This document shows, piece by piece, positions 1 to 64,000 of a stretch of DNA of 64,000 nt. The stretch is taken from positions 5,704,001-5,768,000 of the forward strand of contig NZ_CP059733.1 of the NCBI RefSeq assembly GCF_000948985.2, read 5' to 3'. The stretch comes from Thalassomonas viridans (GTDB lineage: Bacteria > Pseudomonadota > Gammaproteobacteria > Enterobacterales > Alteromonadaceae). The stretch's first letter is position 1. The number at the start of each line of letters is the position of its first letter. Both the position numbers and the translations under genes were made by a program. The notes below the pieces were generated by a model. It was not told where the DNA came from. It did no database searches and saw only the letters and a list, made by a program, of their open reading frames with translations.

Positions 1-457
1 TCTTAACCCACTTGCCCGGTTCAAGATCTTTATAACGCTCAAAGAAATGGGTAATTTGGTTGAGCAGGAGCGGCGGCAACTCACTGACCTCGTTAATGTC
101 GCTATACAAGGGGGTCAGCTTATCAAGCGGCAATGCCAACACCTTGGCATCCTGGCCGGCTTCATCCGACATGTTCAGCACGCCTACCGGGCGACAGCGG
201 ATCACGGCGCCGGGGATCAAAGGATAGGGGGTCGGCACCAGCACATCTACCGGATCGCCATCCTCCGACAAGGTGTGATTGATATAACCGTAATTACAGG
301 GATAAAACATGCAGCTCGACATAAAGCGGTCAACAAAAACCGCTCCCGTATCCTTGTCCACTTCATATTTTATCGGAGAAGCATTGGCCGGAATTTCAAT
401 GATCACATTGATATCATCCGGAATATTTTTACCTGCCGGCACCTGGTTTAAGCTCAT
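1..457 (-). CDS. ppa: Inorganic pyrophosphatase (3' end beyond window)
   Basis: Soluble family I inorganic pyrophosphatase, which hydrolyses pyrophosphate from biosynthetic reactions to two phosphates in the cytoplasm. The minus strand reads [20 protein letters not shown] followed by conserved family pieces: [17 protein letters not shown], the CNYGYI block and the metal-binding GDPVDVLV signature with its acidic residues. About 152 codons are present and the gene runs off the left edge, where roughly 25 residues are missing. The ATG at 455-457 is preceded by an AGGAG-type ribosome site. It is divergent from the MFS gene. Not visible in the plus-strand reading frames, which are only shadows. 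The identification rests on motifs and is secure. Confidence 0.93.
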
Positions 458-631
458 AGTCACTCCTGCTTGTACCCGTCAACAAATGAATGCCACTCTT
501 ATTACTCTAGTCGCTTTTTTCACCGCACCGGTGAATTTCACCCAAATGTTTTCACCGCGGGTGCTATAAGCGGCGAATTCGCGTACAATTTCCCCGCCGT
601 ACCAAGCCCAGCCATAAGGAAGTCTTTATCG

Positions 632-1822
632 ATGAAAGCCCTCAGCAGATTTAACCAGCCTGAACATTTACTCCTGGCCATGGCATTTATCATGCCGCTG
701 GTGTTTTCCGTATGGATGGTGCTGCTTAACAATTTTGTGGTGGAAAAAGCGGCCTTCACCGGAACCGAAATCGGCATTTTACAAAGCCTACGGGAGATCC
801 CCGGCTTTCTCGCCTTTACCGTGGTTTATGTTTTGCTTTTTATCAGGGAGCAGCGCCTGGCAATCGCCGCCCTGGCCCTGACCAGCTTAGGTGTGGCCCT
901 GACAGGCTATTTTCCTTACGCCGCCGGCCTGTATTTCACTACGGTATTAATGTCTGTCGGTTTCCACTACTTTGAAACCGTCAACCAGTCGCTGACCTTG
1001 CAATGGATCAAAAAAGAGCAAACCGCACACTTTATGGGAAAAATGCTCTCGGCCAAATCCGCGGCTTCCCTGCTGGCCTTTAGCGCCGTATGGCTGCTGA
1101 TGGAGCAATTCACCTGGTCCTATCAGGCCACTTATTTATTGTTCGGTTCGCTGGCGCTGATTTTCTGCCTGTTTATCGCCCTGTCCTTTAAAGAATTCAC
1201 GCCCCCGGCCGAGCAAAACAAAAAGCTCATTTTACGGAAACGCTACTGGCTGTTCTATGCCCTGACCTTTTTCAGCGGCGCCCGCAGGCAGATCTTTGTC
1301 GTCTTTGCCGGCTTTTTAATGGTTGAGAAGTTCAATTACAGCGTTGCCGAAATCAGCAGCCTGTTTTTGATCAACTATGTCTTTAACTGGCTCTTTGCCG
1401 CCAAAATAGGCAAACTGATCGGCAAACTCGGCGAGCGTAAAATACTCAAATTTGAATACCTGGGTTTAATCGCTGTGTTTATTGCCTATGGCCTGGTGGA
1501 CAATGCAACTGTGGCGGCAATCCTCTATGTGGTTGATCACCTGTTTTTCGCCCTGGCCATTGCCATCAAAACCTACTTCCAGAAAATCGCCTCTCCCGAA
1601 GACATAGCGTCAACCGCCGGGGTCAGCTTCTCCATCAACCATATTGCCGCGGTAGTGATCCCGGCTTTGCTGGGTATGCTGTGGGTGATAAACAGCTCCT
1701 GGGTGTTTTATATAGGGGCGGGGTTTGCCGCCTGCTCTTTATGCCTGTCTTTATTGATCCCCGACGCCCCGCAATCCGGCGTAGAGCTGCGTTATCAGGA
1801 AAAACGCCTCGCCGCCAGGTAA
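632..1822 (+). CDS. Major facilitator superfamily transporter
   Basis: Inner-membrane carrier of about 396 residues with the hydrophobic pattern of about 12 membrane segments expected for the major facilitator superfamily. The loop GKLIGKLGERK in the second half resembles the MFS loop motif, and a central hydrophilic stretch follows segment six. I chose the ATG at 632 because AAGGAAG lies about 10 bases upstream and the protein then begins MKALSRFNQPEHLLLAM, directly ahead of the first membrane segment. An in-frame start at 470 would add 54 residues without membrane or signal character, most of them inside the divergent promoter region shared with the pyrophosphatase gene. The substrate cannot be read from the sequence. 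No partner genes point to one. Confidence 0.8.
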   Translation: MKALSRFNQPEHLLLAMAFIMPLVFSVWMVLLNNFVVEKAAFTGTEIGILQSLREIPGFLAFTVVYVLLFIREQRLAIAALALTSLGVALTGYFPYAAGLYFTTVLMSVGFHYFETVNQSLTLQWIKKEQTAHFMGKMLSAKSAASLLAFSAVWLLMEQFTWSYQATYLLFGSLALIFCLFIALSFKEFTPPAEQNKKLILRKRYWLFYALTFFSGARRQIFVVFAGFLMVEKFNYSVAEISSLFLINYVFNWLFAAKIGKLIGKLGERKILKFEYLGLIAVFIAYGLVDNATVAAILYVVDHLFFALAIAIKTYFQKIASPEDIASTAGVSFSINHIAAVVIPALLGMLWVINSSWVFYIGAGFAACSLCLSLLIPDAPQSGVELRYQEKRLAAR

Positions 1823-1856
1823 CTAAGCCAGAAAGGCACAAACAAACGCACCACCT

Positions 1857-1874
1857 GGCCGGCAAAAGCCGGCT
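1857..1874. terminator. Hairpin between convergent genes
   Basis: GCCGGC-AAAA-GCCGGC inverted repeat located between the convergent MFS and phosphodiesterase genes. The stem is strong but neither side carries a clear T run, so termination is only a possibility. Confidence 0.35.
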
Positions 1875-1920
1875 AAGTGATGAATCAGAGCTTATTTGAA
1901 CAGGATAACCGGAAAGGGAA

Positions 1921-4146
1921 TTATTGGTTGTCTTTTAAAAACGCCAGGAAGTCTTTTTCAGGCATGGGCTTGGCATAATAATAGCCCTGTACCTCGTCAC
2001 AGCCCTGCTCTTTCAGGTGCGCTTCCTGGGCCAGGTCTTCCACCCCTTCGGCGATCACCTTAAGGTTCATTTGCTTGCCCAGGTTAATAATGGTATCGGC
2101 AATCAGGGATTGTCCCGGCTGGGTGATATCGTTAACAAAAGAGCGATCCACTTTTAAGCGGTCAAAAGGCAGCTTTTGCAGGTAGCTCAATGAAGAGTAT
2201 CCGGTACCGAAGTCATCCAGGGCAATGCTGATGCCCTGCTCTTTCAGTTTCAACAAAGAATCTATCACCACCTGGGGTTCGTCCATCAGGATATTCTCGG
2301 TGATTTCCAGCTCCAGTTTACTGGCTTCAACCTTATGGGCTTTAGTGGTCTCGATAATATTATCGACAAAATTACTGCGCCGGAACTGGGGAATAGAAAC
2401 ATTAACCGAGATGCTGACCTGATCAAATCCCTGCTCTTCCAGGGTAGTAATTTGCTGACAGGCCTGGGTGATCACCCAGTCGCCGATTTCTATAATAAGC
2501 CCGGAATATTCCGCCAGCGGAATAAAAACCTCGGGAGAAATAAAAGCGCCGTCGGCAGTGCGCCAGCGCAATAAGGCTTCGGCCCCTATGACTTTTCCCG
2601 TTTCCAGGCTCAGTTGCGGCTGATACCAGAGTTCCAGCCGGTTTTCCGAAAAATCGGTCCTTAACTGGCGAATCATGCCCAGACGCCAAAGGGTTTTGTC
2701 TTCCATTTCCTGCATATAATACATGCAGTGCTGTTCGCGGTTTTTTTTGGCTAAATTCAGGGCGATATTGATTTGATTTAATACTTTAACCCCCGGCAGG
2801 CGGGCGTATTCTTTGGTGCAGAAACCTATGCAGGCATTGATAGGTAACTTCTGCTCGCCGGCATCAAAAGGCTGGTAGAACAAAGCGCTGAGACAATCAG
2901 GATTGATAAACTCACTCGGGCCGATAACCCCGAAAACATCGGCACCGACACGGGCGATCTGGCATTCATCACTTAATCCCGACAGACGCTTGGCCACCGC
3001 CGCCAATAGCAGGTTGCCGACGTCCTGGCCCAGGCCGTCATTGATATCGCTGAAATGGTTAATGTCCACCAGGGCCGCCACCAGATCCTGGTTTTCACTA
3101 TTGGAAAACTGATCTAACAGGTTAACGAACTCCAGCCGGTTGGGCAGCTCCGTCAGCCAGTCTTTATAAGCGGCATTACGCAACTTCTGGAATAAATGTA
3201 CATTTTCATAACCAATGGCAATATTGGTAAGAAACACCTCTATCAGCTGCTGCTGGGTTTCCGTGAGCGCCGATGGCAACTCCAGATAAATCACCGCACG
3301 GTAACCGCCGCTGGCCAGGTATAAACTGACGTTTTTATCATCGAAGTTATGCTGTTTTTGCTGAAAACAGGAAGCAACCTGCGAACTGATCTGTTCGTTT
3401 TTCAGGGTATCGAGCTTTTGGTTGACAATGACCGAGGAATGTCCCTGCTGGCCTAAAATATAGAAACTTAAATCATCGGCACTGCTGATAATGCCCTGAC
3501 CGCGGGCACAGAACAAGCCGCAGACATCATCCCCCAGCAAACGGTTTAACTGTTGCAGCACTCCCTGGCCAAACGCCTGGACCGAGTGCAGTTCCAGCAA
3601 ATCGGCGGCGGCTTCAATAATTTTTTCCAGCCCCTTACGGTTTTGGCTGACGGTAGAAATTTGCTGGTAGGAGCGGATAGCCGCATAAACAGTGGTTACC
3701 AGTTTGCGGCGGGTTAATTCGGTTTTGGTTTTGTAGTCATTGATATCATAATCTTTAATGACGCTTTCTTCCGGGGCGTATCCCGGCTGGCCGGTGCGTA
3801 GTACAATACGTATATCTTCGCGGCATAATTCTTCACGGATGTGCTTAACAACATTTAAACCGGCATCGTCCGTTTCCATGACCACATCGAGCAAAACCAG
3901 CACAATATCATCATGATTTTCAATAAGTTCGCAGGCATCTTTACCTGAATAGGCGTGTAAGTATTCGAGGCATCGTCCGAGTACTACCAGGTCGGATAAG
4001 GCTAACTGAGTGACAGAATGAATTTCCGGATCATCATCAACAATCAACACTTTCCAAGCATCACCATTTAGTTCATCGATAATGTCATCTTCGTCGCTAT
4101 CATCAATAAACAAAAAGTCGTCATTAGTGTTTTCTGTAGCCTGCAT
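1921..4146 (-). CDS. Response regulator with DUF3369, degenerate GGDEF and EAL domains (c-di-GMP phosphodiesterase)
   Basis: Cytoplasmic 741-residue signalling protein predicted to hydrolyse cyclic di-GMP under phosphorelay control. Domains in order: an acidic N-terminal tail; a receiver domain at about 30-150 (KVLIVDDDPEIH, phosphoacceptor Asp in VLLDVVMETDD); a DUF3369 sensory domain at about 175-325; a GGDEF domain at about 330-480 whose signature is degraded to VGADVF, so cyclase activity is unlikely; and an EAL domain at about 490-735. The EAL domain keeps the catalytic set: EALLRW, the Asn in SVNVS, LELEITEN, the Asp pair in DDFGTGYSS, KVDRSF and AEGVE. No histidine kinase gene is adjacent, so its partner lies elsewhere. 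The ATG at 4144-4146 follows a long AT-rich upstream region. The family is recognised with high confidence; the process it controls is unknown. Confidence 0.9.
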   Translation of the reverse strand: MQATENTNDDFLFIDDSDEDDIIDELNGDAWKVLIVDDDPEIHSVTQLALSDLVVLGRCLEYLHAYSGKDACELIENHDDIVLVLLDVVMETDDAGLNVVKHIREELCREDIRIVLRTGQPGYAPEESVIKDYDINDYKTKTELTRRKLVTTVYAAIRSYQQISTVSQNRKGLEKIIEAAADLLELHSVQAFGQGVLQQLNRLLGDDVCGLFCARGQGIISSADDLSFYILGQQGHSSVIVNQKLDTLKNEQISSQVASCFQQKQHNFDDKNVSLYLASGGYRAVIYLELPSALTETQQQLIEVFLTNIAIGYENVHLFQKLRNAAYKDWLTELPNRLEFVNLLDQFSNSENQDLVAALVDINHFSDINDGLGQDVGNLLLAAVAKRLSGLSDECQIARVGADVFGVIGPSEFINPDCLSALFYQPFDAGEQKLPINACIGFCTKEYARLPGVKVLNQINIALNLAKKNREQHCMYYMQEMEDKTLWRLGMIRQLRTDFSENRLELWYQPQLSLETGKVIGAEALLRWRTADGAFISPEVFIPLAEYSGLIIEIGDWVITQACQQITTLEEQGFDQVSISVNVSIPQFRRSNFVDNIIETTKAHKVEASKLELEITENILMDEPQVVIDSLLKLKEQGISIALDDFGTGYSSLSYLQKLPFDRLKVDRSFVNDITQPGQSLIADTIINLGKQMNLKVIAEGVEDLAQEAHLKEQGCDEVQGYYYAKPMPEKDFLAFLKDNQ

Positions 4147-4496
4147 ACTGTCCTCAAATAACTAGTAGAACTTCAACTAGTTAAGTCTGCTTCTCGTTGG
4201 ATTATTATCACTGTAACTTGAAACTATTTTTATATAACATTCTACTACATAATAAAAGTCAGATTCTAAATATTCAACAAATCAATGTAATAAAATACAA
4301 TCTTTCAATACTTTGTTCTAAGTATATAAAAAAATGAAAGGTAAACAAGACACTTAATGGCGATTAACAGTGCATAAAATAAGGCGATAACAGGCAAAAA
4401 TGCCCCGTTGCTTTCCGGTATCCAGGGGAACTTTTCCCGGAATAAATCTTGCTGACGCAAGCGGCTAAATTAACACCATATTGAATTTAAGGTAAC
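4147..4496. other. AT-rich divergent intergenic region
   Basis: About 350 bases between the divergent phosphodiesterase and TIGR03899 genes. It is clearly more AT-rich than the flanks. I see no open frame, repeat or strong hairpin. It presumably holds both promoters. Confidence 0.5.
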
Positions 4497-5405
4497 ATGA
4501 TGAAGATAACCGAACCAGCGACAAATACCCCGACGGTAGTGCCGCCCGGCAGCTTAAAACCGGAAGTTACCCCGGAAAAAGCTTCCCAGCCGGACAAGCT
4601 TCATCAAACTTCCGTTGCCGGCGCCAGTTCACAAATGCAGCTGCTCAACCTGGCCAAACAGTTTGTCCTGGACGGCGGCCTGGTATCGCCGGACAAGCAG
4701 ATGCCTTTAGAAGACAGGTCCCGTAAACGCGAGCGCCTGCTTAACCTGCGCAAACAGCAGAATATGGAAAATATCATTCAAAAGGCCCTGGCTTATTGCT
4801 CTGAAAGCGAGATCACGGATAAGGCGGATCAGGACTGGTTTAACCGCTTTATTTCGCTGGCGGAAGAAGTCAGCAATAAAACCATGCAGGAGTTGTGGGC
4901 GAAAATACTCGCCGGGGAGATTTCCCAGCCGGGCACCTTTTCATTAAAGGCGCTGAAAATATTTCGCAATATGAGTATCAATGATGCCAAGCTGCTGGCC
5001 AAAGCCTGCTCGCTGGCGGTAAAAGATCAGGGCAAGAGGAACATCAGGATCATTTCCGGCAGCTATATCCAACCCGGTTTGTTTAACTTTTTCGATAAGA
5101 ACCGCGAGCAAAATATCAATTTAAGCCACCATGGCTTAAGCTATGCCGACCTGCTGACCTTGTCGGAAAATAACCTGCTCTTTATTCAGGAAACTGAGTC
5201 CAGTGCGCTAAGCAAAGAAGAACAACTGCACTTCCTTTATAACGGCTCCCCGCTGGACTTGACGGCTAAAGGCAACAACACCATTATCCGTTTTTATAAA
5301 TTTACCCCGGTGGGCAGCGAACTCGCCTCTTTGATCGGCGATAACGCCGACAGCAAGTATCTCGGCGAATTAAAGCAGAAACTGGGCCAGCACTTTAGGT
5401 TATAA
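4497..5405 (+). CDS. TIGR03899 family protein, function unknown
   Basis: A 302-residue protein matching the TIGR03899 family of gammaproteobacterial proteins of unknown function. The N-terminal 50 residues are rich in Pro, Thr and Ser and look disordered. A charged segment around 75-95 (RSRKRERLLNLRKQQNMENI) precedes a helical region holding WAKILAGEISQPGTFSLKAL, which resembles DUF2806-type proteins. There is no signal peptide or membrane segment, so it is probably cytoplasmic. The start is one of two adjacent ATGs at 4497 and 4500, with an AAGGTAA ribosome site. It is transcribed alone and converges on cysH. Family assignment is from memory of its conserved central block; I propose no biochemical role. 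Confidence 0.75.
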   Translation: MMKITEPATNTPTVVPPGSLKPEVTPEKASQPDKLHQTSVAGASSQMQLLNLAKQFVLDGGLVSPDKQMPLEDRSRKRERLLNLRKQQNMENIIQKALAYCSESEITDKADQDWFNRFISLAEEVSNKTMQELWAKILAGEISQPGTFSLKALKIFRNMSINDAKLLAKACSLAVKDQGKRNIRIISGSYIQPGLFNFFDKNREQNINLSHHGLSYADLLTLSENNLLFIQETESSALSKEEQLHFLYNGSPLDLTAKGNNTIIRFYKFTPVGSELASLIGDNADSKYLGELKQKLGQHFRL

Positions 5406-5459
5406 CCTTGCTTTATCCCGGCAGCTGCGGCCTTAGCCCCCCGACAGGAAATCAGGGAG

Positions 5460-6200
5460 CTAAATACCGTCACCGTCGGTATGCAGGCCGCATTCCCGCT
5501 GCATGCCGGCAAAACGGGTATCACTTTCATCCATGCCCAAAGTTAACGGCCTGGTGCTATGGACATCGCCGACGGAAACATAACCCTGGTCCCATAAAGG
5601 ATGGTAAGGCAAGCCATGCTTGGTCAGGTACTGGTGCACGTCTTTATTGCTCCAGTCGATAATAGGATGCACTTTAAAGCGCCCCCTTAAAATACTGACC
5701 ACAGATAAACCTTTCCTGTGCTCCGTCTGCTGGCGGCGTACCCCGGAAAACCAGGTACCGGCATTTAATTCCGACAAACCGCGCTCAAGCGGTTCCACCT
5801 TATTGATACGGTTGTATTGCTTGAGGGCGTCGCTGCCCTGCTCCCACGCCTTGCCGTATTTGGCCTGTTGCCAGGAGGCACTTTCTTTGGCGCTGTAAAC
5901 CTGCAGGTTCAGGTTAAAACGCTCGGTCAACTCATCGATAAAACGATAGGTTTCCGGGAACAAGTGCCCGGTATCTGTTACCAGCACCGGAATATTGGCA
6001 TCGATTTGCGTCATCATATGCAGCATCACTGCCGACTGGATACCAAAACTGGATGAAAGCACAAAATGGCCGGGCAAGTTTTCCATCGCCCATTCCACCC
6101 GCTCCACGGGAGACTGCTTTTCCAGTAATTCATTCCACTGATTTAACCAGGGTTCCGGCAAAGATGCCGGAAACCTGTTATTAATGGCCGCTTTAGTCAT
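5460..6200 (-). CDS. cysH: Phosphoadenosine phosphosulfate reductase
   Basis: Reduces 3'-phosphoadenylyl sulfate to sulfite with thioredoxin or glutaredoxin in cytoplasmic sulfate assimilation. At 246 residues it has the usual family length. Visible features are the nucleotide-binding [12 protein letters not shown] segment at about 50-62, [11 protein letters not shown] at about 76-86, a [17 protein letters not shown] block, and the C-terminal ECGLH motif with the redox-active Cys. The two extra Cys pairs of iron-sulfur-containing APS reductases are absent, so PAPS is the likely substrate. It is the last gene of a cysJ-cysI-cysH operon, and its ATG overlaps the end of cysI by 8 bases. It converges on the TIGR03899 gene. 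CysG, CysDN and CysC are not in the window. Confidence 0.95.
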
Positions 6201-7917
6201 GAAAATCCCTTACGCTGACGATAACTTCGGCCACTATCCCGACACGGATAACAAAATCGCCAAAGTCTTCGTTTTCATTGCGTTCACGTCCCCAACGGCC
6301 GATCAGCTGATCCAACTCCGCCAGTATTGACTGCTCGTCGAGGTTCTCTTTAAATAACTTGGGAATACGGGTACCGTTTTTATTCCCTCCCAGGTAGACA
6401 TTGTATCTGCCCGGCCCTTTGCCCACTAAGCCAATTTCCGCCAGCATCGCCCGGCCGCAACCGTTAGGGCAACCGACGATACGGAAAATAATATGCTCAT
6501 CCGACAATTCATGCTTGGCCAGCAGACCTTCCACATGCCCTATCATAGTCGGCAGATAACGCTCGGCTTCCGCCATGGCTAACGGGCAGGTCGGCAACGA
6601 CACGCAGGCCATGGAATTTTCCCGCTGCACGCTATTATTATCATCAATTAGGCCGTGCGCTCGGGCTATTTCTTCAATTTTAGCCTTATCCTGTTCGGCA
6701 ACACCGGCAATGATCAGGTTCTGGTTGGCGGTCATGCGAAAATCCCCTTTATGGATTTTGGCAATTTCCGCAACACCGGTTTTCAGCGGTTTGTCCGGAT
6801 AGTCCAGCAAACGGCCGCTTTGGATAAACAGGGTTAAGTGATGCTTGTTGTCTATTCCTTCAACCCAGCCGATACGGTCGCCGCGGCCGGTAAATTCATA
6901 GGGACGGCTGTCGGCAAAGGTAATTCCCGCTCTTTTTTCCACTTCAGCCTTAAAAACATCGACCCCGAGACGATCTAAAGTATATTTGGTTTTGGCATTT
7001 TTACGGTTCACCCGGTTACCGTAATCCCTCTGGGTGGTCACTACGGCTGCAGCGACATCCAGGGTATTTTCCAGCGGCACGAAGCCAAAGTCTTCCGCTT
7101 TACGCGGGTAGGTACTCTTGTCGCCGTGGGTCATGGCCAGGCCGCCGCCGACCAGGACGTTGAAGCCAACCAGCTTGCCGTTTTCGGCAATAGCCACAAA
7201 GTTCAGATCGTTGGCATGCACATCAACATCGTTTTGCGGCGGGATCACTACCGTGGTTTTAAATTTACGGGGCAGATAGTTGCTGCCTAAAATAGGCTCT
7301 TCTTCCACCTTGCCGCCCTGCACTTTTTCGCCGTCCAGCCAGATTTCCGCATAGGCCTTGGTTTTGGGTAATAAATGCTCACTGATTTTTTTAGCCCATT
7401 CATAGGCTTCCTGGTGCAGCTCAGACTCCACCGGGTTGGAAGTACAAAGTACGTTACGGTTAACATCCCCCGCGGTGGCGATGGAATCTATGCCGTACTC
7501 GTTCAGGGTCTGGTGCATCAGCTTGATATTCGGCTTTAATACCCCGTGAAACTGGAAAGTTTGCCGGGTGGTGATGCGGATGCTGCCGTAGCTGGTTTTT
7601 TCCTGGGAAAACTTGTCTATCGCCAGCCATTGCTCAGGGGTGATAATGCCGCCGGGCATACGGGCGCGCAACATCACGTTGTGCAAAGGTTCCAGCTTTT
7701 GTTTCTGGCGCTCGGCGCGGATATCCCTGTCATCCTGCTGGTACATGCCGTGGAAACGGATCAGCTGGAAGTTATCGGCGGTAAAACCGCCCGTCATCTG
7801 GTCGCCCAAATCCTGGGTAATGGTGCCGCGCAACAAGTCGCTTTCACCTTTTAAACGTTCGTTGTCCGCCAGTTTGCCGTCAACAACTAAATCCGGATTA
7901 ATTTCTGTGGTGCTCAT
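6193..7917 (-). CDS. cysI: Sulfite reductase hemoprotein (beta) subunit
   Basis: Siroheme and [4Fe-4S] subunit of NADPH-sulfite reductase, which catalyses the six-electron reduction of sulfite to sulfide in the cytoplasm. The 574-residue length is normal. The four cluster and siroheme Cys ligands are visible as CVSLPTC and CPNGC near residues 435-485. Substrate-binding basic segments such as [14 protein letters not shown] and [10 protein letters not shown] are intact. The start ATG shares one base with the stop of cysJ (TAATG), and the 3' end overlaps cysH by 8 bases. These overlaps indicate a translationally coupled operon in which CysJ supplies electrons to CysI. No unusual residue was noted. 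Confidence 0.96.
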
Positions 7918-9728
7918 TAATACACATCCTTCTGGTAACGTTTACTTACCCGCAACGTTTTTAAATAATCTTCTGCCTGCTCTGCCGATAAACCGCCCTG
8001 CTGAGCGATGATCTCAAGCAAGGTATTGTGAACATCTTTGGCCATACGGTTGGCATCACCACAGACATATAAGTGGGCGCCGCGCTCTAACCAGGCAAAC
8101 ACTTCTTTTGCCTGCTCTTTTAACCTGTCCTGAACATAAATTTTCTCCGCCTGATCACGGGAGAAAGCAACATTCATCTTAGTCAGCAGTCCGGATTTCA
8201 AGTAATTCTGCCATTCCACCTGATAGAGGAAATCCTGGGTGAACGTCTGGTCGCCGAAAAACATCCAGTTATCGCCGCCGGCATCCCGGGCTTCCCGCTC
8301 CTGCATAAAGGCACGGAAAGGCGCAACACCTGTACCCGGCCCTATCATGATCACCGGAGTATCGTCATTTTCCGGCAGGCGGAAATTATCGTTATGCTCG
8401 ACAAAAATTTTTACCTTATCGCCTTCTTCCAGACGCTGTGCCAGATAACCGGATGCACCGCCGAGGCGGGTCTTGCCGTCCCGCTCATAGCTTACCAGGC
8501 CTACGGTTAAATGGACTTCTTCATCCACCTCAGCCTGACTGGAAGCTATCGAGTATAAGCGCGGGGTCATTTTGCGTAAGCTATCAACCAGCTCCTGCGG
8601 CGTCACTTGTGCCGGGGCTAATTTCAAAATATCCACCAACTGGTGATTAGCGGCAAACTCCCTCAAGGCATTTTTATCTTCAGCCAGTGCCAGCAACTCG
8701 GCCGAACCTGAGGTTTTCGCCCAAAAATCAACAAACGGCGGGGCCGTCTGGGTAATTTCAAAAACAGAAATCAGCGCATCACGGATAGCCAGCGTCTGCT
8801 CGCCGTCGTCTTTGCTGAAGCTGACGGTTTCGTCGCCGGCAAAAGCCAATAACTGAAGGATTTCATCCACCAGCTGGCCGTCATTCTCAAACCAGATCCC
8901 CAGGGCATCCCCCGGCTGGTATTGCAGGCCGGACTCGCCTAAGTCAATTTCGATATGGCGCACGTCTTTCGCCGACTCCCGGCCGGTGATTTTCTGGCTC
9001 ACCAGAAATTCCGCGGCATAAGGGCTTTGTTTGTTGTAGGCGCTGCTGCCGCTGTTGGAAACCGGTAAATTTACCACAGGCGCAAGTGCGTCGGCAGAAG
9101 AGGTCAACTCTTCTTTTAAGGTGTCAACTATGCTTGTTGTCCAGGCTTTTGCATCAGCATCATAATCGACGTCACAATCGACCCGCGGGCTTACCTGAGT
9201 CGCCCCCAAGGCTTTAAGGCGCTCGTCAAAGTCCTTGCCTGTCTGGCAGAAAAATTCATAACTGCTGTCCCCCAGCGCCAATACGCTGTATTTCAGGTTC
9301 GGCAGTTTAGGGGCCTTTTTCGAAAGTAAGAATTCATGGAATTCAAGGCCGTCATCCGGAGCTTCGCCTTCACCGTTGGTGCTGGCGACGATCAGCAGAT
9401 GGGTTTCCGCCTTCAGGGATTTCGCTTTATAGTCGGCAACATTTTTTAAATTAACTGTGATGCCCGCGGCCTCGGCGCTTTGCGCCAGTTGTTGTGCCAC
9501 ACCTTTGGCATTACCGGTTTGGGAAACATATAAAATGGTTAATATTGATGAAACCGCCGCTTGCGCCGCCGGTAATACCGCCACCGAAGACTGCTCGCTT
9601 TTCGCGGCTAAATAACCGCTGGCCCAGGCAAGCTGAAGCGGTGAATAACTACCTATAGTTTGCTGAAGGGATGCCAACTGGTCCGCATCCAACATAGTTT
9701 GACTTAAATTTCGCTGCTTTGGCAACAT
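7917..9728 (-). CDS. cysJ: Sulfite reductase flavoprotein (alpha) subunit
   Basis: FMN/FAD diflavin reductase that passes electrons from NADPH to CysI. Domains in order: flavodoxin-like FMN domain at about 60-205 ([41 protein letters not shown]), a connecting/FAD domain ([20 protein letters not shown]) and an NADPH domain ([31 protein letters not shown]) ending in DVY. Start choice is uncertain. An upstream in-frame TTG at 9779 and ATG at 9746 exist, but the ATG at 9728 (MLPKQRNLS) best matches the family N-terminus. It is the first gene of the cysJIH operon. Its upstream region is unusual because a 51-bp tandem repeat array lies 170-590 bases upstream, between this gene and the fabY terminator. 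Confidence 0.93.
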
Positions 9729-9895
9729 AACAGATACTTCGCCCATTAAATTTGATAGCGACAGGATAGACAAAGCCAAAACAATTTAAAAAGAATAGAA
9801 AATGATTTTTTATTCCAAAAGTGTATATAAAGGCAACTAAAGCGAAAAAGTACTTTTTGCTCAGATAACCAGCATACATGTGAACATTACAGACC

Positions 9896-10318
9896 ATTCG
9901 TCCTGAATATCGCCATCCCTGCACATCCCTGTGCTCATGGCATACCATTCGTCCTGAATATCGCCATTCCTGCACATCCCTGTGCTCATGGCATACCATT
10001 CGTCCTGAACATCGCCATTCCTGCACATCCCTGTGCTCATGGCATACCATTCGTCCTGAACATCGCCATTCCTGCACATCCCTGTGCTCATGGCATACCA
10101 TTCGTCCTGAACATCGCCATTCCTGCACATCCCTGTGCTCATGGCATACCATTCGTCCTGAACATCGCCATTCCTGCACATCCCTGTGCTCATGGCATAC
10201 CATTCGTCCTGAACATCGCCATTCCTGCACATCCCTGTGCTCATGGCATACCATTCGTCCTGAACATCGCCATTCCTGCACATCCCTGTGCTCATGGCAT
10301 ACCATTCGTCCTGAATAT
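9896..10318. repeat. 51-bp tandem repeat array, 8 full units plus a 15-bp partial
   Basis: Units start at 9896, 9947, 9998, 10049, 10100, 10151, 10202 and 10253, and a partial unit starts at 10304. Units 3 to 8 are identical. Unit 2 differs at one base (GAATATCG for GAACATCG) and unit 1 has that change plus ATCCC for ATTCC. The 15-bp partial again carries GAATAT. Each unit contains the small hairpin GCACA-TCCC-TGTGC. Because 51 is a multiple of three, four of the six frames stay open (for example a 17-residue repeat on the minus strand), but there is no ribosome site or recognisable protein. I regard it as non-coding. It sits between the fabY terminator and the cysJ promoter region. Confidence 0.97.
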
Positions 10319-10323
10319 AAAAA

Positions 10324-10343
10324 AAAGAGGCCGTAGCCTCTTT
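10324..10343 (-). terminator. Rho-independent terminator of fabY
   Basis: Read on the minus strand: AAAGAGGC-TACG-GCCTCTTT followed by further Ts. It is an 8-bp stem with a 4-base loop, about 20 bases after the fabY stop. The T run abuts the last partial repeat unit. Confidence 0.85.
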
Positions 10344-10365
10344 CTTGTTACAGGGATTTAGCTGC

Positions 10366-12261
10366 CTAAACCATATCCTCAAACGGATTGGTGGCAGGCA
10401 AATCGATATCGTGTTTAAAGCCGGGCACAGATATCGACTGCTCGCTGATCTTGATATCATTCTCATCTATCTGGCCCTGGCCAAACTTATAGATCAAGCC
10501 GAACATGCCATTGTCGGCATCTTGCTGGTAACGCGCCTGGGCCTGTAACACCTGCTGCAATTTTTCCTGGTAACCAGCAAAAGCTTCTTTGCCGTAACGT
10601 TTTTCCATCATTGCCAGCGACACCTTAGGAGAGAAAACCGTCGCCGTGGCATTGTTGCCGCCAAAACCTTTGGAGTTGATAAAAGCCACATCCATATCCG
10701 GACAGATCCAATGCTCGGTGGCAATGTTTAACCTTTCGTCATAAACATCATCGGCCACCTTATCTATGGTGGTGACTCCCGGCATAATATTATGGGCAAA
10801 AACCCCGAGCGCCATGGCCAGCTGATCGCCGCTGGCAGGCCCTATGGTATGGCCGACATACGCCTTGGGTGCCGCCACCGGCCAGTTGCTGATATTAAAG
10901 CTGTCGGCAATACGGTCATAAATCAGGGATTCGGTTACCCGGTTCTGCGGGGTACTGGAACCGTGGGCAAGAATAAAGCTGCGCTGTTCCAACGCCTCCC
11001 CCCCTAAAATACTTTTCGCCAGCGCCACCGACTTGGCCATAGTGATATAGTTGCCCGGACCCGGGGCAGTAATAGATTTTTTGAATCCGTCGGCGTTAAC
11101 GAAGACATCGGCGACTGCACCCATCACCTGGGCCCCCATTTCCAGTGCCAGCTGATCATCCATCAGGACGGCAAACTGGGCACCTTCCCCTATGGTAAAG
11201 CCGCAGTTTTCCCCGAAAGGACGGCTGGTTCTGCGGTGGTCAACAGTATCTGTACCGTCGAGGCGTTTTAGGCCTTCTTCGTTGGCCAGGGCGCTCATAT
11301 TACCAAAACCTTCCACCACCTCAGGAGTCAAGGCCGCTTCGGCACTGCCGACAATCGCTACCCGGATCCGGCCGGCCTGCATATCCTGCACGGCGGCGCG
11401 CATATTATAAAGGAAAGTGGCACAGGCGCCGGAGGCGGTAAAAGTAGTACCGACATTGCCGGTGACATAGGCATTGATAAAGTCGGTAGACATGGTATTT
11501 AAACCCAGCGCCAGGTTTTTCGTCGACACCCGGTCACCGCGCAAGCGGTTATTCATCATGCCGCCAAGACCTTCATTTTGCACCTGGCCCATAACGGAAG
11601 CGGAATAAACCCCGACCTGGTCGGCGCCGATCTTTTCCAGGATATCTTCCCAGGCGATACCGGTTGAATGTATGGCATCGCTGGCGCCAAAGATGGTCGC
11701 CTGCAAGCCCCTCGGCTGGTAACGGCTGTTATAAAGGTTTTCCGGCTGGAAACCTGTGGGAAACTGTCCCGCCGCCTTAATGGGGTTATCGCGCACCGAG
11801 TGATGTTTAATATCCAGATTATCCGGAATATCCACCTTCACCCGGCCATCGTCAAGTTCGGTTAACTGCCAGCTTGACGGCAAAGGCACAGGCAAATCAC
11901 GTTTGCGGGTCTCAAAACTGATGCCCTGCTCACCCGGAGTCAGGGTCATTTTCTGGTGCCAGGGAGTGGCGTCCGGATCAAAATGGTTACTTTCTATTTT
12001 CCGGATCAGGGTGCCGTTTAATATTTGCTCGCCGAAAACATTTTCGATATCGGCAGGGGCAACCGCTTTACCGTCCTGATCAACCAGCTGGCCGTCGCGG
12101 TAGCTCACCAGGTTCATTAAGGTCGCCAGACCGACAAAAGTTTCCTGCCTGGCCCTGGCATTAAGTTTATCGATAACTATCCGGCGAAAGCCCTGATGAA
12201 ACGATGTACGTCCTGCGGCATTGATGCCGCCCATGCCAACAATAAGAGGTAAAGCCGTCAT
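10366..12261 (-). CDS. fabY: Long beta-ketoacyl synthase, FabY type
   Basis: A 631-residue condensing enzyme resembling Pseudomonas aeruginosa FabY, which starts fatty acid synthesis by condensing acetyl-CoA with malonyl-ACP. It is much longer than FabB/FabF (about 410 residues). The start MTALPLIVGMGGINAAGRTS and the blocks QFPTGFQPENLYNSRYQPRG-like region, TGACATF-like SGACATFLYN (nucleophile Cys), RPFGENCGFTIGEGAQ, AHGSSTPQNR and YVGHTIGPASGDQ (catalytic His residues), and NSKGFGGNNAT follow the FabY pattern. It is transcribed alone with its own terminator and is divergent from a GlxA-type regulator. The function in this organism is inferred from the family; the class could also serve a specialised lipid. 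Confidence 0.85.
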   Translation of the reverse strand: MTALPLIVGMGGINAAGRTSFHQGFRRIVIDKLNARARQETFVGLATLMNLVSYRDGQLVDQDGKAVAPADIENVFGEQILNGTLIRKIESNHFDPDATPWHQKMTLTPGEQGISFETRKRDLPVPLPSSWQLTELDDGRVKVDIPDNLDIKHHSVRDNPIKAAGQFPTGFQPENLYNSRYQPRGLQATIFGASDAIHSTGIAWEDILEKIGADQVGVYSASVMGQVQNEGLGGMMNNRLRGDRVSTKNLALGLNTMSTDFINAYVTGNVGTTFTASGACATFLYNMRAAVQDMQAGRIRVAIVGSAEAALTPEVVEGFGNMSALANEEGLKRLDGTDTVDHRRTSRPFGENCGFTIGEGAQFAVLMDDQLALEMGAQVMGAVADVFVNADGFKKSITAPGPGNYITMAKSVALAKSILGGEALEQRSFILAHGSSTPQNRVTESLIYDRIADSFNISNWPVAAPKAYVGHTIGPASGDQLAMALGVFAHNIMPGVTTIDKVADDVYDERLNIATEHWICPDMDVAFINSKGFGGNNATATVFSPKVSLAMMEKRYGKEAFAGYQEKLQQVLQAQARYQQDADNGMFGLIYKFGQGQIDENDIKISEQSISVPGFKHDIDLPATNPFEDMV

Positions 12262-12412
12262 TAATAAACCTTTTACTTAATTCATTAGTATTCTCAGATA
12301 GTATTAGTTTATGTGCTTTGCCTGAAAAATAATTAGCATATCAGGCCATATAAGATGCAAAAAAGGCCAAACCAGGGTAAGCTGGACCAATAACAACTTA
12401 AGCCTGATACCC

Positions 12413-13411
12413 ATGAAGCAAAAGCCGATCACTATAGCCCTGCCGATTTATCAGCATGTACTGGCCACCAGTTTAACCCTGCCCATCGAAATGTTGCTGG
12501 CGGGCGAGGCCTATGCCAGGCGCCATAACAGGAATGCAAGGACGTTAAACATCCGGCTGGTCAGCCAGGACAGCGGCTCAATAGCTTCCAGGGCAGGCAT
12601 AAGCCTTACTGCGGATGCCCGGCTCAGGGATTGCCCGAGCCCGGATATAGTGATAGTGCCCAGCCTGTGGCGCAATCCCAGGCCGGTTTTGCGCCAGCAG
12701 CCTGAATTGATCCGCTGGTTATATGATTTATGGCAGCAGGGCAGCACACTGATAGGCACAGGCACAGGCGTGTGTTTCCTGGCAGAATCCGGCTTGCTCG
12801 ACCAGCATTCGGCCACCACCCACTGGCATTATGTCGAACAGTTCAAGCGTGACTATCCGGCGGTAGTGCTTAAACCGGATTTCTTTATCACCCAGTCGGA
12901 GCGGATTTATTGCGCCGCCAGTTTAAACGCCCTGGCAGACATTATTGTCCATATCATAGATCAAACTTATGGCCGCAGCGCTGCCCAGCAGGTAGAGCGG
13001 AACTTTTCCCATGAGATCAGAAAGCCTTATGAAGAGCAAAGATACAGGGAAGGAGCGGTGGACAGGCATCCCGATGAATTGATTTCCCAAATCCAGTTCT
13101 GGCTGAAAACCAATCTTGCTTCGGTCCTGACCTTAAGCCAGGTTGCCGCCCAGTTCGGCTTGAGCCAGCGCTCTTTCACCCGGCGTTTTAAAACCGCTAC
13201 CGGCAGCAGCGCCGGGGAATATTGGCAGCAACTGAAACTGGAAGCCGCCAAAGAGCTGCTGTCTTCGAGTAACCTGTCGATCCAGGAGGTATCCTATCAG
13301 GTGGGGTATCCAAACCAGGGGGATCTGACCCGGCTCTTTAAAAAGCAACTGGCGCTAACCCCGAAAGATTACCGCCAGATGGTACGCAAGAAACTCTTTA
13401 GCCAGGAATGA
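12413..13411 (+). CDS. GlxA-type AraC-family transcriptional regulator
   Basis: A 332-residue regulator with an N-terminal DJ-1/PfpI-like glutamine amidotransferase fold (about 8-195) and a C-terminal pair of AraC helix-turn-helix motifs (about 230-325). In the first domain the nucleophile elbow reads GTGTGVCFLAESGLL, so a Cys is present at the expected place. In the second, LSQVAAQFGLSQRSFTRRFK and IQEVSYQVGYPNQGDLTRLF are the two helix-turn-helices. It is divergent from fabY across about 150 bases, so control of fabY or of itself is a reasonable guess. The ligand is unknown. Such regulators often control amine or carnitine metabolism, but nothing nearby supports that. Confidence 0.85.
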   Translation: MKQKPITIALPIYQHVLATSLTLPIEMLLAGEAYARRHNRNARTLNIRLVSQDSGSIASRAGISLTADARLRDCPSPDIVIVPSLWRNPRPVLRQQPELIRWLYDLWQQGSTLIGTGTGVCFLAESGLLDQHSATTHWHYVEQFKRDYPAVVLKPDFFITQSERIYCAASLNALADIIVHIIDQTYGRSAAQQVERNFSHEIRKPYEEQRYREGAVDRHPDELISQIQFWLKTNLASVLTLSQVAAQFGLSQRSFTRRFKTATGSSAGEYWQQLKLEAAKELLSSSNLSIQEVSYQVGYPNQGDLTRLFKKQLALTPKDYRQMVRKKLFSQE

Positions 13412-13424
13412 GACTTAACTCAGG

Positions 13425-15602
13425 TTAAATGTCATCAGGGCGGCCCAAGTCTCCCTGGCGGTAATCACATACGCCTTCGGGGAAAACCGCCTCAAGCGCC
13501 TCTATATATCCGCTCATATCGTGCTGCCCGTATAGGCCGGTTTTTATTGCCTGTTTTACCGGCATCAGCTGGCATTTAAAGACATCACCGGCCCAGCCGC
13601 CGCCGGCCTGGATACGGCTGGTGCTGTACATAGGGTAGATTTGCTGGCAACTGCCGCTGTTTTTCTGATTCCACTGGCCGTCCCAGACGCCTTCCCCCTG
13701 ATGCAAAACAGCGCCATCGGCGGCAAAACAGCTGTCCTGTAACTTGTCCGGCCTGGCCTCAAGCACGCCGGCAAACGAATCCGATTTTTTGTTTAACAGC
13801 CAGCGGTCCATCATGTCAAACGCCTGCTGTACCGGATTATGATCTTTATGGGAGATCCAGATCACATGGTTATCCGCATGGCCATGGGCCTGCTGCATCC
13901 TGAGGCGGCTGTAAAATGAGGCGGAAACATGGTGCATATCCAGATCATCTTCCAAATAATGGCGCACATCGATCACAGGCAATGCCACCTTACCGATAAA
14001 GACCTGTCCCGAGCGGTAAGCCGCCTGCATGGCGGCAAGGGAGCCGTTCCTTCTTTGCGCCAACGGCCCTTCTACCTGGGTAATATTCTGGTTGCCCCAA
14101 AGGGAAAGCCATAAGGGCAGCTTTTTGCCAAAGGGGGTGAGCAGCGACTCGGCTTCCATCTCCGGCTGGGGTTTCCAGCTGCCAATCTTTTTGTTGATAT
14201 CGATAAATTCTTCGAAGCTGATCTTATTATCAACAAAAGCCGACAAACCATATTGCACGCCGACATTATCCCAGGTGCTCAAACCAAAACCTTGGCTATC
14301 TTTGCCTAGCACATGCGCCATATCCTGCCAGTAGCTCCAGTTAACCTTGTCCACCACCTCGGGGTGGAAAAAATCCCGGATAAATCCCTGTCTGGGGTTA
14401 TTGATAAAGCTGGATAAGCCGAAATAACCGTTAATACATTCGCTGTTACCCTGAGGCAAAGAAGGCACGAAACCTGCCATCAACTGGTTAACCGGCTGCA
14501 GATAACCCGCCCTTTGGGGAAAGTCGTTGATGGCATTCATACCTTCGATCAGTTGCCTTCTTTGCCAGTCATTCCAGCTCCCCCTGTCCCGGCTACGGAA
14601 AGTGAAATAGTTATTTAATAAGTCGCAGTCCAGAGCATAGGTGGTTTGGGTGATCATATCGGGATAGGAATAAAGGGGGATGAGGCCATCGAGTATGCCC
14701 TGGCTGTTCTGGCCGATAAGATACTGGGCCAGGCCGCCGCCTGAGCCGCCGATGCCGACGGTATAAAGGGGCTTGCCATACAGGCTGACAAATTGTTGCT
14801 TCACCCGCCGAGCAGTGTCTTCCGCCAGTAACATGTTATAAGTGTAGCTGGTGCGGTTGCCGCTGGAGCTGATCACCGCATACCCCTGCTGTAACTGCTG
14901 CAGCTGGCGGCCGATCACCCGGCGCGCCGTTTGCCGCCCCTGGCGGTAGCCTATACCTGAGCCGCCGTTAAACTGGTATATCAGCCTCTGGTTCCAGCGG
15001 GATGTCGCCGTGCGGGAATCTATGTCATCCAGGGATACCGGCATCACCAGGGTATAGATAAAACGGTTAATAGTGCCCTGCTCCACCCGCAGCAGCTTGC
15101 CGGTTACCTCTTGGCCATTTGCTTGCTGCGCCAGCCAGTCCCTGGTCACCCGCACAATCTCCTCCTGGTCTTTCACCAGGTAATAGGCAACAGAGGTTGG
15201 CAAGGAGCAGTCTTTGCTGTAGCCGACAATTTCTTTTTTATCCGAGATTGAGCGGTAAACGGGAACTCCCAGGCCAAGCTGGTTATCCACCTGCGGTTGT
15301 CCCAGTCCGGAATCTAAGGTCATGCAATAAAAGGGATATTGCATTTTCCCCGCATATAAACTGTTTACCGGACCGGTTTCACCTATGGCTATGGGAAAGG
15401 AAAAAGTTTCCTCCGGCCTAGGGGTCAGCCGGATGTGATGCGTTATCGGCAGCTGGAAATTATCCGCGGCCACAGCCACGGCTTTTACCTGCCGGTAGGC
15501 AAAAGATTTCGCCGGCTGCCATAGTTTAAGAAAGAAAAAACTGCTGATACTGACGAAAAATAGAAGGGTAAACCCGATGAAAAGCCACCTTTTTTTTATC
15601 AT
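13425..15602 (-). CDS. DUF6351 family protein, putative exported alpha/beta hydrolase
   Basis: A 725-residue protein with an N-terminal hydrophobic segment (WLFIGFTLLFFVSISSFFFL, about residues 5-24) that is either a signal anchor or an uncleaved signal peptide. The bulk is therefore periplasmic or extracellular. It matches the DUF6351 family, which has an alpha/beta-hydrolase look. A glycine-rich nucleophile-elbow-like element, GIGGSGGGLAQYL, lies near residue 285, and VIDVRHYLEDDLDMHH plus QQAHGHADNHVIW lie towards the C-terminus. I chose the ATG at 15602 because AGGAGG lies 8-13 bases upstream; the longer frame from 15638 lacks a ribosome site. The substrate is unknown. It stands alone and converges on the GlxA-type regulator. 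Confidence 0.72.
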   Translation of the reverse strand: MIKKRWLFIGFTLLFFVSISSFFFLKLWQPAKSFAYRQVKAVAVAADNFQLPITHHIRLTPRPEETFSFPIAIGETGPVNSLYAGKMQYPFYCMTLDSGLGQPQVDNQLGLGVPVYRSISDKKEIVGYSKDCSLPTSVAYYLVKDQEEIVRVTRDWLAQQANGQEVTGKLLRVEQGTINRFIYTLVMPVSLDDIDSRTATSRWNQRLIYQFNGGSGIGYRQGRQTARRVIGRQLQQLQQGYAVISSSGNRTSYTYNMLLAEDTARRVKQQFVSLYGKPLYTVGIGGSGGGLAQYLIGQNSQGILDGLIPLYSYPDMITQTTYALDCDLLNNYFTFRSRDRGSWNDWQRRQLIEGMNAINDFPQRAGYLQPVNQLMAGFVPSLPQGNSECINGYFGLSSFINNPRQGFIRDFFHPEVVDKVNWSYWQDMAHVLGKDSQGFGLSTWDNVGVQYGLSAFVDNKISFEEFIDINKKIGSWKPQPEMEAESLLTPFGKKLPLWLSLWGNQNITQVEGPLAQRRNGSLAAMQAAYRSGQVFIGKVALPVIDVRHYLEDDLDMHHVSASFYSRLRMQQAHGHADNHVIWISHKDHNPVQQAFDMMDRWLLNKKSDSFAGVLEARPDKLQDSCFAADGAVLHQGEGVWDGQWNQKNSGSCQQIYPMYSTSRIQAGGGWAGDVFKCQLMPVKQAIKTGLYGQHDMSGYIEALEAVFPEGVCDYRQGDLGRPDDI

Positions 15603-15797
15603 AACCCGCTCCTCCTGTACTGCTGATTTTGAGCACATACACCCTTAATTTTAGTTTAAAAAAGTGCAGGTTTTACCAAGGGTAAAAACAAGTTAGGCAA
15701 AGTATTTGGATTTTATCAGGTTATTTTTTCATTTTGCCGACAGGGAAAAGGCAGGGGAAATTACCGGTGCCGCATGGGCCGGCACCGGCGGATAAGG

Positions 15798-16550
15798 TTA
15801 AAAGTGCATAATCACACCGGCAAACAAGCCTTTAAATTCAAGATCGGCGTAAAAATCATCCAGGTCGTCCAACTCAAATTTGACCGCCCGGTAACCCGCG
15901 GTCAAGTTGACATCCAGGGCAAAATTATCCGTCAGGGCATAACTGACACCAAGCTGGTAATCATACAGGGTATGGTCGTCAAAGGTTAAATAATTGCCTT
16001 CGGCAAACAGGCTCCAGTCGGTAAACGGCAAGCCGATAATCGCCGAGCTGTAGAGCATAGGTATGACTTCGGAAACCGAGCGGCTGGCGCTTAGGGTATT
16101 GGCGGTATCCGCTACCTTAACATCGCCGTCAAGATCCCTGGCGGTTAAGCCAAAATCAAAGGTCAGCAGATCATTGTCAAACAACTCATAATAAAAGGTA
16201 TAGTCGTTGTAGCTGACATCAAAAACGGCATCGACACTGGTATTGGTGGTAAAGGTTTGGCCGTTAAACTCAAAATCGCTTGTCAGCGTAGTATTACCGT
16301 CGGTATCCAGCTTGGTATGCGCCAGTTTGACATTCGGAATAAACGGCAGCGGATGCTCTACGGCAACAAAAAAGCTGCCCTGCTGCTCGTCTTTTAAATT
16401 GAAATCGCTTTGGGTGGTGCTTTCCCCGAACACGCCTTCGGCTTCGTTATCCCATACCTGGCCGCCGACATAGACACCAAATAAGGTGTCCGCCTGGACC
16501 GATGCCGATAACAAAGCGCTGAGCGTTAACGCTATCGCTGCTTTTTTCAT
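15798..16550 (-). CDS. TIGR04219 family outer membrane beta-barrel protein
   Basis: A 250-residue protein with a cleavable signal peptide (cut after SASVQA) and alternating beta-strand character throughout, ending in an aromatic-terminated strand (GVIMHF), typical of outer membrane barrels. The start DTLFGVYVGGQVWDNEAEG fits the TIGR04219 family of marine gammaproteobacteria. The substrate or function is unknown. It is the last gene of a three-gene minus-strand run (PCuAC, DUF2333, TIGR04219), only 2 bases after DUF2333, with an AGGGG ribosome site. Co-transcription with DUF2333 is likely. Confidence 0.85.
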   Translation of the reverse strand: MKKAAIALTLSALLSASVQADTLFGVYVGGQVWDNEAEGVFGESTTQSDFNLKDEQQGSFFVAVEHPLPFIPNVKLAHTKLDTDGNTTLTSDFEFNGQTFTTNTSVDAVFDVSYNDYTFYYELFDNDLLTFDFGLTARDLDGDVKVADTANTLSASRSVSEVIPMLYSSAIIGLPFTDWSLFAEGNYLTFDDHTLYDYQLGVSYALTDNFALDVNLTAGYRAVKFELDDLDDFYADLEFKGLFAGVIMHF

Positions 16551-16552
16551 AT

Positions 16553-17545
16553 TTACCCCTGACTCAATAATTCATTTAAATCGATTAATGCGGCATTTGC
16601 CCGCGAAATATAATTTGCCATCACCAGGGAATGGTTGGCAAGAAAGCCAAAACCGTCACCGTTGAGGATCATAGGGCTCCACACCGGCTGCTGGCTCGCT
16701 TTTAACTCCCGTATGATCTGCTGTACGCTGACTTTGGCGTTTTTCTTCTCCAGCACATCGTTAAAGTCGATTTCTATTGCCTGTAAAAAGTGCAGTAACG
16801 CCCAGCAGGCGCCCCTGGCTTCATAGAATTCATCATCGATTTTCCACCAGCTGGTTTTCATTTGCAGGCGGGACGCGGCACTGGTGGATTGCTGGGCAAC
16901 ATTGTCTCCCGCCAGATCGGTATTCATCTGCTCCCGGCCAACGCTGGCGCTTAACCGCTGGGAATAGCTGCCCAAACGTTTTTCCACCTCTTTGAGCCAG
17001 TCCCGCAGGTTATCGGCGCGGGCATAAAACTGTGCATTCTGGCTGCTAACATCGGTAAGCGCACTGCGGTAGGCATACAGTTCCTTAACGGCTTTTTTAT
17101 ATTCCCCCTCGGCGCTCGGCATCGCCCAGCTGGTATGATCGATATTAAGCTGCGGATGGGCATTTTTTAAGTGCTGGTTTTCCAGCGACTGGGACTGGGA
17201 ACGGCTAAATTCCTGACGCATCACCAGGGCCATATCCCGGACCATTTCCAGCGCGCCGAATTCCCAGGCGGGAATATTATCTAAAAACACCGACGGCGGA
17301 ATGGCATCGTTGGACAAATAGCCGCCGGGTTTATCAAGCATAGTTTCGATCACCCGGATCAGAGACGTAGTAGTGGTATAACCCACCACAGGAGCAACAT
17401 TATCCCGGGTGGCATCCTGGGTCACCTGGGTACGGACATCGAATTCATCCGGTTCGAAACTCCACCACACGCCGATAAAATAAAAAAGAAAAAACACGGC
17501 CGTAACCATAGTTACGACGGTTTTGGTGGAAAAACTGATTTTCAT
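16553..17545 (-). CDS. DUF2333 family membrane-anchored protein
   Basis: A 330-residue protein with one N-terminal membrane anchor (about residues 8-28, VVTMVTAVFFLFYFIGVWW), then a long helical periplasmic part. It matches DUF2333, a proteobacterial family of unknown function. Conserved family segments include GYTTTTSLIRVIETMLDKPGGYLSNDAIPPS and WEFGALEMVRDMALVMR. It lies 17 bases after PCuAC and 2 bases before TIGR04219, suggesting one envelope-related transcript. An AGGAG site precedes the ATG. No enzymatic motif is visible. Confidence 0.87.
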   Translation of the reverse strand: MKISFSTKTVVTMVTAVFFLFYFIGVWWSFEPDEFDVRTQVTQDATRDNVAPVVGYTTTTSLIRVIETMLDKPGGYLSNDAIPPSVFLDNIPAWEFGALEMVRDMALVMRQEFSRSQSQSLENQHLKNAHPQLNIDHTSWAMPSAEGEYKKAVKELYAYRSALTDVSSQNAQFYARADNLRDWLKEVEKRLGSYSQRLSASVGREQMNTDLAGDNVAQQSTSAASRLQMKTSWWKIDDEFYEARGACWALLHFLQAIEIDFNDVLEKKNAKVSVQQIIRELKASQQPVWSPMILNGDGFGFLANHSLVMANYISRANAALIDLNELLSQG

Positions 17546-17562
17546 AACCTGCTCCTAATCTC

Positions 17563-18036
17563 CTAATGATGGTGATTGTTTTTTTTCTTTAATCCCCGAA
17601 CCGGCAGCTCAACCTTGACATCCTGCTGCCCGGAAAAATGCAAGGTAACCGGCATGTTTTCTCCCTGCTTTAACGGCCCGGGCAGATCAAACACCATTAA
17701 ATGCAGCCCGGACGGTTGTAAAGTCACACTTTCCTTGGCCTTGATGGTAATCGACGCCTTTTGCCTCATGCGCATCATGCCGCCGGACATGGTATGCTCA
17801 TGAATTTCAATGCGCGGGCTGCGCTTGCTGCTGGCACCGGTTAAGGTCAACGCCTTATCGCCGTTATTGGTAATGGTCATATAGGCCGAGGAAATCGCTG
17901 TGCCCGGGATAGTTTCCCTGACATAGCCATCATCAACCGCTATTGCCCCTCCTGGGGTAAAGCTTAAGACACTAAAACTACAAACAGTTAAAAAACAACA
18001 TATAAACAATGAAAAAGCCGGGTAAATTTTTTTCAT
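17563..18036 (-). CDS. Periplasmic copper chaperone PCuAC
   Basis: A 157-residue periplasmic copper-binding protein that delivers Cu(I) to cytochrome oxidase assembly in related systems. A hydrophobic signal segment (residues 8-25) leads into the PCuAC domain. The metal motif is visible as EIHEHTM, then GGMMRMRQ, then LHLMVF near residue 115, so the His and Met ligands are in place. The C-terminus ends in an extra His cluster (KKKNNHHH) that could bind metal. It leads the PCuAC-DUF2333-TIGR04219 run. SCO or oxidase genes are not nearby. The function is from the family; confidence is high for the domain. Confidence 0.9.
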   Translation of the reverse strand: MKKIYPAFSLFICCFLTVCSFSVLSFTPGGAIAVDDGYVRETIPGTAISSAYMTITNNGDKALTLTGASSKRSPRIEIHEHTMSGGMMRMRQKASITIKAKESVTLQPSGLHLMVFDLPGPLKQGENMPVTLHFSGQQDVKVELPVRGLKKKNNHHH

Positions 18037-18107
18037 CTCTCTCTATACTTCCTTATCTAGACGCATTATGGTTGTGGTGCCCGCTATTGTAACTAAGCTA
18101 AGACAAA

Positions 18108-18845
18108 ATGGATAATTTAATTCTTACTCATGAACACCATGGCGTTTTCACTATCACCTTGAATCGCCTCGATAAAAAAAATGCCCTTAACACGGCCATG
18201 TACCAGTCCCTGATCAAACACTTTGCCTACGCCAGCGAAAGCGATACCGTGCATTGCCTGTTGATCCAGGGAGATCAAAACTGTTTCACCGCAGGCAACG
18301 ACCTGCAGGATTTTCTCGAAAGCGCCGAAACCGGTGACCTGGTGGCCATGGAGTTTGTCAGGGTGCTGGCCGCCTTTGATAAACCCCTGATTGCCGCCGT
18401 GGCCGGTGTTGCCGTAGGCATAGGCACCACTTTGCTGCTGCACTGCGATATGGTGGTCGCCGCCAACAACAGCCACTTTAAACTGCCCTTTACCCAACTG
18501 GGTCTGTGCCCTGAAGCCGGTTCCAGTTTATTGCTCACCCAACGCCTGGGCCATAACCGCGCCTTTGAGCTCCTGGTGCTGGGAAAATCCTTCGAAGCAG
18601 AGCAGGCGCTGGAATACGGCCTGGTAAACCAGGTATGCCAGCCGGATGAAGTCTTGCCCCGGGCCGCAACCCTGGCTGCAGAAATAGCCGCCCTGCCGCA
18701 GGATGCCGTGAAAACCAGCCGGCGCCTTATTCACCAGGCCAGCCAGGCAACCTTACCAGCGGTGATCGAAAATGAAGGTAAAGAGTTTGTCCGGCTGATG
18801 GCCACAGATACCTGCAAAAATATCCTGGCCAAGTTTTTTAAATAA
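18108..18845 (+). CDS. Enoyl-CoA hydratase/isomerase family protein
   Basis: A crotonase-fold enzyme of 245 residues, acting on an acyl-CoA in the cytoplasm. Visible are NRLDKKNALNTAMY, the oxyanion-hole segment GNDLQDF and AGVAVGIGTTLLLHCD. The segment LGLCPEAGSSLLL keeps the distal Glu. The first catalytic Glu of true hydratases is replaced in the IGTTLLLHCD helix, which is more typical of enoyl-CoA isomerases such as PaaG-like proteins. It is a single gene, divergent from PCuAC, followed by a good terminator. The exact substrate is unknown. Confidence 0.85.
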   Translation: MDNLILTHEHHGVFTITLNRLDKKNALNTAMYQSLIKHFAYASESDTVHCLLIQGDQNCFTAGNDLQDFLESAETGDLVAMEFVRVLAAFDKPLIAAVAGVAVGIGTTLLLHCDMVVAANNSHFKLPFTQLGLCPEAGSSLLLTQRLGHNRAFELLVLGKSFEAEQALEYGLVNQVCQPDEVLPRAATLAAEIAALPQDAVKTSRRLIHQASQATLPAVIENEGKEFVRLMATDTCKNILAKFFK

Positions 18846-18875
18846 GCTTTTTAAATAAGCTTTTTACCTGAGACG

Positions 18876-18907
18876 AAAGCCAGAGAATGCTCCCTGGCTT
18901 TTCTTTC
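18876..18907 (+). terminator. Rho-independent terminator after the crotonase gene
   Basis: AAAGCCAG, a 10-base loop, CTGGCTTT, then TTCTTTC. It is an 8-bp stem with a T-rich tail, located 30 bases after the stop codon at 18845. Confidence 0.8.
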
Positions 18908-18926
18908 TCTACCCGCAAGCAACACC

Positions 18927-19271
18927 TTATCCGGAATGGGTAGCTTGCCGGCCGCTACGGCTCACCAGCCAGATGGCACAGGCAATCAGCACAATTGGCC
19001 AGAACATGCCCAGCATGAACATCAGTCCGCCGCCAAAAATCAACAAAACAATAAAAATAATCGACCCGAAAACACTTAATACTATGGCTAAAGCCGCTAT
19101 CACCAGCACCACCACAAACAAGGCAGCAAAACCTATTGCCTGGACCGGTTCCAGCAATTCATCGTCCATATAAACATCAACATTAAACCAATCGATAACA
19201 CTGGCGCCGAACACATAAGTTAAAAATAATGTCGCAATAATGGCCAGCAATAACGATTTCATAAATGACAT
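18927..19271 (-). CDS. Small membrane protein of the phage-shock-like cluster
   Basis: A 114-residue integral membrane protein with about four hydrophobic segments (residues 5-25, 45-65, 68-88 and 90-107) and a short acidic periplasmic loop (DVYMDDELLEPVQ). I do not recognise a named family. It is the last gene of the PspA/PspC cluster, 61 bases after pspC, with a strong GGAGG ribosome site. That position suggests a role in envelope-stress sensing or bilayer maintenance with PspA and PspC. This is inference from context only. Confidence 0.75.
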   Translation of the reverse strand: MSFMKSLLLAIIATLFLTYVFGASVIDWFNVDVYMDDELLEPVQAIGFAALFVVVLVIAALAIVLSVFGSIIFIVLLIFGGGLMFMLGMFWPIVLIACAIWLVSRSGRQATHSG

Positions 19272-19332
19272 ACAACCTCCTTCTTTAAACTCGGTTACCC
19301 AACGGTTTAGTCCTGTTCTTAGCCGTCTGACA

Positions 19333-19542
19333 TTAGCTGTCTGACATCAGCAGGGCCGACACCAGATAAGCAACACCGGTTGCCACGGGAAAGGTGATCA
19401 GCGCCGCAATGGCAGCTACCCTGACCACTAACCTGGGCAGCTGGTAATATTTGGCCAGGCCGGCACAGACTCCGGATAGTTTTTTATAGCGAACATCTTT
19501 GGTCAGTGTCTTTTTAACGGAATAATTTCTGTCGTACTGCAT
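19333..19542 (-). CDS. pspC: PspC domain protein
   Basis: A 69-residue PspC-domain membrane protein. In Enterobacteria PspC senses envelope stress and recruits PspA to the membrane. The core KKLSGVCAGLAKYYQLPRLVVRV followed by one long hydrophobic stretch (IAALITFPVATGVAYLVSALLM) is the diagnostic unit. The protein is shorter than E. coli PspC because the C-terminal leucine-zipper part is missing. I chose the ATG at 19542 with an AAGGGG site; the longer frame would need a TTG at 19569. It lies between pspA and the small membrane protein on the same strand. No pspB gene was found in the cluster. Confidence 0.88.
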   Translation of the reverse strand: MQYDRNYSVKKTLTKDVRYKKLSGVCAGLAKYYQLPRLVVRVAAIAALITFPVATGVAYLVSALLMSDS

Positions 19543-19653
19543 TTCTAATCCCCTTGCCGGTACCTTCAAAGCGATTCCCCCTGAAGGTATGCCGGTTTGC
19601 TTGTTGATAAAATAATGGTCAGCGCCTGTTAACTTAACGGATCCGGGCTAAAA

Positions 19654-20316
19654 TTAGCCGTTAACAACCTTTTTTTTCAGCTGAGCCAGTTCTTGCTCTA
19701 TATTGTCGTCATTCTCCAGCGCCCGGAACTGGCTGTTGAGATCTTTGTTTTCCGTCAGATCATAAGCCTCGATTTCCGCCTCGACCCGGTCGATCTTCTG
19801 CTGGTAACGTTCAAACTTAGCGATAGCCTCGTCAATATTGACCACAGCCGCCTGCTGACGTACTTTCAGCCTGACCTCAACGCTTTGCTGGCGCACGATA
19901 TAAGCCTGCTGGCGGCGCTTGGCTTCGGTTAACTTATCCTGCAGCCGCTGGCTGTCTTCCTGCACCTTGCTTAAATACTCTTCCAGGGTATCCAGCTCTT
20001 CCTGGATATGCTGCGCCTGCTCTTTGCTCTTGTTTTTTTCTGCCAGTGCCGAACGGGCCAGGTCATCGCGGTCTTTACTGATCGCCAGCTCGGCTTTTTC
20101 CTGCCAATGACAGATGCTGGTTTCTATGCTGCGTTTTTGCCGTAACAAGGTTTTCTTCTCGGCAATATGTTTTGCCGCCGCTGCCCGCACCTCCACCAGG
20201 GTTTCTTCTATTTCCTGAATAATCAGCTTGATCATTTTTTCAGGCTGCTCTGCCTTATCTAACATACTGTTAATATTGGCGTTGATGATATCTGTAAATC
20301 TTGAAAACATACCCAT
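19654..20316 (-). CDS. pspA: Phage shock protein A (PspA/IM30 family)
   Basis: A 220-residue, mostly helical peripheral membrane protein of the PspA/IM30/Vipp1 family that coats damaged inner membrane and preserves proton motive force. The amphipathic N-terminal helix (MGMFSRFTDIINANINSMLD) and the family line KMIKLIIQEIEETLVEVRAAAAKHIAEKK are clear, followed by long coiled-coil. An AGGAG site precedes the ATG. The upstream small secreted-protein gene is only 12 bases away, so pspA is the second gene of this transcript. A sigma-54-type promoter sits upstream of that first gene, as in psp operons controlled by PspF, but no pspF gene is present in the window. Confidence 0.95.
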   Translation of the reverse strand: MGMFSRFTDIINANINSMLDKAEQPEKMIKLIIQEIEETLVEVRAAAAKHIAEKKTLLRQKRSIETSICHWQEKAELAISKDRDDLARSALAEKNKSKEQAQHIQEELDTLEEYLSKVQEDSQRLQDKLTEAKRRQQAYIVRQQSVEVRLKVRQQAAVVNIDEAIAKFERYQQKIDRVEAEIEAYDLTENKDLNSQFRALENDDNIEQELAQLKKKVVNG

Positions 20317-20328
20317 AGTGGCCCTCTC

Positions 20329-20619
20329 CTACTCTTGTAAATAATTTTTCTGTTCTTGACTGTTTTGCTTGTTACCGGCTGTCGCTTTAGCCGTTTCTTC
20401 AGAAAACAATAAGGCGCTTTCAGCTTTAAATTCGCGGATCTCCCGGCTGATGGAATGACTCAATTCATGTGTCAGCTCTGCTACCATTTGCTGCCCCTGG
20501 GTAACAACAAACTGGCTCACAAGCGCATCCACCGACACCTGCCGGGCATTGGCCTTAGTCACTAAAGCCGTTAATAAAATGCCCGCAAAGACGAGTTTTT
20601 TATTCATTCGTTTATTCAT
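20329..20619 (-). CDS. Small secreted protein preceding pspA
   Basis: A 96-residue protein with a signal peptide (MNKRMNKKLVFAGILLTALV, cut after the Ala-rich TKANA region) and a charged, helical mature part (SVDALVSQFVVTQGQQMVAELTHELSH). It resembles the 89-residue secreted protein at 22117-22386 in length, signal peptide and the opening of the mature helix, and both genes carry a sigma-54-type promoter sequence. I chose the ATG at 20619 because AAGGAG lies 6-11 bases upstream. It leads the cluster secreted protein - pspA - pspC - membrane protein. No known family was recognised; a periplasmic envelope-stress role is inferred from position. Confidence 0.75.
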   Translation of the reverse strand: MNKRMNKKLVFAGILLTALVTKANARQVSVDALVSQFVVTQGQQMVAELTHELSHSISREIREFKAESALLFSEETAKATAGNKQNSQEQKNYLQE

Positions 20620-20688
20620 AACCGGGCTCCTTATAGCCGTTAAATACCTGATAAAAGTGCTTGATAACACAAGCTTTGTACTAGCTAT

Positions 20689-20704
20689 TACAATCCATGT
20701 GCCA
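20689..20704 (-). promoter_or_regulatory. Sigma-54-type promoter of the psp-like cluster
   Basis: On the minus strand the sequence is TGGCACATGGATTGTA, close to the sigma-54 consensus TGGCAC-N5-TTGC. The GG and the downstream GT (normally GC) are separated by exactly 10 bases. It lies 70 bases upstream of the ATG at 20619. A nearly identical element stands before the paralogous gene at 22386. Confidence 0.65.
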
Positions 20705-20941
20705 GGTTAAAAATAAAAAATAAACAACTGAAAAATAAGAGGAAAATATCAAAAAAGAAATAACAGGCAAAAGAGAGACATATTATGTCAAACTAAAATA
20801 TAGTGATTTTAACCACTGAAGGAGTGAAATTGACCAACACACAAAAGTGTAGGCAGTCTGCGACTTGCTATAAAAACAGCAGGCAGATAAAGAAGCAGTA
20901 AAGCCCGCAATAAAACACGGGCCCGTTCCGGTTTATGGGGG

Positions 20942-21799
20942 TTAATCGCAACTCACGGGTAGCTCGGCTTTTTGTCCCCATTCACTCCAGGAGCCGTCAT
21001 AAACGCTGATATCGCCATAACCGCAATAATCGGCAACAAACGCCAGGATACAGGCGGTAATACCGGAGCCGCAGGTCATCACCAGGCTCTTTTGCTCCCC
21101 GGCTAGCGCCCTCAGCTTCTGCTGTAATTCATCTTTTGGCTTAAAGCGACCGTTATTAAGCAGCTCGCTATAAGGTAAGCTTACGGCTCCCGGCATATGA
21201 CCGCTGCGCACGCCGGCTCTGGGCTCGGCAGCCCTGCCATAAAACCGGGGCGCCCCTCTAGCATCTATCACGGCAACCAAAGGATCAGACAATACCTGAC
21301 TCACCTTATGGTAATCACAAAAATACCCGTCCCTGGGATTGGCAATAAAATTCCCTTCTGCTATTTCCTGCTCATTGGCTGGGATAAGCGGAAATTGCTT
21401 TTTACACCACAAGGGCAAGCCTCCGTCTAATACGGCAACATTATCAAACCCCATGGCTTTGAACATCCACCAGGCCCGGGCACTGGAAAAAACGCCTAAA
21501 TCATCATAAACCACAACCTGGCTTTCCTGGTTTATACCCAGCTTCCGGGCCTGACGGGTAAACTCTTCAGCCGACACCATAGTATGGGACAAAGCGCTAT
21601 GCTGATCCGAAAAGACTCCTTCCAGGTCAAAACGGCGGGCATTGGCAATCGCCTGTTGCGGCCACTGGAATACCGGAGCGGCGGTAGTTCCCACCGGAGG
21701 AATACTGGCATCGAGAATAATTAAGTTGCTGGCTTCCAGGTTTGCTAAAAGCTGCTCTGGAGTGATGATATGCTTAAAAGTAATTGACATAACGGGCAT
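20942..21799 (-). CDS. sseA: 3-mercaptopyruvate/thiosulfate sulfurtransferase
   Basis: A two-domain rhodanese of 285 residues that transfers sulfane sulfur in the cytoplasm. The N-terminal inactive domain (about 10-140) includes VVYDDLGVFSSARAWWMFKAMG. The C-terminal domain carries the catalytic loop CGSGITA near residue 245, which matches the CGSG(V/T)TA pattern of 3-mercaptopyruvate sulfurtransferases rather than CRKGVT of classical rhodaneses. Two starts are possible, ATG at 21799 and at 21790; neither has a strong ribosome site, and the second gives MSITFKHIITPEQL. It is transcribed alone. About 140 bases separate it from the psp-like cluster promoter. Confidence 0.9.
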   Translation of the reverse strand: MPVMSITFKHIITPEQLLANLEASNLIILDASIPPVGTTAAPVFQWPQQAIANARRFDLEGVFSDQHSALSHTMVSAEEFTRQARKLGINQESQVVVYDDLGVFSSARAWWMFKAMGFDNVAVLDGGLPLWCKKQFPLIPANEQEIAEGNFIANPRDGYFCDYHKVSQVLSDPLVAVIDARGAPRFYGRAAEPRAGVRSGHMPGAVSLPYSELLNNGRFKPKDELQQKLRALAGEQKSLVMTCGSGITACILAFVADYCGYGDISVYDGSWSEWGQKAELPVSCD

Positions 21800-21958
21800 T
21801 TTTGCAGGACAAGAATTAAGCTAGCTTAATTTTAATAATGGCCGGTTTCAACCACTAAATAGGCTGCAACAGCCAACAGGAAAGACGGTAAAGAAAATAA
21901 CCCGGAATTCGGGAATCAGGGACTACAAAGATAAAGCGGACAGGCAAAACTCTCCGCT

Positions 21959-22102
21959 TTAATCGCAACCTGTCATCATAGAGGATTTGTCGTTGAGCAA
22001 ATTCGTTTGCTTGCCTTCAAAATAAGCGACAATTAATGACACGGCTAATAAACCAACCCCGGGCAGCATCATCAAAGTGAATAACATGCTCAAACTGATC
22101 AT
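21959..22102 (-). CDS. 47-residue single-span membrane protein
   Basis: A short gene on the minus strand. It encodes MISLSMLFTLMMLPGVGLLA, then a hydrophobic run to about residue 27 and a polar tail ending SMMTGCD. It has one membrane segment and a cytoplasmic or periplasmic tail of about 20 residues. It begins 14 bases after the stop of the secreted-protein gene at 22117 on the same strand, with a GCGAGG ribosome site, so the two are probably co-transcribed from the sigma-54-type promoter at 22474. No family is recognised. A small stress-induced membrane protein is a plausible reading, by analogy with PspB/PspC-like partners. Confidence 0.6.
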   Translation of the reverse strand: MISLSMLFTLMMLPGVGLLAVSLIVAYFEGKQTNLLNDKSSMMTGCD

Positions 22103-22116
22103 AACCACAACCTCGC

Positions 22117-22386
22117 TTATTTAGCATTAACCTGGCTATTGCTTTTAGCGCTACTAAAATAGCCGGTTTGTGCCAGTAACTCTCCACCGTTAACCGGCCT
22201 TTGCACTGATAACAGGTTTTTCCTGAGCGCCTGATGGTTTTCCTGCCGTATCTGCTGCTTTAACTGCTCGGCACTTTGCTGCATCATATGTTCAACCATC
22301 TGTTTTACAGACAGCTCTTCATTTGCCTGTACCGATAAAGAAGTCATTAACAAACCTGCTATCACTGCGCTAACTAAAGATTTCAT
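22117..22386 (-). CDS. Small secreted protein, paralogue of the psp-cluster leader
   Basis: An 89-residue protein with a signal peptide (MKSLVSAVIAGLLMTSLSVQA, cut after VQA) and a helical, Gln-rich mature part (ELSVKQMVEHMMQQSAEQLK). The opening of the mature protein resembles the protein at 20329-20619 (SV...V...QQ pattern). A GGAG site precedes the ATG. A sigma-54-type promoter is 88 bases upstream, and the 47-residue membrane protein follows. Periplasmic location is expected. Function unknown; envelope-stress involvement is inferred from the shared promoter type with the psp cluster. Confidence 0.75.
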   Translation of the reverse strand: MKSLVSAVIAGLLMTSLSVQANEELSVKQMVEHMMQQSAEQLKQQIRQENHQALRKNLLSVQRPVNGGELLAQTGYFSSAKSNSQVNAK

Positions 22387-22473
22387 TTGTATTCTCCACT
22401 AAGCTGTTTCTAAAACAGGTCGCTGAAGCAGCTCCCCTGTATTTGCCATTACTTATTAAGTCGACATAAGTAC

Positions 22474-22489
22474 TACAAAGGTTGTGCCA
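22474..22489 (-). promoter_or_regulatory. Sigma-54-type promoter of the second small secreted protein
   Basis: On the minus strand the sequence is TGGCACAACCTTTGTA. It shares TGGCACA and TTGTA, with the same 10-base GG-to-GT spacing, with the element at 20689-20704. It lies 88 bases upstream of the ATG at 22386. Confidence 0.65.
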
Positions 22490-22680
22490 GCAAATGAAAA
22501 AATTTATAAAGGCATGATTTTTAATAAAATTTAATTTATCCAAAGGATTTAGGCAAGAAATGCCCTGACGGAGAGTGCAGCCTGACAGCTGAAAGTTGGT
22601 GAAAAAAACGATTAATTGGTAAAAATAATAATTAAATGCCGGTAAAGCAAAAAACAACAGGAATGATAAAGAAAAAGAAA

Positions 22681-22722
22681 ATCCCGAATTAGGGATAGGA
22701 TTTCCCGAAAACGGGAAATCCT
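22681..22722 (-). terminator. Terminator of dusA
   Basis: Read on the minus strand there is a perfect 11-bp stem, AGGATTTCCCG-TTTT-CGGGAAATCCT, then a second hairpin ATCCC-TAATTC-GGGAT followed by TTTCTTTTTC. It lies 40-85 bases after the dusA stop. Confidence 0.75.
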
Positions 22723-22764
22723 AAGGTATTAAGCTGAAAACAGAGTCGGCTTCCTGATACGGCC

Positions 22765-23778
22765 TTACTCAAAAGACACTTGAGCAAATGCCTCCCGCAA
22801 CACTTCACTGCCAGCTCCTGTTTTACCGGAACTGTCGCTTAAATGACGACGGAACAAACGGGCGCCGGCAAAACCGTTACACAGACCTAACATATGCCTG
22901 AGCACATGCCAGGCCCTGCCGCCGTCGGCAACATAACGGTCGATGTATTCGGCCATTTCATCAATAACCTGCGCCCGGGAGATCACAGGCGCACCGCTTT
23001 GCCACAGGGTTTGGTCCGCCTCTGCCAGCAAATAAGGATTCTGGTAGATTTCCCGGCCTATCATTACGCCGTCAAGACGGGTCAAATGTTCCCGGGCTTC
23101 TGCCAGAGATTTAATGCCGCCGTTAATGGAGATCTCCCGATCGGGAAAATCCTGTTTAATCTGGTAAACCCGCTGATAATCCAGCGGCGGTATTTCACGG
23201 TTTTGTTTGGGGCTCAGACCGCTCAACCAGGCTTTACGTGCATGGATAATAAAATGCTGACAACCGGCTTGCGAGACTTCACTGATAAAACGGTGCAAAA
23301 ATTCATAACTGTCCTGATCATCAATACCGATACGGGATTTTACCGTGACCGGGATATTAACCGCCGCCTGCATTTGCTCAACACACTCGGCGACCAGGGA
23401 CGGCTCAGCCATCAAGCAGGCGCCAAAGCGGCCGTTTTGCACCCTATCCGAAGGACAGCCGACATTAATGTTGATCTCATCATACCCCCGCTGCTCGGCA
23501 ATTTTCGCACACTCGGTCATGGCGGCCGGATCGCTGCCTCCCAGCTGCAGCACCAGCGGATGCTCCTCATCGTTAAATGCCAGATATTCCCCTTTACCGA
23601 ATAAAATCGCCCCTGTGGTCACCATTTCGGTGTACAGCACTGTCTGTTTTGACATTACCCGGTAAAAGTAACGGCAATGCCGGTCCGTCCAATCTAACAT
23701 GGGGGCAACGCTGAGTTTATGGCTGATGGAGTTAGTTGGAATATGCGGCGCTAGGCCTGATTCTGCTTGAATTGACAT
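22765..23778 (-). CDS. dusA: tRNA-dihydrouridine(20/20a) synthase
   Basis: FMN-dependent enzyme that reduces U20/U20a in the D-loop of tRNAs. The protein from the ATG at 23778 is 337 residues, normal for DusA. Visible are [19 protein letters not shown] at the FMN barrel start, [19 protein letters not shown] with the catalytic Cys, [35 protein letters not shown], and [16 protein letters not shown] at the C-terminal end of the barrel. The DusA-type [16 protein letters not shown] segment separates it from DusB and DusC. A longer start (GTG at 23823) is possible but not needed. It is transcribed alone. Confidence 0.94.
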
Positions 23779-24176
23779 TATATCTGACTTGCCTTGAACT
23801 GCCGGTATTTTCTTTAATTTCACTATATAACACCCGATATGCCCACAAACGGTATCGAACGCATGATAAAGAAAACACAGATTTTACGGGTGAAAAGCGG
23901 GTAAACATAAAGCAAGCGTAAACGAGCAATAACATCTCCCCGCGAAAACGGTGAAATTATACCGGGTAACAAGCAAGTTTTCAGTAAAAATAAACGGCGC
24001 TTCTCTTTATTGGCAACAAATATCCGGAGATTTTTGTTCTTCATCCCACCCGGGATTCTTCGACTGATTATTTGACTCCCCCTGACGGTTAGTTATAACG
24101 TAGGAAGCCAACCGATGAAAAACCAAACACATTGGTAAACAGTACATATATTTTTTGTTAATACAGGTCAGAACTT
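23779..24176. other. Divergent intergenic region between dusA and the binding-protein gene
   Basis: About 400 bases with the two promoters presumed inside. Short open frames on both strands lack ribosome sites and recognisable content. No RNA gene or repeat was identified. Confidence 0.45.
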
Positions 24177-25700
24177 TTGAAGTTAATCACGGTATTCTTG
24201 TTTTTGATACTGGCAAGCGCCCCCGGCTACGGCGAAAACATCTCTGTCGGAGCCGATGAATGGCAGGGCTATAGCCACAGCGACGGCAGCGGTATCTATT
24301 TCGAGTTATTAAGAAAGATTTACCCCGAATACAGGTTGGACTATAAAGTCAGCAGCTTTAACCGCGCCCTGAAAAAATTCAAACAAAACAAACTGGATAT
24401 TATTGTCGGGGTTTATAAAGAAGATCTGGAACGTGCCCTTTTCCCCAACTGGTATCTGGATACCGAATATCCGGTGATGGCTTTTTACGACCCCAAATTG
24501 CTCACCATCAGACATTTAAACGACTTTAAACAGCTCAGCACTTCCTGGCTCAGGGGCTATGCCTTTAACCGCTACCTGCCCGAGTCTGAAAACACGTATT
24601 TAATCGACGATATCAACCTGGGCTTTAAAATGCTGGCCAACCAGCGCATAGACACCTTTATCGACTACAGCTATAACCTGCCGGAAAAATACCGGCAGCA
24701 GTTTTCCTCTTTTGAGATCTTGCCCTCCCGCCGCATTTATATCGCCTTTCAGCGCAATCAGCACGGTAAAAAGCTGGCACGGCAATTTGACCGGAAAATG
24801 GCCCAATTAAGACGTTCAGGAGAGCTGGCAAAGCTGTTCGCCAGTGAATACCAACGCTCCGGACTCGCCGGTTTTAATCCCGATAAAAGTGAGATCATCA
24901 TATACACGGATGAGGTCAATGTCTTAAAAGAAGCCAAGCTGGAGCAATTAACCCTGGAACCCAGCCTGAACCGCATCCTTAACCTGACGCTGGACTCGCT
25001 GGACAATTACCGCTTTACCTATAAGGTCATGCATGATTTTTCCAGGATTTATCAATACCAGCACAAAGAAAATGTCTGTTTTATTGATATGATCAAAACC
25101 CGGCAACGCCAGGCGCATTTTGCCTTCAGCGAACCTTTCTCCCTTTATTTGGGCCTGCACCTGTACAGTAAGATTCCGCTGGGGGATAAAGAGGCCATAG
25201 ATTTGCCGCAGCTGTTATCGAGTAAAAAACCAAATAAAGAACCGGATAAAAGCGCAAATGAAACACAGCTAAGACTGGCTAAAATCAGCGGCAGAAGTTA
25301 CGGCGAGCGCATAGACAGGCAACTCGATCTCATAGCTCCCAGGCAGAGCTACACTATCCCGGTAGATACAAAAACCGCATTAAAACAGCTTGATAACGGC
25401 CGTTTCGACCTGCTGATCGAATACCCGTCAGAAGTTGACTTTTACTGGCCGCAGGTCAGCCGGGAGAAAATCCACAGCTACGCCATCACCGGCGCCGACA
25501 GCTATGTTCTAGGCCATATAATGTGTGCCAAATCGGCAACAACTGCGCAACTTATTAACGACTTTAATACCTCCCTGAAACAACGTATCCCCACCCAGGC
25601 TTTCTACAAGACACAGTTACAGGGAGTAGCGGAAGCTAATAAAAGCGAATTTACCCGCTATTTCAACCAGGTTTTTCATAATAACCATCAAGTTCAGTAA
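24177..25700 (+). CDS. Protein with two tandem periplasmic amino-acid-binding (SBP_bac_3-like) modules
   Basis: A 507-residue exported protein. The signal peptide (KLITVFLFLILASAPGYG) is followed by two modules of the family 3 solute-binding fold. Module one is about residues 20-235 (SVGADEWQGYSHSDGSGIYFELLRKI..., FNRALKKFKQNKLDIIVGVY). Module two is about 240-495 (IIYTDEV..., FAFSEPFSLYLGLHLYSK, FDLLIEYPSEVDFYW). Each looks diverged, so ligand binding may be altered. The only start that keeps the signal peptide is a TTG at 24177. No permease gene is adjacent, so it is not an ordinary ABC import component and may act in signalling or as an orphan binding protein. Such proteins are abundant in Alteromonadales. 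Confidence 0.72.
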   Translation: MKLITVFLFLILASAPGYGENISVGADEWQGYSHSDGSGIYFELLRKIYPEYRLDYKVSSFNRALKKFKQNKLDIIVGVYKEDLERALFPNWYLDTEYPVMAFYDPKLLTIRHLNDFKQLSTSWLRGYAFNRYLPESENTYLIDDINLGFKMLANQRIDTFIDYSYNLPEKYRQQFSSFEILPSRRIYIAFQRNQHGKKLARQFDRKMAQLRRSGELAKLFASEYQRSGLAGFNPDKSEIIIYTDEVNVLKEAKLEQLTLEPSLNRILNLTLDSLDNYRFTYKVMHDFSRIYQYQHKENVCFIDMIKTRQRQAHFAFSEPFSLYLGLHLYSKIPLGDKEAIDLPQLLSSKKPNKEPDKSANETQLRLAKISGRSYGERIDRQLDLIAPRQSYTIPVDTKTALKQLDNGRFDLLIEYPSEVDFYWPQVSREKIHSYAITGADSYVLGHIMCAKSATTAQLINDFNTSLKQRIPTQAFYKTQLQGVAEANKSEFTRYFNQVFHNNHQVQ

Positions 25701-25805
25701 CCCTTCCCGGAGCACAGCTATAAACTCCGCGAGATTTCTCCCCGGCGGCATTTTCAGCAGCCCAGTGGTATGATAAACTGAAACAAACTCTCAACTGATA
25801 ACGAT

Positions 25806-26240
25806 ATGTCTATTCAGGGATTACTAGAACAAGCTCAGCAGGTGTGCCAGCAACGGGGCGCCCGCTTGACAAAAATTCGCGAACAAGTTTTTTTACTACT
25901 TGCCAAGCGTGACGGCGCCGTCGGCGCCTATGAATTGCTGGAAGAGCTGAAAACCATAGATCCGGCAGCAAAACCCGCCACTATCTACCGCGCCCTGGAC
26001 TTCCTGAGCAAACAAGGCTTTGTCCATAAGATAGAATCCATCAACGCTTTCGTTATGTGCCACCACTTCAGCGAATGCAACCACCCGGTGCAGCTGCTGA
26101 TCTGTGATGAATGCGGTCATGTCGAAGAAATTCAGTCAAATAACTTTGACCTGGCTTTACGCTCTATGGCCGACGCCAGCGGTTTCAATATCAGCCACCA
26201 GATAGTTGAAGCCCACGGCACCTGCCAGGCATGTAATTAG
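25806..26240 (+). CDS. zur: Zinc uptake regulator, Fur family
   Basis: A 144-residue Fur-superfamily repressor resembling Zur, which shuts off zinc import genes when zinc is bound. The winged helix occupies about residues 1-85 (RLTKIREQVFLLLAKRDGAVGAYELLEEL, KPATIYRALDFLSKQGFVHKI). The metal-binding part holds CHHFSECNH, CDECGHVEEI and the C-terminal CQAC, giving the structural zinc site CxxC...CxxC. The CHHFSECNHPVQLLICDECG arrangement is the Zur rather than Fur type. It stands alone; znuABC is not in the window. Confidence 0.9.
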   Translation: MSIQGLLEQAQQVCQQRGARLTKIREQVFLLLAKRDGAVGAYELLEELKTIDPAAKPATIYRALDFLSKQGFVHKIESINAFVMCHHFSECNHPVQLLICDECGHVEEIQSNNFDLALRSMADASGFNISHQIVEAHGTCQACN

Positions 26241-26260
26241 CTAAGAGTTTGTTTCAAAAC

Positions 26261-26288
26261 GATATAAGATAAGTTTTTATCTTATATC
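26261..26288. terminator. Perfect 12-bp inverted repeat after zur
   Basis: GATATAAGATAA-GTTT-TTATCTTATATC, located 20 bases after the zur stop and 85 bases before the M1 peptidase gene. It is AT-rich with no T tail, so it could terminate weakly or serve as a protein-binding operator for the downstream gene. Confidence 0.45.
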
Positions 26289-26372
26289 CGTTAACCGGGT
26301 CCGCCAGAGACCGCGCCGTATCAACAGCATACGGCGTCAAAATTATCATCCACCACGTTAACCAGGAATCCC

Positions 26373-28739
26373 ATGAAATACTCAATGCGCTCAGCTTTTG
26401 TCTGCTTATGCCTAGCCGTCAGCGCCAGTGTTACCGCGGGCAAATTAGCTTTTGATGACAAATTTCGCCAGCTAGAGGAAATTTTACCTACTCCCAACAG
26501 TTACCGCACCGCCTCTGGAGCCCCCGGCCACCAGTACTGGCAGCAACAAGTCAATTACGACATAGAAATTTCATTGGATGATAAAACCCAGCGCCTCACG
26601 GGAAGCGAAACCTTAGACTACCAGAATAATTCTCCTGACAGTCTGCGCTACCTGTGGCTGCAACTGGATCAAAACCGCATGAAGCCCGGCTCCGGCTATA
26701 AAATGAGCGAAAGCGCCCCCGAAAATAAAAAAATCACCTATAAAAAATTCCGCACTTTAGTGGAAACCCCAAAATTCAACGGCGGCTACCAGATCACTAA
26801 AGTAACCGACAGCAGCGACAAGCCCTTACATTACATCATCAACGGCACTATGATGCGGGTAGACCTGCCACAGCCGTTAAATCCGGGCGACAGTGTCGAA
26901 GTCAATATCGACTGGCAATACCAGCTGCACGAACAAAAAGTCCTGGGAGGACGCTCCGGCTTTGAATATTTTGAAAAAGATGACAACTACCTCTATGAGG
27001 TCGCCCAGTGGTTCCCGCGCGCCGTGGCCTATTACGACGTTATGGGCTGGCAAAACAAACAGTTCCTCGGCCGCGGTGAATTCACCCTGGAGTTCGGCGA
27101 CTATGAAGTCGACATCACAGTACCGGCAGATCATATCGTTGCCGCCACCGGCGTCTTGCAAAACCCGAAAAAAGTCCTGACCAAAACCCAGCAAAAGCGC
27201 CTGAAAGAAGCGAAAACAGCAAAAAAGCCGGTGCTGGTCGTGACCCCGGAAGAAGCCCTGGCCAACGAAAAATCCCGGGCGACGGCAACCAAAACCTGGC
27301 GCTTTAAAGCGGAAAATGTCCGCGACTTTGCCTGGGCCTCAAGCCGCAAGTTTATCTGGGACGCCCAGGGCTACAAAGCCGGCGGCACAGATACCATGGC
27401 CATGTCCTACTATCCCAACGAAGGTAACCCTTTATGGGAGCGCTACTCCACCGAAGCCATTATCCACACCATGGAGCAGTACAACAAATACACCTTTGAT
27501 TACCCCTACCCGGTATCTATTTCCGTGAACGGTCCGGTAGGCGGCATGGAATACCCGATGATCACCTTCAACGGTCCGCGTCCCACCCTGAACGAAGAAA
27601 CCGGCGAAAAAACCTATTCCCGCAAAACCAAGTACGGTTTGATCGGCGTGATCATCCACGAAGTAGGCCACAACTACTTCCCTATGATAGTCAATTCCGA
27701 TGAGCGCCAATGGACCTGGATGGATGAAGGCCTGAATACCTTTTTGCAGTTTATCGCCGAGCAGGCCTGGGAAGAGAACTACCCGTCCCGCCGCGGCCAT
27801 GCCAATGACATCACCAGCTATATGAAAAGCAGCAACCAGGTGCCTATCATGACCAATTCCGAATCCATTATGCAGTTTGGCAACAATGCCTACGGCAAAC
27901 CGGCGGCGGCCCTGAATATCCTGCGAGAAACCGTGCTTGGCCGGGAACTGTTCGATTTCGCCTTTAAAGAATATGCCCTGCGCTGGAAATTTAAGCGTCC
28001 GACCCCGGCAGACTTCTTCCGTACCATGGAAGATGCTTCCGGCACAGATCTGGACTGGTTCTGGCACGGCTGGTTCTACACCACAGATCATGTAGACATT
28101 GCCCTGGAAGACATTCACTTATACCGCCCCAACAGCCAGAACCCGGACACAGAAGAAGCCTGGGAGCGGGCGCTGGACAATGAGAATCCGGAGTTTATCA
28201 GCAATTTACGCAACAAAGGCCAGTGGTTGCGCACCCAGGACAAGCCGGAGCTGCTGGATTTCTACAACGAACACGACAAGTTCACCGCCACCAATGCCGC
28301 CCGCAATAAATACAACAAGGCGCAAAAAGATCTTGAGCAATGGCAAAAAGACCTGCTGGTGAACGACAGCAACTTCTATATCCTGGATTTTCGCAACATA
28401 GGCGGCCTGGTGATGCCGATTATTCTGGAAATCAACTACCATGACGGCAGCCGGGAGCGGATGACCTTACCGGCGGAAATCTGGCGGAAAAACCCGGAAC
28501 AAACCTCGAAAATGCTGATCACCGACAAGGAAATCACTGCCATTGCCGTCGATCCCAACTGGGAAACCGCAGATGTTAACGTCAATAACAACTACTGGCC
28601 GGCCAGACCGATCAAATCCCGCTTCGATCTTTATAAGAAAAAGAAAAAGGATATGATGCGTGACTTTAACGAAACGCTAAAATCAGCAGATGAAGAGCCG
28701 TCAGCAGGCAAAGAGCCGTCAGCGGACGAAGAGCCATAG
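26373..28739 (+). CDS. M1 family metallopeptidase
   Basis: A 788-residue secreted zinc aminopeptidase-like enzyme. A signal peptide (about residues 1-22, cut after TAG) precedes an M1 beta-sandwich domain. The catalytic domain holds the exopeptidase signature GPVGGMEYPM and the zinc motif HEVGHNYFP, with the third ligand Glu in WMDEGLNTFLQ about 20 residues later. The His-Glu-x-x-His core is complete. The C-terminus is highly charged and ends with three near-repeats of SADEEP/SAGKEP, which look like slippage of a short repeat. It is followed 20 bases later by the DUF6702 gene, making a likely two-gene operon. Confidence 0.9.
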   Translation: MKYSMRSAFVCLCLAVSASVTAGKLAFDDKFRQLEEILPTPNSYRTASGAPGHQYWQQQVNYDIEISLDDKTQRLTGSETLDYQNNSPDSLRYLWLQLDQNRMKPGSGYKMSESAPENKKITYKKFRTLVETPKFNGGYQITKVTDSSDKPLHYIINGTMMRVDLPQPLNPGDSVEVNIDWQYQLHEQKVLGGRSGFEYFEKDDNYLYEVAQWFPRAVAYYDVMGWQNKQFLGRGEFTLEFGDYEVDITVPADHIVAATGVLQNPKKVLTKTQQKRLKEAKTAKKPVLVVTPEEALANEKSRATATKTWRFKAENVRDFAWASSRKFIWDAQGYKAGGTDTMAMSYYPNEGNPLWERYSTEAIIHTMEQYNKYTFDYPYPVSISVNGPVGGMEYPMITFNGPRPTLNEETGEKTYSRKTKYGLIGVIIHEVGHNYFPMIVNSDERQWTWMDEGLNTFLQFIAEQAWEENYPSRRGHANDITSYMKSSNQVPIMTNSESIMQFGNNAYGKPAAALNILRETVLGRELFDFAFKEYALRWKFKRPTPADFFRTMEDASGTDLDWFWHGWFYTTDHVDIALEDIHLYRPNSQNPDTEEAWERALDNENPEFISNLRNKGQWLRTQDKPELLDFYNEHDKFTATNAARNKYNKAQKDLEQWQKDLLVNDSNFYILDFRNIGGLVMPIILEINYHDGSRERMTLPAEIWRKNPEQTSKMLITDKEITAIAVDPNWETADVNVNNNYWPARPIKSRFDLYKKKKKDMMRDFNETLKSADEEPSAGKEPSADEEP

Positions 28740-28758
28740 AAAGGTGTCTCCCCAGCAA

Positions 28759-29280
28759 ATGAAAAAGCACGATAGCAGGCACATGCTTAAGTCATTACTG
28801 CTCGGCCTGGTTTTCTGGGCCGGTTGGGGGGCAGCACCCGCTGCCGCCCACAGCTTTTTCTTCGGCATCACAGATATGGCCGTCAATCCAGGCAGCAAGC
28901 ATATTGAGATCATCCATCAATTTACCGCTCACGATATCGAAAATGCCATCGCTAAGCAGCGGCAAACGCACTTTTCCCCCGAGCATAAAAATTATGAAGC
29001 CTGGATCCGGCAATTATTCGAGCAAGGTTTTTCCATCCGGGAACAGCAACAGGCTTTACCCCTGAACTGGATAGGGCTGGAAGTGGTCCGCGGAAAAATC
29101 TTTGTTTATCAGGAAGGGCCGGCAAAAAACTTTTTATCAGGTTTAGTGGTAAAAAATACATTACTCGTCGATACTTACCCTGAGCAGATAAATACCTTGA
29201 ATTATCAAGATAATGATGTCTCAGGTAGCTTAACTTTTACTCAATTACACAAAATTGCTAAAATTGAGTCTAATAACTAA
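28759..29280 (+). CDS. DUF6702 family protein, exported
   Basis: A 173-residue protein with a signal peptide (LKSLLLGLVFWAGWGAAPAAA, cut after AAA) and a mature domain beginning HSFFFGITDMAVNPGSKHIEI that matches DUF6702. Orthologues often accompany M1 peptidases, as here, where it follows one by 20 bases. The ATG at 28759 follows an AAAGGTG site; a downstream ATG at 28783 would also keep the signal peptide, and upstream in-frame starts overlap the M1 gene. The repeated charged upstream codons belong to the M1 reading frame. Function unknown; probably a periplasmic partner of the peptidase. Confidence 0.78.
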   Translation: MKKHDSRHMLKSLLLGLVFWAGWGAAPAAAHSFFFGITDMAVNPGSKHIEIIHQFTAHDIENAIAKQRQTHFSPEHKNYEAWIRQLFEQGFSIREQQQALPLNWIGLEVVRGKIFVYQEGPAKNFLSGLVVKNTLLVDTYPEQINTLNYQDNDVSGSLTFTQLHKIAKIESNN

Positions 29281-29356
29281 CCCAGATGGATTTACATTTG
29301 CCCGATAAGCATGCAAAATCAATCTACTAAGAAACAATCAAGGTCCGGAAAACTTC

Positions 29357-29821
29357 ATGAATGTAGAGTTTATTAATCCTTTTTTAGCGTCCATGCTCAA
29401 TGTAATGTCCACCATGGCACAAATGGAGCTGGCCCCGGAAAAACCTAAGCTGAAAAAAGATGAAGTAGCCATGGGTGATGTCTCGGGATTAATCGGTATG
29501 GTCAGCGAGCAGGCCAAAGGCTCGTTATCCATTACCTTCGAGGGCCCGCTTGCCATAGCCACCATGAAAAACATGGTAGGAGAAGGGCCGGATGAGATCA
29601 ACGAAGAGATTACCGATCTGGTAGGGGAAATCACTAACATGGTTACCGGCGGCGCCAAACGTATGTTAAGTGAAAAAGGTTTCGAATTTGACATGGCCAC
29701 CCCTATGGTGGTTTCAGGTAAAGATCACACCATACACCACAAAGCCGAAGGTCCTGTGGTGATTATTCCGTTAAATTCTTCCCACGGTAAAGCCTTTATC
29801 GAATTTAGCTTCGACAAATAA
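29357..29821 (+). CDS. cheX: Chemotaxis protein CheX
   Basis: A 154-residue CheX/CheC-type phosphatase expected to dephosphorylate CheY-P. The family pattern is visible: a start MNVEFINPFLASMLNVMSTM, the helix DEINEEITDLVGEITNMVTGGAKRML with the catalytic Glu-x-x-Asn (EITN), and the C-terminal beta strand. It is transcribed alone and followed by a strong terminator. No other che gene is adjacent, though an MCP is present at 59-61 kb. Confidence 0.9.
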   Translation: MNVEFINPFLASMLNVMSTMAQMELAPEKPKLKKDEVAMGDVSGLIGMVSEQAKGSLSITFEGPLAIATMKNMVGEGPDEINEEITDLVGEITNMVTGGAKRMLSEKGFEFDMATPMVVSGKDHTIHHKAEGPVVIIPLNSSHGKAFIEFSFDK

Positions 29822-29850
29822 CCAGGTATCAACCGGTTATCAGAATCCCA

Positions 29851-29882
29851 TAAGCCCTGCTTCCCGGCAGGGCTTATTTTTA
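29851..29882 (+). terminator. Rho-independent terminator of cheX
   Basis: TAAGCCCTGC, loop TTCCCG, GCAGGGCTTA, then TTTTTAT. It is a 10-bp stem about 30 bases after the stop codon. Confidence 0.9.
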
Positions 29883-29898
29883 TCCTTAAATCCTGGTT

Positions 29899-32178
29899 TT
29901 ATGAAGCTGCCTTAGCCGCCAGTTGTGCCCTCAGGGCTTTTGCCGCCAGCACCATATTTTCCAGTGCCGATGTAGTTTCACTCCAGCCGCGGGTTTTCAG
30001 GCCGCAATCCGGATTTACCCACAAACGCTCAGGCGGCAGATAATCCAGCGCTTTGGCCAGCAGGTTCACCATCCAGTCTACGTCCGGTACGTTAGGGCTG
30101 TGAATATCATAAACCCCGGGCCCGAGATCGTTAGGATAAGCCTGTTGCTCAAAGGCATCCAGCAGCGCCATATTCGAGCGGGAAGTCTCCACCGTCAGTA
30201 CATCGGCATCAAGGGCAATAATCGCCTCTAAAATGTCATTAAACTCGGAATAACACATATGGCTGTGTATCTGGGTGGCCGCCGGGGCGGTGGCCGCCGA
30301 TAACCTGAAGGCGGCGGTAGCCCAGTCCAGGTACTCCTGCCATAAACTCTGCTTCACCGGCATGCCTTCGCGGATCGCCGGTTCATCTATTTGAATGATT
30401 TGCGTACCGCCGGCAACCAGATCTGCCACTTCATCCCCTATGGCCAGCGCAATCTGCTCGGCCACCTGCCGGCGCGGGAGATCGTCGCGGACAAAAGACC
30501 AGGCCAATATAGTCACGGGGCCGGTTAACATAGCTTTTACCGGTTTAGCCGTCAGCGACTGGGCATAATTGATCCATTCCAGGGTCATCGCCTGTTTCCG
30601 GCTGATGTCCCCGAAAATAACCGGCGGCTTCACGCAGCGGGAACCGTAACTTTGCACCCAGGCAAACTGGGTAAAAGCCACCCCTTCCAGCAATTCGCCG
30701 AAATACTCCACCATATCGTTGCGCTCTGCTTCGCCATGTACCAGTACATCTAAGCCTATGGCTTCCTGCCTGGCGATCACATCGGCAATTTCTCCCCGGA
30801 TATATTCCTGATATTGCAAATCGCTGATTTCATTGCGGCGCCATTTGGCCCGGATTTCCCGGATCTTCCGGGTCTGTGGGAAGGAACCTATGGTGGTGGT
30901 CGGCAATAAGGGCAAGTTAAGTGCGCTTTGCTGGATAATCTTACGTTCGTTAAAAGCTTGTTTGCGCTGAAAGTCTTCCGGCTGCAACCGGCTGATTCGC
31001 TGCTGCACCGCCTGATTATGGATACGTTCGGACACCCTGCGGGCTATTGCCGGGGCAGAATACAAGGTGATGGCATCGCTGTTTTCATTCTCCAGGGCAG
31101 ACTTTAACAATGCCAGCTCGGCACATTTTTGCCGGGCAAAGGCCAGCCAGGAGCTTAGTTCCTCATCCAGCTTCAGCTCCTGTGCCAAATCCACCGGGGA
31201 ATGCAGCAAAGAACAGGAAGGCGCCAGCCACAAGCGCTCACCCAGGCGGCGATAAAGCGGCAGCAGGGTCTGGTATACGGATACCAGGTCGGTTTTCCAG
31301 ACATTGCGGCCATTGACCACACCTAATGAAATAACCCAGGAAGACGGTAAGGCATCAATAAACCTGGTCACATCCGTTTGCTCGGCTATGGTATCAAGGT
31401 GAATACCGTCAAAAGGTAGCGCCCTGATCAACTCAAGGTGATGATCAACGGAGGCAAAGTAGGTGGTTAACAGCAGTTTTAACCCGCCCTTTTCCAGCTG
31501 GCCATAGCTAGTATTAAACGCCTGCTGCCAGCTTTCTTCCAGCTCCAGCCCCAATACAGGTTCATCGATTTGCAGCCAGCTGACGCCGGAAGCGGCCAGC
31601 TGGTTTAACACTTCCTGATAGCCTTTAAGCAGTTTCGGCAGCAGGGATAATTTTTCCACGTCCTTAACAACGCTCAAATACAAATAACTCACGGGCCCCA
31701 GCAGCACAGGTTTGACCTTGTCGCTGAGCTGCCTGGCCTCGGCAATCTGCGCCAGCAAACGCCCGGCATTTACCTTGATATCCAAGTCTGCGCTAAGCTC
31801 AGGCACTATGTAGTGATAATTGGTATTGAACCACTTGGTCATATCGCTTGCCGCACATTGGCAACCGCTCGGGGCCTGGCCGCGGGCAATACGGAATTCC
31901 AGGTCCAGCTCGTTTTCTTCACTGCTGCCCTTAAAGCGCTCCGGCACTATGCCCAGCAATAAGCTGGTGTTGAGTACATGATCGTAATGGGCAAAATCCC
32001 CCACAGGTAAATATTCAATGCCTTCATCCAGCTGGGTTTGCCAGTTTGTTTTGCGGATCTCCCGGCATTCGGTCAGCAGGGTTTCCGGCGTACTTTCGCC
32101 GCGCCAGTATCTTTCCAGGGAAAATTTCAGTTCCCGCCGGGCACCGATGCGGGGAAAACCTAAGTTATGAATTTGCAT
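29899..32178 (-). CDS. metE: Cobalamin-independent methionine synthase
   Basis: Transfers a methyl group from 5-methyltetrahydropteroyl-triglutamate to homocysteine, the last step of methionine synthesis. The 759-residue length is normal and the two barrels are present. The N-terminal barrel begins MQIHNLGFPRIGARRELKFS. The catalytic C-terminal barrel holds TTTIGSFPQT, HGEAERNDMVEYFGE, MLTGPVTIL, QIDEPAIREG, IHSHMCYSEFNDI and GVYDIHSPNVP, with the zinc ligands (His and Cys in IHSHMCYS, Glu in HGEAER, and the Cys in NPDCGLKTR). It is divergent from metR across 109 bases that hold MetJ-like and MetR-like sites. Confidence 0.97.
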   Translation of the reverse strand: MQIHNLGFPRIGARRELKFSLERYWRGESTPETLLTECREIRKTNWQTQLDEGIEYLPVGDFAHYDHVLNTSLLLGIVPERFKGSSEENELDLEFRIARGQAPSGCQCAASDMTKWFNTNYHYIVPELSADLDIKVNAGRLLAQIAEARQLSDKVKPVLLGPVSYLYLSVVKDVEKLSLLPKLLKGYQEVLNQLAASGVSWLQIDEPVLGLELEESWQQAFNTSYGQLEKGGLKLLLTTYFASVDHHLELIRALPFDGIHLDTIAEQTDVTRFIDALPSSWVISLGVVNGRNVWKTDLVSVYQTLLPLYRRLGERLWLAPSCSLLHSPVDLAQELKLDEELSSWLAFARQKCAELALLKSALENENSDAITLYSAPAIARRVSERIHNQAVQQRISRLQPEDFQRKQAFNERKIIQQSALNLPLLPTTTIGSFPQTRKIREIRAKWRRNEISDLQYQEYIRGEIADVIARQEAIGLDVLVHGEAERNDMVEYFGELLEGVAFTQFAWVQSYGSRCVKPPVIFGDISRKQAMTLEWINYAQSLTAKPVKAMLTGPVTILAWSFVRDDLPRRQVAEQIALAIGDEVADLVAGGTQIIQIDEPAIREGMPVKQSLWQEYLDWATAAFRLSAATAPAATQIHSHMCYSEFNDILEAIIALDADVLTVETSRSNMALLDAFEQQAYPNDLGPGVYDIHSPNVPDVDWMVNLLAKALDYLPPERLWVNPDCGLKTRGWSETTSALENMVLAAKALRAQLAAKAAS

Positions 32179-32197
32179 ATTGTCTCCAATCTCATAT

Positions 32198-32213
32198 AGA
32201 CGTCCAGATGTTT
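32198..32213. promoter_or_regulatory. MetJ operator (two tandem met boxes)
   Basis: AGACGTCC-AGATGTTT: the first 8-mer matches the met box AGACGTCT at seven positions and the adjoining one at six. It lies just upstream of metE, where MetJ with S-adenosylmethionine represses in Enterobacteria. Confidence 0.7.
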
Positions 32214-32272
32214 ATATGGATATACTTAATCAGCAGAAGGAAACAAACAAGCGCAGAAAATTCAACGGGGTA

Positions 32273-32285
32273 TGAAGAAACTTCA
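32273..32285. promoter_or_regulatory. MetR binding site next to the metR start
   Basis: TGAA-GAAAC-TTCA fits the MetR consensus TGAA-N5-TTCA. It ends two bases before the metR ATG, so it probably mediates autorepression of metR as well as activation of metE. Confidence 0.7.
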
Positions 32286-32287
32286 TC

Positions 32288-33169
32288 ATGTTCGAACTTA
32301 AACACCTAAAAACCATAGCGGCCCTGAATGCCAGCGGCAGCATACGCAAGACCGCGGAAAGGCTTTTTTTAACCCAGTCGGCCTTATCCCACCAGCTCAA
32401 AGAGCTGGAGTCTAAACTCGGTGAACCGATTTTTATCCGCAATACCTCGCCGGTGCAATTTACCCCTCCCGGGAGGCTCTTGCTTGAACTGGCCCATAAA
32501 ATATTGCCGGAAGTGGAAACTGCGGTTTCAGCCCTGAAAGGACAAGCCGGCACCAATACATCGCTGACCCTGGCCTTCGCCTGCCACGCCTGCTTTCAAT
32601 GGTTACTGCCGGTCACCCAGGCGTTAAGCAAACAAAACCCCGGCTTAAGGTTCGACTTTACCGACCCCTTGTTCGCCCAGGAACAACAGCAAGCCGATAT
32701 CCTGTTTACCGATGAAATCAATGAAAGCAACCAGTTGGTATTAAAGGAGATAGGTAAGTTTGAATTGGTTGCCGTGATGGCAAACCAGCATCCCCTAGCA
32801 CAAAAGCCTTTTTTAATGCCGGAGGATTTTCAGGAAGTGAATTTGCTGACGTACCCGGTCCCCCCCAGGCGCCTGGATATTTTTAACCTGTTTCTCACCC
32901 CTCAGGCGGTCACCCCGAACAAGATAAAACAGGTAGCTAACAGCCATATGATGCTGCAAATGGCGGCGGCGGACATGGGGGTGGCGGTACTGCCCGACTG
33001 GCTGGTGACCAGCCTGGCAACGCCGACCCTGGTGAAAAAACTTTCGCTGGGCAAAACCGGCCTGTTCAAAACCCTGTATGCCAGTTACCGCCCGGGCAAT
33101 AACAACCGCCTGGCAATAGAAGATTTTCTGCCGCGGGCCATCAGCGCCTTTAAGGCGCTGTACCGCTAA
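32288..33169 (+). CDS. metR: LysR-family regulator of methionine synthesis
   Basis: A 293-residue LysR-type regulator with the DNA-binding helix-turn-helix at residues 1-60 (LKHLKTIAALNASGSIRKTA, LFLTQSALSHQLKELESKLG) and an effector domain at about 90-290. In Enterobacteria MetR, with homocysteine, activates metE. Divergence from metE and the TGAA-N5-TTCA site in the shared promoter support the identity. The protein ends FLPRAISAFKALYR. It converges on the secreted GH31 gene with only 22 bases between. Confidence 0.93.
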   Translation: MFELKHLKTIAALNASGSIRKTAERLFLTQSALSHQLKELESKLGEPIFIRNTSPVQFTPPGRLLLELAHKILPEVETAVSALKGQAGTNTSLTLAFACHACFQWLLPVTQALSKQNPGLRFDFTDPLFAQEQQQADILFTDEINESNQLVLKEIGKFELVAVMANQHPLAQKPFLMPEDFQEVNLLTYPVPPRRLDIFNLFLTPQAVTPNKIKQVANSHMMLQMAAADMGVAVLPDWLVTSLATPTLVKKLSLGKTGLFKTLYASYRPGNNNRLAIEDFLPRAISAFKALYR

Positions 33170-33191
33170 AACTTATGCCGAAACAGGCGAG

Positions 33192-35675
33192 TTAGCGAAA
33201 ACTCAGCGTCAGCGGCTTACCGTCAAAGGTCAGGGCCAGTTTCAGCTGCCTGCTGTTTTGATCATAAGAGGTATTAAGGCGTTTGCCTGCCAAATAGACC
33301 TCTTTAAAGTGCGGCGCATTATGCACCACCAGGGTCAACTGCTTGTCTGCACTCAACGCCTTGCTGTCACCGGCCAGGGCAATAGTAAAGTTCAGTTGCT
33401 GATCCGCGGCTTTGGCGGTCAGATCAAGCTTGGTATAGTCTCCTTGCTGATAATCCCGGCTCAGGCCGTCATCCTGATAAAGCTGAAAACCCGACTCGCC
33501 GACACTGGCATCAAACCAGTAATGGACAATAAGCTCGTCACCGCTATATTCCCGGGTATTTTGCATATCCGGCGCATGGGGAATAATCGCCCCGCCTTTC
33601 ACCAGTACCGGAATAGTATCCAGGTCGACGGGAATAGTTTGCTTGCCGCCCTTTTGCCCCCCCGAGTAGGCTTTACCGGTAAAATAATCGAACCAGTTGC
33701 CGGCAGGCAGCTGATAGTCAAGGGCTGTTACCCCGGGCTCGGTAACCGGCAATACCAGCAGGTTAGGTCCCCAGTAATAACCTTGCGTATCCAGAAACAT
33801 CTTATCGGATATAGCCTTATCACCGGCTTCAAAAAACACCGGACGCATCAGCGGGGTGCCCTTACTGTGGTTTTCATAAACCAGGGTATAGTTATAGGGC
33901 AGAAGCTGATAGCGCCAGCTTAAGGCTGCTTTTACCCGCGCCGCCACCTCTTCGCCGTGAAACACCGGCTCAGGCAGCTGCTCGTCCTGGGCATGGGGGC
34001 GAAATACCGGCTGGAAAGCCCCGTATTGCAGCCAGCGCAGATAAAGCTCGCTATCAAAGCTTTCGGAAGCGACAAAGCCCCCCAAGTCCGAATGGGTATA
34101 GCCCAGCCCCAACAGCCCCATTTGCAGGGAAAGTTCAACCTGGGCTTTGAGTGCCGACCAGGTGCGGCTGACATCCCCGGTCCAGGGGATCATGCCGTAA
34201 CGCTGGCTGCCGGCAAATCCCGAACGCATCATGATAAAGGGACGCTGGTCTTTGCTTACCCGGTTAAAGTTGTTAAACAGCAGCTTGGCCCATTCGTGGC
34301 CGTAAACATTATGTATTTCATCGGCACTTGCCTTTTGCCCGGACTCCTGGATGAAATGATAGCTGTCCGCGGGATGTACCTCAGGCTCGCCGAGATCTCC
34401 CCAGAAACCGGCAATGCCCCAGTCCAGCTGCTTTTGATAAAACGGCCAGAACCAGTTTTGCCCGGCGGCGGAGAAAATATCCACCAAAGAGGTATGGCCG
34501 AAGTAGAAATCAAAAGTCCTGGCTTTGCCCTGCTCATCCAGCGAAAAGGCGCCGGCTTCGGCCCCCGATTGCCAGTTTTTAGACGTGGTCAACACGAAAG
34601 GCTCGCTGATCAAAATGGTCTTGATGCCCATATCGTCAAAGTCTTTCACCATTTGCTCGGCAGTGGGAAAGGTATTCCTGTCCCAGTCAAGGTTACCCAT
34701 ATGGCCCTTGATATCGGGGCCAAACCAGTAGAGATCAAAAATAATGGCGTCCAGCGGCATCTGCTGCTTCCGGTACTCTGCCACTACCTCCCTGGCCTGG
34801 ACTTCGCTGCGGTAACCGAAACGGGAAGCGATATTGCCCAGGGCCCAAATCGGCGGCATGGGCTGCCTGCCGCTGGCATAGGTATAATGTTCGGTCAGGC
34901 CAGAAAAACTGTCCGACATGGCCACCAGGTACGCACTGCGTCCGCCACCGGCAGCAAAATGCAATACGTCTTTTTCCGCCGCCCCTAAATCCAGGCTGCC
35001 CCTGGCGGTATTGTCAAACATCAGGATATATTTATCACTGGACATCAAACCCGGCAGGGAATAATTCATTTGCTCCGAGCGGCCTTCGTAGGCGTAATCC
35101 GCCTTGTTATACAACGGCAGGTTAAAACCCCGCCTGTCCATGCCCAGCACCCTTTCTCCGCCGGCAAAGAGCTTTTCCCTGGGGGAGAGTTTAAAGCGGA
35201 ATTCCTGGCTGTTTTCCCCGGCCAGATATCCCAGCTCTTCCTCAAGCTTTAACTGGCCCTGGTGGAAAAAAGACAGTTTAAACGGCGATTTCTGTACCAC
35301 TACCGCAGACGTTCCGCTGCTGAAGGTCAGCCCCTTATCAGTGGCTTTAACCGAAAGATTAAACTCCTGTTCCGCCCCCTTGCTACCGATCTGCCTTTTT
35401 TCATCAAGCCTCTTTTCGTCAAGTAGGTAGCCCGGCAGCTGTTTAACCCCCTTTGCCTGGTAATGCACATAAATGCTGTCCCGGCTGATATATTCCAGGG
35501 AGACTTTTCCCTGCGGCGAGCTTAGAATAAGGCTGTTGCCCTGTTGCTGATAACTTTGCCACCCCGAAGCGAATGCCTGGCCCGGTGTGGCATCGGCCGA
35601 GAGGGCAACAGGCATAAACAGTGCGCAGCACAGCATTAAACTCAGGGTTAATAAAGGTTTCATATTTAACAACAT
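33192..35675 (-). CDS. Secreted GH31 alpha-glucosidase or 4-alpha-glucosyltransferase
   Basis: An exported glycoside hydrolase family 31 enzyme of about 827 residues. The signal peptide is MKPLLTLSLMLCCALFMPVA, cut before DATPG. The GH31 barrel contains LDAIIFDLYWFG, the nucleophile region GFWGDLGEPEVHP (Asp about 427) and the acid/base region WTGDVSRTW (Asp about 501), followed by C-terminal beta domains. The WGDLGEPE form is close to transglucosylases of the Cellvibrio Agd31B type, so glucosyl transfer between maltooligosaccharides is as likely as hydrolysis. Starts at 35675 and 35663 are both possible. It is divergent from the GH13 gene over a region with the shared palindromic operator. 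A cytoplasmic paralogue is at 38837-41320. Confidence 0.9.
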   Translation of the reverse strand: MLLNMKPLLTLSLMLCCALFMPVALSADATPGQAFASGWQSYQQQGNSLILSSPQGKVSLEYISRDSIYVHYQAKGVKQLPGYLLDEKRLDEKRQIGSKGAEQEFNLSVKATDKGLTFSSGTSAVVVQKSPFKLSFFHQGQLKLEEELGYLAGENSQEFRFKLSPREKLFAGGERVLGMDRRGFNLPLYNKADYAYEGRSEQMNYSLPGLMSSDKYILMFDNTARGSLDLGAAEKDVLHFAAGGGRSAYLVAMSDSFSGLTEHYTYASGRQPMPPIWALGNIASRFGYRSEVQAREVVAEYRKQQMPLDAIIFDLYWFGPDIKGHMGNLDWDRNTFPTAEQMVKDFDDMGIKTILISEPFVLTTSKNWQSGAEAGAFSLDEQGKARTFDFYFGHTSLVDIFSAAGQNWFWPFYQKQLDWGIAGFWGDLGEPEVHPADSYHFIQESGQKASADEIHNVYGHEWAKLLFNNFNRVSKDQRPFIMMRSGFAGSQRYGMIPWTGDVSRTWSALKAQVELSLQMGLLGLGYTHSDLGGFVASESFDSELYLRWLQYGAFQPVFRPHAQDEQLPEPVFHGEEVAARVKAALSWRYQLLPYNYTLVYENHSKGTPLMRPVFFEAGDKAISDKMFLDTQGYYWGPNLLVLPVTEPGVTALDYQLPAGNWFDYFTGKAYSGGQKGGKQTIPVDLDTIPVLVKGGAIIPHAPDMQNTREYSGDELIVHYWFDASVGESGFQLYQDDGLSRDYQQGDYTKLDLTAKAADQQLNFTIALAGDSKALSADKQLTLVVHNAPHFKEVYLAGKRLNTSYDQNSRQLKLALTFDGKPLTLSFR

Positions 35676-35768
35676 AGATAATATTCCATATATTGCCGGG
35701 ACGGACTGACACCAGAAATTCACCGCAATATAACCCGCTAAAAAAGGTGACTGCCAGAGCTGAAAAAG

Positions 35769-35782
35769 TGAATACGTATGCA
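35769..35782. promoter_or_regulatory. Shared palindromic operator, copy 1
   Basis: TGAATACGTATGCA, centred on the palindrome ATACGTAT, in the divergent promoter region of the secreted GH31 and GH13 genes. Its reverse complement is identical over 14 bases to the copy at 56230. The form is that of a LacI-family operator; the regulator gene is not in the window. Confidence 0.75.
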
Positions 35783-35933
35783 GTTACTTGTCATGCCTGT
35801 CCTTAAGTTAATAGGATGATGGCAATCATAAAGCGAACTGACCTTGCTCCGCCAGCTGTCTTCTGGCGATTACCGGCAATAAATGCCGAAAACAAATAAG
35901 GTTAACACGCAGTTAAAATAGGAAGATTTAACC

Positions 35934-37694
35934 ATGAAATTTACCCGCACCCTGACCTTAACCCCGGTCGCTGCACTTATTTCTCTAGCCCTGTCCGGCT
36001 GTGTCTCCCAGCACCAGCAGGCAGCAGCACCAACAACGGCCGGCAAGGCAGCCAATGACCAGGTGGTTGAGTTTTATGGCACCAAAACCCCTTTTGCCTC
36101 ACAGTCCGTATATTTCCTGCTCACCGACAGATTTGTCGACGGCGACAGCAGCAACAACCAGGAAACCCAGGGGGGCGAATACCCCACCTTTAACCGTCCC
36201 CTCAAGGGGCCTGACGGACAGGAAGCCAATGTCGGCTATATGGGGGGCGATTTCCAGGGGGTACTGAATAATGCCGATTACATCCGGGACATGGGCTTTA
36301 CTTCGGTATGGCTGACCCCGATTTTCGATAACCCGGACCAGGCCTACAGCGGCGGCGAAGAAGTCGTCTACGGCTCCTATTATAAGGACGGCGGCAAAAC
36401 CGGCTATCACGGTTACTGGCCAAATAACTTCTACCATGTCGACGAACACCTGCCGTCAAAAGACCTGACCTTCGCCGACTTTACCCGCAAGTTAAAGCAG
36501 GATCACGACCTGAACTTTATTCTGGACGTAGTAACCAACCACGGCTCCCCCGCCTACGGCATGCCGGAGCAGCAGGAAAAATTCGGCGTGATTTATGACG
36601 AAAACTGGCAGGTGGTTGCCGACCACCAGAACATACACCCGGAAAAGCTGGATCCCAACAATCCCATGCATGCCTTTTTCAACACCCATACCGGGCTGGC
36701 CCAGCTCTCGGATGTCAATGAAAACAGCGAAGCGGCACTTGATTACTTCGAAGGCGCCTACCTGAAATGGATAGCCCAGGGGGTCCATGCCCTGCGCGTA
36801 GATACCATCAAGGAAATGCCCCACCATTTCTGGAAAAAGTTTTTCGACCGTATCCGTAAAAAATACCCGGATATCTTTATCTTTGGCGAAAGCTACTCCT
36901 ACGAAGCCGAATTTATCGCCGAGCATACCCGTGAAGAAAACGGCGGCGTCAGCGTACTGGACTTCCCCGGCCGCAAAGCCATCAGCGAGCTTTTCCAGGA
37001 GCCGGGCAGCGACTTCAAGGATCTTATCTGGTATCTGCACCTGGACGACGGTGTTTACCAGAACCCGTATGACCTGATGACCTTTTACGACAACCACGAT
37101 ATGGAACGCATGAACGCCAGCGACATGGGCTTTGTCGATGCCAATAACTGGCTGTTCACCTCTCGCGGCATCCCGGTGATCTACTACGGCTCCGAAGTCA
37201 ACTTTATGACCGGCAAGCCGGAACACCAGGGCAACCGCAACTATCTCGGTCAGGAGAAGATAGAAGAGGCTAAAACCCATATTATCCACAATGAGCTGAC
37301 CCGTATCGCCCAGTTAAGGAAAAACACGGTCGCCCTGCAACGGGGATTACAACATAACCTTGACTTTAGCGGCCAGACGGCCAGCTTCTACCGGGTCTAC
37401 CAGGATCAGGAGCGCAGCCAGACCGCGCTGGTATTGCTGAACAAGGGAGACAGTCCCGCCAGCTTTACCGTGACGGAAAAACTCAGCCAGGGCACCTGGA
37501 CAGATGCCTTTAGCGGCGAGCAATATGTCGTAAATGCCGGGCAAACCGAGATCAAAACCCAGGTCAAGGCACACGGCGTTAAAGTGTTATTAAATAACGG
37601 CCGGGTTGAAAACCCCGAGCTGATCACCGCCCTGATGGCCCAGCAGCAGAAGCTTAATCCTGAGCAGATGCTGGCGTCACAAGCGGCGAACTAA
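35934..37694 (+). CDS. GH13 lipoprotein, CGTase-like alpha-glucanotransferase or amylase
   Basis: A 586-residue family 13 enzyme anchored as a lipoprotein: the signal peptide ends in the lipobox LSGC with Cys 23. The barrel carries LDVVTNH, LRVDTIKEMP (nucleophile Asp 290), FGESYS (acid/base Glu 319) and FYDNHDMERM (Asp 389). This is the arrangement of cyclodextrin glucanotransferases and acarviosyl transferases rather than plain amylases. A beta-sandwich follows the barrel, and the C-terminal 60 residues are Gln-rich. It is divergent from the secreted GH31 gene, shares the operator at 35769 and ends in a strong terminator. In the acarbose cluster, GH13 enzymes of this kind act outside the cell on the pseudo-oligosaccharide and starch; a comparable role here is inferred. 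Confidence 0.88.
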   Translation: MKFTRTLTLTPVAALISLALSGCVSQHQQAAAPTTAGKAANDQVVEFYGTKTPFASQSVYFLLTDRFVDGDSSNNQETQGGEYPTFNRPLKGPDGQEANVGYMGGDFQGVLNNADYIRDMGFTSVWLTPIFDNPDQAYSGGEEVVYGSYYKDGGKTGYHGYWPNNFYHVDEHLPSKDLTFADFTRKLKQDHDLNFILDVVTNHGSPAYGMPEQQEKFGVIYDENWQVVADHQNIHPEKLDPNNPMHAFFNTHTGLAQLSDVNENSEAALDYFEGAYLKWIAQGVHALRVDTIKEMPHHFWKKFFDRIRKKYPDIFIFGESYSYEAEFIAEHTREENGGVSVLDFPGRKAISELFQEPGSDFKDLIWYLHLDDGVYQNPYDLMTFYDNHDMERMNASDMGFVDANNWLFTSRGIPVIYYGSEVNFMTGKPEHQGNRNYLGQEKIEEAKTHIIHNELTRIAQLRKNTVALQRGLQHNLDFSGQTASFYRVYQDQERSQTALVLLNKGDSPASFTVTEKLSQGTWTDAFSGEQYVVNAGQTEIKTQVKAHGVKVLLNNGRVENPELITALMAQQQKLNPEQMLASQAAN

Positions 37695-37713
37695 AACCGG
37701 CAAACACGCCAAC

Positions 37714-37758
37714 GAAAAAGCCGCCGGGTCAATTTTCCTGACCAGGCGGCTTTTTTTA
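37714..37758. terminator. Bidirectional terminator between GH13 and the PfkB kinase
   Basis: AAAAAGCCGCC-GGTCA, loop, TGACC-A-GGCGGCTTTTTTT. A long GC stem is flanked by A runs on the left and T runs on the right, so it can stop both convergent transcripts. Confidence 0.9.
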
Positions 37759-37770
37759 TTATGTTGTGAT

Positions 37771-38652
37771 TTATGCCGGGACTTTCAAAGTATCTTGGGT
37801 TAATTGCTCATGGTAGAGCTTATCGGAATTAATGCACATGGCCGCCACCCGGGAGCCGTTTTCCATCGCCAGCTGCACATCCTCCCCCTGCAGGTAGGTC
37901 GTTAAAAAACCGCTGAAATAGGCATCGCCAGCGCCATTGCTGTCCACCAGTTCATAGCCGGGAATGATATCCTGCCGGTACCAGTTGCCCCCGGCATCAA
38001 GCGCGGTGGAGCCGCCTTTACCATGGGTGCATACCACCAGCTGCTTGCCCAGGGCAATCTGCTGGCGCATAAAGTTTTCGTAATCGGGCAGGTTATCGCT
38101 GGCGACAAAGATCACGTCCGCGGCATCGATAAATTCCTGGTGATAGGGATTCTCACCGTCATAATCGTGAAGATCTATCCATAGGGGCTTGCGGTATTTC
38201 TTCGCCAGGGCCAGGGTCGGCCGGGTATAGTCGAGGATACCGACGGCGGCGATATCGGTTTTAGCCATCACCCGCTCGATTTCCGTCATATCATAATTTT
38301 TATCATCCGACGGCGGCTGGGTATAAATAGAAATCCGCTCTCCGTGCGGCGACATAATATTGGTATGCTGCTCCGTCGGCACAGGCACGGTTTCCACCAA
38401 AAGTTCAATGTTCTTATGCTGCAATCCGGCGATAATCTCCCGCCCCGGCTCATCATCCCCCAAACAGGTATGCAAACACACCTGATGGCCAAGACGGGAA
38501 AGGTTGAGGGCTTTACCCGCCCCGGTGCCGCCGACGGCGAAATACTGGGATTTTGCCCATACCGTTTGCGGCTCAGCCGTCAGCGGCTGGTGTAAATGAA
38601 TAATGCTGTCGATTGAGGTTCCGCCGATAATAAATACATGCGCTTGCGTCAT
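37771..38652 (-). CDS. PfkB/ribokinase-family carbohydrate kinase
   Basis: A 293-residue sugar kinase of the PfkB family. Visible are the N-terminal GGTSIDSIIHL, the substrate-loop glycines FAVGGTGAGKALNLSRLG, and the C-terminal catalytic signature VDSNGAGDAYFSGFL with the base Asp. The ATG at 38652 follows AAGGAG; the longer frame would add 42 residues without a start signal. It has its own promoter region with an operator copy (38724) and sits next to the cyclitol operon. In acarbose producers, AcbK, an acarbose 7-kinase giving self-protection, is a PfkB enzyme; the same job is a plausible inference here. The alternative is an ordinary sugar kinase for starch breakdown. Confidence 0.85.
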   Translation of the reverse strand: MTQAHVFIIGGTSIDSIIHLHQPLTAEPQTVWAKSQYFAVGGTGAGKALNLSRLGHQVCLHTCLGDDEPGREIIAGLQHKNIELLVETVPVPTEQHTNIMSPHGERISIYTQPPSDDKNYDMTEIERVMAKTDIAAVGILDYTRPTLALAKKYRKPLWIDLHDYDGENPYHQEFIDAADVIFVASDNLPDYENFMRQQIALGKQLVVCTHGKGGSTALDAGGNWYRQDIIPGYELVDSNGAGDAYFSGFLTTYLQGEDVQLAMENGSRVAAMCINSDKLYHEQLTQDTLKVPA

Positions 38653-38723
38653 AACCTTAGCTCCTTTTGAGTTAAAAACCTTTCCCGTTAAATTACTTGA
38701 TAAGGTTAAAAAAACAATCGTCC

Positions 38724-38737
38724 TACATACGTATTCA
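38724..38737. promoter_or_regulatory. Shared palindromic operator, copy 2
   Basis: TACATACGTATTCA, 72 bases upstream of the PfkB kinase ATG. It differs from the TGCATACGTATTCA of the other copies at one position only. Confidence 0.75.
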
Positions 38738-38762
38738 AACAAGGAAAAACAAAAGCAAAAAC

Positions 38763-38799
38763 AAAGCCCTGAAAGCAAAAAACTTGCTCGCAGGGCTTT
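38763..38799 (-). terminator. Terminator of the cyclitol operon
   Basis: On the minus strand AAAGCCCTG pairs with CAGGGCTTT, with an inner AGCAA/TTGCT stem, followed by GTTTTTG. It lies 40 bases after the cytoplasmic GH31 stop. Confidence 0.85.
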
Positions 38800-38836
38800 A
38801 CCTTTTTCGCCTTTACCGGCAACAGGAAAACGGGAT

Positions 38837-41320
38837 CTACAGCTGGCGTTCCAGAGTCAGTACCAAAGGAGAGCCGTCAAAAACAAACTCTACCGACAGC
38901 TGCCCGGATGCTTCCTGATAATGGCAATTCAAGATCTTTTCTCCCAGGCATACCCGGCGGATGTCTCCGGCGTTATGTATAACCAGGGTCAGGGCTTTGT
39001 CCTGCGTTAACGGAGCCCCCGCCGATAACTCGACACTGAACAGGATCCGGTTTTCGCTGATGCCGGCATTAAAGTCCAGCAGCCGGTATTGCCCCTGCTG
39101 GTAACCCAGGCTTAAACCGTCATCCTGATACAGCTGGAATCCGGACTGGTTGACGGCGGCATCAAACCAGTAATGGATAAACAGCTCATCCCCGCTGTAT
39201 TCCCGGGTATTTTGCATATCGGGGGCATGGGGAATAATGGCTCCCCCTCTCACCAGTACCGGGATCTGCTGCTCGTTAACCGGAATTGTCTGGCTGCCGC
39301 CGGTATAGAGAGTATCGCTGAAATAATCGAACCAGTTCCCCTCCGGCAGGCAATAATCCAGCCCGGACACGCCCGGAGCAGTCACCGGCATCACCAGCAA
39401 GCTTGGCCCCCAGAAATAAGCCTTGGTATCCAGTAAATAATCGTCCGAAAGGCAACTGTCCGCAAACTTGACCTCATCCACTGCTGCAAAGAACACCGGC
39501 CGCATAAACGGCATACCCCGGCTATGATTTTCATAGGCCAAAGTATAGTTATAGGGCAGCAGACGGTAGCGCCAGCTTAAAGCGGCTTTTACCTTTTCCG
39601 CCACCTGCTCGCCATGGAAAACCGGCTCGGGCACAACGCTGTCGTGGGCGTGGGGCCGGTAAACAGGTTGGAAAGCGCCGTATTGCAGCCAGCGCACATA
39701 AAGCTCGACATCAAAATGGTCGGTTTCGATAAAACCGCCGAGATCCGAATGGGTATAGGCCAGCCCCAACAGCCCCATTTGCAGCGACAATTCCACCTGG
39801 GCCTTTAACGAGCCCCAGGTACGGCCGACATCACCGGTCCAGGGCAACATGCCGTAACGCTGGCTGCCGGCAAATCCCGAACGCATCATGATAAAGGGCC
39901 GCCGATCCTTGTTATTCTGACTAAGCCCCTGATAAAGCAACCTGGCCCATTGATGGCCGTAAACATTATGCACCTCATCGGCAACGGCAATCTGGTTAGC
40001 AGCGCTGATCATATGGCAGGCATGCCCGGGATGGGCTTCCGGCTCACCAAGATCCCCCCAGAAACCGGCAATGCCCCAATCCAGCTGCTTTTGGTAAAAA
40101 GGCCAGAACCAGTTTTGCCCGGCTTCGGAGAACACATCCACCAGGGAGCCGTTACCGAAAAAGAAATCAAAGGTTACCGGTTCGCCATCCTTATCCCGGG
40201 CAAAGGCATGGGCTGCCGCCCCCGGCTGCCAGTTATCGCAGCTGGTTAACACATAGGGCTCGCTGATCAGTATGGTATTTATCCCCAATTCGGCAAAATC
40301 CGCCACCATTTGCTCGCCGGTGGCGAAAGTATCCCTGTCCCAGTCCAGGTTGCCCATATGCCCCTGTACATCGGCGCCGAACCAGAACAAATCGAAAATA
40401 ATCGCATCCAGGGGCATCTGCTGACGCCTGTATTCCGCCACCACTTCCCGGCCCTGGGCTTCGCTGCGGTAGCCGAAACGCGAGGCGATATTGCCAAAGG
40501 CCCAGACAGGCGGCAGGGGCTGGCGGCCGGTCGCCAGGGTATAACGTTCGCACAGGGCGGGATAATTATCCGCCAGGCTCACCAGGTAGGCGCTGCGCCC
40601 CCCGCAGGCATGAAATTGCAGCACATCCTGCTCGCTGGCCGCCAAATCCAGCTCTCCCCGGGCGCTATTGTCAAACATCAGGATATATTTGCCGCTGGAC
40701 ATCAAACCGGGCAGGCCGAAGTTCATCTGCTCTACCCTGTCTTCATAGCCAAAATGGGTCTGGTTATAAAGCGCCAGTTTATGGCCCCGCCGGTCCATGC
40801 CTAACACCCTTTGCCCGCCGGCAAAAAGTTTTTCTTCGGGTTTTAGTTTAAAGCGAAAACCGGGAGATTTTTCCGCGGATGCCGCCGGGGACGGTATAAG
40901 CGGATTGCTTGCCCCGAAAACACTTTCGAAATATCCGGCTTCCTCCTCCAGCAGGGTTTTCCCCCGGTAGACAAACACCAGTCTGACCGGCTGTTTTTGA
41001 ATGATCACTGAGCTGTTATCACAGCTAAATACCAGCTCTGCGTTCCGGTCGCTAACCCGGGGGGCCAGGGAAGTCAGTTCACAATCCAGCAAGTCCTGCT
41101 CCGCCAACAGGTAACCCGGCAATTGCTTTTGCCCGTTAAGGCGGTAATGCACGTAAATATTGTCGCGGCCGACAAATTCAAGCGAAATCTCTCCCCGGTC
41201 CGTAAGCAGCACAAGCTGCCTGCCCGACAGCCTGAATGCCTGCATAACAGCACCGCCCCCAGGACTTATATTCCGGCAAGAGCCCCCCGTTTCAATCAAG
41301 TTATCCGTATTCTTATTCAC
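38837..41320 (-). CDS. Cytoplasmic GH31 alpha-glucosidase or glucosyltransferase, last gene of the cyclitol operon
   Basis: A paralogue of the secreted GH31 enzyme at 33192-35675, without a signal peptide, so cytoplasmic. The barrel keeps LDAIIFDLFWFG, the nucleophile region GFWGDLGEPEAHP and the acid/base region WTGDVGRTW. I chose the GTG at 41320 because AGGAG lies at a normal distance; the ORF can be extended to an ATG at 41353, and MQAFRLSG further in is another candidate. It is the last gene of the 13-gene operon, 130 bases after the cyclase gene, and is followed by a terminator. A cytoplasmic copy in this operon could trim or extend the alpha-glucan part of the product or recycle imported chains; both are inference. 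Confidence 0.88.
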   Translation of the reverse strand: MNKNTDNLIETGGSCRNISPGGGAVMQAFRLSGRQLVLLTDRGEISLEFVGRDNIYVHYRLNGQKQLPGYLLAEQDLLDCELTSLAPRVSDRNAELVFSCDNSSVIIQKQPVRLVFVYRGKTLLEEEAGYFESVFGASNPLIPSPAASAEKSPGFRFKLKPEEKLFAGGQRVLGMDRRGHKLALYNQTHFGYEDRVEQMNFGLPGLMSSGKYILMFDNSARGELDLAASEQDVLQFHACGGRSAYLVSLADNYPALCERYTLATGRQPLPPVWAFGNIASRFGYRSEAQGREVVAEYRRQQMPLDAIIFDLFWFGADVQGHMGNLDWDRDTFATGEQMVADFAELGINTILISEPYVLTSCDNWQPGAAAHAFARDKDGEPVTFDFFFGNGSLVDVFSEAGQNWFWPFYQKQLDWGIAGFWGDLGEPEAHPGHACHMISAANQIAVADEVHNVYGHQWARLLYQGLSQNNKDRRPFIMMRSGFAGSQRYGMLPWTGDVGRTWGSLKAQVELSLQMGLLGLAYTHSDLGGFIETDHFDVELYVRWLQYGAFQPVYRPHAHDSVVPEPVFHGEQVAEKVKAALSWRYRLLPYNYTLAYENHSRGMPFMRPVFFAAVDEVKFADSCLSDDYLLDTKAYFWGPSLLVMPVTAPGVSGLDYCLPEGNWFDYFSDTLYTGGSQTIPVNEQQIPVLVRGGAIIPHAPDMQNTREYSGDELFIHYWFDAAVNQSGFQLYQDDGLSLGYQQGQYRLLDFNAGISENRILFSVELSAGAPLTQDKALTLVIHNAGDIRRVCLGEKILNCHYQEASGQLSVEFVFDGSPLVLTLERQL

Positions 41321-41450
41321 TAGTACTTCTCCTGGCAGACACAGGCAGGACATAGCGCTACCTGTATCTTTACCGCTAATTTTCCATTATCCAGTGCGGG
41401 CAGGAACCGGCAGCAGCAGGCCGGCTCACGCCTTAATCTTCAGGCAGGCA

Positions 41451-42692
41451 TTAAGCCAGCTTCAACACCTCAGCCGGATTATTTTCCCCGGACTGCAAAG
41501 CTTGCCGACTGCTGCTTTGGCGGGACTCAGCATCAACTCCTGCTAGAAACTGCTCAAGAAAAGTCACCGCCCGGGTCAATAATTCCGGCGGCAACTGATC
41601 GGCGGCTTTAATAAAACAGCCTTCGCCGATATTGGTAGGCAAAACCAGGTTAACGGCATTTCGGTGCAGGCTGACTTCTTCGATGGAGGCCAGTAAGTTT
41701 TCCAGAGTACAGCAATTTTTATCGTAAACGGGCAACCCGGTTTTCACCAGCAGCGCCAGGGCGCGCAGGCATAAGTCCTCCGGCATATGCCCCATCAAAT
41801 GGGACAGGCAGCAGGATAGCGCCATATCCATGGCCACGGCTTCGCCGTGCAGATGTTTATGATCGGAATGGGTTTCAAAACGCATGCTGAAGGTATGGCC
41901 GAAATCCACCAGGCGTTCGAGTTCGATTTCCAGTAGATTCGGCTGCAGCTCTTCGATCATACGCAACATGGCCAGCACGAAAATATCGTAATCCATATCC
42001 CGGATATCCCGGTTTTCCCCCTCGGCATAAAAGGCCTCTATCCGGGTGAAGATGCCGGCATCGCACACCAGCCCCATCTTGATCACTTCCGCCATACCGC
42101 ACCTGAGCTCCCGCGCCGGCAGGGTATCGAGAAAGTTCTTGTCGTTGACTGTGGCATAGGCCGGATAGTAAGTGCCGAGCATATTTTTTGACTGCTGGAA
42201 GTTAATACCGGTTTTGACCCCAACCGCCACGTCCACCTGCCCCACCAAGGTCGTGGGGATCTTGATAAAGCGGGTGCCGCGCCGGTACATGGAAGCGGCA
42301 AAGCCCACCATATCCAGGATGATGCCGCCGCCGATAGCAACGAAACAGCCGTCCCGGTCCAGACCGAATGCCTTGGCCTCCGCCGAGATTGCCAGCACGC
42401 TGTCCATGGTTTTATTCAATTCCGTCGACGGGGTCACGCTCAGCCGGTATTGCCCCGGAGCTAAATGGCGCTGCATATAGGCGGAAATTTTTTCCCCGTA
42501 GAGCTCATAAACGGTCGGACTGATAACAAACAGGGTTTTCTTATTGCCAAGCAACTGTTTTAACACTAAATCATCCGGTTCAAAAATACCTGCCTGGTTG
42601 ACAATACTGTAACCGAAATCCGCCAGGGCACTGACCGTGAGTTCGCTTTTTTTCGCCCGGGTTCCGCCGGCAACGATTTGAATATGAGACAT
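41451..42692 (-). CDS. Sedoheptulose-7-phosphate cyclase (2-epi-5-epi-valiolone synthase type)
   Basis: A 413-residue member of the dehydroquinate-synthase fold whose sequence belongs to the sugar-phosphate cyclases making C7 cyclitols from sedoheptulose 7-phosphate (as AcbC and ValA). Diagnostic segments are GGGIILDMVGFAASMYRRGT (121-140), IPTTLVGQVDVAVGVKTGIN (145-164), where dehydroquinate synthase has VGGKTG, KNMLGTYYP, and AEVIKMGL. The zinc ligands are Glu 202, His 266 (DFGHTFS) and His 282 (HGEAVAMDM). The exact product (2-epi-5-epi-valiolone, 2-epi-valiolone or desmethyl-4-deoxygadusol) cannot be fixed by eye. It lies in an operon with kinase, nucleotidyltransferase, glycosyltransferase and aminotransferase genes, which fits a C7N-aminocyclitol pathway rather than a gadusol one. 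Confidence 0.85.
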   Translation of the reverse strand: MSHIQIVAGGTRAKKSELTVSALADFGYSIVNQAGIFEPDDLVLKQLLGNKKTLFVISPTVYELYGEKISAYMQRHLAPGQYRLSVTPSTELNKTMDSVLAISAEAKAFGLDRDGCFVAIGGGIILDMVGFAASMYRRGTRFIKIPTTLVGQVDVAVGVKTGINFQQSKNMLGTYYPAYATVNDKNFLDTLPARELRCGMAEVIKMGLVCDAGIFTRIEAFYAEGENRDIRDMDYDIFVLAMLRMIEELQPNLLEIELERLVDFGHTFSMRFETHSDHKHLHGEAVAMDMALSCCLSHLMGHMPEDLCLRALALLVKTGLPVYDKNCCTLENLLASIEEVSLHRNAVNLVLPTNIGEGCFIKAADQLPPELLTRAVTFLEQFLAGVDAESRQSSSRQALQSGENNPAEVLKLA

Positions 42693-42752
42693 TATCTTTC
42701 CTTACTGCTATCTGCTTTGTCTGAACTGCTTTTACATAATGTTGGCTAACGG

Positions 42753-43454
42753 CTAACCGGCATAGTTAACCTGGCCGTTGCGGTAAACCCCGATCTCGGT
42801 ATCTTCGGGCGCCACTTCGCTGGAGCGGAACCTGAGGTTGATGGATACCCGGTCCCGGTCGGAAAAGTTATGGTTAACCTTATGGAATAACAGGCAATCC
42901 CCTATCACCAGATCCCCGGCTTTAGGCGCCAGCAACAACTGCCCCGACAAAGGATCGTGGGGATTGCCCACAGGCAAACGCCCCTGCAAATGGCTGCCGG
43001 GTACATAATGCAGCGCGCCGCTTTCCTCGGTGACATCAAAAGGATAGATTAAAAAGTTATACATTTTCCCCGCTGCCACCTGCTCGAAATGCACGTCCTG
43101 ATGCCAGGGGATGGCCTGGCCTTCACCGGCTTTATTGTGCTGTACCAGAGTTTGCTTCAGCTTGCTGCCTTCCGGAAAAAGGCCGTCCAGTATCGCCCGG
43201 ATCAGCACATTGCCCGACAAGGTATTTAAGGTGGGAAAATCCGCCAGCTGGTCGACGAAGCAATAGCTGGTGGACTGGTATTTCTTAAAGAAATGTTCGG
43301 CGCCCTTGCGCTCCACCATCTTGGATTCATCCTGAAGCAGCTGGCTAAGTTCCGACTGGATTGCGCTCAGCTGTTCTCCCTTAAAAAATGAAGGTATGTG
43401 CAGGACACCGTTGGTTAACAGGCCTTCTTTATCAAAGATGTAATTTACACTCAT
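42753..43454 (-). CDS. Phytanoyl-CoA dioxygenase (PhyH) family oxygenase
   Basis: A 233-residue Fe(II)/2-oxoglutarate-dependent oxygenase. The facial triad is His 118 and Asp 120 (IPWHQDVHFE) and His 191 (LLFHKVNHNFS), and Arg 202 in DRDRVSINLRF is placed to bind 2-oxoglutarate. ALHYVPGSHLQG is the usual PhyH stretch. It lies between the cyclase and the GH4-type gene in the cyclitol operon, 3 bases after the latter. A hydroxylation of the cyclitol or pseudosugar is the natural inference; in validamycin the 2-oxoglutarate enzyme VldW does such a step. The substrate is unproven. Confidence 0.85.
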   Translation of the reverse strand: MSVNYIFDKEGLLTNGVLHIPSFFKGEQLSAIQSELSQLLQDESKMVERKGAEHFFKKYQSTSYCFVDQLADFPTLNTLSGNVLIRAILDGLFPEGSKLKQTLVQHNKAGEGQAIPWHQDVHFEQVAAGKMYNFLIYPFDVTEESGALHYVPGSHLQGRLPVGNPHDPLSGQLLLAPKAGDLVIGDCLLFHKVNHNFSDRDRVSINLRFRSSEVAPEDTEIGVYRNGQVNYAG

Positions 43455-43457
43455 GGG

Positions 43458-44735
43458 TTATTCCTTTACGGCAGTGGGATTTGAAAAAATGGCTTTGATG
43501 GTTTCGTCTTCGGCGCTCAAGTCGTCGAAATAAGCCAGCACCTTGTGCAGATCCTGGATCATGGGGTTATTCAGGCAAGCGCCGATTATCAGCTTACGGT
43601 CGCGGTGTAAGATACCCTGCAACAACTGGTTTTCAGACAGCTTCATCACCTTGATCAGGGCATATTCCTGGCTGTGCAGCAGCTGCGGCGGCAGTGCCTG
43701 CGGCTCGATAAAGTCGAACTCTCCCGAGCAGCTGCCTTCCATCACGCAAGGGGCGTCTCCGGGAATAAAAGCTTCTTTGGCGGGAATATTGGCGATAACC
43801 GGGCTGTTGTCCTGTCCCAATAGATTGGCGAACAAAGGACTTACCACCAGATTAAACCAGTCGCAGTTGCGCTGCTTAAGCACGGAAAAATAAGCGCCAA
43901 GCTCTCTTTCTCCCCGGCTAAGCAAGTCATCCATCTGCTGCTCGAACGCCAGCAGGTGTGCGGCCCTGTTAGTGGCTGCCTGCTGCTCTTTTACCAGCTT
44001 CTCCCGTTCAAAAACAAAACGCCAGGAGACATTGAGCAGGTTGTTAAAATAGCGGTTGCAACCGGGCTTGAACGCCAGCTCTGTCTCCAGCACCTTAGGC
44101 AACAACTCCTGTCCCTGATGTTTCACCGAATGCACCACGCCGAAGTGGTTCAGGCCGAAATAAGCCATGTCCAGTTCAGGCGCAGGTATCGCCAGCGCCC
44201 GGGCGATAGCCACCTTCATCACCTCGGGATAGTCACAGATACCGATTGCCGGTAACTGGTAGTGCTGCACCATATACTGGGTCAGGATAGAACAGGGGTT
44301 GGTAAAGTTAACCAGCTTATAGGGACCCGACTTTTTGCGGATCACCTGCAAATAGGGAGTCATGCCTTCAATGGCGCGAATGGCGTTGCTCACCCCGACT
44401 ATGCCTATGGTTTCATCGGCGGCTAAATCGTGGGCCAGGGCAATTTTTTCATCGCGATCCCGGCTCGACATGCCGCCAAAACGGATTTGGTTGAAAATAA
44501 AACCGTAACTGCTGTCCAGGCAGGTTTCGATATCCTGGCTGATATCCACAGGACAAGCTCCCGCCAGCAGGTCGTTGCCCAGTTCGGCGATAAGCTCAAG
44601 CCGCTCCCGGTTGCGCCCGAACAGAGTAATGCGGGAAAAACCTGCCGCCACTCCCTGAGACTTCAAAGACTCCAGCAGCAGCAAGGTATAATAGCTGCTG
44701 CCGCCAAGAATAAATAATCCGCGTTTAGGCATCAT
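43458..44735 (-). CDS. GH4-family NAD-dependent glycosidase-like enzyme
   Basis: A 425-residue protein of glycoside hydrolase family 4, whose members use NAD+ and a divalent metal to oxidise C3, eliminate across C1-C2 and re-reduce. The Rossmann motif ILGGSSYYTLLLLESL, the NFTNPCS segment (Asn 146-Pro 147), the metal ligands Cys 167 (GICDYPEV) and His 197 (GLNHFG), and ADETIGIVG are visible. The usual QET/GPGG box reads DETIGIVG, so substrate binding differs from 6-phospho-glucosidases. I chose the ATG at 44735 with GGAGG upstream. It overlaps the ROK gene by 11 bases. In this operon, oxidation/elimination chemistry on a cyclitol phosphate would be useful, but this is inference. Confidence 0.82.
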   Translation of the reverse strand: MMPKRGLFILGGSSYYTLLLLESLKSQGVAAGFSRITLFGRNRERLELIAELGNDLLAGACPVDISQDIETCLDSSYGFIFNQIRFGGMSSRDRDEKIALAHDLAADETIGIVGVSNAIRAIEGMTPYLQVIRKKSGPYKLVNFTNPCSILTQYMVQHYQLPAIGICDYPEVMKVAIARALAIPAPELDMAYFGLNHFGVVHSVKHQGQELLPKVLETELAFKPGCNRYFNNLLNVSWRFVFEREKLVKEQQAATNRAAHLLAFEQQMDDLLSRGERELGAYFSVLKQRNCDWFNLVVSPLFANLLGQDNSPVIANIPAKEAFIPGDAPCVMEGSCSGEFDFIEPQALPPQLLHSQEYALIKVMKLSENQLLQGILHRDRKLIIGACLNNPMIQDLHKVLAYFDDLSAEDETIKAIFSNPTAVKE

Positions 44736-45762
44736 AAGCCCCTCCACTCAAATAGTGCCCCAGCCCCAATAAACTGTGATCATCATCCAGGGCTCCCAGC
44801 CGGCACATGTTTTCCATATCGCTCTCTGCAAGCCCAAACCAGGAAAACTCCCTCACCACCTGCTTGAGGTTATCCAGATAAAGCTGCCCGGCGGCGCAGC
44901 AAAAGCCGCCGATAAAAATAAAACGTTTAATGCCGATACTGTGATAAAGGTGGCTCATGGCCTGCACCAGATAGTGCTGGCTGCGCTTTAATACCCGGCG
45001 GCAGAACTCGTCGCCGGACTGCAGGGCGGCAATAAACTTTCGGGTATCTATCTGGCTGATATCTTCCCGGCACAGGCGTGCCAGTTCGGATACGGCAAAC
45101 TCTGCCGGTGCAGCCGATGCCATATGCCGACTTAATTGCTCGATCCCGCGCCCGGAAGCCAGGGCACCGAGATGGCCGCTGCCGCCGCAATCGCATGGCA
45201 GGGCATATTCGTCGAAGGCCAGCTGGCAGTGCCCCAACTCGCCCCCCAGCCCATGCTCGTTCAACAGTACCTTGCCGCCTAAAAACACCTTGTTGCCGAC
45301 GCCGGAAGAAATAGTAAACAGGCAAAAATCTTCACTGCCTTTCAAACTTGTTTCAGCACTCTTATCTGCACTTTTGCCCACGCTCTTGCCAGCGTAGCGC
45401 CAAACCGCAGCACTGATGTCATTCATCAGTACCACCCGGCGCTGAAACCGTTTTTTACAGTCGCCAAGAAAATCCACCCGGCGCACTTCATCTCCCCACA
45501 GGGTCGGCGCGCTGGTAACCATACCCGAAGGGCTGACGGGACCGGGAAAAGCGATCGCCAGAGGACAATCCGGGTATTGCTCTAAGTAAGGCAACAGGGT
45601 GCTTTCAAGCTGGGATAAGAATGCCTGATACAACTCCTGTCCCTTCAACTTGCTCACGGCAAAACTGCAGACCTTGTCACGCTTGATCTGCTTGAGCTGG
45701 TTGTGCTCAAACAGGGCAACACGCAAATTAGTGCCGCCGATATCCACCACTATCGCTTTCAT
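44725..45762 (-). CDS. ROK-family kinase, probable cyclitol 7-kinase
   Basis: A 345-residue glucokinase-like ROK protein with no DNA-binding domain, so an enzyme. ATP motif DIGGTNLR (7-14), catalytic Asp 115 in NDISAAVW, ISSGVGNKVF, GGELGH (His 178) and the zinc motif CDCGGSGH, in which the third Cys of the usual CxCGxxGC is His 197. A charged Lys/Ser-rich insert lies at about 124-145. AcbM and ValC, which phosphorylate the C7 cyclitol, are of this class, so the same role is proposed. Its start overlaps the nucleotidyltransferase stop by 4 bases (ATGA), and its end overlaps the GH4-type gene. Confidence 0.85.
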   Translation of the reverse strand: MKAIVVDIGGTNLRVALFEHNQLKQIKRDKVCSFAVSKLKGQELYQAFLSQLESTLLPYLEQYPDCPLAIAFPGPVSPSGMVTSAPTLWGDEVRRVDFLGDCKKRFQRRVVLMNDISAAVWRYAGKSVGKSADKSAETSLKGSEDFCLFTISSGVGNKVFLGGKVLLNEHGLGGELGHCQLAFDEYALPCDCGGSGHLGALASGRGIEQLSRHMASAAPAEFAVSELARLCREDISQIDTRKFIAALQSGDEFCRRVLKRSQHYLVQAMSHLYHSIGIKRFIFIGGFCCAAGQLYLDNLKQVVREFSWFGLAESDMENMCRLGALDDDHSLLGLGHYLSGGAYDA

Positions 45763-46832
45763 GACGCGGCTTCCCCGGCAAAGGTTTCCGTCTGGTGTTC
45801 GTTGACCAGGGCATTGAACAAACGGGTGCCGGCACTGACCCTGGCCCCCGGCAGCAATACCGAGCTTTCGATGTGGCAGCCTTCACCGATAACCGCCCCC
45901 GGATAAACTAGGGAATCACGGGCGGTAAATGTTTGCTGCCGATAGCTTTGCGGCATGATCACATTGTCAAAGCCCTGGTCATGAATGCGCTGCATTTTTT
46001 CGGCCCCGGCCAGGGACAACGGGCTGTCCAGCGTAATCTGTTCATGAATAAGCTTAAGGTGTCCCAGGTAATAGCGTTCCGTAGTACCTATATCTTCCCA
46101 ATAATCTTCGAAAGCAAAGCCTTTGATCTTTTCGCCGTTAGCCAGCATGGCCGGGATCAAATCGTGGCTGATATCAAACGACCAGTCGCTGTTTTGCAAA
46201 CGGGACAGATAATCATACATCACGGCTTTGTTAAAAATACAAACCGCGGTAAATACGGTATCCGAAGTGGGATTGGCGGGTTTTTCCACAAACTCGCTGA
46301 GGTTGTTGTCGCCGTCAAAAGCCACCATGCCAAACAGCTTGACGAACTGGCGAGGTATGCGCTGGTAGCCTAACGTCAGGGCGGCGCCGCTGGCTTTGTG
46401 CTGGCGATACATTTCCCGATAGTCGAAGTTATAGATATGATCCGAATGCAGGATCAGCACGTCTTCCACCTGCTCCGTGTCTATATAGGCGCGGTTTTTA
46501 ATAAGCGCGTCCGCAGTGCCTTTTTCTTCTTCCCGCTTCACTCTGGCATAAACCTGCTCCGGTGGCTGGTGGTGCAACTCGTTATAACAGCCGAAATGCA
46601 TGTTGAGTTTGTCGCACCAGTTTTCCATCAGGTATTGGTGAATCTGCCGCTCTTCATGTTTGGACATCAGCAGCACATCCTGAATCCCGGAATTAAAGCA
46701 ATTGCGCAGGCTGTAATCTATCATCCGGCAACTGCCGGCATAAGGCACTAAAGGTTTAGGTAAATCCTGAGTCAGGGTTTTCAGGCGCGAGCCCAAACCG
46801 CCCGCCAGCAATACCGCCATTAAATTTTTCAT
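45759..46832 (-). CDS. GlgC-like sugar-1-phosphate nucleotidyltransferase
   Basis: A 357-residue nucleotidyltransferase related to ADP-glucose pyrophosphorylase but about 70 residues shorter than GlgC (usually near 420). The N-terminus LLAGGLGSRLKTLTQDLPKP is the nucleotide-binding loop. RMIDYSLRNCFNSGI, ILHSDHIYNFDY, FVEKPANPTSD and EDYWEDIGTTERYYLGHL follow the GlgC pattern, and the C-terminal 80 residues form a left-handed beta-helix segment. Proteins of this size and type (AcbR, ValB) activate valienol phosphates in acarbose and validamycin synthesis. A four-base overlap couples it to the glycosyltransferase upstream and the ROK kinase downstream. Nucleotide preference is unknown. Confidence 0.87.
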   Translation of the reverse strand: MKNLMAVLLAGGLGSRLKTLTQDLPKPLVPYAGSCRMIDYSLRNCFNSGIQDVLLMSKHEERQIHQYLMENWCDKLNMHFGCYNELHHQPPEQVYARVKREEEKGTADALIKNRAYIDTEQVEDVLILHSDHIYNFDYREMYRQHKASGAALTLGYQRIPRQFVKLFGMVAFDGDNNLSEFVEKPANPTSDTVFTAVCIFNKAVMYDYLSRLQNSDWSFDISHDLIPAMLANGEKIKGFAFEDYWEDIGTTERYYLGHLKLIHEQITLDSPLSLAGAEKMQRIHDQGFDNVIMPQSYRQQTFTARDSLVYPGAVIGEGCHIESSVLLPGARVSAGTRLFNALVNEHQTETFAGEAAS

Positions 46833-48793
46833 AAGCAGCTCTCCGCTTCTAAACCGTCCCAGAACTGATCGCCATTGGCCAAAGTAACCAGTAAAAACAC
46901 GTCCCCGCCCTCAGCCAAAGCCTCACCGGCGACTTCTCCATGGAAAATTGTTTCTTGTTTTACCAGTTCGGTTCCCTGGTATTTCCCCTGCTGCCGGTTA
47001 AAGGCCGTTACCGAAACCGCCTCAGGCAAACGGTATTCAATCCGGTTGCCGCTAACCGTTAGTGCCGGGCCGTCATTTATGCCAGCGGCCAGGCCATCCC
47101 GGCGCCAGTCCAACAGGTGGCCGCAAGCCATTGCCTGTGCTTTCCATTCGGTACTGTTTTTACCGGCGCTTACTGCCGCACTGGCTTTATTTTCTTGCGC
47201 CAGCGGCAGGGAGTTAATGGCTTTCAGGTGGGCTTTGGCGGCATTTTCCCAGCTAAATTGCAGCGCATGCTTGCGGGCGTAGGCGGATTTTTCCCGGTAG
47301 GCTTCACCCTGGCGGTGCAAATCAAGCGCCTGCCTCAAAGCAGAAAAAAGCGACTGCACCAGCTGAGGATCTTCTTCCCTGAAAGATCTGTGTACGCCAA
47401 AGCCGGTACTTTCCTTGTCCCCGGAGAATTTTTTACTGTGATGCCAGTGTTTCATTCCCAGTTGTTCGGACGCTATCGGCACGCAGCCGGCCAACATGGC
47501 CTCTCCCTCGGCAATCAAAAAGGTATCCATTTCAAACTTGGACGGGAACAGGGCAAAGTCGGCGGCAGCCGCCAAAGCCATCAATTCGGACTCCGCCGTC
47601 ATCTGCCACCTGAGCACCACCTTATCGGGGTAGCCTTTTACCAGCTGGTGGAAACGCTCATCGGCAATACCGGTACCGGACACGCAACGTAAAATAAAGT
47701 TGCCTTCAAGCCCGGCATTCAGAAACTCTTCTATCGCCAGGATCATCTCCACCTGGCCTTTATGATTGGGGGCATAACGGGCATTGTGGAAAAAGGTCGG
47801 CAAAGCGGGATCCAGCCCCAGCTCCGTCAATACCGTATTGCGGTCAAACGCATCGAAGTCTGCCGTCAGCCAGCTGTCGGACAGGGCACAGCCGCCGACA
47901 AAGAATTTATGCCCCTGTGTCCGCACCAGCTCGCTGATGTGCAGTTGCTGATACAGGGCGCGAAAGGCGGTGCCGGAAAACTGGCTGTAGAACTCCAGAT
48001 GCCCTTCGGATAAGAAATCCACCAGATCGCTGTATAACAGGCATAGGGCAAACAGGTTGACGTAATTATCCGGATAGGGATAGTTCAGGTGCGTCACCGG
48101 CAGGTAATCCAGCAAACACTGGTTAAAGCCGGTGGCGGGCAAGTTATCGGCCAGCTCCTCAAGGGAAAGGTTAATATCCAGTTGCCGGAATAAAGAAGCG
48201 ACCTCGGGCAGATAGACCTTTTTATTGATCGGCATATTGCTTTGTACCGTGCTGATCACCTGCTTGTCGGCATCCTGATGGAAAGCCGCCGGGAGCAGGT
48301 ACTGGTAATAAGGTTCATGGGCATGCACGGTCAGCGCTTCCCCGGCAAACCAATGGCGGATAAAGTGAATCACCTCCGCCTGGAACACCAGGGGTTTAAA
48401 AAAGCCCAGTTCCTTGCCCTTGCTGCTGTAGGGGGGATAGTAGGTATCCGGATAGAGATCCAGGATCTCGTTGGACAAAATAAAGATGCTGATGCCGTCT
48501 TTATCCAGGCGGTAGGCCTTAGTGGTCAAGGGTATTTTAATCGGGTCTTCATTACCCCAAACTTCCGGATCGGCATCGATTTCCATTTGCCAGCTGCGGC
48601 AATAATCCAGCTCCACCAGGTTGTGGTGTTCGGCTAAATATTCTTGCTGGCCGTGCATGGCGGTCAATATCGAGACCTGTTCTCCCTGGTCCATCATAGC
48701 TTTGGATAGATTCCAGGTGTAAACAGAAATGCCCCCCTTGATCAGCTGGTAGTCGTAACCGCCACATTCCAGATAAACTTCTAATATTTTCAT
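46829..48793 (-). CDS. Starch/glycogen-synthase-like glycosyltransferase with extra C-terminal domain
   Basis: A 654-residue GT-B enzyme like glycogen/starch synthase (GT5). The N-terminal half opens MKILEVYLECGGYDYQLIKGGI, with KGGISVYTWNLSKAM as the acceptor/donor loop. The C-terminal half has FFHNARYAPNHKGQ, DFALFPSKFEMDTFLIAEGEAMLAG (the E-x7-E donor motif) and SEQLGMKHW. Beyond about residue 525 is an unrecognised 125-residue extension. The ATG at 48793 overlaps the upstream kinase stop (ATGA); an earlier ATG at 48838 is less likely. AcbS, which joins the cyclitol to the amino sugar in acarbose, is a glycogen-synthase-like enzyme of similar size, so cyclitol transfer is the inferred role. 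Confidence 0.85.
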   Translation of the reverse strand: MKILEVYLECGGYDYQLIKGGISVYTWNLSKAMMDQGEQVSILTAMHGQQEYLAEHHNLVELDYCRSWQMEIDADPEVWGNEDPIKIPLTTKAYRLDKDGISIFILSNEILDLYPDTYYPPYSSKGKELGFFKPLVFQAEVIHFIRHWFAGEALTVHAHEPYYQYLLPAAFHQDADKQVISTVQSNMPINKKVYLPEVASLFRQLDINLSLEELADNLPATGFNQCLLDYLPVTHLNYPYPDNYVNLFALCLLYSDLVDFLSEGHLEFYSQFSGTAFRALYQQLHISELVRTQGHKFFVGGCALSDSWLTADFDAFDRNTVLTELGLDPALPTFFHNARYAPNHKGQVEMILAIEEFLNAGLEGNFILRCVSGTGIADERFHQLVKGYPDKVVLRWQMTAESELMALAAAADFALFPSKFEMDTFLIAEGEAMLAGCVPIASEQLGMKHWHHSKKFSGDKESTGFGVHRSFREEDPQLVQSLFSALRQALDLHRQGEAYREKSAYARKHALQFSWENAAKAHLKAINSLPLAQENKASAAVSAGKNSTEWKAQAMACGHLLDWRRDGLAAGINDGPALTVSGNRIEYRLPEAVSVTAFNRQQGKYQGTELVKQETIFHGEVAGEALAEGGDVFLLVTLANGDQFWDGLEAESCL

Positions 48794-50340
48794 GGCTTTA
48801 ATATGTCCGTAAGTTTGTTCAGATAATATAAATCGCATAACTTGAAGAACTGGCGGCCATAGGCATAGTTGTAGTCCAGCTCCTTAAGCAGGCGGTTAAA
48901 ATAGAAAAGGCGGTAAATCCGCTTGTCTCCCTGAGAGCCACTATCCGCCATCTGCCCGGCCTGCTCCCGGTAGGCATCGAACAAAAAGGAAAAGACTTCG
49001 CTGCTCCAACGTTCCAGCAGGGAAAATAAGGCGGGACAAGCCTGCATCGGCTGTTCTGGTTGTTGCAGCAACAAAGCCGCAATCCCGGTATTGCTTTTTG
49101 CCAGGCGCTCCGCCATAACATGGGTGACTTCATCAAAGGAAAAGTATTCCAGTCCGCGGTGAAATCCCGCCACATCCATCAGCGAGACTTGGGTATTAAA
49201 GGCCGGATCCTGATGGTTCAGGCTAACCGGCGAAGGATCGATAATCTGGCAAGCCTGTTGTGACTCCTCCCCGATAAAAACATGCGCCAGGTGCAGGTCG
49301 CCATGCACCACAGACATAGGCAACTTGCCCTGCTCCCCGGCCAGACCGGTAAAGCTTGCTTCATCAAGCAAGTGTTCACCGCATAGGTGAAGTTGCGCCA
49401 GCACCTTTTCCCTGCAATCGGGATCCAGCTGAGGATCTTTTGCCACCGCCCGGCGAATGCGCTGCCAGCGGTTCCGTCCCTGCTCCAGATAAGCAGTCAA
49501 ATCAAAACCTTGATCACCGTCTGCTGATTGTCCCGGGTAAGCGGCATTTAAATGGTGGTGAAAGCGCGCGATTTGTTCGCCGACTTTTCGGCACAGGGGT
49601 TCTAACTTCTGCCTCTGTATTTCATATTCTGCCGCCCCCTTTTGCCGGTGTTTTTCAATATCAGCGGCAAGAGATTCGCTGCTGTTTATTGCTGTTTGCG
49701 CCATCACTTGCCGTATCGAACGGCTGAATAACTTGTGCACGGGCTCACCGGACAGCAAAGGAGTGATCAGACCCAAATACTCCCTGTCCCCCTCCGGCCG
49801 GTGGTACCCGATCACCCCGGCCGGGGCCGGCATAACGCGGTGCGGCTGCAATGCCTTTAATACCGCGACTTCATCATTGTTACCGGCGGTCATCAAACGA
49901 TAGCATTTGAGCACATAAGAGTGATTTTCTGTTTCACACAGTTGCAGGCTGTTGCTTGAACCGCCGTCAAACGGCGATATCCGGGTGATAACTTCCCGGA
50001 GAATATCTCCCTGCAAACAGATAACACCGCCGTTTGCCGTGGCCAGCCCCTTATCGCCCGCCTGCTTCAACAGTCTGATAAAAGCGCTGTGCTGTGAAGC
50101 ATCCTGCAGCATGCCGTCATGCTCGCTAAACAGGACAGAATAATTGTGGCTAGCGCCGACCCGGACCTTTAACCAATAAAGCCTGACCTGCTGATTTTCA
50201 CCATTATCGGCGAGTTCGAGCCAGTCCAGGATCTCCACGGAGCCGTCTTCAAGATCCTGCTGGGCAAACCAGCGCTGCCCGCGCATTTGCGCCAGCAAAG
50301 CCTCAGGTTCAAACAGGGGAGTTAATGCTTGCGCCATCAT
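48790..50340 (-). CDS. Maltokinase-like / aminoglycoside-phosphotransferase-fold kinase
   Basis: A 516-residue kinase of the maltokinase/APH superfamily with an N-terminal cap domain (about 1-110). The catalytic Lys in SYVLKCYR is about residue 145. The Brenner motif reads VVHGDLHLAHVFI (His 346, Asp 348). The metal Asp (368) sits in QIIDPSP rather than the usual IDFEG, a variation in the substrate pocket. ATGA overlaps join it to the aminotransferase upstream and the glycosyltransferase downstream. In acarbose synthesis AcbU is an APH-fold kinase acting at C1 of the cyclitol before nucleotidyl transfer; the same is inferred here. A true maltokinase making maltose 1-phosphate is the alternative. 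Confidence 0.8.
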   Translation of the reverse strand: MMAQALTPLFEPEALLAQMRGQRWFAQQDLEDGSVEILDWLELADNGENQQVRLYWLKVRVGASHNYSVLFSEHDGMLQDASQHSAFIRLLKQAGDKGLATANGGVICLQGDILREVITRISPFDGGSSNSLQLCETENHSYVLKCYRLMTAGNNDEVAVLKALQPHRVMPAPAGVIGYHRPEGDREYLGLITPLLSGEPVHKLFSRSIRQVMAQTAINSSESLAADIEKHRQKGAAEYEIQRQKLEPLCRKVGEQIARFHHHLNAAYPGQSADGDQGFDLTAYLEQGRNRWQRIRRAVAKDPQLDPDCREKVLAQLHLCGEHLLDEASFTGLAGEQGKLPMSVVHGDLHLAHVFIGEESQQACQIIDPSPVSLNHQDPAFNTQVSLMDVAGFHRGLEYFSFDEVTHVMAERLAKSNTGIAALLLQQPEQPMQACPALFSLLERWSSEVFSFLFDAYREQAGQMADSGSQGDKRIYRLFYFNRLLKELDYNYAYGRQFFKLCDLYYLNKLTDILKP

Positions 50341-51620
50341 GCCTCCGCCTTTGCCAGGCAGGCATCGAAAATAACCAGGGCTGCATCGATATCCGCATCG
50401 CTGATATTCAGCGGCGGGCCGATACGCACTATATTACCCCCTAAGCAGGTTCTCACCCCCGCCTGCAGGCACTGCCGATAAAATGCCCGGGCGGCATCGG
50501 CATCCGGGGTTTTCTGCTTGCGGCAGGAAACAAATTCAATCGCCCACAAAAGTCCCAGGCCGCGGACATCGCCGATAGCGCTATGCTCAGCCGCCAGGGT
50601 GCGCAGGCCGTTTTCCAGCCGAAGGGATTTTTCTTCGATCCCCGCCAGCACCTGTTCGTTTTCCAGTACCTCAAGGGTAGCCGCCGCAGCGGTGCAGCTC
50701 ATGGGATTGCCGCCATAGGTAGAAGACGCGGATCCGGCACCGGCGAATGCCCCCTGCGCCATCAATTCCTCCCTGCCTGCCAGTACGGAAAAGGGAAAGC
50801 CCGAGCTCAGCCCCTTGGCTCCCATAACCAGATCCGGCTCTATGCCATAATGCTGGCAGGCGAGGAAAGGCCCGGTACGGCCACCGGCAGAAATCACTTC
50901 ATCCGCCACCAGCAGAATGCCGTTTTCGCGACAAACCTCGGCAATCATAGACCAGTATTCCGGTGGCGGTACGATCACGCCGCCAGCTCCCTGCACGGGT
51001 TCGAAAAATAACGCGGCAATATTGCCCTTGCTGCTGATATGCTTGTTAACCAGCTTGGCGCATTGCATATCGCAGGAAGGATAGCTGCGCTCCAGCGGAC
51101 AACGGTAGCAATTGGCGGCATAGCCAAGCACGCTATTGCCGGACTGATTGCTGTAGCCGATATCCCAGTGCACCAAGCTCCGTGCCCCCTGGGTTTTGCC
51201 GTGGAAACCGTAACGCAAGGCCGCCAGGCGCTGCTTTTCCGGCGGCGCCGAAGAAAAAACCGCCCGGATTGCCGCCTCGACCGCTTCCGCTCCCGTAGTA
51301 AAAAACGCCACCCGGGTTAAAGGCTCAGGCAGATGCCGGCTTAACGCCTGGCAGGCACGGGCGCGCGCCGGAGTGCTGGCGTCATGTACGTTCCATAATT
51401 CATCCAGCTGCTGTTTCACCTGCGCCACTACCTCGGGGTGGTTATGGCCAAGGTTTTGGGTAAAAATACCTGAAGCAAAGTCCAGGTATTGCCTGCCCTC
51501 AAGGTCAAACAGATAACTGCCCTGTCCCTTGGCAAAGACCACCCCCGCCAGTTGGGATTCTTCCGAAATTCCCGGACTCAACAGCTGCTGCTCGGTTGCT
51601 AATACCTGTTCGCTATTCAT
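50337..51620 (-). CDS. Class III PLP-dependent aminotransferase
   Basis: A 427-residue aminotransferase of the class III (ornithine/GABA-type) family. Visible are the PLP loop FFTTGAEAVEAAIR, ADEVISAGGRTG (Asp 240 binding the pyridine nitrogen) and the Schiff-base Lys 269 in VMGAKGLSSGFP, where most members have SKSL. A CYRCPLERSYPSCDMQC segment with four Cys near residue 170-190 is typical of a subgroup and could bind metal. I chose the ATG at 51620 over a GTG at 51632. It overlaps the cupin gene by 8 bases. Amination of a keto-cyclitol (ValM role) or of a nucleotide-bound keto sugar (AcbV role) is the inferred step. Confidence 0.88.
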   Translation of the reverse strand: MNSEQVLATEQQLLSPGISEESQLAGVVFAKGQGSYLFDLEGRQYLDFASGIFTQNLGHNHPEVVAQVKQQLDELWNVHDASTPARARACQALSRHLPEPLTRVAFFTTGAEAVEAAIRAVFSSAPPEKQRLAALRYGFHGKTQGARSLVHWDIGYSNQSGNSVLGYAANCYRCPLERSYPSCDMQCAKLVNKHISSKGNIAALFFEPVQGAGGVIVPPPEYWSMIAEVCRENGILLVADEVISAGGRTGPFLACQHYGIEPDLVMGAKGLSSGFPFSVLAGREELMAQGAFAGAGSASSTYGGNPMSCTAAAATLEVLENEQVLAGIEEKSLRLENGLRTLAAEHSAIGDVRGLGLLWAIEFVSCRKQKTPDADAARAFYRQCLQAGVRTCLGGNIVRIGPPLNISDADIDAALVIFDACLAKAEA

Positions 51621-51975
51621 ATTTGTTTTCACCGCTGAATTGGAAAACGATCAGGGAAATCACGTCGTCCGAGTCGTTAAATAAGGCATGCTCGCTAAAA
51701 GCCGGATTTTTCATCACATCCCCGGTCTTTACCCGGATCTCTTCGCCGCAAAAGATCATTTTCCCCTGCCCGTAGGTGATCACATACCATTCGCAATTAT
51801 CGCCGTGTCGGTGCAAGCCGATGGTAGCGCCGGGAGGCACGTTGACAAAATCAAGGAAATCCATGCGTTTGCCGTCCTGATCGGCGCTAAACGCCCTGAA
51901 AACCTCCACATGATCCAGGCCGTCGTGGCAGTTATATTCAACTTGCATCAAGTCGCTGAGGGAATGTTTTTGCAT
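51613..51975 (-). CDS. Small cupin-fold protein
   Basis: A 120-residue single-domain cupin. The metal-binding motifs are visible: GLHRHGDNCEWYVITYGQGKM (His-x-His and Glu) and PAFSEHALFN (His). It begins MQKHSLSDLMQVEY at the ATG 51975, 7 bases after the HlyD-like gene, and overlaps the aminotransferase start. Longer upstream starts run back into the HlyD-like gene and carry no cupin features. In this operon no VOC-type epimerase (AcbO/ValD) is present, so the cupin is a candidate for the cyclitol epimerase or isomerase; it could equally be a regulator or oxygenase. Confidence in the fold is good, in the role low. Confidence 0.8.
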   Translation of the reverse strand: MQKHSLSDLMQVEYNCHDGLDHVEVFRAFSADQDGKRMDFLDFVNVPPGATIGLHRHGDNCEWYVITYGQGKMIFCGEEIRVKTGDVMKNPAFSEHALFNDSDDVISLIVFQFSGENKYE

Positions 51976-51982
51976 CTGGGCA

Positions 51983-52438
51983 TTACTCCTTGATAAAACT
52001 CTTCTTAAACATCTCGAACACAGACGTGTTCCGGATAATAATATGCAGCTCGACCTCCTGGCTAAGCACGACACGGCAATCGCTGCACTCAACATAAGCC
52101 GCCAGGGAAGACTCCCCATTTGTTTGCTGCGCTTTGATATCGGCAATCACACCGGTGACAGCCTGCTGTTGGTTGTCGATAACCACCACGGCATTACCCG
52201 ATTCGATTTGCTCCGCCCGGGATGGCGGGATCGCCATCCGGATTGTTTTTTGTTCCTGCTCAGCCCTGATCACCTGGCCTTTGGCGGCATATACATCCTG
52301 GAAATCCAGCCTGGCGATATAAATCAGGGCACACACCAGCACGGCGGTAAAAAAAAGCAGCCAGAAAAAAATGTCGCCATAACTTTGCCGGCGGTAATCC
52401 CCCGCATATAAGGCCAGGATCCGTGGAAAAACTTTCAT
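51983..52438 (-). CDS. Short HlyD-like membrane protein associated with the ABC exporter
   Basis: A 151-residue protein with one membrane segment (WLLFFTAVLVCALIYIA, about 25-42) and a periplasmic beta-rich part (DVYAAKGQVIRAEQEQKTIRMAIP, then VTGVIADIKAQQ). This looks like the barrel and lipoyl-type part of a HlyD/EmrA membrane fusion protein, but the coiled-coil hairpin that would reach an outer-membrane channel is missing. The ATG at 52438 overlaps the ABC gene stop by 4 bases. The last residues FEMFKKSFIKE form an amphipathic tail. It probably assembles with the two ABC half-transporters; how it works without the hairpin is unclear. Confidence 0.7.
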   Translation of the reverse strand: MKVFPRILALYAGDYRRQSYGDIFFWLLFFTAVLVCALIYIARLDFQDVYAAKGQVIRAEQEQKTIRMAIPPSRAEQIESGNAVVVIDNQQQAVTGVIADIKAQQTNGESSLAAYVECSDCRVVLSQEVELHIIIRNTSVFEMFKKSFIKE

Positions 52439-54081
52439 GGGGCACACACTCCGTTAACCTCTTCAAGCCGCCCGTTTGCCAGTACCAGCAAGTGATCGGC
52501 ATAAGACCTGGCGGCTTTGCGATGGGAAATAATGATGGTGATATGATCTTCTTTCTGCCGCGTCAGCGTCTGTAACACCCGCAGCTCGGTTGCCTGATCC
52601 AGGCTGGCGCTCGGCTCATCCAGCAAACGTATCCTGCCGCCCAGGTACAGGGTGCGCGCCAGGTTCAGCCGCTGCAACTGACCGCCGGACAGGCCTTCGC
52701 TGCTGTTTTCCAGCAATGGCTCCTGCTCAGTTTGCAGCTCCAGAAAATCGCAAGCGGCATCATCAAGCGCCTGCTGCATCCTTTGCAGGTCTGGCTCAGG
52801 GGCAAACAGGCTGATATTTTCCCGCAGGCTGCCTTCAAGAAAGTGGCTCTTCTGGGGCATCCAGGACAATAGTTTCCGTTTGCTTTGCGGTGAGATTTTG
52901 GCAAGATCAATCCCGTCCCAGAGCACCTGGCCACAGCCGCATGGCAAAAGCCCGGCAATCAGCTGCAGCAAAGTGGTTTTCCCCTGGCCGCTCTCCCCTT
53001 CGATCAGGTATATCTTGCCCGTCTCAAAGCGGTAGTTCAGTCCCTGAAAAAGCGCATTCTGTCCCTTGCTATAGCTAAGGTCTGCCAGCTCCAACGTCTG
53101 CACCGATGCCAGCTCAGTTGCGCCCGCTTGCTCCACCCCGGGAGCCTCCGTCACCTCGGCGATGTTATTCATTTGCGTATTCGCTTCGCTTAACGCCCGG
53201 GTTACCTTGCTTAGACGGTACACCGGCTGATAGGCCAAGCCGATCAGTAATAAACACAGCAACAGTTCGCCGATACTGTTGCCACCTTTGATCACGGTAT
53301 AAATTCCGACGGAAACAAAAGCAAAGAACTGCAGGGAACGCATCAGGTTTTGCACCAGCTCCTGGCTGTTTGCTACTTGTTCTCGGCCATACAGGGCGCC
53401 ATAACCCTGCTGCAGGCTGGTATCCAGGGCTTTTGCCACCACCTGTTCGATATTGAAGATGTTGATCAAACGTTTGGCATTAAAGCTGGCCGACAATAAC
53501 TCTGCGAGTTCGCCCTTATCCCGGTTGTACTTGTCTGAAAAAACCTTAGACATAGGATAATGGAAGGCAAAGTTAAACCAGTGCAGTAGCAAAAACACCA
53601 GGGCGATCAGGGCAAAAACCGGCTCAACCTTAAACAGGACGACAAACACCAGCAAAGACACCACCAAGGCATAACCGCAGAAATAGATGAACTCGGAAAG
53701 GAAATACTGAAAGTTGCTTAACCAGATCAGCAAACGGTTGCTGAGATTACCTGCACCGGCTTCCCTTAATGCTTCGGAGGAAAAATTGTCTATGCCCCGT
53801 TCAAGAAAGGCCAGGCTCAGCTTACGTTCGATGCCGGAGCGCAAAAATAAAAACAGGTAATCCTGAGCGGCGTTTAATACCAGACGCAGCAGGATCAGGA
53901 TAAAGACCCCGGCAATCAAAAGATTAAAATGGGTTTTCGCTCCCGAAGGTAAGACCTCGTCCAGGATCAGGGTAAAGGTTACCGGCAATAAAAAAGAAAA
54001 CAGGGATACGAAAAAGATAAAAGCGAATAAAAGCGCCAGTTCCGCTTTTCGCTGTTTAAAGATCCCGCCAAGCAATTTCAT
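52435..54081 (-). CDS. ABC exporter half-transporter, second subunit
   Basis: A 548-residue protein with an N-terminal six-span exporter membrane domain (about 10-305) and a nucleotide-binding domain (about 335-545): Walker A GESGQGKTT, signature LSGGQLQRLNL, Walker B RLLDEPSASLD and switch His in IISHRK. The ATG shares a base with the preceding ABC gene stop (TAATG), and its stop overlaps the HlyD-like gene by 4 bases. It is expected to pair with the 54081-55904 subunit as a heterodimer that exports the operon product. There is no peptidase domain, so a bacteriocin-type processing exporter is unlikely. Acarbose clusters also carry paired ABC genes (AcbWXY). Confidence 0.88.
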   Translation of the reverse strand: MKLLGGIFKQRKAELALLFAFIFFVSLFSFLLPVTFTLILDEVLPSGAKTHFNLLIAGVFILILLRLVLNAAQDYLFLFLRSGIERKLSLAFLERGIDNFSSEALREAGAGNLSNRLLIWLSNFQYFLSEFIYFCGYALVVSLLVFVVLFKVEPVFALIALVFLLLHWFNFAFHYPMSKVFSDKYNRDKGELAELLSASFNAKRLINIFNIEQVVAKALDTSLQQGYGALYGREQVANSQELVQNLMRSLQFFAFVSVGIYTVIKGGNSIGELLLCLLLIGLAYQPVYRLSKVTRALSEANTQMNNIAEVTEAPGVEQAGATELASVQTLELADLSYSKGQNALFQGLNYRFETGKIYLIEGESGQGKTTLLQLIAGLLPCGCGQVLWDGIDLAKISPQSKRKLLSWMPQKSHFLEGSLRENISLFAPEPDLQRMQQALDDAACDFLELQTEQEPLLENSSEGLSGGQLQRLNLARTLYLGGRIRLLDEPSASLDQATELRVLQTLTRQKEDHITIIISHRKAARSYADHLLVLANGRLEEVNGVCAP

Positions 54082-55904
54082 TACAGCCCCTCCCCTGCCG
54101 GAGAAGCTGTACCTAGTTCAATAGCAGGAGCAAGTGCCGACATTTGCACCCCCTGCTCATACACATGCAGGATATAATCAAAGGCCGTTTTTATTTCCTT
54201 GTTATGGCTGATCACCACAACTATGACATTATCCAGGTAAGCCAGTAACTCCACCACTTGCTGCTCCATACCGGCATCGAGGGAGGCTGTGGGTTCGTCA
54301 AAAATATAAAGATCGGCATCGCGCACATAACAACGGATAAAACATAAACGTTGCAACTCGCCTCCGGAAAGTTCAGTCACCGGCTTATGCAAACAATCGG
54401 TAAAGTTAAGCAGGCGGCAAGCCAGCTGAAAGCGCTCTTGATTCACTTCCCGGCCAAACAAGTTGATATTATCGAGTACCCTGCCCTGTTTCAGCGCCAG
54501 GTTAGACTGGTCATGGAGCGACAAACGCTGCCACAATGCCCCCTTATCCTCAGGCAATAAGGGCTTGCCATTGACCATTAACCGGCCTGAGTCAGGTGTC
54601 AGCACGGCAGAAAGCAAATCGATCAGGGTAGACTTTCCGCTGCCGCTGGCTCCGGTGATCAAATAGGAATTGCCCGGAGAAAAGTCGAGATCTAAACCGG
54701 AAAACACAGGCTTTGATGCCCCTGAGCTTCCTGCCTGCAAGTAACTGAACCCAACCTGCTCAAGCCGAAGCGAAGTGATTTTTTCTGCCGGAGCGGATAC
54801 TTTCCCCGAAGATAAAAGCGGGCTTTTTTCCGGTGTAAGCTGCTCCAACTTACGGTAGCAAACCGCCAGGGATTGCGAGTAGTTATAGATTTTATAAATA
54901 CTGTCCAGCCGCGGAACCACCATGGAAGAAAGCACATAAACTACTACGAGATCCCCCAGTGCAATCACACCGCGGAAGAACAGCTCGCCCCCCAGCCATA
55001 AAATCGAGATATGGCTGAGCAGGTTCAGGGTAACTTTGACATTAAAGGAAAAATTCCAGATAAGCCATTTCCCCGCCTGGGTAGTGGCCAATGCCAGCAG
55101 CAACTGCTTGAATTTATTGACGATGCCGGTTAAATCCCGGGTTTTCAACAAGGTCTGCGCCGCCAGGGCCGAACTGAGAAAGCCGTTAACATCCGCCAGC
55201 CGTCCCGGCTCCTGCTCTATATAGGGATCAGCGCCTTTGGCGATATAAATGGGCAGCAGGCAGGTCAGCAGCATAAAAAAGACCACCAGCAGCAAAAACA
55301 ACACATGGTACGAGAGTAAAATGCCGACGGTAAACACCATCACAAACAGGGATCTCAGGCTGTTTTGCAGCACGAAAAGCTGGTGCTTTTGCAGGGTTTC
55401 CAGGGTATCTGTCAGTACGCTGGTAAGTTCGCTTTTTTTCAGACCGGAAAAAACCGCTGCCGGCGTATACATCAGCCGTTGCCAGTTACGTAATACCAGC
55501 TGGTGGCAAATCCGGCTGTTAGCCCGGGCGGCAATTTTATTGCCGTAAAACTCTGTCAGGCCCCCGAACAGGATCAAAATGAACACCAGGAAGGTAACAT
55601 GTAAAAACAGGCTCAGATCCTGGCTGTATATCACCTTGTTAACGGCAAATTCCAGATAGGCGGACAGGATAAAAGGCCCGCTCAGCAGCGCAGACAAGGC
55701 GCTTAAAACCATCAGCCAGGACAGGCCGGGCTCCCGGGTCAATTCCTTAAAAACAAAGAAGACTCCCCAGGAATGATAAAAACGCGGCTTGATATGGTTT
55801 TCCTGGACATGGTCACATGACAGCTCGGGGACACCGGCTGCTGCCGGCGCTGAGCCAGACACGGATGAAGACTTGTTGCGGGCAGAAAAAAGCATCTCAG
55901 GCAT
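54081..55904 (-). CDS. ABC exporter half-transporter, first gene of the cyclitol operon
   Basis: A 607-residue ABC half-transporter. The first 45 residues are polar and Ser/Ala-rich; membrane segments occupy about 60-330 and the nucleotide-binding domain about 370-575: Walker A GASGSGKST, signature ELSGGELQRL, Walker B YIFDEPTASLD and HNKEIKTA around the switch His. The start is not certain: at 55904 the ATG sits in the loop of a 7-bp hairpin with AGGGAG directly adjacent, while an ATG at 55895 has normal spacing. It heads the operon, with the operator at 56230 about 330 bases upstream. Confidence 0.87.
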   Translation of the reverse strand: MPEMLFSARNKSSSVSGSAPAAAGVPELSCDHVQENHIKPRFYHSWGVFFVFKELTREPGLSWLMVLSALSALLSGPFILSAYLEFAVNKVIYSQDLSLFLHVTFLVFILILFGGLTEFYGNKIAARANSRICHQLVLRNWQRLMYTPAAVFSGLKKSELTSVLTDTLETLQKHQLFVLQNSLRSLFVMVFTVGILLSYHVLFLLLVVFFMLLTCLLPIYIAKGADPYIEQEPGRLADVNGFLSSALAAQTLLKTRDLTGIVNKFKQLLLALATTQAGKWLIWNFSFNVKVTLNLLSHISILWLGGELFFRGVIALGDLVVVYVLSSMVVPRLDSIYKIYNYSQSLAVCYRKLEQLTPEKSPLLSSGKVSAPAEKITSLRLEQVGFSYLQAGSSGASKPVFSGLDLDFSPGNSYLITGASGSGKSTLIDLLSAVLTPDSGRLMVNGKPLLPEDKGALWQRLSLHDQSNLALKQGRVLDNINLFGREVNQERFQLACRLLNFTDCLHKPVTELSGGELQRLCFIRCYVRDADLYIFDEPTASLDAGMEQQVVELLAYLDNVIVVVISHNKEIKTAFDYILHVYEQGVQMSALAPAIELGTASPAGEGL

Positions 55905-56460
55905 CTCCCTGAGACTTGCGCATTACAACAAGCTTTAAAAAATCCGGGATAAGATTGGCGGCATCCGCTTCCACAAAGAACACAGGAATTAATATCCCCT
56001 GTCCGTAGCCTTAGCCAGGCTACTTCTGCTGCGGCAAAGAAAGGAAAGGTGCGCGGGGGGCAAGCTCTTCTGCTGAGTTATCCCCGCCTTTGGGCAGGAA
56101 CTAGCATAAAGATTTTCTTCAACAAAAACTGTTTGCGAATCAGCTACTACCATTGTTTCAGCACCTTAACGTCCTGTGAATTTATCGCTTTTTTTAAACT
56201 ACTGGATAGCTCAAAAAAAGCAAAGATACTGCATACGTATTCATGCCATATGAATAAGAAAAAGCGATTAGTCTGTTTAATTCCCGCGGCGGCTAACGTC
56301 GGGAATAACGGTTAAGTTTTGGCAGCAGATACAGGAAGGAATAAAGCGAACAAAACACAGGCAGTCAATAAATCATAATATCAATAAATTAGCATAAAGC
56401 TATTGCTTGTTACGGCTCTCGTTTAAATAGTTTTTTAACCTTAGAAGTAAAAAAGAAAAT
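55905..56460. other. Divergent promoter region of the cyclitol operon and the outer-membrane protein gene
   Basis: About 556 bases with no convincing gene. It holds the shared operator copy at 56230-56243 and, at its left edge, the hairpin TCTCAGG-CATCTC-CCTGAGA (55895-55914) around the start of the first ABC gene. An 88-residue frame at 56049-56315 has no homology and runs through the operator, so I do not call it. Confidence 0.55.
56230..56243. promoter_or_regulatory. Shared palindromic operator, copy 3
   Basis: TGCATACGTATTCA, identical (reverse orientation) to the copy at 35769-35782. It stands between the divergent ABC-headed cyclitol operon and the DUF5916 gene, about 220 bases from the latter start. 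Confidence 0.78.
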
Positions 56461-58803
56461 ATGGAATACAGAAAAATAACCCGAACGATCACAGCAGGAA
56501 AAGTGAATATTTTTCGCATAAAAATGCTCTTTTTTATATTTGTCGGCTTAGTGCTGACCAAAAACACCGCCATTGCCGGCACTCCGGAGGGAACAAAGGA
56601 TAAATCCCCGCACATTCCTTACCTGCAAGCAAACATAGTATTAGACGGCAAGTTAGACGAAGCCATCTGGCAACAGGCCCGCAGCTATCGGCTGTCATAC
56701 TCTACCGAACCCTTTGAAAATATCCCCGCTCCGGTCGGCACTCAGGTTTATGTTTTCGAATCCGGCGATACCCTGTATGTCGGCTTCGATGCCCGGGATC
56801 TCGAGCCGGAAAAGATCCGCGCCTACCTGCGGGACAGGGACAAGGTTTGGGATGATGATTTGGTGGGACTAAAATTAGACACCTACGGCACACAAAAGCT
56901 CGCCTATCACTTTTATGTCAATGCCAACGGCGTGCAGATAGACACCATAGAAAGCGAATTAAGCGACAACCTGCGCGACGACTGGGATGCCAACTGGCAA
57001 ACCGCCACTGCCGTAAGCGAACAAGGCTATACCGCAGAGTTTGCCATTCCCTTAAAAAGCATGAACTTCAGCGAGAAAGACGGGGAAAAAAACTGGCGGG
57101 TTGAGTTTTTACGCTGGTACCCGAGGGAAGTGAAATACCGTTTATCCCATATTCCGGTCGACCGCAACGACAGCTGCTCCCTGTGCCGCCTGGCCCCGAT
57201 ACAGGGCTTTGCCCATACGCCCCAAAGCGACACCCTGACCATTTTACCCTCTATGGTCTCCAGCTATAACGAGAAAAAGCCGTCGCTGGAAGATCAAAGC
57301 TGGCACAGCAACCAGGACTGGGACTTGGGCGCCGACATCAGCTGGCAGATCACTTCCGACGACCTATTGTCCGCCACCATAAACCCGGACTTTTCCCAGA
57401 TAGAGGCCGACAATGCCCAACTGAGCCTGAACAATAACTTTTCCCTGTCTTTCCCGGAAAAAAGGCGCTTTTTCCTCGAAAATCAAAGCTATTTCGACAG
57501 CATGTATTCCCTGGTGCATACCCGCAATATTATCGAGCCCGATGTCGGGGTAAAATATACCAGCCGCAAGGATCAGCACACCCTGGCGGTGCTGGTAGCC
57601 AATGATCAAGCCACCCATTTGCGCATTCCCGGCAACCTGAATTCCACCACCACAAAAATCGACGAAGAGAGCATCAACGGCGCCTTCAGGTACAGATATG
57701 ACTTTGATGAAAATGCCTCGGTAGGCATGTTAAGCACAATGCGCCAGGCCAGCAATTACCATAACTACCTGATGTCTATCGACAGCAAATACAGGTTCAG
57801 CGAAAGCACCACCCTGCGCTGGCACCTGCTCAACTCCCGTAGCGAATACCCGGAGGAATTAACCAGGCAGCTTTGCAACGGCTGCTCAACCGAGTCGAGC
57901 TTACGCACCCGGGCCGATGAAGAGTTAAACGACTCAGCCTGGCAAATAGAGCTGGATCACAGCTCGCGCAACTGGTGGTTTAATGCCCAGCATAAACGAA
58001 ACGGCAAAGATTTCCGGGCAGATCTCGGCTCGGTAGACAAGGCCGACTATAAGTTCTATCAGCTAAAATCCGGCTATGTGTTATACGACTACTCGATATG
58101 GAACAAACTTGAATTCTGGGCGGGGTATTCGAAAGAAACCAATATCAACAACGACCTTTTGGGCGACAACGCCGAAATACAGCTTAACCTCAACGGCCCG
58201 ATGCAATCAAAAATCAGCACCGGGGTAGGAACACAGAAACAATCCGGCCTCAGGTACGATAAAAGCACCACGCAAATAGCCGGCAATACCCCAATGTTCG
58301 ACCTGAACTTTGCCTTTATCTACGCCGATTTCCGCCCGGATCCGTCGATATTCCTCAGCACTTTGCTCAGAAAAGGCGACACCGTAGACTATGCCAATAA
58401 CCGCCGGGCCAAACAGTTTTACTGGCAGCCCATAGTGCAATGGGATGTAAACCGGCATTTTAATTTTAAAGTAACCTACACCTTTGAAGATCTGGATTCC
58501 GCCGGCGACAACTTATATATAGCCCGGCTGACGGATCTGCGCGCCAATTACCAGTTTTCCGCCGCCAGCAAGTTGCGTTTTTCCGCTATCCATAACAACC
58601 TCAGCTTTAATGCCGGCAATTATCTCGATCCCAGGGATCAGAATTTTCAAAGCCTGGGCACCCAGCTGGTGTACTCCTACCGGTTCAACGCCCTGTCAAC
58701 CTTTTACCTGGGCTATTCAAGCAATGCCGTCGAAACCGATCATCTTGGCAAGCTGGTGCAGCAGGAGCGAAACCTGTTCACTAAGCTGACCCTGTCGTTC
58801 TGA
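56461..58803 (+). CDS. DUF5916/CBM9-like outer-membrane beta-barrel protein
   Basis: A 780-residue exported protein. A hydrophobic signal (MLFFIFVGLVLTKNTAIAG) follows a 21-residue basic extension, so the true start may be 56461 or a later codon near 56503-56524. Residues about 45-240 form a family 9 carbohydrate-binding-like domain (LDGKLDEAIWQQA, VYVFESGDTLYVGFDARD). The rest matches DUF5916, with many aromatic-rich strands ending in LTLSF, typical of an outer-membrane barrel. Sugar binding at the surface plus barrel suggests carbohydrate or pseudo-oligosaccharide passage. The operator at 56230 links it to the GH13/GH31 and cyclitol genes. Specific function unknown. Confidence 0.82.
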   Translation: MEYRKITRTITAGKVNIFRIKMLFFIFVGLVLTKNTAIAGTPEGTKDKSPHIPYLQANIVLDGKLDEAIWQQARSYRLSYSTEPFENIPAPVGTQVYVFESGDTLYVGFDARDLEPEKIRAYLRDRDKVWDDDLVGLKLDTYGTQKLAYHFYVNANGVQIDTIESELSDNLRDDWDANWQTATAVSEQGYTAEFAIPLKSMNFSEKDGEKNWRVEFLRWYPREVKYRLSHIPVDRNDSCSLCRLAPIQGFAHTPQSDTLTILPSMVSSYNEKKPSLEDQSWHSNQDWDLGADISWQITSDDLLSATINPDFSQIEADNAQLSLNNNFSLSFPEKRRFFLENQSYFDSMYSLVHTRNIIEPDVGVKYTSRKDQHTLAVLVANDQATHLRIPGNLNSTTTKIDEESINGAFRYRYDFDENASVGMLSTMRQASNYHNYLMSIDSKYRFSESTTLRWHLLNSRSEYPEELTRQLCNGCSTESSLRTRADEELNDSAWQIELDHSSRNWWFNAQHKRNGKDFRADLGSVDKADYKFYQLKSGYVLYDYSIWNKLEFWAGYSKETNINNDLLGDNAEIQLNLNGPMQSKISTGVGTQKQSGLRYDKSTTQIAGNTPMFDLNFAFIYADFRPDPSIFLSTLLRKGDTVDYANNRRAKQFYWQPIVQWDVNRHFNFKVTYTFEDLDSAGDNLYIARLTDLRANYQFSAASKLRFSAIHNNLSFNAGNYLDPRDQNFQSLGTQLVYSYRFNALSTFYLGYSSNAVETDHLGKLVQQERNLFTKLTLSF

Positions 58804-58826
58804 CCGGTAAAGCAAAGTTGAAAACC

Positions 58827-58886
58827 CGTCTCCTTAAGGTAATATGCAGGGATTGAAGCTTACCGATTAACACCATTAAGGAGACG
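58827..58886 (+). promoter_or_regulatory. Leader inverted repeat that can mask the yjbQ ribosome site
   Basis: CGTCTCCTTAA (58827-58837) is perfectly complementary to TTAAGGAGACG (58876-58886), which contains the AAGGAG ribosome site of yjbQ. Within the 38-base loop, GGTAA and TTACC can pair to extend the fold. It is a plausible translational switch. A T tail is absent, so it is not a terminator. Confidence 0.6.
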
Positions 58887-58893
58887 TGACGCA

Positions 58894-59313
58894 ATGTGGT
58901 TCCAGACAGAGATAACCCTGGCGGCAAGGCAGCGGGGGTTCCATTTGATCACAGATGAAATAGAGCAGAATCTGCCGCAGCTGGCCAAGGTAAAATGCGG
59001 CCTGCTGCATTTGTTTATCAAGCACTCTTCCGCTTCCCTGACCATCAATGAAAATGCCGATCCTACGGTAAGATCGGATATGGAACAGCACTTTAACCGC
59101 TTTGTCCCCGCCGATGCCCCCTATTACCAGCATACCTATGAAGGCAGCGACGATATGCCCGCCCATATCAAGGCCAGCCTGCTGGGCAACAATCTCACGA
59201 TTCCCGTCACTAAGGGACGGCTGAATATGGGCATATGGCAGGGCATCTATTTAGGGGAGCACAGGGACCATGGCGGCAAACGCACTTTAGTGGCAACTAT
59301 CCAGGGAGAATAG
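58894..59313 (+). CDS. yjbQ: YjbQ family protein (secondary thiamine-phosphate synthase-type)
   Basis: A 139-residue UPF0047/YjbQ protein. YjbQ members have weak thiamine-phosphate synthase activity in E. coli, with the true role unsettled. Family segments are visible: [68 protein letters not shown], with the conserved His residues in place. The start follows AAGGAG at 10 bases, part of an inverted repeat in the leader. It is a single gene that converges on the chemotaxis receptor. Confidence 0.92.
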
Positions 59314-59325
59314 CGGGAAAGTAGA

Positions 59326-59353
59326 GCCGTACCTTCAACGAACCGGGTACGGC
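59326..59353. terminator. Hairpin between yjbQ and the chemoreceptor gene
   Basis: GCCGTACC, 12-base loop, GGTACGGC. It lies between convergent genes with no T run; possible bidirectional terminator. Confidence 0.4.
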
Positions 59354-59361
59354 CAAATGCA

Positions 59362-61383
59362 TTAAGCCGTTTTAAATTTTTGCACCAGCCCCATCAGCTC
59401 ATCCGCCTTATCAGATAAGGTTTGGGTAGCGTCAACGGCTTGCGAGCTGGTTGCGGACGACTGCTCGGCAACGGAGGCGATTGAGTCGACATTTTGCGCA
59501 ACTTCTGCCGCCGCTTTAGATTGCTGTTCGCCAACAGATGCGATTGACTGGATATTGTGGGTAACACTCTGCGCATGTTCGACAATCTGCTCCAGGGTAA
59601 CGCCTGCGTCCTCGGCCAAATCGACACCCGCCTGCACCTTTTGCGTGCTGGTTGCCATCTGGCCGATAACATCACTGGTCTGCTGCTGCATTGTGGTGAT
59701 AGACGCCTTGATTTCCTCGGTTGCCTCCATGGTTCTGTGCGCCAGCTGACGCACTTCATCGGCAACCACGGCAAACCCCCGGCCATGCTCACCGGCACGG
59801 GCAGCCTCAATGGCGGCATTTAAAGCCAGCAAATTGGTTTGGTCGGCAATGTCATTGATAACCGTGATGATATTGCCTATTTCATCGCCGCTTTCACCCA
59901 GTTTTTTAATCGCTTTTGCGGCACCGGTAACAACCTCGTTAATGGTACGCATCTCTTCAATCGTTTTGCCGACAACCCCCTTACCTGTCATGGCGATAGA
60001 TTCGGCATTGGTCGAACTTGACGAAGCTTCGGCACTGTTACGCGCCACCTCATTCACCGAGGCAGACATTTGCTCCATCGCAGAAGCTACCCTGATAATT
60101 TGCTGGTTTTGCTGTTCCATGCCTTGTGCTATCTGGGTGTTGCCGGCAGAAAGCTGTACCGTACCGCTGGAAACTTCACTTGAGGCTTGCGAAACCGAAC
60201 GGATCAAATCATGTAAAGAGGCCGACATCTGATTGATGGCCTGTGTCAGTTCACCCAGCTCATCCTGGCTGTCAACTTTCAGCGCCTGTGCCGATAAATC
60301 ACCGGCGGCAATGTTGCGTGCGCGCTGGAGCACAGACTTGATTGTTTTCGTCATTTTTGTGCTCAGCAAAAATGCAATGGCAACCGCGATAATAATAGCC
60401 ACCAGGGTTGTTATGACCAAGACCATAACCGTGTCATCCGTAGTGCTGTTAAGTATGGCAACATCGCCGGCAACCAGCTCGTCCTGGGAGACTTTCATCC
60501 GTGCTAAAATCGTTTTTATCTTTTCCGCCCGCGGCGCAGCCTCTGTTGCCAACAGGTAATTGGCCTGATTCCATTGCTCGCTGCTGCGCATGTTAAACAT
60601 TTGCTCGGGAAAAGCATAAAACTCCTGGCGATGGCTGGCATAGGCTTGCCAATGCGGTTCCTGCTGCAAACTAAAAAGCGCCGCTTGCTGTTGAAGCTTG
60701 ATAAAGGCCTGTTCGTTTACCTGCTTTTTTTGTTCGAACTGCAACCAGTATTTTTCATTACCGGATAATAGGTACGCACGTATATTGGCTAAACCAACGG
60801 CGAACGAACCGCGGGAATCCGCTAAATTTTTCAATAAGTTTTTACGCTCGGTAGTTGCCGGTAATTTCTCTTCTTCGTTGATAAGCGCGGTTACCGCTTT
60901 TAAGGTGTCGGCTGCCCGGGGAGCGGCCTCATTAAGTAACATGGTGAAGGCGGGAATGTTTCTTTCGGTATGGGAAATGTTCTCGACATCAAGCTGCGCC
61001 AAACGAAACTCTTCCAGCAAGATTTTCATTTCCCGTAAACTGCTGATATTGGCGGGCACAGTCCAGTTTTTGGCAAACTCATCGTATTGCCTCACTGCCT
61101 GTTCAATGCCTTGCCAGGCGGCCTGGCGGTTGGCTTTCATTTTTTCAGCCATGGCAGCATCATCCCCCAAAATCATATAGCCACGAAGGGCGGCTAAAGA
61201 AGAATTGATGCCATTGAGCAGGTCGCGACCGGCAACTATGGTTGGATAACGCAGGTTCAACACCCTTTGTTCCACCTGTTTCAGGTGCTGCAGTTGTATA
61301 TAGCTAATTATCGAGCTGGTTAGCATTAACAACACAATAATACCGAAGCCAAGGGCAAGTTTTTTTCCGATACTTAACCTCAT
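59362..61383 (-). CDS. Methyl-accepting chemotaxis protein
   Basis: A 673-residue chemoreceptor. First membrane segment at about residues 10-30 ([20 protein letters not shown]), a helical periplasmic ligand domain of about 290 residues, a second membrane segment near 320-340 ([20 protein letters not shown]), a HAMP domain (about 345-395) and a signalling domain with the fully conserved hairpin tip [20 protein letters not shown] followed by [18 protein letters not shown]. No CheB/CheR-binding pentapeptide is present at the end (VQKFKTA). I chose the ATG at 61383 with GGAGG upstream. The ligand is unknown. It stands alone. Confidence 0.94.
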
Positions 61384-61737
61384 ATGGACCTCCATGTCAG
61401 CTGTTTCGCATTAACTAAGAGAAGTGAAGCATCATTAATTCTAAGACGAAAAATAAGCAAATGAAAAAAATTATCCGGCCCGGAACTCCCGTTCTTATTT
61501 AAGCAATTAGTTTTAAAAGCAAAAAAATTTTCAGCAATACGGGACGCCCAAAAGCGGCAGTATCGGCAGACAATTGACATTTATCCAGCTTAAATTTCGG
61601 GTATCAATCTCAGCTCTAGGTCAGGTAAGTATACAACCCCATTCGTGTATGTGGGCCTGTATAGAATCGGGTGAATTATCAGTATAATCAAATAAATATA
61701 ACTATTAACCCACCCGTTTTTTCTCCTCCGGTTAAAC

Positions 61738-62016
61738 TTATTGTTTAAGCTTAAGGGCTTGTAAGCCCTTGTGGACCTCGTCTATCTGATCCCGGTAGCC
61801 CCTGATCCGTATTTTCAGCTTGTAACAGACATACCATATGCCTTCACTGGTTTCCGGAGTAATACACTCGGGCTCGCGGGCAACCGCGGCGAAGGCATCA
61901 CAAAGAAAGGAACATTCATCACTGAATTTATTAAAATCGTCACAAAGTGACAAGCTCTCGCTCGCCAGCTGGGCTCTTTTGGCTTCATACCCCTGGAGTG
62001 TTGTTGAGTCAGACAT
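61738..62016 (-). CDS. Unrecognised 92-residue protein with four Cys
   Basis: A small soluble protein with Cys at residues about 25, 35, 39 and 51 plus one at about 64 (SLCDDF, DECSFLCDAF, PECIT, WYVCYK) and a basic C-terminal helix (KLKIRIRGYRDQIDEVHKGLQALKLKQ). No family is recognised. An AGGAGG ribosome site lies inside the end of the preceding gene, and the ATG overlaps that gene by 8 bases, so the two are translationally coupled. The surrounding DNA is AT-richer than the core of the window. Possible roles include a toxin-antitoxin, regulatory or secreted-peptide pair; nothing decides between them. Confidence 0.55.
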   Translation of the reverse strand: MSDSTTLQGYEAKRAQLASESLSLCDDFNKFSDECSFLCDAFAAVAREPECITPETSEGIWYVCYKLKIRIRGYRDQIDEVHKGLQALKLKQ

Positions 62017-62227
62017 GATACCAGCCTCCTGTATAAGTTAAGTGAGTTAAGCTGATTAGCGGCACACCACCGCTGGCAAACTTGCTATCAATCAGATTGA
62101 CGGCATTAGCTGCTGGCGCATGCTTAAGCTCAGCCTTAAACTCAGGTAAGGAAACAGGGGCAAGTATATTTTCTGTTAAAGAAACTTTAACCGAGTGAAA
62201 CTCTGGCATATCATTAGATTTAGCCAT
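62009..62227 (-). CDS. Unrecognised 72-residue protein, first gene of a coupled pair
   Basis: A small protein reading MAKSNDMPEFHSVKVSLTEN, then a Pro/Ala-rich middle and the C-terminal end LTHLTYTGGWYHV, rich in aromatics. No membrane segment and no known family. A GAGAGG site precedes the ATG and lies within a small inverted repeat (AGATAC...GTATCT). The end overlaps the Cys-containing gene by 8 bases. The short length, leader-like N-terminus and distinct aromatic tail could suit a secreted or modified peptide, but no modifying enzyme is nearby. Confidence 0.55.
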   Translation of the reverse strand: MAKSNDMPEFHSVKVSLTENILAPVSLPEFKAELKHAPAANAVNLIDSKFASGGVPLISLTHLTYTGGWYHV

Positions 62228-62717
62228 GATAGATACCTCTCTCTAGATTGTATCTTTGATGGTTAGCTACCTCTGAGTGTTGCTAGCACTTGGGGGTAGC
62301 GCTTAACGGTTTATTTACTGTTGTAGGTAAAAAATACCTCCGCTTGTTGGTGAAACTTCCCTTTAGGTTTAGTACAAAATGGCGGATAAATCCGGCCCGG
62401 GCGGTAAATAATTTTGGGGATATTCAGGCAAACTGTATAGATAACTGAACACCTCAACAAACCATTGAAAAGCAAAGAAATTTCTTAGCAAATATTCCCT
62501 CCTCCCGGCCTCAGAATTTAGTGCCAGCTAAAGCTTACAAACACAAAAACCGGTAACAAGTCTGCCTTTTAAGCCAAGCCACTGAAATTAAAAGTTTAAA
62601 ACTCCAAGTTTTTGCTATAACTTGGAAAGCAATCAGATAAACGGAAATTATCAACACTTCTACCTGCCAAGCCATATAGCTTTCGGCAAGGCTTTCAAAC
62701 AGGAGGAACAAGCAAAA
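62228..62717. other. AT-rich intergenic region with inverted repeats
   Basis: About 490 bases with no recognised gene. It holds AGATAC...GTATCT near 62230-62255, over the ribosome site of the minus-strand gene, and a larger imperfect inverted repeat GTTAGCTACC...GGGTAGCGCTTAAC near 62262-62307 with an inner AGTG/CACT stem. A plus-strand frame from 62622 is the upstream extension of the NTF2-like gene. Confidence 0.5.
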
Positions 62718-63125
62718 ATGATGGATAAAGAAACAGCCAGGGAATTCGCATCCCGCTGGCTCCCGGCCTGGACAGGAAATAAACCGGAAGAACTGGCGTC
62801 ATATTACTCGGACGACTGCTTTTATATGGACGCCGGGATCCCAGAGGGAGCAAACGGCAAACATGAATTGATTCAATATTTCACAAAACTGCTCGCACAA
62901 AACCCCGACTGGGTATGGACGCAATTAGAAGCCATCCCGATGGAAGGCGGTTTTCTCAATAAATGGCTAGCCAAGATCCCTGTAGGCGAGAAAACACTGG
63001 AGTGCATCGGCGTTTGCTTCCTGCAATTCGACGATAAAGGCAAGATAAAAAGAAACGAAGTGTTTTTTGATAGAACTGAATTGGTTTCGGAAATATATAA
63101 GCTGAAAAATAAAAATCTCGGATAA
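62718..63125 (+). CDS. NTF2-like / SnoaL-like domain protein
   Basis: A 135-residue protein with the cone-shaped NTF2 fold (SnoaL-like group): KETAREFASRWLPAWTGNKPEELASYYSDDCFYMD, ELIQYFTKLLAQNPDW, LQFDDKGKIKRNEVFFD. Members include isomerases, dehydratases and inactive binding proteins. I chose the ATG at 62718, with AGGAGGA 11 bases upstream, over an in-frame ATG at 62622 that lacks one. It is apparently a single gene in an AT-rich accessory stretch. Substrate unknown. Confidence 0.82.
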   Translation: MMDKETAREFASRWLPAWTGNKPEELASYYSDDCFYMDAGIPEGANGKHELIQYFTKLLAQNPDWVWTQLEAIPMEGGFLNKWLAKIPVGEKTLECIGVCFLQFDDKGKIKRNEVFFDRTELVSEIYKLKNKNLG

Positions 63126-63229
63126 AGGAACACAACTATGTCAGGTTTTAAATTGAGCATACATTCCTACTTTGACATGGCTTGTAATCAAGAGCTATAA
63201 ACAGTCCTGTTAGAAGATGAGGTTATTTC

Positions 63230-63496
63230 ATGCAGATTAAGTTTTCCCAAAATGTTATTCCGCTTTCTGCTCTTAAAGCCAACCCCGGCAAGGTCGTAAG
63301 CCATGCTAAAGATAGTCATAGACCAGTGCTCTTGACCAGCCGCGGGTACGGTGTTGCTGTTATTCAAGGACTTGAGGATTACGAAAACCAGCAGGAAGAG
63401 TTAGCTTTTATTAAAGGCATAACCCAAGGCTTAATGGAAATAAAGGAAGGTGAAACAGCAGATATTAGTGATGTGAAAAAACAACTAGGCCTTTAG
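63230..63496 (+). CDS. Phd/YefM family antitoxin
   Basis: An 88-residue antitoxin of the Phd/YefM class: an N-terminal DNA-binding part (IKFSQNVIPLSALKANPGKVVSHA, then RPVLLTSRGYGVAVIQGLEDYENQ) and an acidic C-terminal tail that would wrap the toxin. The usual partner toxin (ParE/RelE type) should follow directly, but after the stop only about 15 codons with a ParE-like start remain (63501-63545). The antitoxin is therefore an orphan or belongs to a decayed pair. Confidence 0.88.
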   Translation: MQIKFSQNVIPLSALKANPGKVVSHAKDSHRPVLLTSRGYGVAVIQGLEDYENQQEELAFIKGITQGLMEIKEGETADISDVKKQLGL

Positions 63497-63500
63497 CCCG

Positions 63501-63545
63501 GTGAATATTTCTTTCTCAAAGTCGGCCATTAAAGACCCTGGTTAA
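63501..63545 (+). pseudogene. Possible remnant of a ParE/RelE-type toxin gene
   Basis: Starting at a GTG four bases after the antitoxin stop, the frame reads (M/V)NISFSKSAIKDPG and then stops. The first dozen residues resemble the start of ParE-type toxins, and the position is that expected for the toxin. Nothing toxin-like continues in other frames downstream. It could be chance because the match is short. Confidence 0.4.
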
Positions 63546-63944
63546 ACTATAAAGTGTTTTGAACGCCCTCAATCCATAGTCTTCCATTAAAAAACAACCA
63601 TGCTTTATATAATTTTTAAACACTAGTATTCAAAATTAGTTGACCGTTTCTAATCTTATTAATTAACTAAATTACAAGTTTTGTTTTGTTCGTTTAGTTA
63701 CTGTAATATCGACAAAAAATAAAACATGATAAATACATTCATTATTAATAGGTTTATCTAAAAAATTAACCATTGCTTATTTCACACTTTTTTCTGAACT
63801 AACGCTGTTATTCACCAATGAAAAACTTAATAAACATAGAGTAATATATAGAACTTTCCCGGTGCCCTTAACTAGCTGAAATTTTATATATTTATGGAAA
63901 TATAATCCTCACGATTGAGAAAAATAACAATTTTTGAGACTGAA
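63546..63944. other. AT-rich non-coding stretch
   Basis: About 400 strongly AT-rich bases with no convincing gene, repeat or RNA. It probably contains the promoter of the gene that starts at 63945. Confidence 0.5.
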
Positions 63945-64000
63945 ATGAACGGAACAGCTAAAAACCTAACACCAATTGTAATTGACTTAACACAACCACT
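63945..64000 (+). CDS. Start of a gene cut by the right edge
   Basis: ATG at 63945 opens a frame reading MNGTAKNLTPIVIDLTQP up to the end of the window without a stop. Only a weak GAG ribosome site precedes it. The peptide is too short to identify. Confidence 0.35.
   Translation, partial: MNGTAKNLTPIVIDLTQP

Follow-up and report, generated by a model that had tools for sequence, protein, structure and literature searches.

Acarbose is a diabetes drug, and inhibitors of its type are known from actinobacteria. Does a gene island of approximately 21 kb in Thalassomonas viridans, a marine gammaproteobacterium, encode the production of a related molecule? The window analysed here is the whole stretch of 64,000 nucleotides, in which the island extends from 37695 to 58893, between a GH13 gene and a YjbQ-like gene (58894-59310; named by eye). 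We consider that this unit probably serves to make and export an acarbose-type pseudo-oligosaccharide with a C7 cyclitol, and to protect the producer from it.

Literature searches found no paper that describes an acarbose-like cluster from gammaproteobacteria. Homologues of AcbS are on record outside acb-type clusters (PMC9200736). The main text of that paper has no word beginning with "proteobacteria" or "marine", a check that would miss "gammaproteobacteria", and therefore the present sequences may already stand in its tree. Three Thalassomonas genomes have been mined (PMC9860883), in a paper whose main text has no word beginning with "cyclitol", "valiolone", "acarbose" or "saccharide".

Location and organization of the island

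The borders of the island are defined by the following features:

33192-35723, minus strand: GH31a, oligosaccharide 4-alpha-glucosyltransferase-like, resident neighbour (best structure match 4b9y, 767 bits)
35934-37694, plus strand: GH13, CGTase-like, lipoprotein-type leader by eye, resident neighbour (Pfam; present in G061 and G095 without the cluster)
37695-58893, no strand: inserted unit (empty site in G061 and G095; same place in T. haliotis)
37715-37755, no strand: terminator-like inverted repeat between GH13 and PfkB (17-nt arms, 94% complementary)
56461-58803, plus strand: CBM9 + DUF5916 protein, divergent from the operon (Pfam)

In two genomes of the same genus that have no cyclase match at E <= 1e-60 (G061 and G095), the GH13 gene is followed directly by the YjbQ-like gene, an empty site, while T. 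haliotis carries the unit at the identical position. Short blastn found no target-site repeats at the two island ends. The initial annotation had GH31a and GH13 flanking the operon; both are there, but as residents outside the inserted unit. Their inclusion in that unit is ruled out by the two empty sites, and both genes are older than the cluster at this position. The GH13 gene adjoins the cluster in Paraneptunicella as well. The CBM9/DUF5916 gene belongs to the inserted unit: it adjoins the operon in all three species (T. viridans, T. haliotis and Paraneptunicella) and nothing matches it in the 20 kb read at either empty site. Since some genomes of the genus have the island at this position and others lack it, its role is directly testable.

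A tight minus-strand operon, from 55904 down to 37771, carries every enzyme listed in the initial annotation, together with a gene absent from that list, for a small membrane protein (51983-52447). The open reading frames are at the positions claimed, and Pfam confirmed the named domains: DHQ synthase-type cyclase, PhyH, GH4, ROK, NTP_transferase, starch-synthase-type GT, APH, class III aminotransferase, Cupin_2, two ABC half-transporters, two GH31, PfkB and GH13. The spacing along the operon, with overlaps as negative numbers of bases, is -1, -13, (cupin ORF over-long), -20, -4, -49, -4, -4, -23, 3, 60, 97 and 58. The overlaps of 1 to 20 bases described earlier were thus right in kind; the value of -49 shrinks to -4 with a later start. 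The PfkB gene, previously given as a flanking gene, is present but is the last gene of the operon itself, ahead of the terminator-like repeat. The gene order is repeated in T. haliotis and, except that PfkB is moved and GH31b is missing, in Paraneptunicella; because of this recurrence the arrangement is not due to chance. Gene content, gene order, family membership and the island boundary are read directly from the genomes.

The cyclase

41451-42692, minus strand: sedoheptulose 7-phosphate cyclase, EEVS-like (best PDB match ValA 4p53; active-site pair; tree)

The zinc ligands proposed for this protein (Glu202, His266 and His282) are invariant in an alignment of 22 sequences. Asp263 and His343 are as in ValA and AcbC, whereas 5tpr has Ala and Thr there; the pair represents two of the 14 published EEVS fingerprint sites, and the comparison covered these two. 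We take the pair to be Asp281/His360 in ValA numbering, and 5tpr, labelled dehydroquinate synthase in the PDB, to be a DDGS. In a tree with AroB as outgroup and without any EVS-type enzyme, 37 actinobacterial cyclases from acarbose-like loci form the sister group of the cyclase (support 96). It falls outside the ValA/AcbC group of characterised enzymes, and 5tpr lies on the ValA/AcbC side.

It is extremely improbable that the protein is an AroB or a DDGS enzyme of the mycosporine/gadusol type in a neighbourhood of sugar metabolism. NCBIfam aroB is indeed its top family, at 216 bits, but the cut-off for aroB is 305 bits, which this score does not reach. A separate AroB-type gene is found elsewhere in the genome, and the active-site pair and the tree argue against both assignments. 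The grouping with AroB or DDGS, which the initial annotation had named as grounds for refutation, did not appear in the tree. The cyclase is predicted to be EEVS-type, with 2-epi-5-epi-valiolone as its putative product.

A kinship with the validamycin pathway had been proposed as well. The validamycin cluster features the VOC epimerase ValD and the GT20-type VldE. Pfam found no VOC (ValD-type) or GT20 (VldE-type) domain among the cluster proteins, and this kinship is not borne out beyond the cyclase family.

Predicted enzymes of the early steps

44725-45762, minus strand: ROK kinase, predicted cyclitol 7-kinase (Pfam ROK)
51613-51975, minus strand: cupin, candidate epimerase/isomerase on cyclitol 7-phosphate (Cupin_2)
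43458-44747, minus strand: GH4-type NAD-dependent enzyme, candidate for dehydration/redox steps (Pfam GH4)
42753-43454, minus strand: PhyH Fe/2-oxoglutarate oxygenase, putative tailoring enzyme (Pfam PhyH)

The ROK kinase is mostly 35-39% identical to ROK genes of Streptomyces acarbose-like loci, and 26% identical to AcbM. For the cupin, the most likely start is at 51975, giving 120 amino acids. Its HxH..E..H pattern is retained in most of 14 aligned cupins and its PDB matches are generic; a homologue search returned five proteins from six candidates (one being the window's own), none with a name. The module of cyclase, ROK kinase and cupin occurs in 57 of the 82 loci compared, the window and two close relatives included, and one protein (P0112) is a cyclase-cupin fusion. 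None of the 82 loci combines the cupin module with AcbL or AcbO, an exclusion that represents only 2-3 independent changes on the tree, so that no significance is possible, and in which 10-kb flanks can hide genes. Since the module is never found alongside AcbL or AcbO, the epimerase may be replaced rather than missing. When the association of the cupin with ROK, or with GH4, was examined on the tree, there were likewise only 2-3 independent pairs, with no significance possible. AcbO was seen in acb alone among the loci compared. Described earlier as a VOC epimerase, it proved to be a TIM barrel related to xylose isomerase (70 bits to Pfam AP_endonuc_2), with no match among the window proteins. 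The cupin as an AcbO homologue is consequently ruled out, and only a functional replacement is proposed.

The structure nearest to the GH4 protein is the 6-phospho-beta-glucosidase 1up7, with which the motifs GGSS, NFTNP, GIC and GLNH align; the NAD motif is kept, as are the Cys and His, presumably the metal ligands. We know of no GH4-fold enzyme with carbocycle chemistry so far. The PhyH protein has WHQD at residue 117, which we take to be the HxD motif of its iron-binding relatives. The island would supply concrete candidates for the enzymes replacing AcbO, AcbL and AcbN.

Cyclase, ROK, cupin and GH4 genes also occur together in leaf-nodule Burkholderia, where such genes are tied to C7 cyclitols (PMC8599487), and in a few other loci. 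This agrees with a small product like kirkamide or streptol, a free (amino)cyclitol to which the nucleotidyltransferase and transferase would only add decoration. Such a product seems quite improbable for the island, which has AcbV-, AcbU-, AcbR-, AcbS- and AcbK-like genes, none of them found in the Burkholderia stretches (8.5-21 kb).

The AcbV-, AcbU-, AcbS- and AcbR-like genes

50337-51632, minus strand: AcbV-type class III aminotransferase, AT3 (52%, 453 bits to AcbV)
48790-50340, minus strand: AcbU-like APH-fold kinase, putative cyclitol 1-kinase (27%, 104 bits to AcbU; same gene order)
46829-48838, minus strand: AcbS-type putative pseudoglycosyltransferase (47%, 479 bits to AcbS; 38%, 364 bits to AcbI)
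45759-46832, minus strand: AcbR-like nucleotidyltransferase, predicted to form NDP-cyclitol (45%, 291 bits to AcbR)

The acb reference proteins, from a genome (G1261) inferred to be Actinoplanes sp. SE50/110, were compared with 20 window proteins. The acb operon has the order acbVUSRPIJQKMLNOC (PMC7682106), and V-U-S-R is common to the island and acb. The proposed kinship with the acarbose pathway is specific, by homology to AcbV, AcbU, AcbS, AcbR and AcbK and by the V-U-S-R order. The matches to AcbU (27%) and AcbM (26%) are weak. AT3 belongs to a 13-row clade with AcbV (support 100), and its best paralogue in the same genome is 35% identical.

Of 20 alignment columns that tell AcbS and AcbI apart, the transferase agrees with AcbS in 12 and with AcbI in one, and carries another residue in seven. 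The marine transferase forms a third clade of its own beside the AcbS and AcbI clades, in a tree without a glycogen synthase outgroup and with one very long branch (L108), in which the root and the sister of the marine clade are uncertain. The AcbI clade has the longer branch, and therefore the residues shared with AcbS may be an ancestral state and not a mark of C-N bond formation. From its similarity, the enzyme would form a C-N bond as AcbS does. Plasmid relatives are from Streptomyces only: among 72,556 records, 17 have the cyclase (E <= 1e-60) and two the transferase (E <= 1e-30).

Apart from the single AcbS/AcbI-like gene, none of the 20 window proteins matches AcbI, AcbJ, AcbL, AcbN, AcbO or AcbQ, and the absence of AcbL and AcbN claimed earlier holds. 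The genome has no second AcbS/AcbI-like gene, by a search whose sole positive control was the transferase gene itself, and no AcbJ homologue, by a search without a positive control there. The gene set thus accounts for neither the sugar acceptor nor the 7-dephosphorylation, which counts against the acarbose-type reading. AcbA and AcbB, also said to be absent, are not in the cluster, but an RmlB homologue (497 bits) with an adjoining RmlA (51% to AcbA) lies elsewhere in the genome; the two may provide dTDP-4-keto-6-deoxyglucose in place of AcbA and AcbB.

These observations bear on an alternative that differs from our preferred reading in the acceptor only: AT3 would aminate the cyclitol, and the acceptor that the AcbS-type enzyme links to NDP-cyclitol would be a simple aminosugar or an aminocyclitol. 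The resulting pseudodisaccharide would lack maltose and resemble validoxylamine or salbostatin. The single AcbS/AcbI-like gene of the genome fits it, and Streptomyces griseofuscus also pairs an AcbV-like gene with one AcbS-like gene in its genome. The RmlA/RmlB genes speak on both sides, being outside the cluster but available in the genome. AT3, however, is in the clade of AcbV, which is assigned with AcbA and AcbB to the dTDP-sugar branch of acarbose (PMC7682106), and the cluster has no VOC or GT20 domains. We regard the pseudodisaccharide as rather unlikely.

Proposed export and self-protection

54081-55904, minus strand: ABC half-transporter 1, first operon gene (Pfam ABC_membrane + ABC_tran)
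52435-54081, minus strand: ABC half-transporter 2 (Pfam; 1-base overlap with half-transporter 1)
51983-52447, minus strand: small membrane protein, HlyD-like, possible exporter adaptor (HlyD_3 E 0.037, under the cut-off)
37771-38778, minus strand: PfkB kinase, AcbK/Mak1-like, putative self-protection; start may be 38652 (PDB matches)
38837-41353, minus strand: GH31b, oligosaccharide 4-alpha-glucosyltransferase-like, no signal peptide by eye (62% identical to GH31a)

The ABC pair had been likened to AcbWXY but differs from that set: both members are fused half-transporters, and a small HlyD-like protein accompanies them. An ABC ATPase encoded in the acb stretch matches the ATPase part only (30%, 51 bits). 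The small protein has no match in Pfam (E <= 0.001) or NCBIfam (E <= 0.01), and is kept in place in T. haliotis (68%) and Paraneptunicella (29%). The best two PDB matches of the PfkB protein are Mak1 (6wb4, 93.1 bits) and acarbose 7(IV)-phosphotransferase (6wb7, 81.5 bits), the next having 48.5 bits.

With the same biosynthesis, the exported molecule could be a carbohydrate carrier, a compatible solute or a cyclitol-built surface glycan instead of an inhibitor. A carrier role has been proposed for acarbose too, and export genes, the CBM9/DUF5916 protein and enzymes resembling 4-alpha-glucosyltransferases move with the cluster or lie beside it. Against this, the AcbK/Mak1-like kinase is best explained by an alpha-glucosidase inhibitor requiring inactivation, and the Pfam scan of the cluster proteins gave neither a flippase domain nor one of a polysaccharide polymerase. 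A non-inhibitory role is unlikely.

Proposed pathway

Each reaction below, and the product, is a prediction from sequence similarity. In the preferred reading, an inhibitor of the acarbose kind, the cyclase would convert sedoheptulose 7-phosphate to 2-epi-5-epi-valiolone, and the ROK kinase would form its 7-phosphate. The cupin, by epimerisation, and the GH4-type enzyme, by NAD-assisted dehydration and reduction, would take the roles of AcbO, AcbL and AcbN in Actinoplanes, and the AcbU-like kinase and AcbR-like nucleotidyltransferase would yield NDP-cyclitol. The AcbV-type aminotransferase would provide the amine acceptor, the single AcbS-type enzyme the C-N bond, and PhyH may add a hydroxyl. 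The product would leave the cell through the ABC half-transporter pair with its HlyD-like partner; on return it would be phosphorylated by the Mak1/AcbK-like kinase, protecting the cell's own alpha-glucan enzymes. Its most likely role would be to inhibit the amylases and glucosidases of competitors while the producer uses its own GH13 and GH31 enzymes.

As the core is acarbose-like while the early enzymes and the exporter are different, the product may be a new sugar-mimicking inhibitor of starch enzymes. More tentatively, and here doubt outweighs confidence, cupin epimerase and GH4-fold cyclitol dehydratase/reductase could form a convergent route to NDP-cyclitol, which with a solo AcbS-type enzyme would give an undescribed pseudo-oligosaccharide of the acarviosine class, an exported weapon in the contest for algal and bacterial alpha-glucans among marine Gram-negatives, with self-protection by a relative of the acarbose kinase. 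In marine gammaproteobacteria, a conserved acarbose-like island would extend competition by alpha-glucan inhibitors to the sea and could offer a new drug-like scaffold.

Comparison with known systems

The leaf-nodule Burkholderia loci (kirkamide/streptol-type) resemble the island in cyclase, ROK and GH4 (25-27%) and, in three of the four, the cupin; unlike the island, the Burkholderia stretches compared have genes neither for NDP-cyclitol formation nor for a transferase. An acarbose/acarviostatin/trestatin-like set from Streptomyces and Nocardiopsis was defined as the 29 of 80 loci that match both AcbI and AcbQ (a single genome accounts for three of them, as separate contigs; the product names are not from the data). 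It shares the sister-clade cyclase, the same ROK type, AcbR- and AcbS-like genes, the cupin (29 of 29) and PfkB (22 of 29), but differs in its AcbI, AcbJ and AcbQ matches and in having no GH4 or PhyH within the stretches compared.

A strong AcbV-like match is found in eight of the 80 loci, among them Streptomyces griseofuscus (L113/L114), and two of the eight (L019 and L028) have a second gene, of the AcbI clade. The S. griseofuscus locus is unlike the island in having an AcbJ-like match and no GH4 or PhyH match. It is like it in cyclase, cupin, AcbV, AcbU, AcbS, AcbR, ROK and PfkB, in having no AcbQ match, and in the single AcbS/AcbI-like gene of the genome. Mak1 and AcbK are the nearest solved structures for the PfkB protein, which is only 28% identical to AcbK of the reference. 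Compared with acb of Actinoplanes sp. SE50/110, the island is without AcbI, AcbJ, AcbL, AcbN, AcbO and AcbQ, has a cyclase and ROK kinase of other subgroups, has cupin, GH4 and PhyH instead, together with fused ABC half-transporters, and resides in a marine Gram-negative host. The two have in common AcbC-, AcbV-, AcbU-, AcbS-, AcbR- and AcbK-like genes, the order V-U-S-R and adjoining alpha-glucan enzymes.

Operon organization and island boundaries

Within the window (5704001-5768000), the genome of T. viridans (7.95 Mb, two contigs) carries a compact minus-strand operon, with spacings of -49 to 97 bases between its genes, the over-long open reading frame of the cupin excepted. The region is organized as follows.

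33192-35723: GH31a, flanking gene
35934-37694: GH13, flanking gene
37715-37755: terminator-like inverted repeat between operon and GH13
55904 down to 37771, minus strand: operon, in order ABC1 and ABC2 (fused ABC half-transporters), HlyD-like, cupin, class III aminotransferase, APH kinase, glycogen-synthase-like transferase, GlgC-like nucleotidyltransferase, ROK kinase, GH4, PhyH, cyclase (41451-42692), GH31b (38837-41353), PfkB
56461-58803: CBM9/DUF5916 gene, transcribed away from the operon
58894-59310: YjbQ-like gene, directly after the CBM9 gene

The YjbQ-like gene directly follows the CBM9 gene in T. haliotis too. In G061 and G095, which belong to this genus and have no cyclase match at E <= 1e-60, the site reads metE-LysR-GH31a-GH13-YjbQ-like, and the last two genes lie about 160 bases apart. 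Because these two genes follow each other at the same site there, positions 37695-58893 are read as a 21-kb insertion, or else as a segment lost in G061 and G095. The initial annotation began its region at 33192 and took in GH31a and GH13 as flanking genes; as both occupy this site where the island is missing, that boundary is withdrawn, and the two are resident alpha-glucan genes.

GH31a matches an oligosaccharide 4-alpha-D-glucosyltransferase best (4b9y, 767 bits), the best-scoring enzyme of another kind reaching 334. GH31b shares 62% identity with GH31a, and both have the catalytic motifs GDLGEPE and WTGDV. For the GH13 protein the closest matches are cyclodextrin glucanotransferases (148 bits), and its leader by eye is of lipoprotein type. 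Elsewhere in the window, G+C content falls to 0.385 at the right edge (62001-64000) vs 0.46-0.56 in the remaining 2-kb steps, and a ketoacyl synthase-type gene (10366-12261, 46.9 bits) adjoins overlapping ORFs at 7.9-12.3 kb.

Gene content and gene order are identical in T. haliotis (65-89% identity; HlyD-like, 68%). Paraneptunicella aestuarii keeps the order except for PfkB at the head and GH13 at the far end (29-78% identity); a GH13 gene (67%) thus adjoins its cluster as well, and GH31b was not found in the stretch examined. At E <= 1e-60, and counting the own genome each time, the cyclase occurs in three of 395 sampled genomes of the family, two of 394 of the order and two of 369 of the class, the second class member being 37% identical. 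The second member in the order, L089, is of a different type (40% identical). Its cyclase gene accompanies AcbM-like (310 bits) and AcbL-like (172 bits) genes, with no cupin match within a 4-kb stretch, so that this order has another kind of cyclitol cluster besides that of the window.

Cyclase

The best solved-structure match of the cyclase is ValA (4p53, 233 bits), followed by AroB (3okf, 173) and 5tpr (164), the latter labelled 3-dehydroquinate synthase in the PDB list and presumably the Anabaena DDGS. On the NCBIfam aroB model it scores 216 bits, below the cut-off of 305. At Asp263 and His343 the cyclase has the same residues as ValA and AcbC (Ala and Thr in 5tpr, Asn and Val in AroB 3okf); we take this pair, the 2 of 14 published fingerprint sites compared, to be the two that separate EEVS from DDGS. 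The excerpt of the eLife 2015 paper gives these 14 sites and two that make this distinction. Two Streptomyces cyclases (L032, L113) carry Arg at the His position of the Asp/His pair, unlike the marine enzymes, ValA and AcbC.

In a 98-row tree (quick method, SH-aLRT support, EVS-type enzymes not among the rows), rooted on the AroB-type gene of the own genome and 3okf, the marine cyclases form one clade with Stigmatella P0031 and metagenome proteins P0026 and P0033 (13 rows, support 95), sister to 37 actinobacterial cyclases (support 96). ValA, AcbC and 5tpr fall together in another clade, apart from this group. The cyclase thus groups with enzymes from acarbose-like loci rather than with ValA and AcbC, which have been characterised. 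It groups neither with the AroB outgroup nor with 5tpr, in agreement with the initial annotation.

Early steps

AcbL (ADH_N-type) and AcbN (short-chain dehydrogenase-type) had been reported as absent, and indeed none of the 20 window proteins matches either. The same is true of AcbO, but its description as a VOC epimerase was mistaken: its Pfam family is AP_endonuc_2, a xylose isomerase-like TIM barrel. Among the loci compared, AcbO homologues were found only in acb, the acarbose cluster of Actinoplanes sp. SE50/110; gacO is among the core Streptomyces genes listed in the excerpt of PMC13240717.

The comparison took in 82 loci: the window, those of T. haliotis and Paraneptunicella, acb, and 78 others. 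A window-type ROK gene and a cupin, with no AcbL or AcbO match, occur in 57, including the window and its two relatives; four have an AcbM-type kinase and AcbL but no cupin, with AcbO in addition in acb. No cupin, AcbL, AcbO or kinase gene passing the scoring rule was found in 18, while two on short contigs (L009, L069) have a cupin without ROK and one (L073) ROK without a cupin. This split is a pattern and not a statistic, since it reflects only two to three independent changes on the tree. Metagenome protein P0112 joins a cyclase (42% over 344 residues) to a cupin (40% over 75), although gene prediction or assembly could have created this fusion artificially. Thirteen of the 82 loci have a GH4-type gene, and in 12 a cupin is present too. 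In the window GH4 protein the NAD and metal motifs are preserved, and its closest matches are 6-phospho-beta-glucosidases, a kinship that would suit a 7-phosphorylated pseudo-sugar as substrate. The cupin may carry out the epimerase step, and the GH4 protein a dehydration or reduction.

Comparison with the acarbose cluster

Matches of acb proteins (genome G1261) among the 20 window proteins

AcbV: 52%, 453 bits
AcbS: 47%, 479 bits
AcbR: 45%, 291 bits
AcbI: 38%, 364 bits (AcbS-like gene only)
AcbC: 35%, 196 bits
AcbK: 28%, 88 bits
AcbU: 27%, 104 bits
AcbM: 26%, 56 bits
AcbJ, AcbQ, AcbB: no match

The aminotransferase falls with AcbV in a 13-row clade (support 100); its nine paralogues found in the own genome are all <= 35% identical. 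Compared with 177,635 distinct PDB sequences, the PfkB protein matches Acarbose Kinase Mak1 best (93.1 bits), then Acarbose 7(IV)-phosphotransferase (81.5), and the third match has 48.5 bits. As this search made no use of the acb cluster, it points separately to acarbose kinship. The PfkB protein is accordingly a candidate for protecting the producer from its own product.

According to the excerpt of PMC9200736, AcbR makes GDP-valienol, AcbS forms the C-N bond, and AcbS/AcbI homologues also occur singly beside acbC and acbR. In a tree with an AcbI clade (31 rows) and an AcbS clade (37 rows), the window transferase stands in a third clade of its own. At 20 columns that differ between these two it has the AcbS residue in 12, the AcbI residue in one and another in seven; because the AcbI branch is longer, the AcbS-type residues may partly be shared ancestry. 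With the transferase as query, no second such gene was found in the own genome at E <= 1e-3, so T. viridans possibly lacks GlgA. Since AcbI is missing, the sequences imply either an acceptor that is not an amino-trisaccharide or a single transferase that works differently. No AcbJ-like phosphatase was found in the genome, in a search without positive control. Outside the cluster, RmlB and RmlA homologues followed by a DegT-type aminotransferase (6481341-6482330, contig C1) are a possible dTDP-aminosugar locus; because of these homologues, the AcbV substrate could be available to the cell.

Eight of 80 loci (S. griseofuscus L113/L114 and seven further actinobacterial ones) have an AcbV-like gene with no AcbQ match nearby, and may make a pseudo-oligosaccharide that has no name yet. 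One AcbS-like gene is present in the S. griseofuscus genome, and two in the genomes of L019 and L028.

The acarbose-like operon of the initial annotation is real and the comparison right in kind, with the epimerase, transporter, GH31/GH13 genes and boundary corrected. As AcbI, AcbJ, AcbL, AcbN, AcbO and AcbQ were all searched for without success, it is not an acarbose cluster proper, yet it probably works like one. The order V-U-S-R is common to both, the acb operon reading acbVUSRPIJQKMLNOC in the excerpt of PMC7682106.
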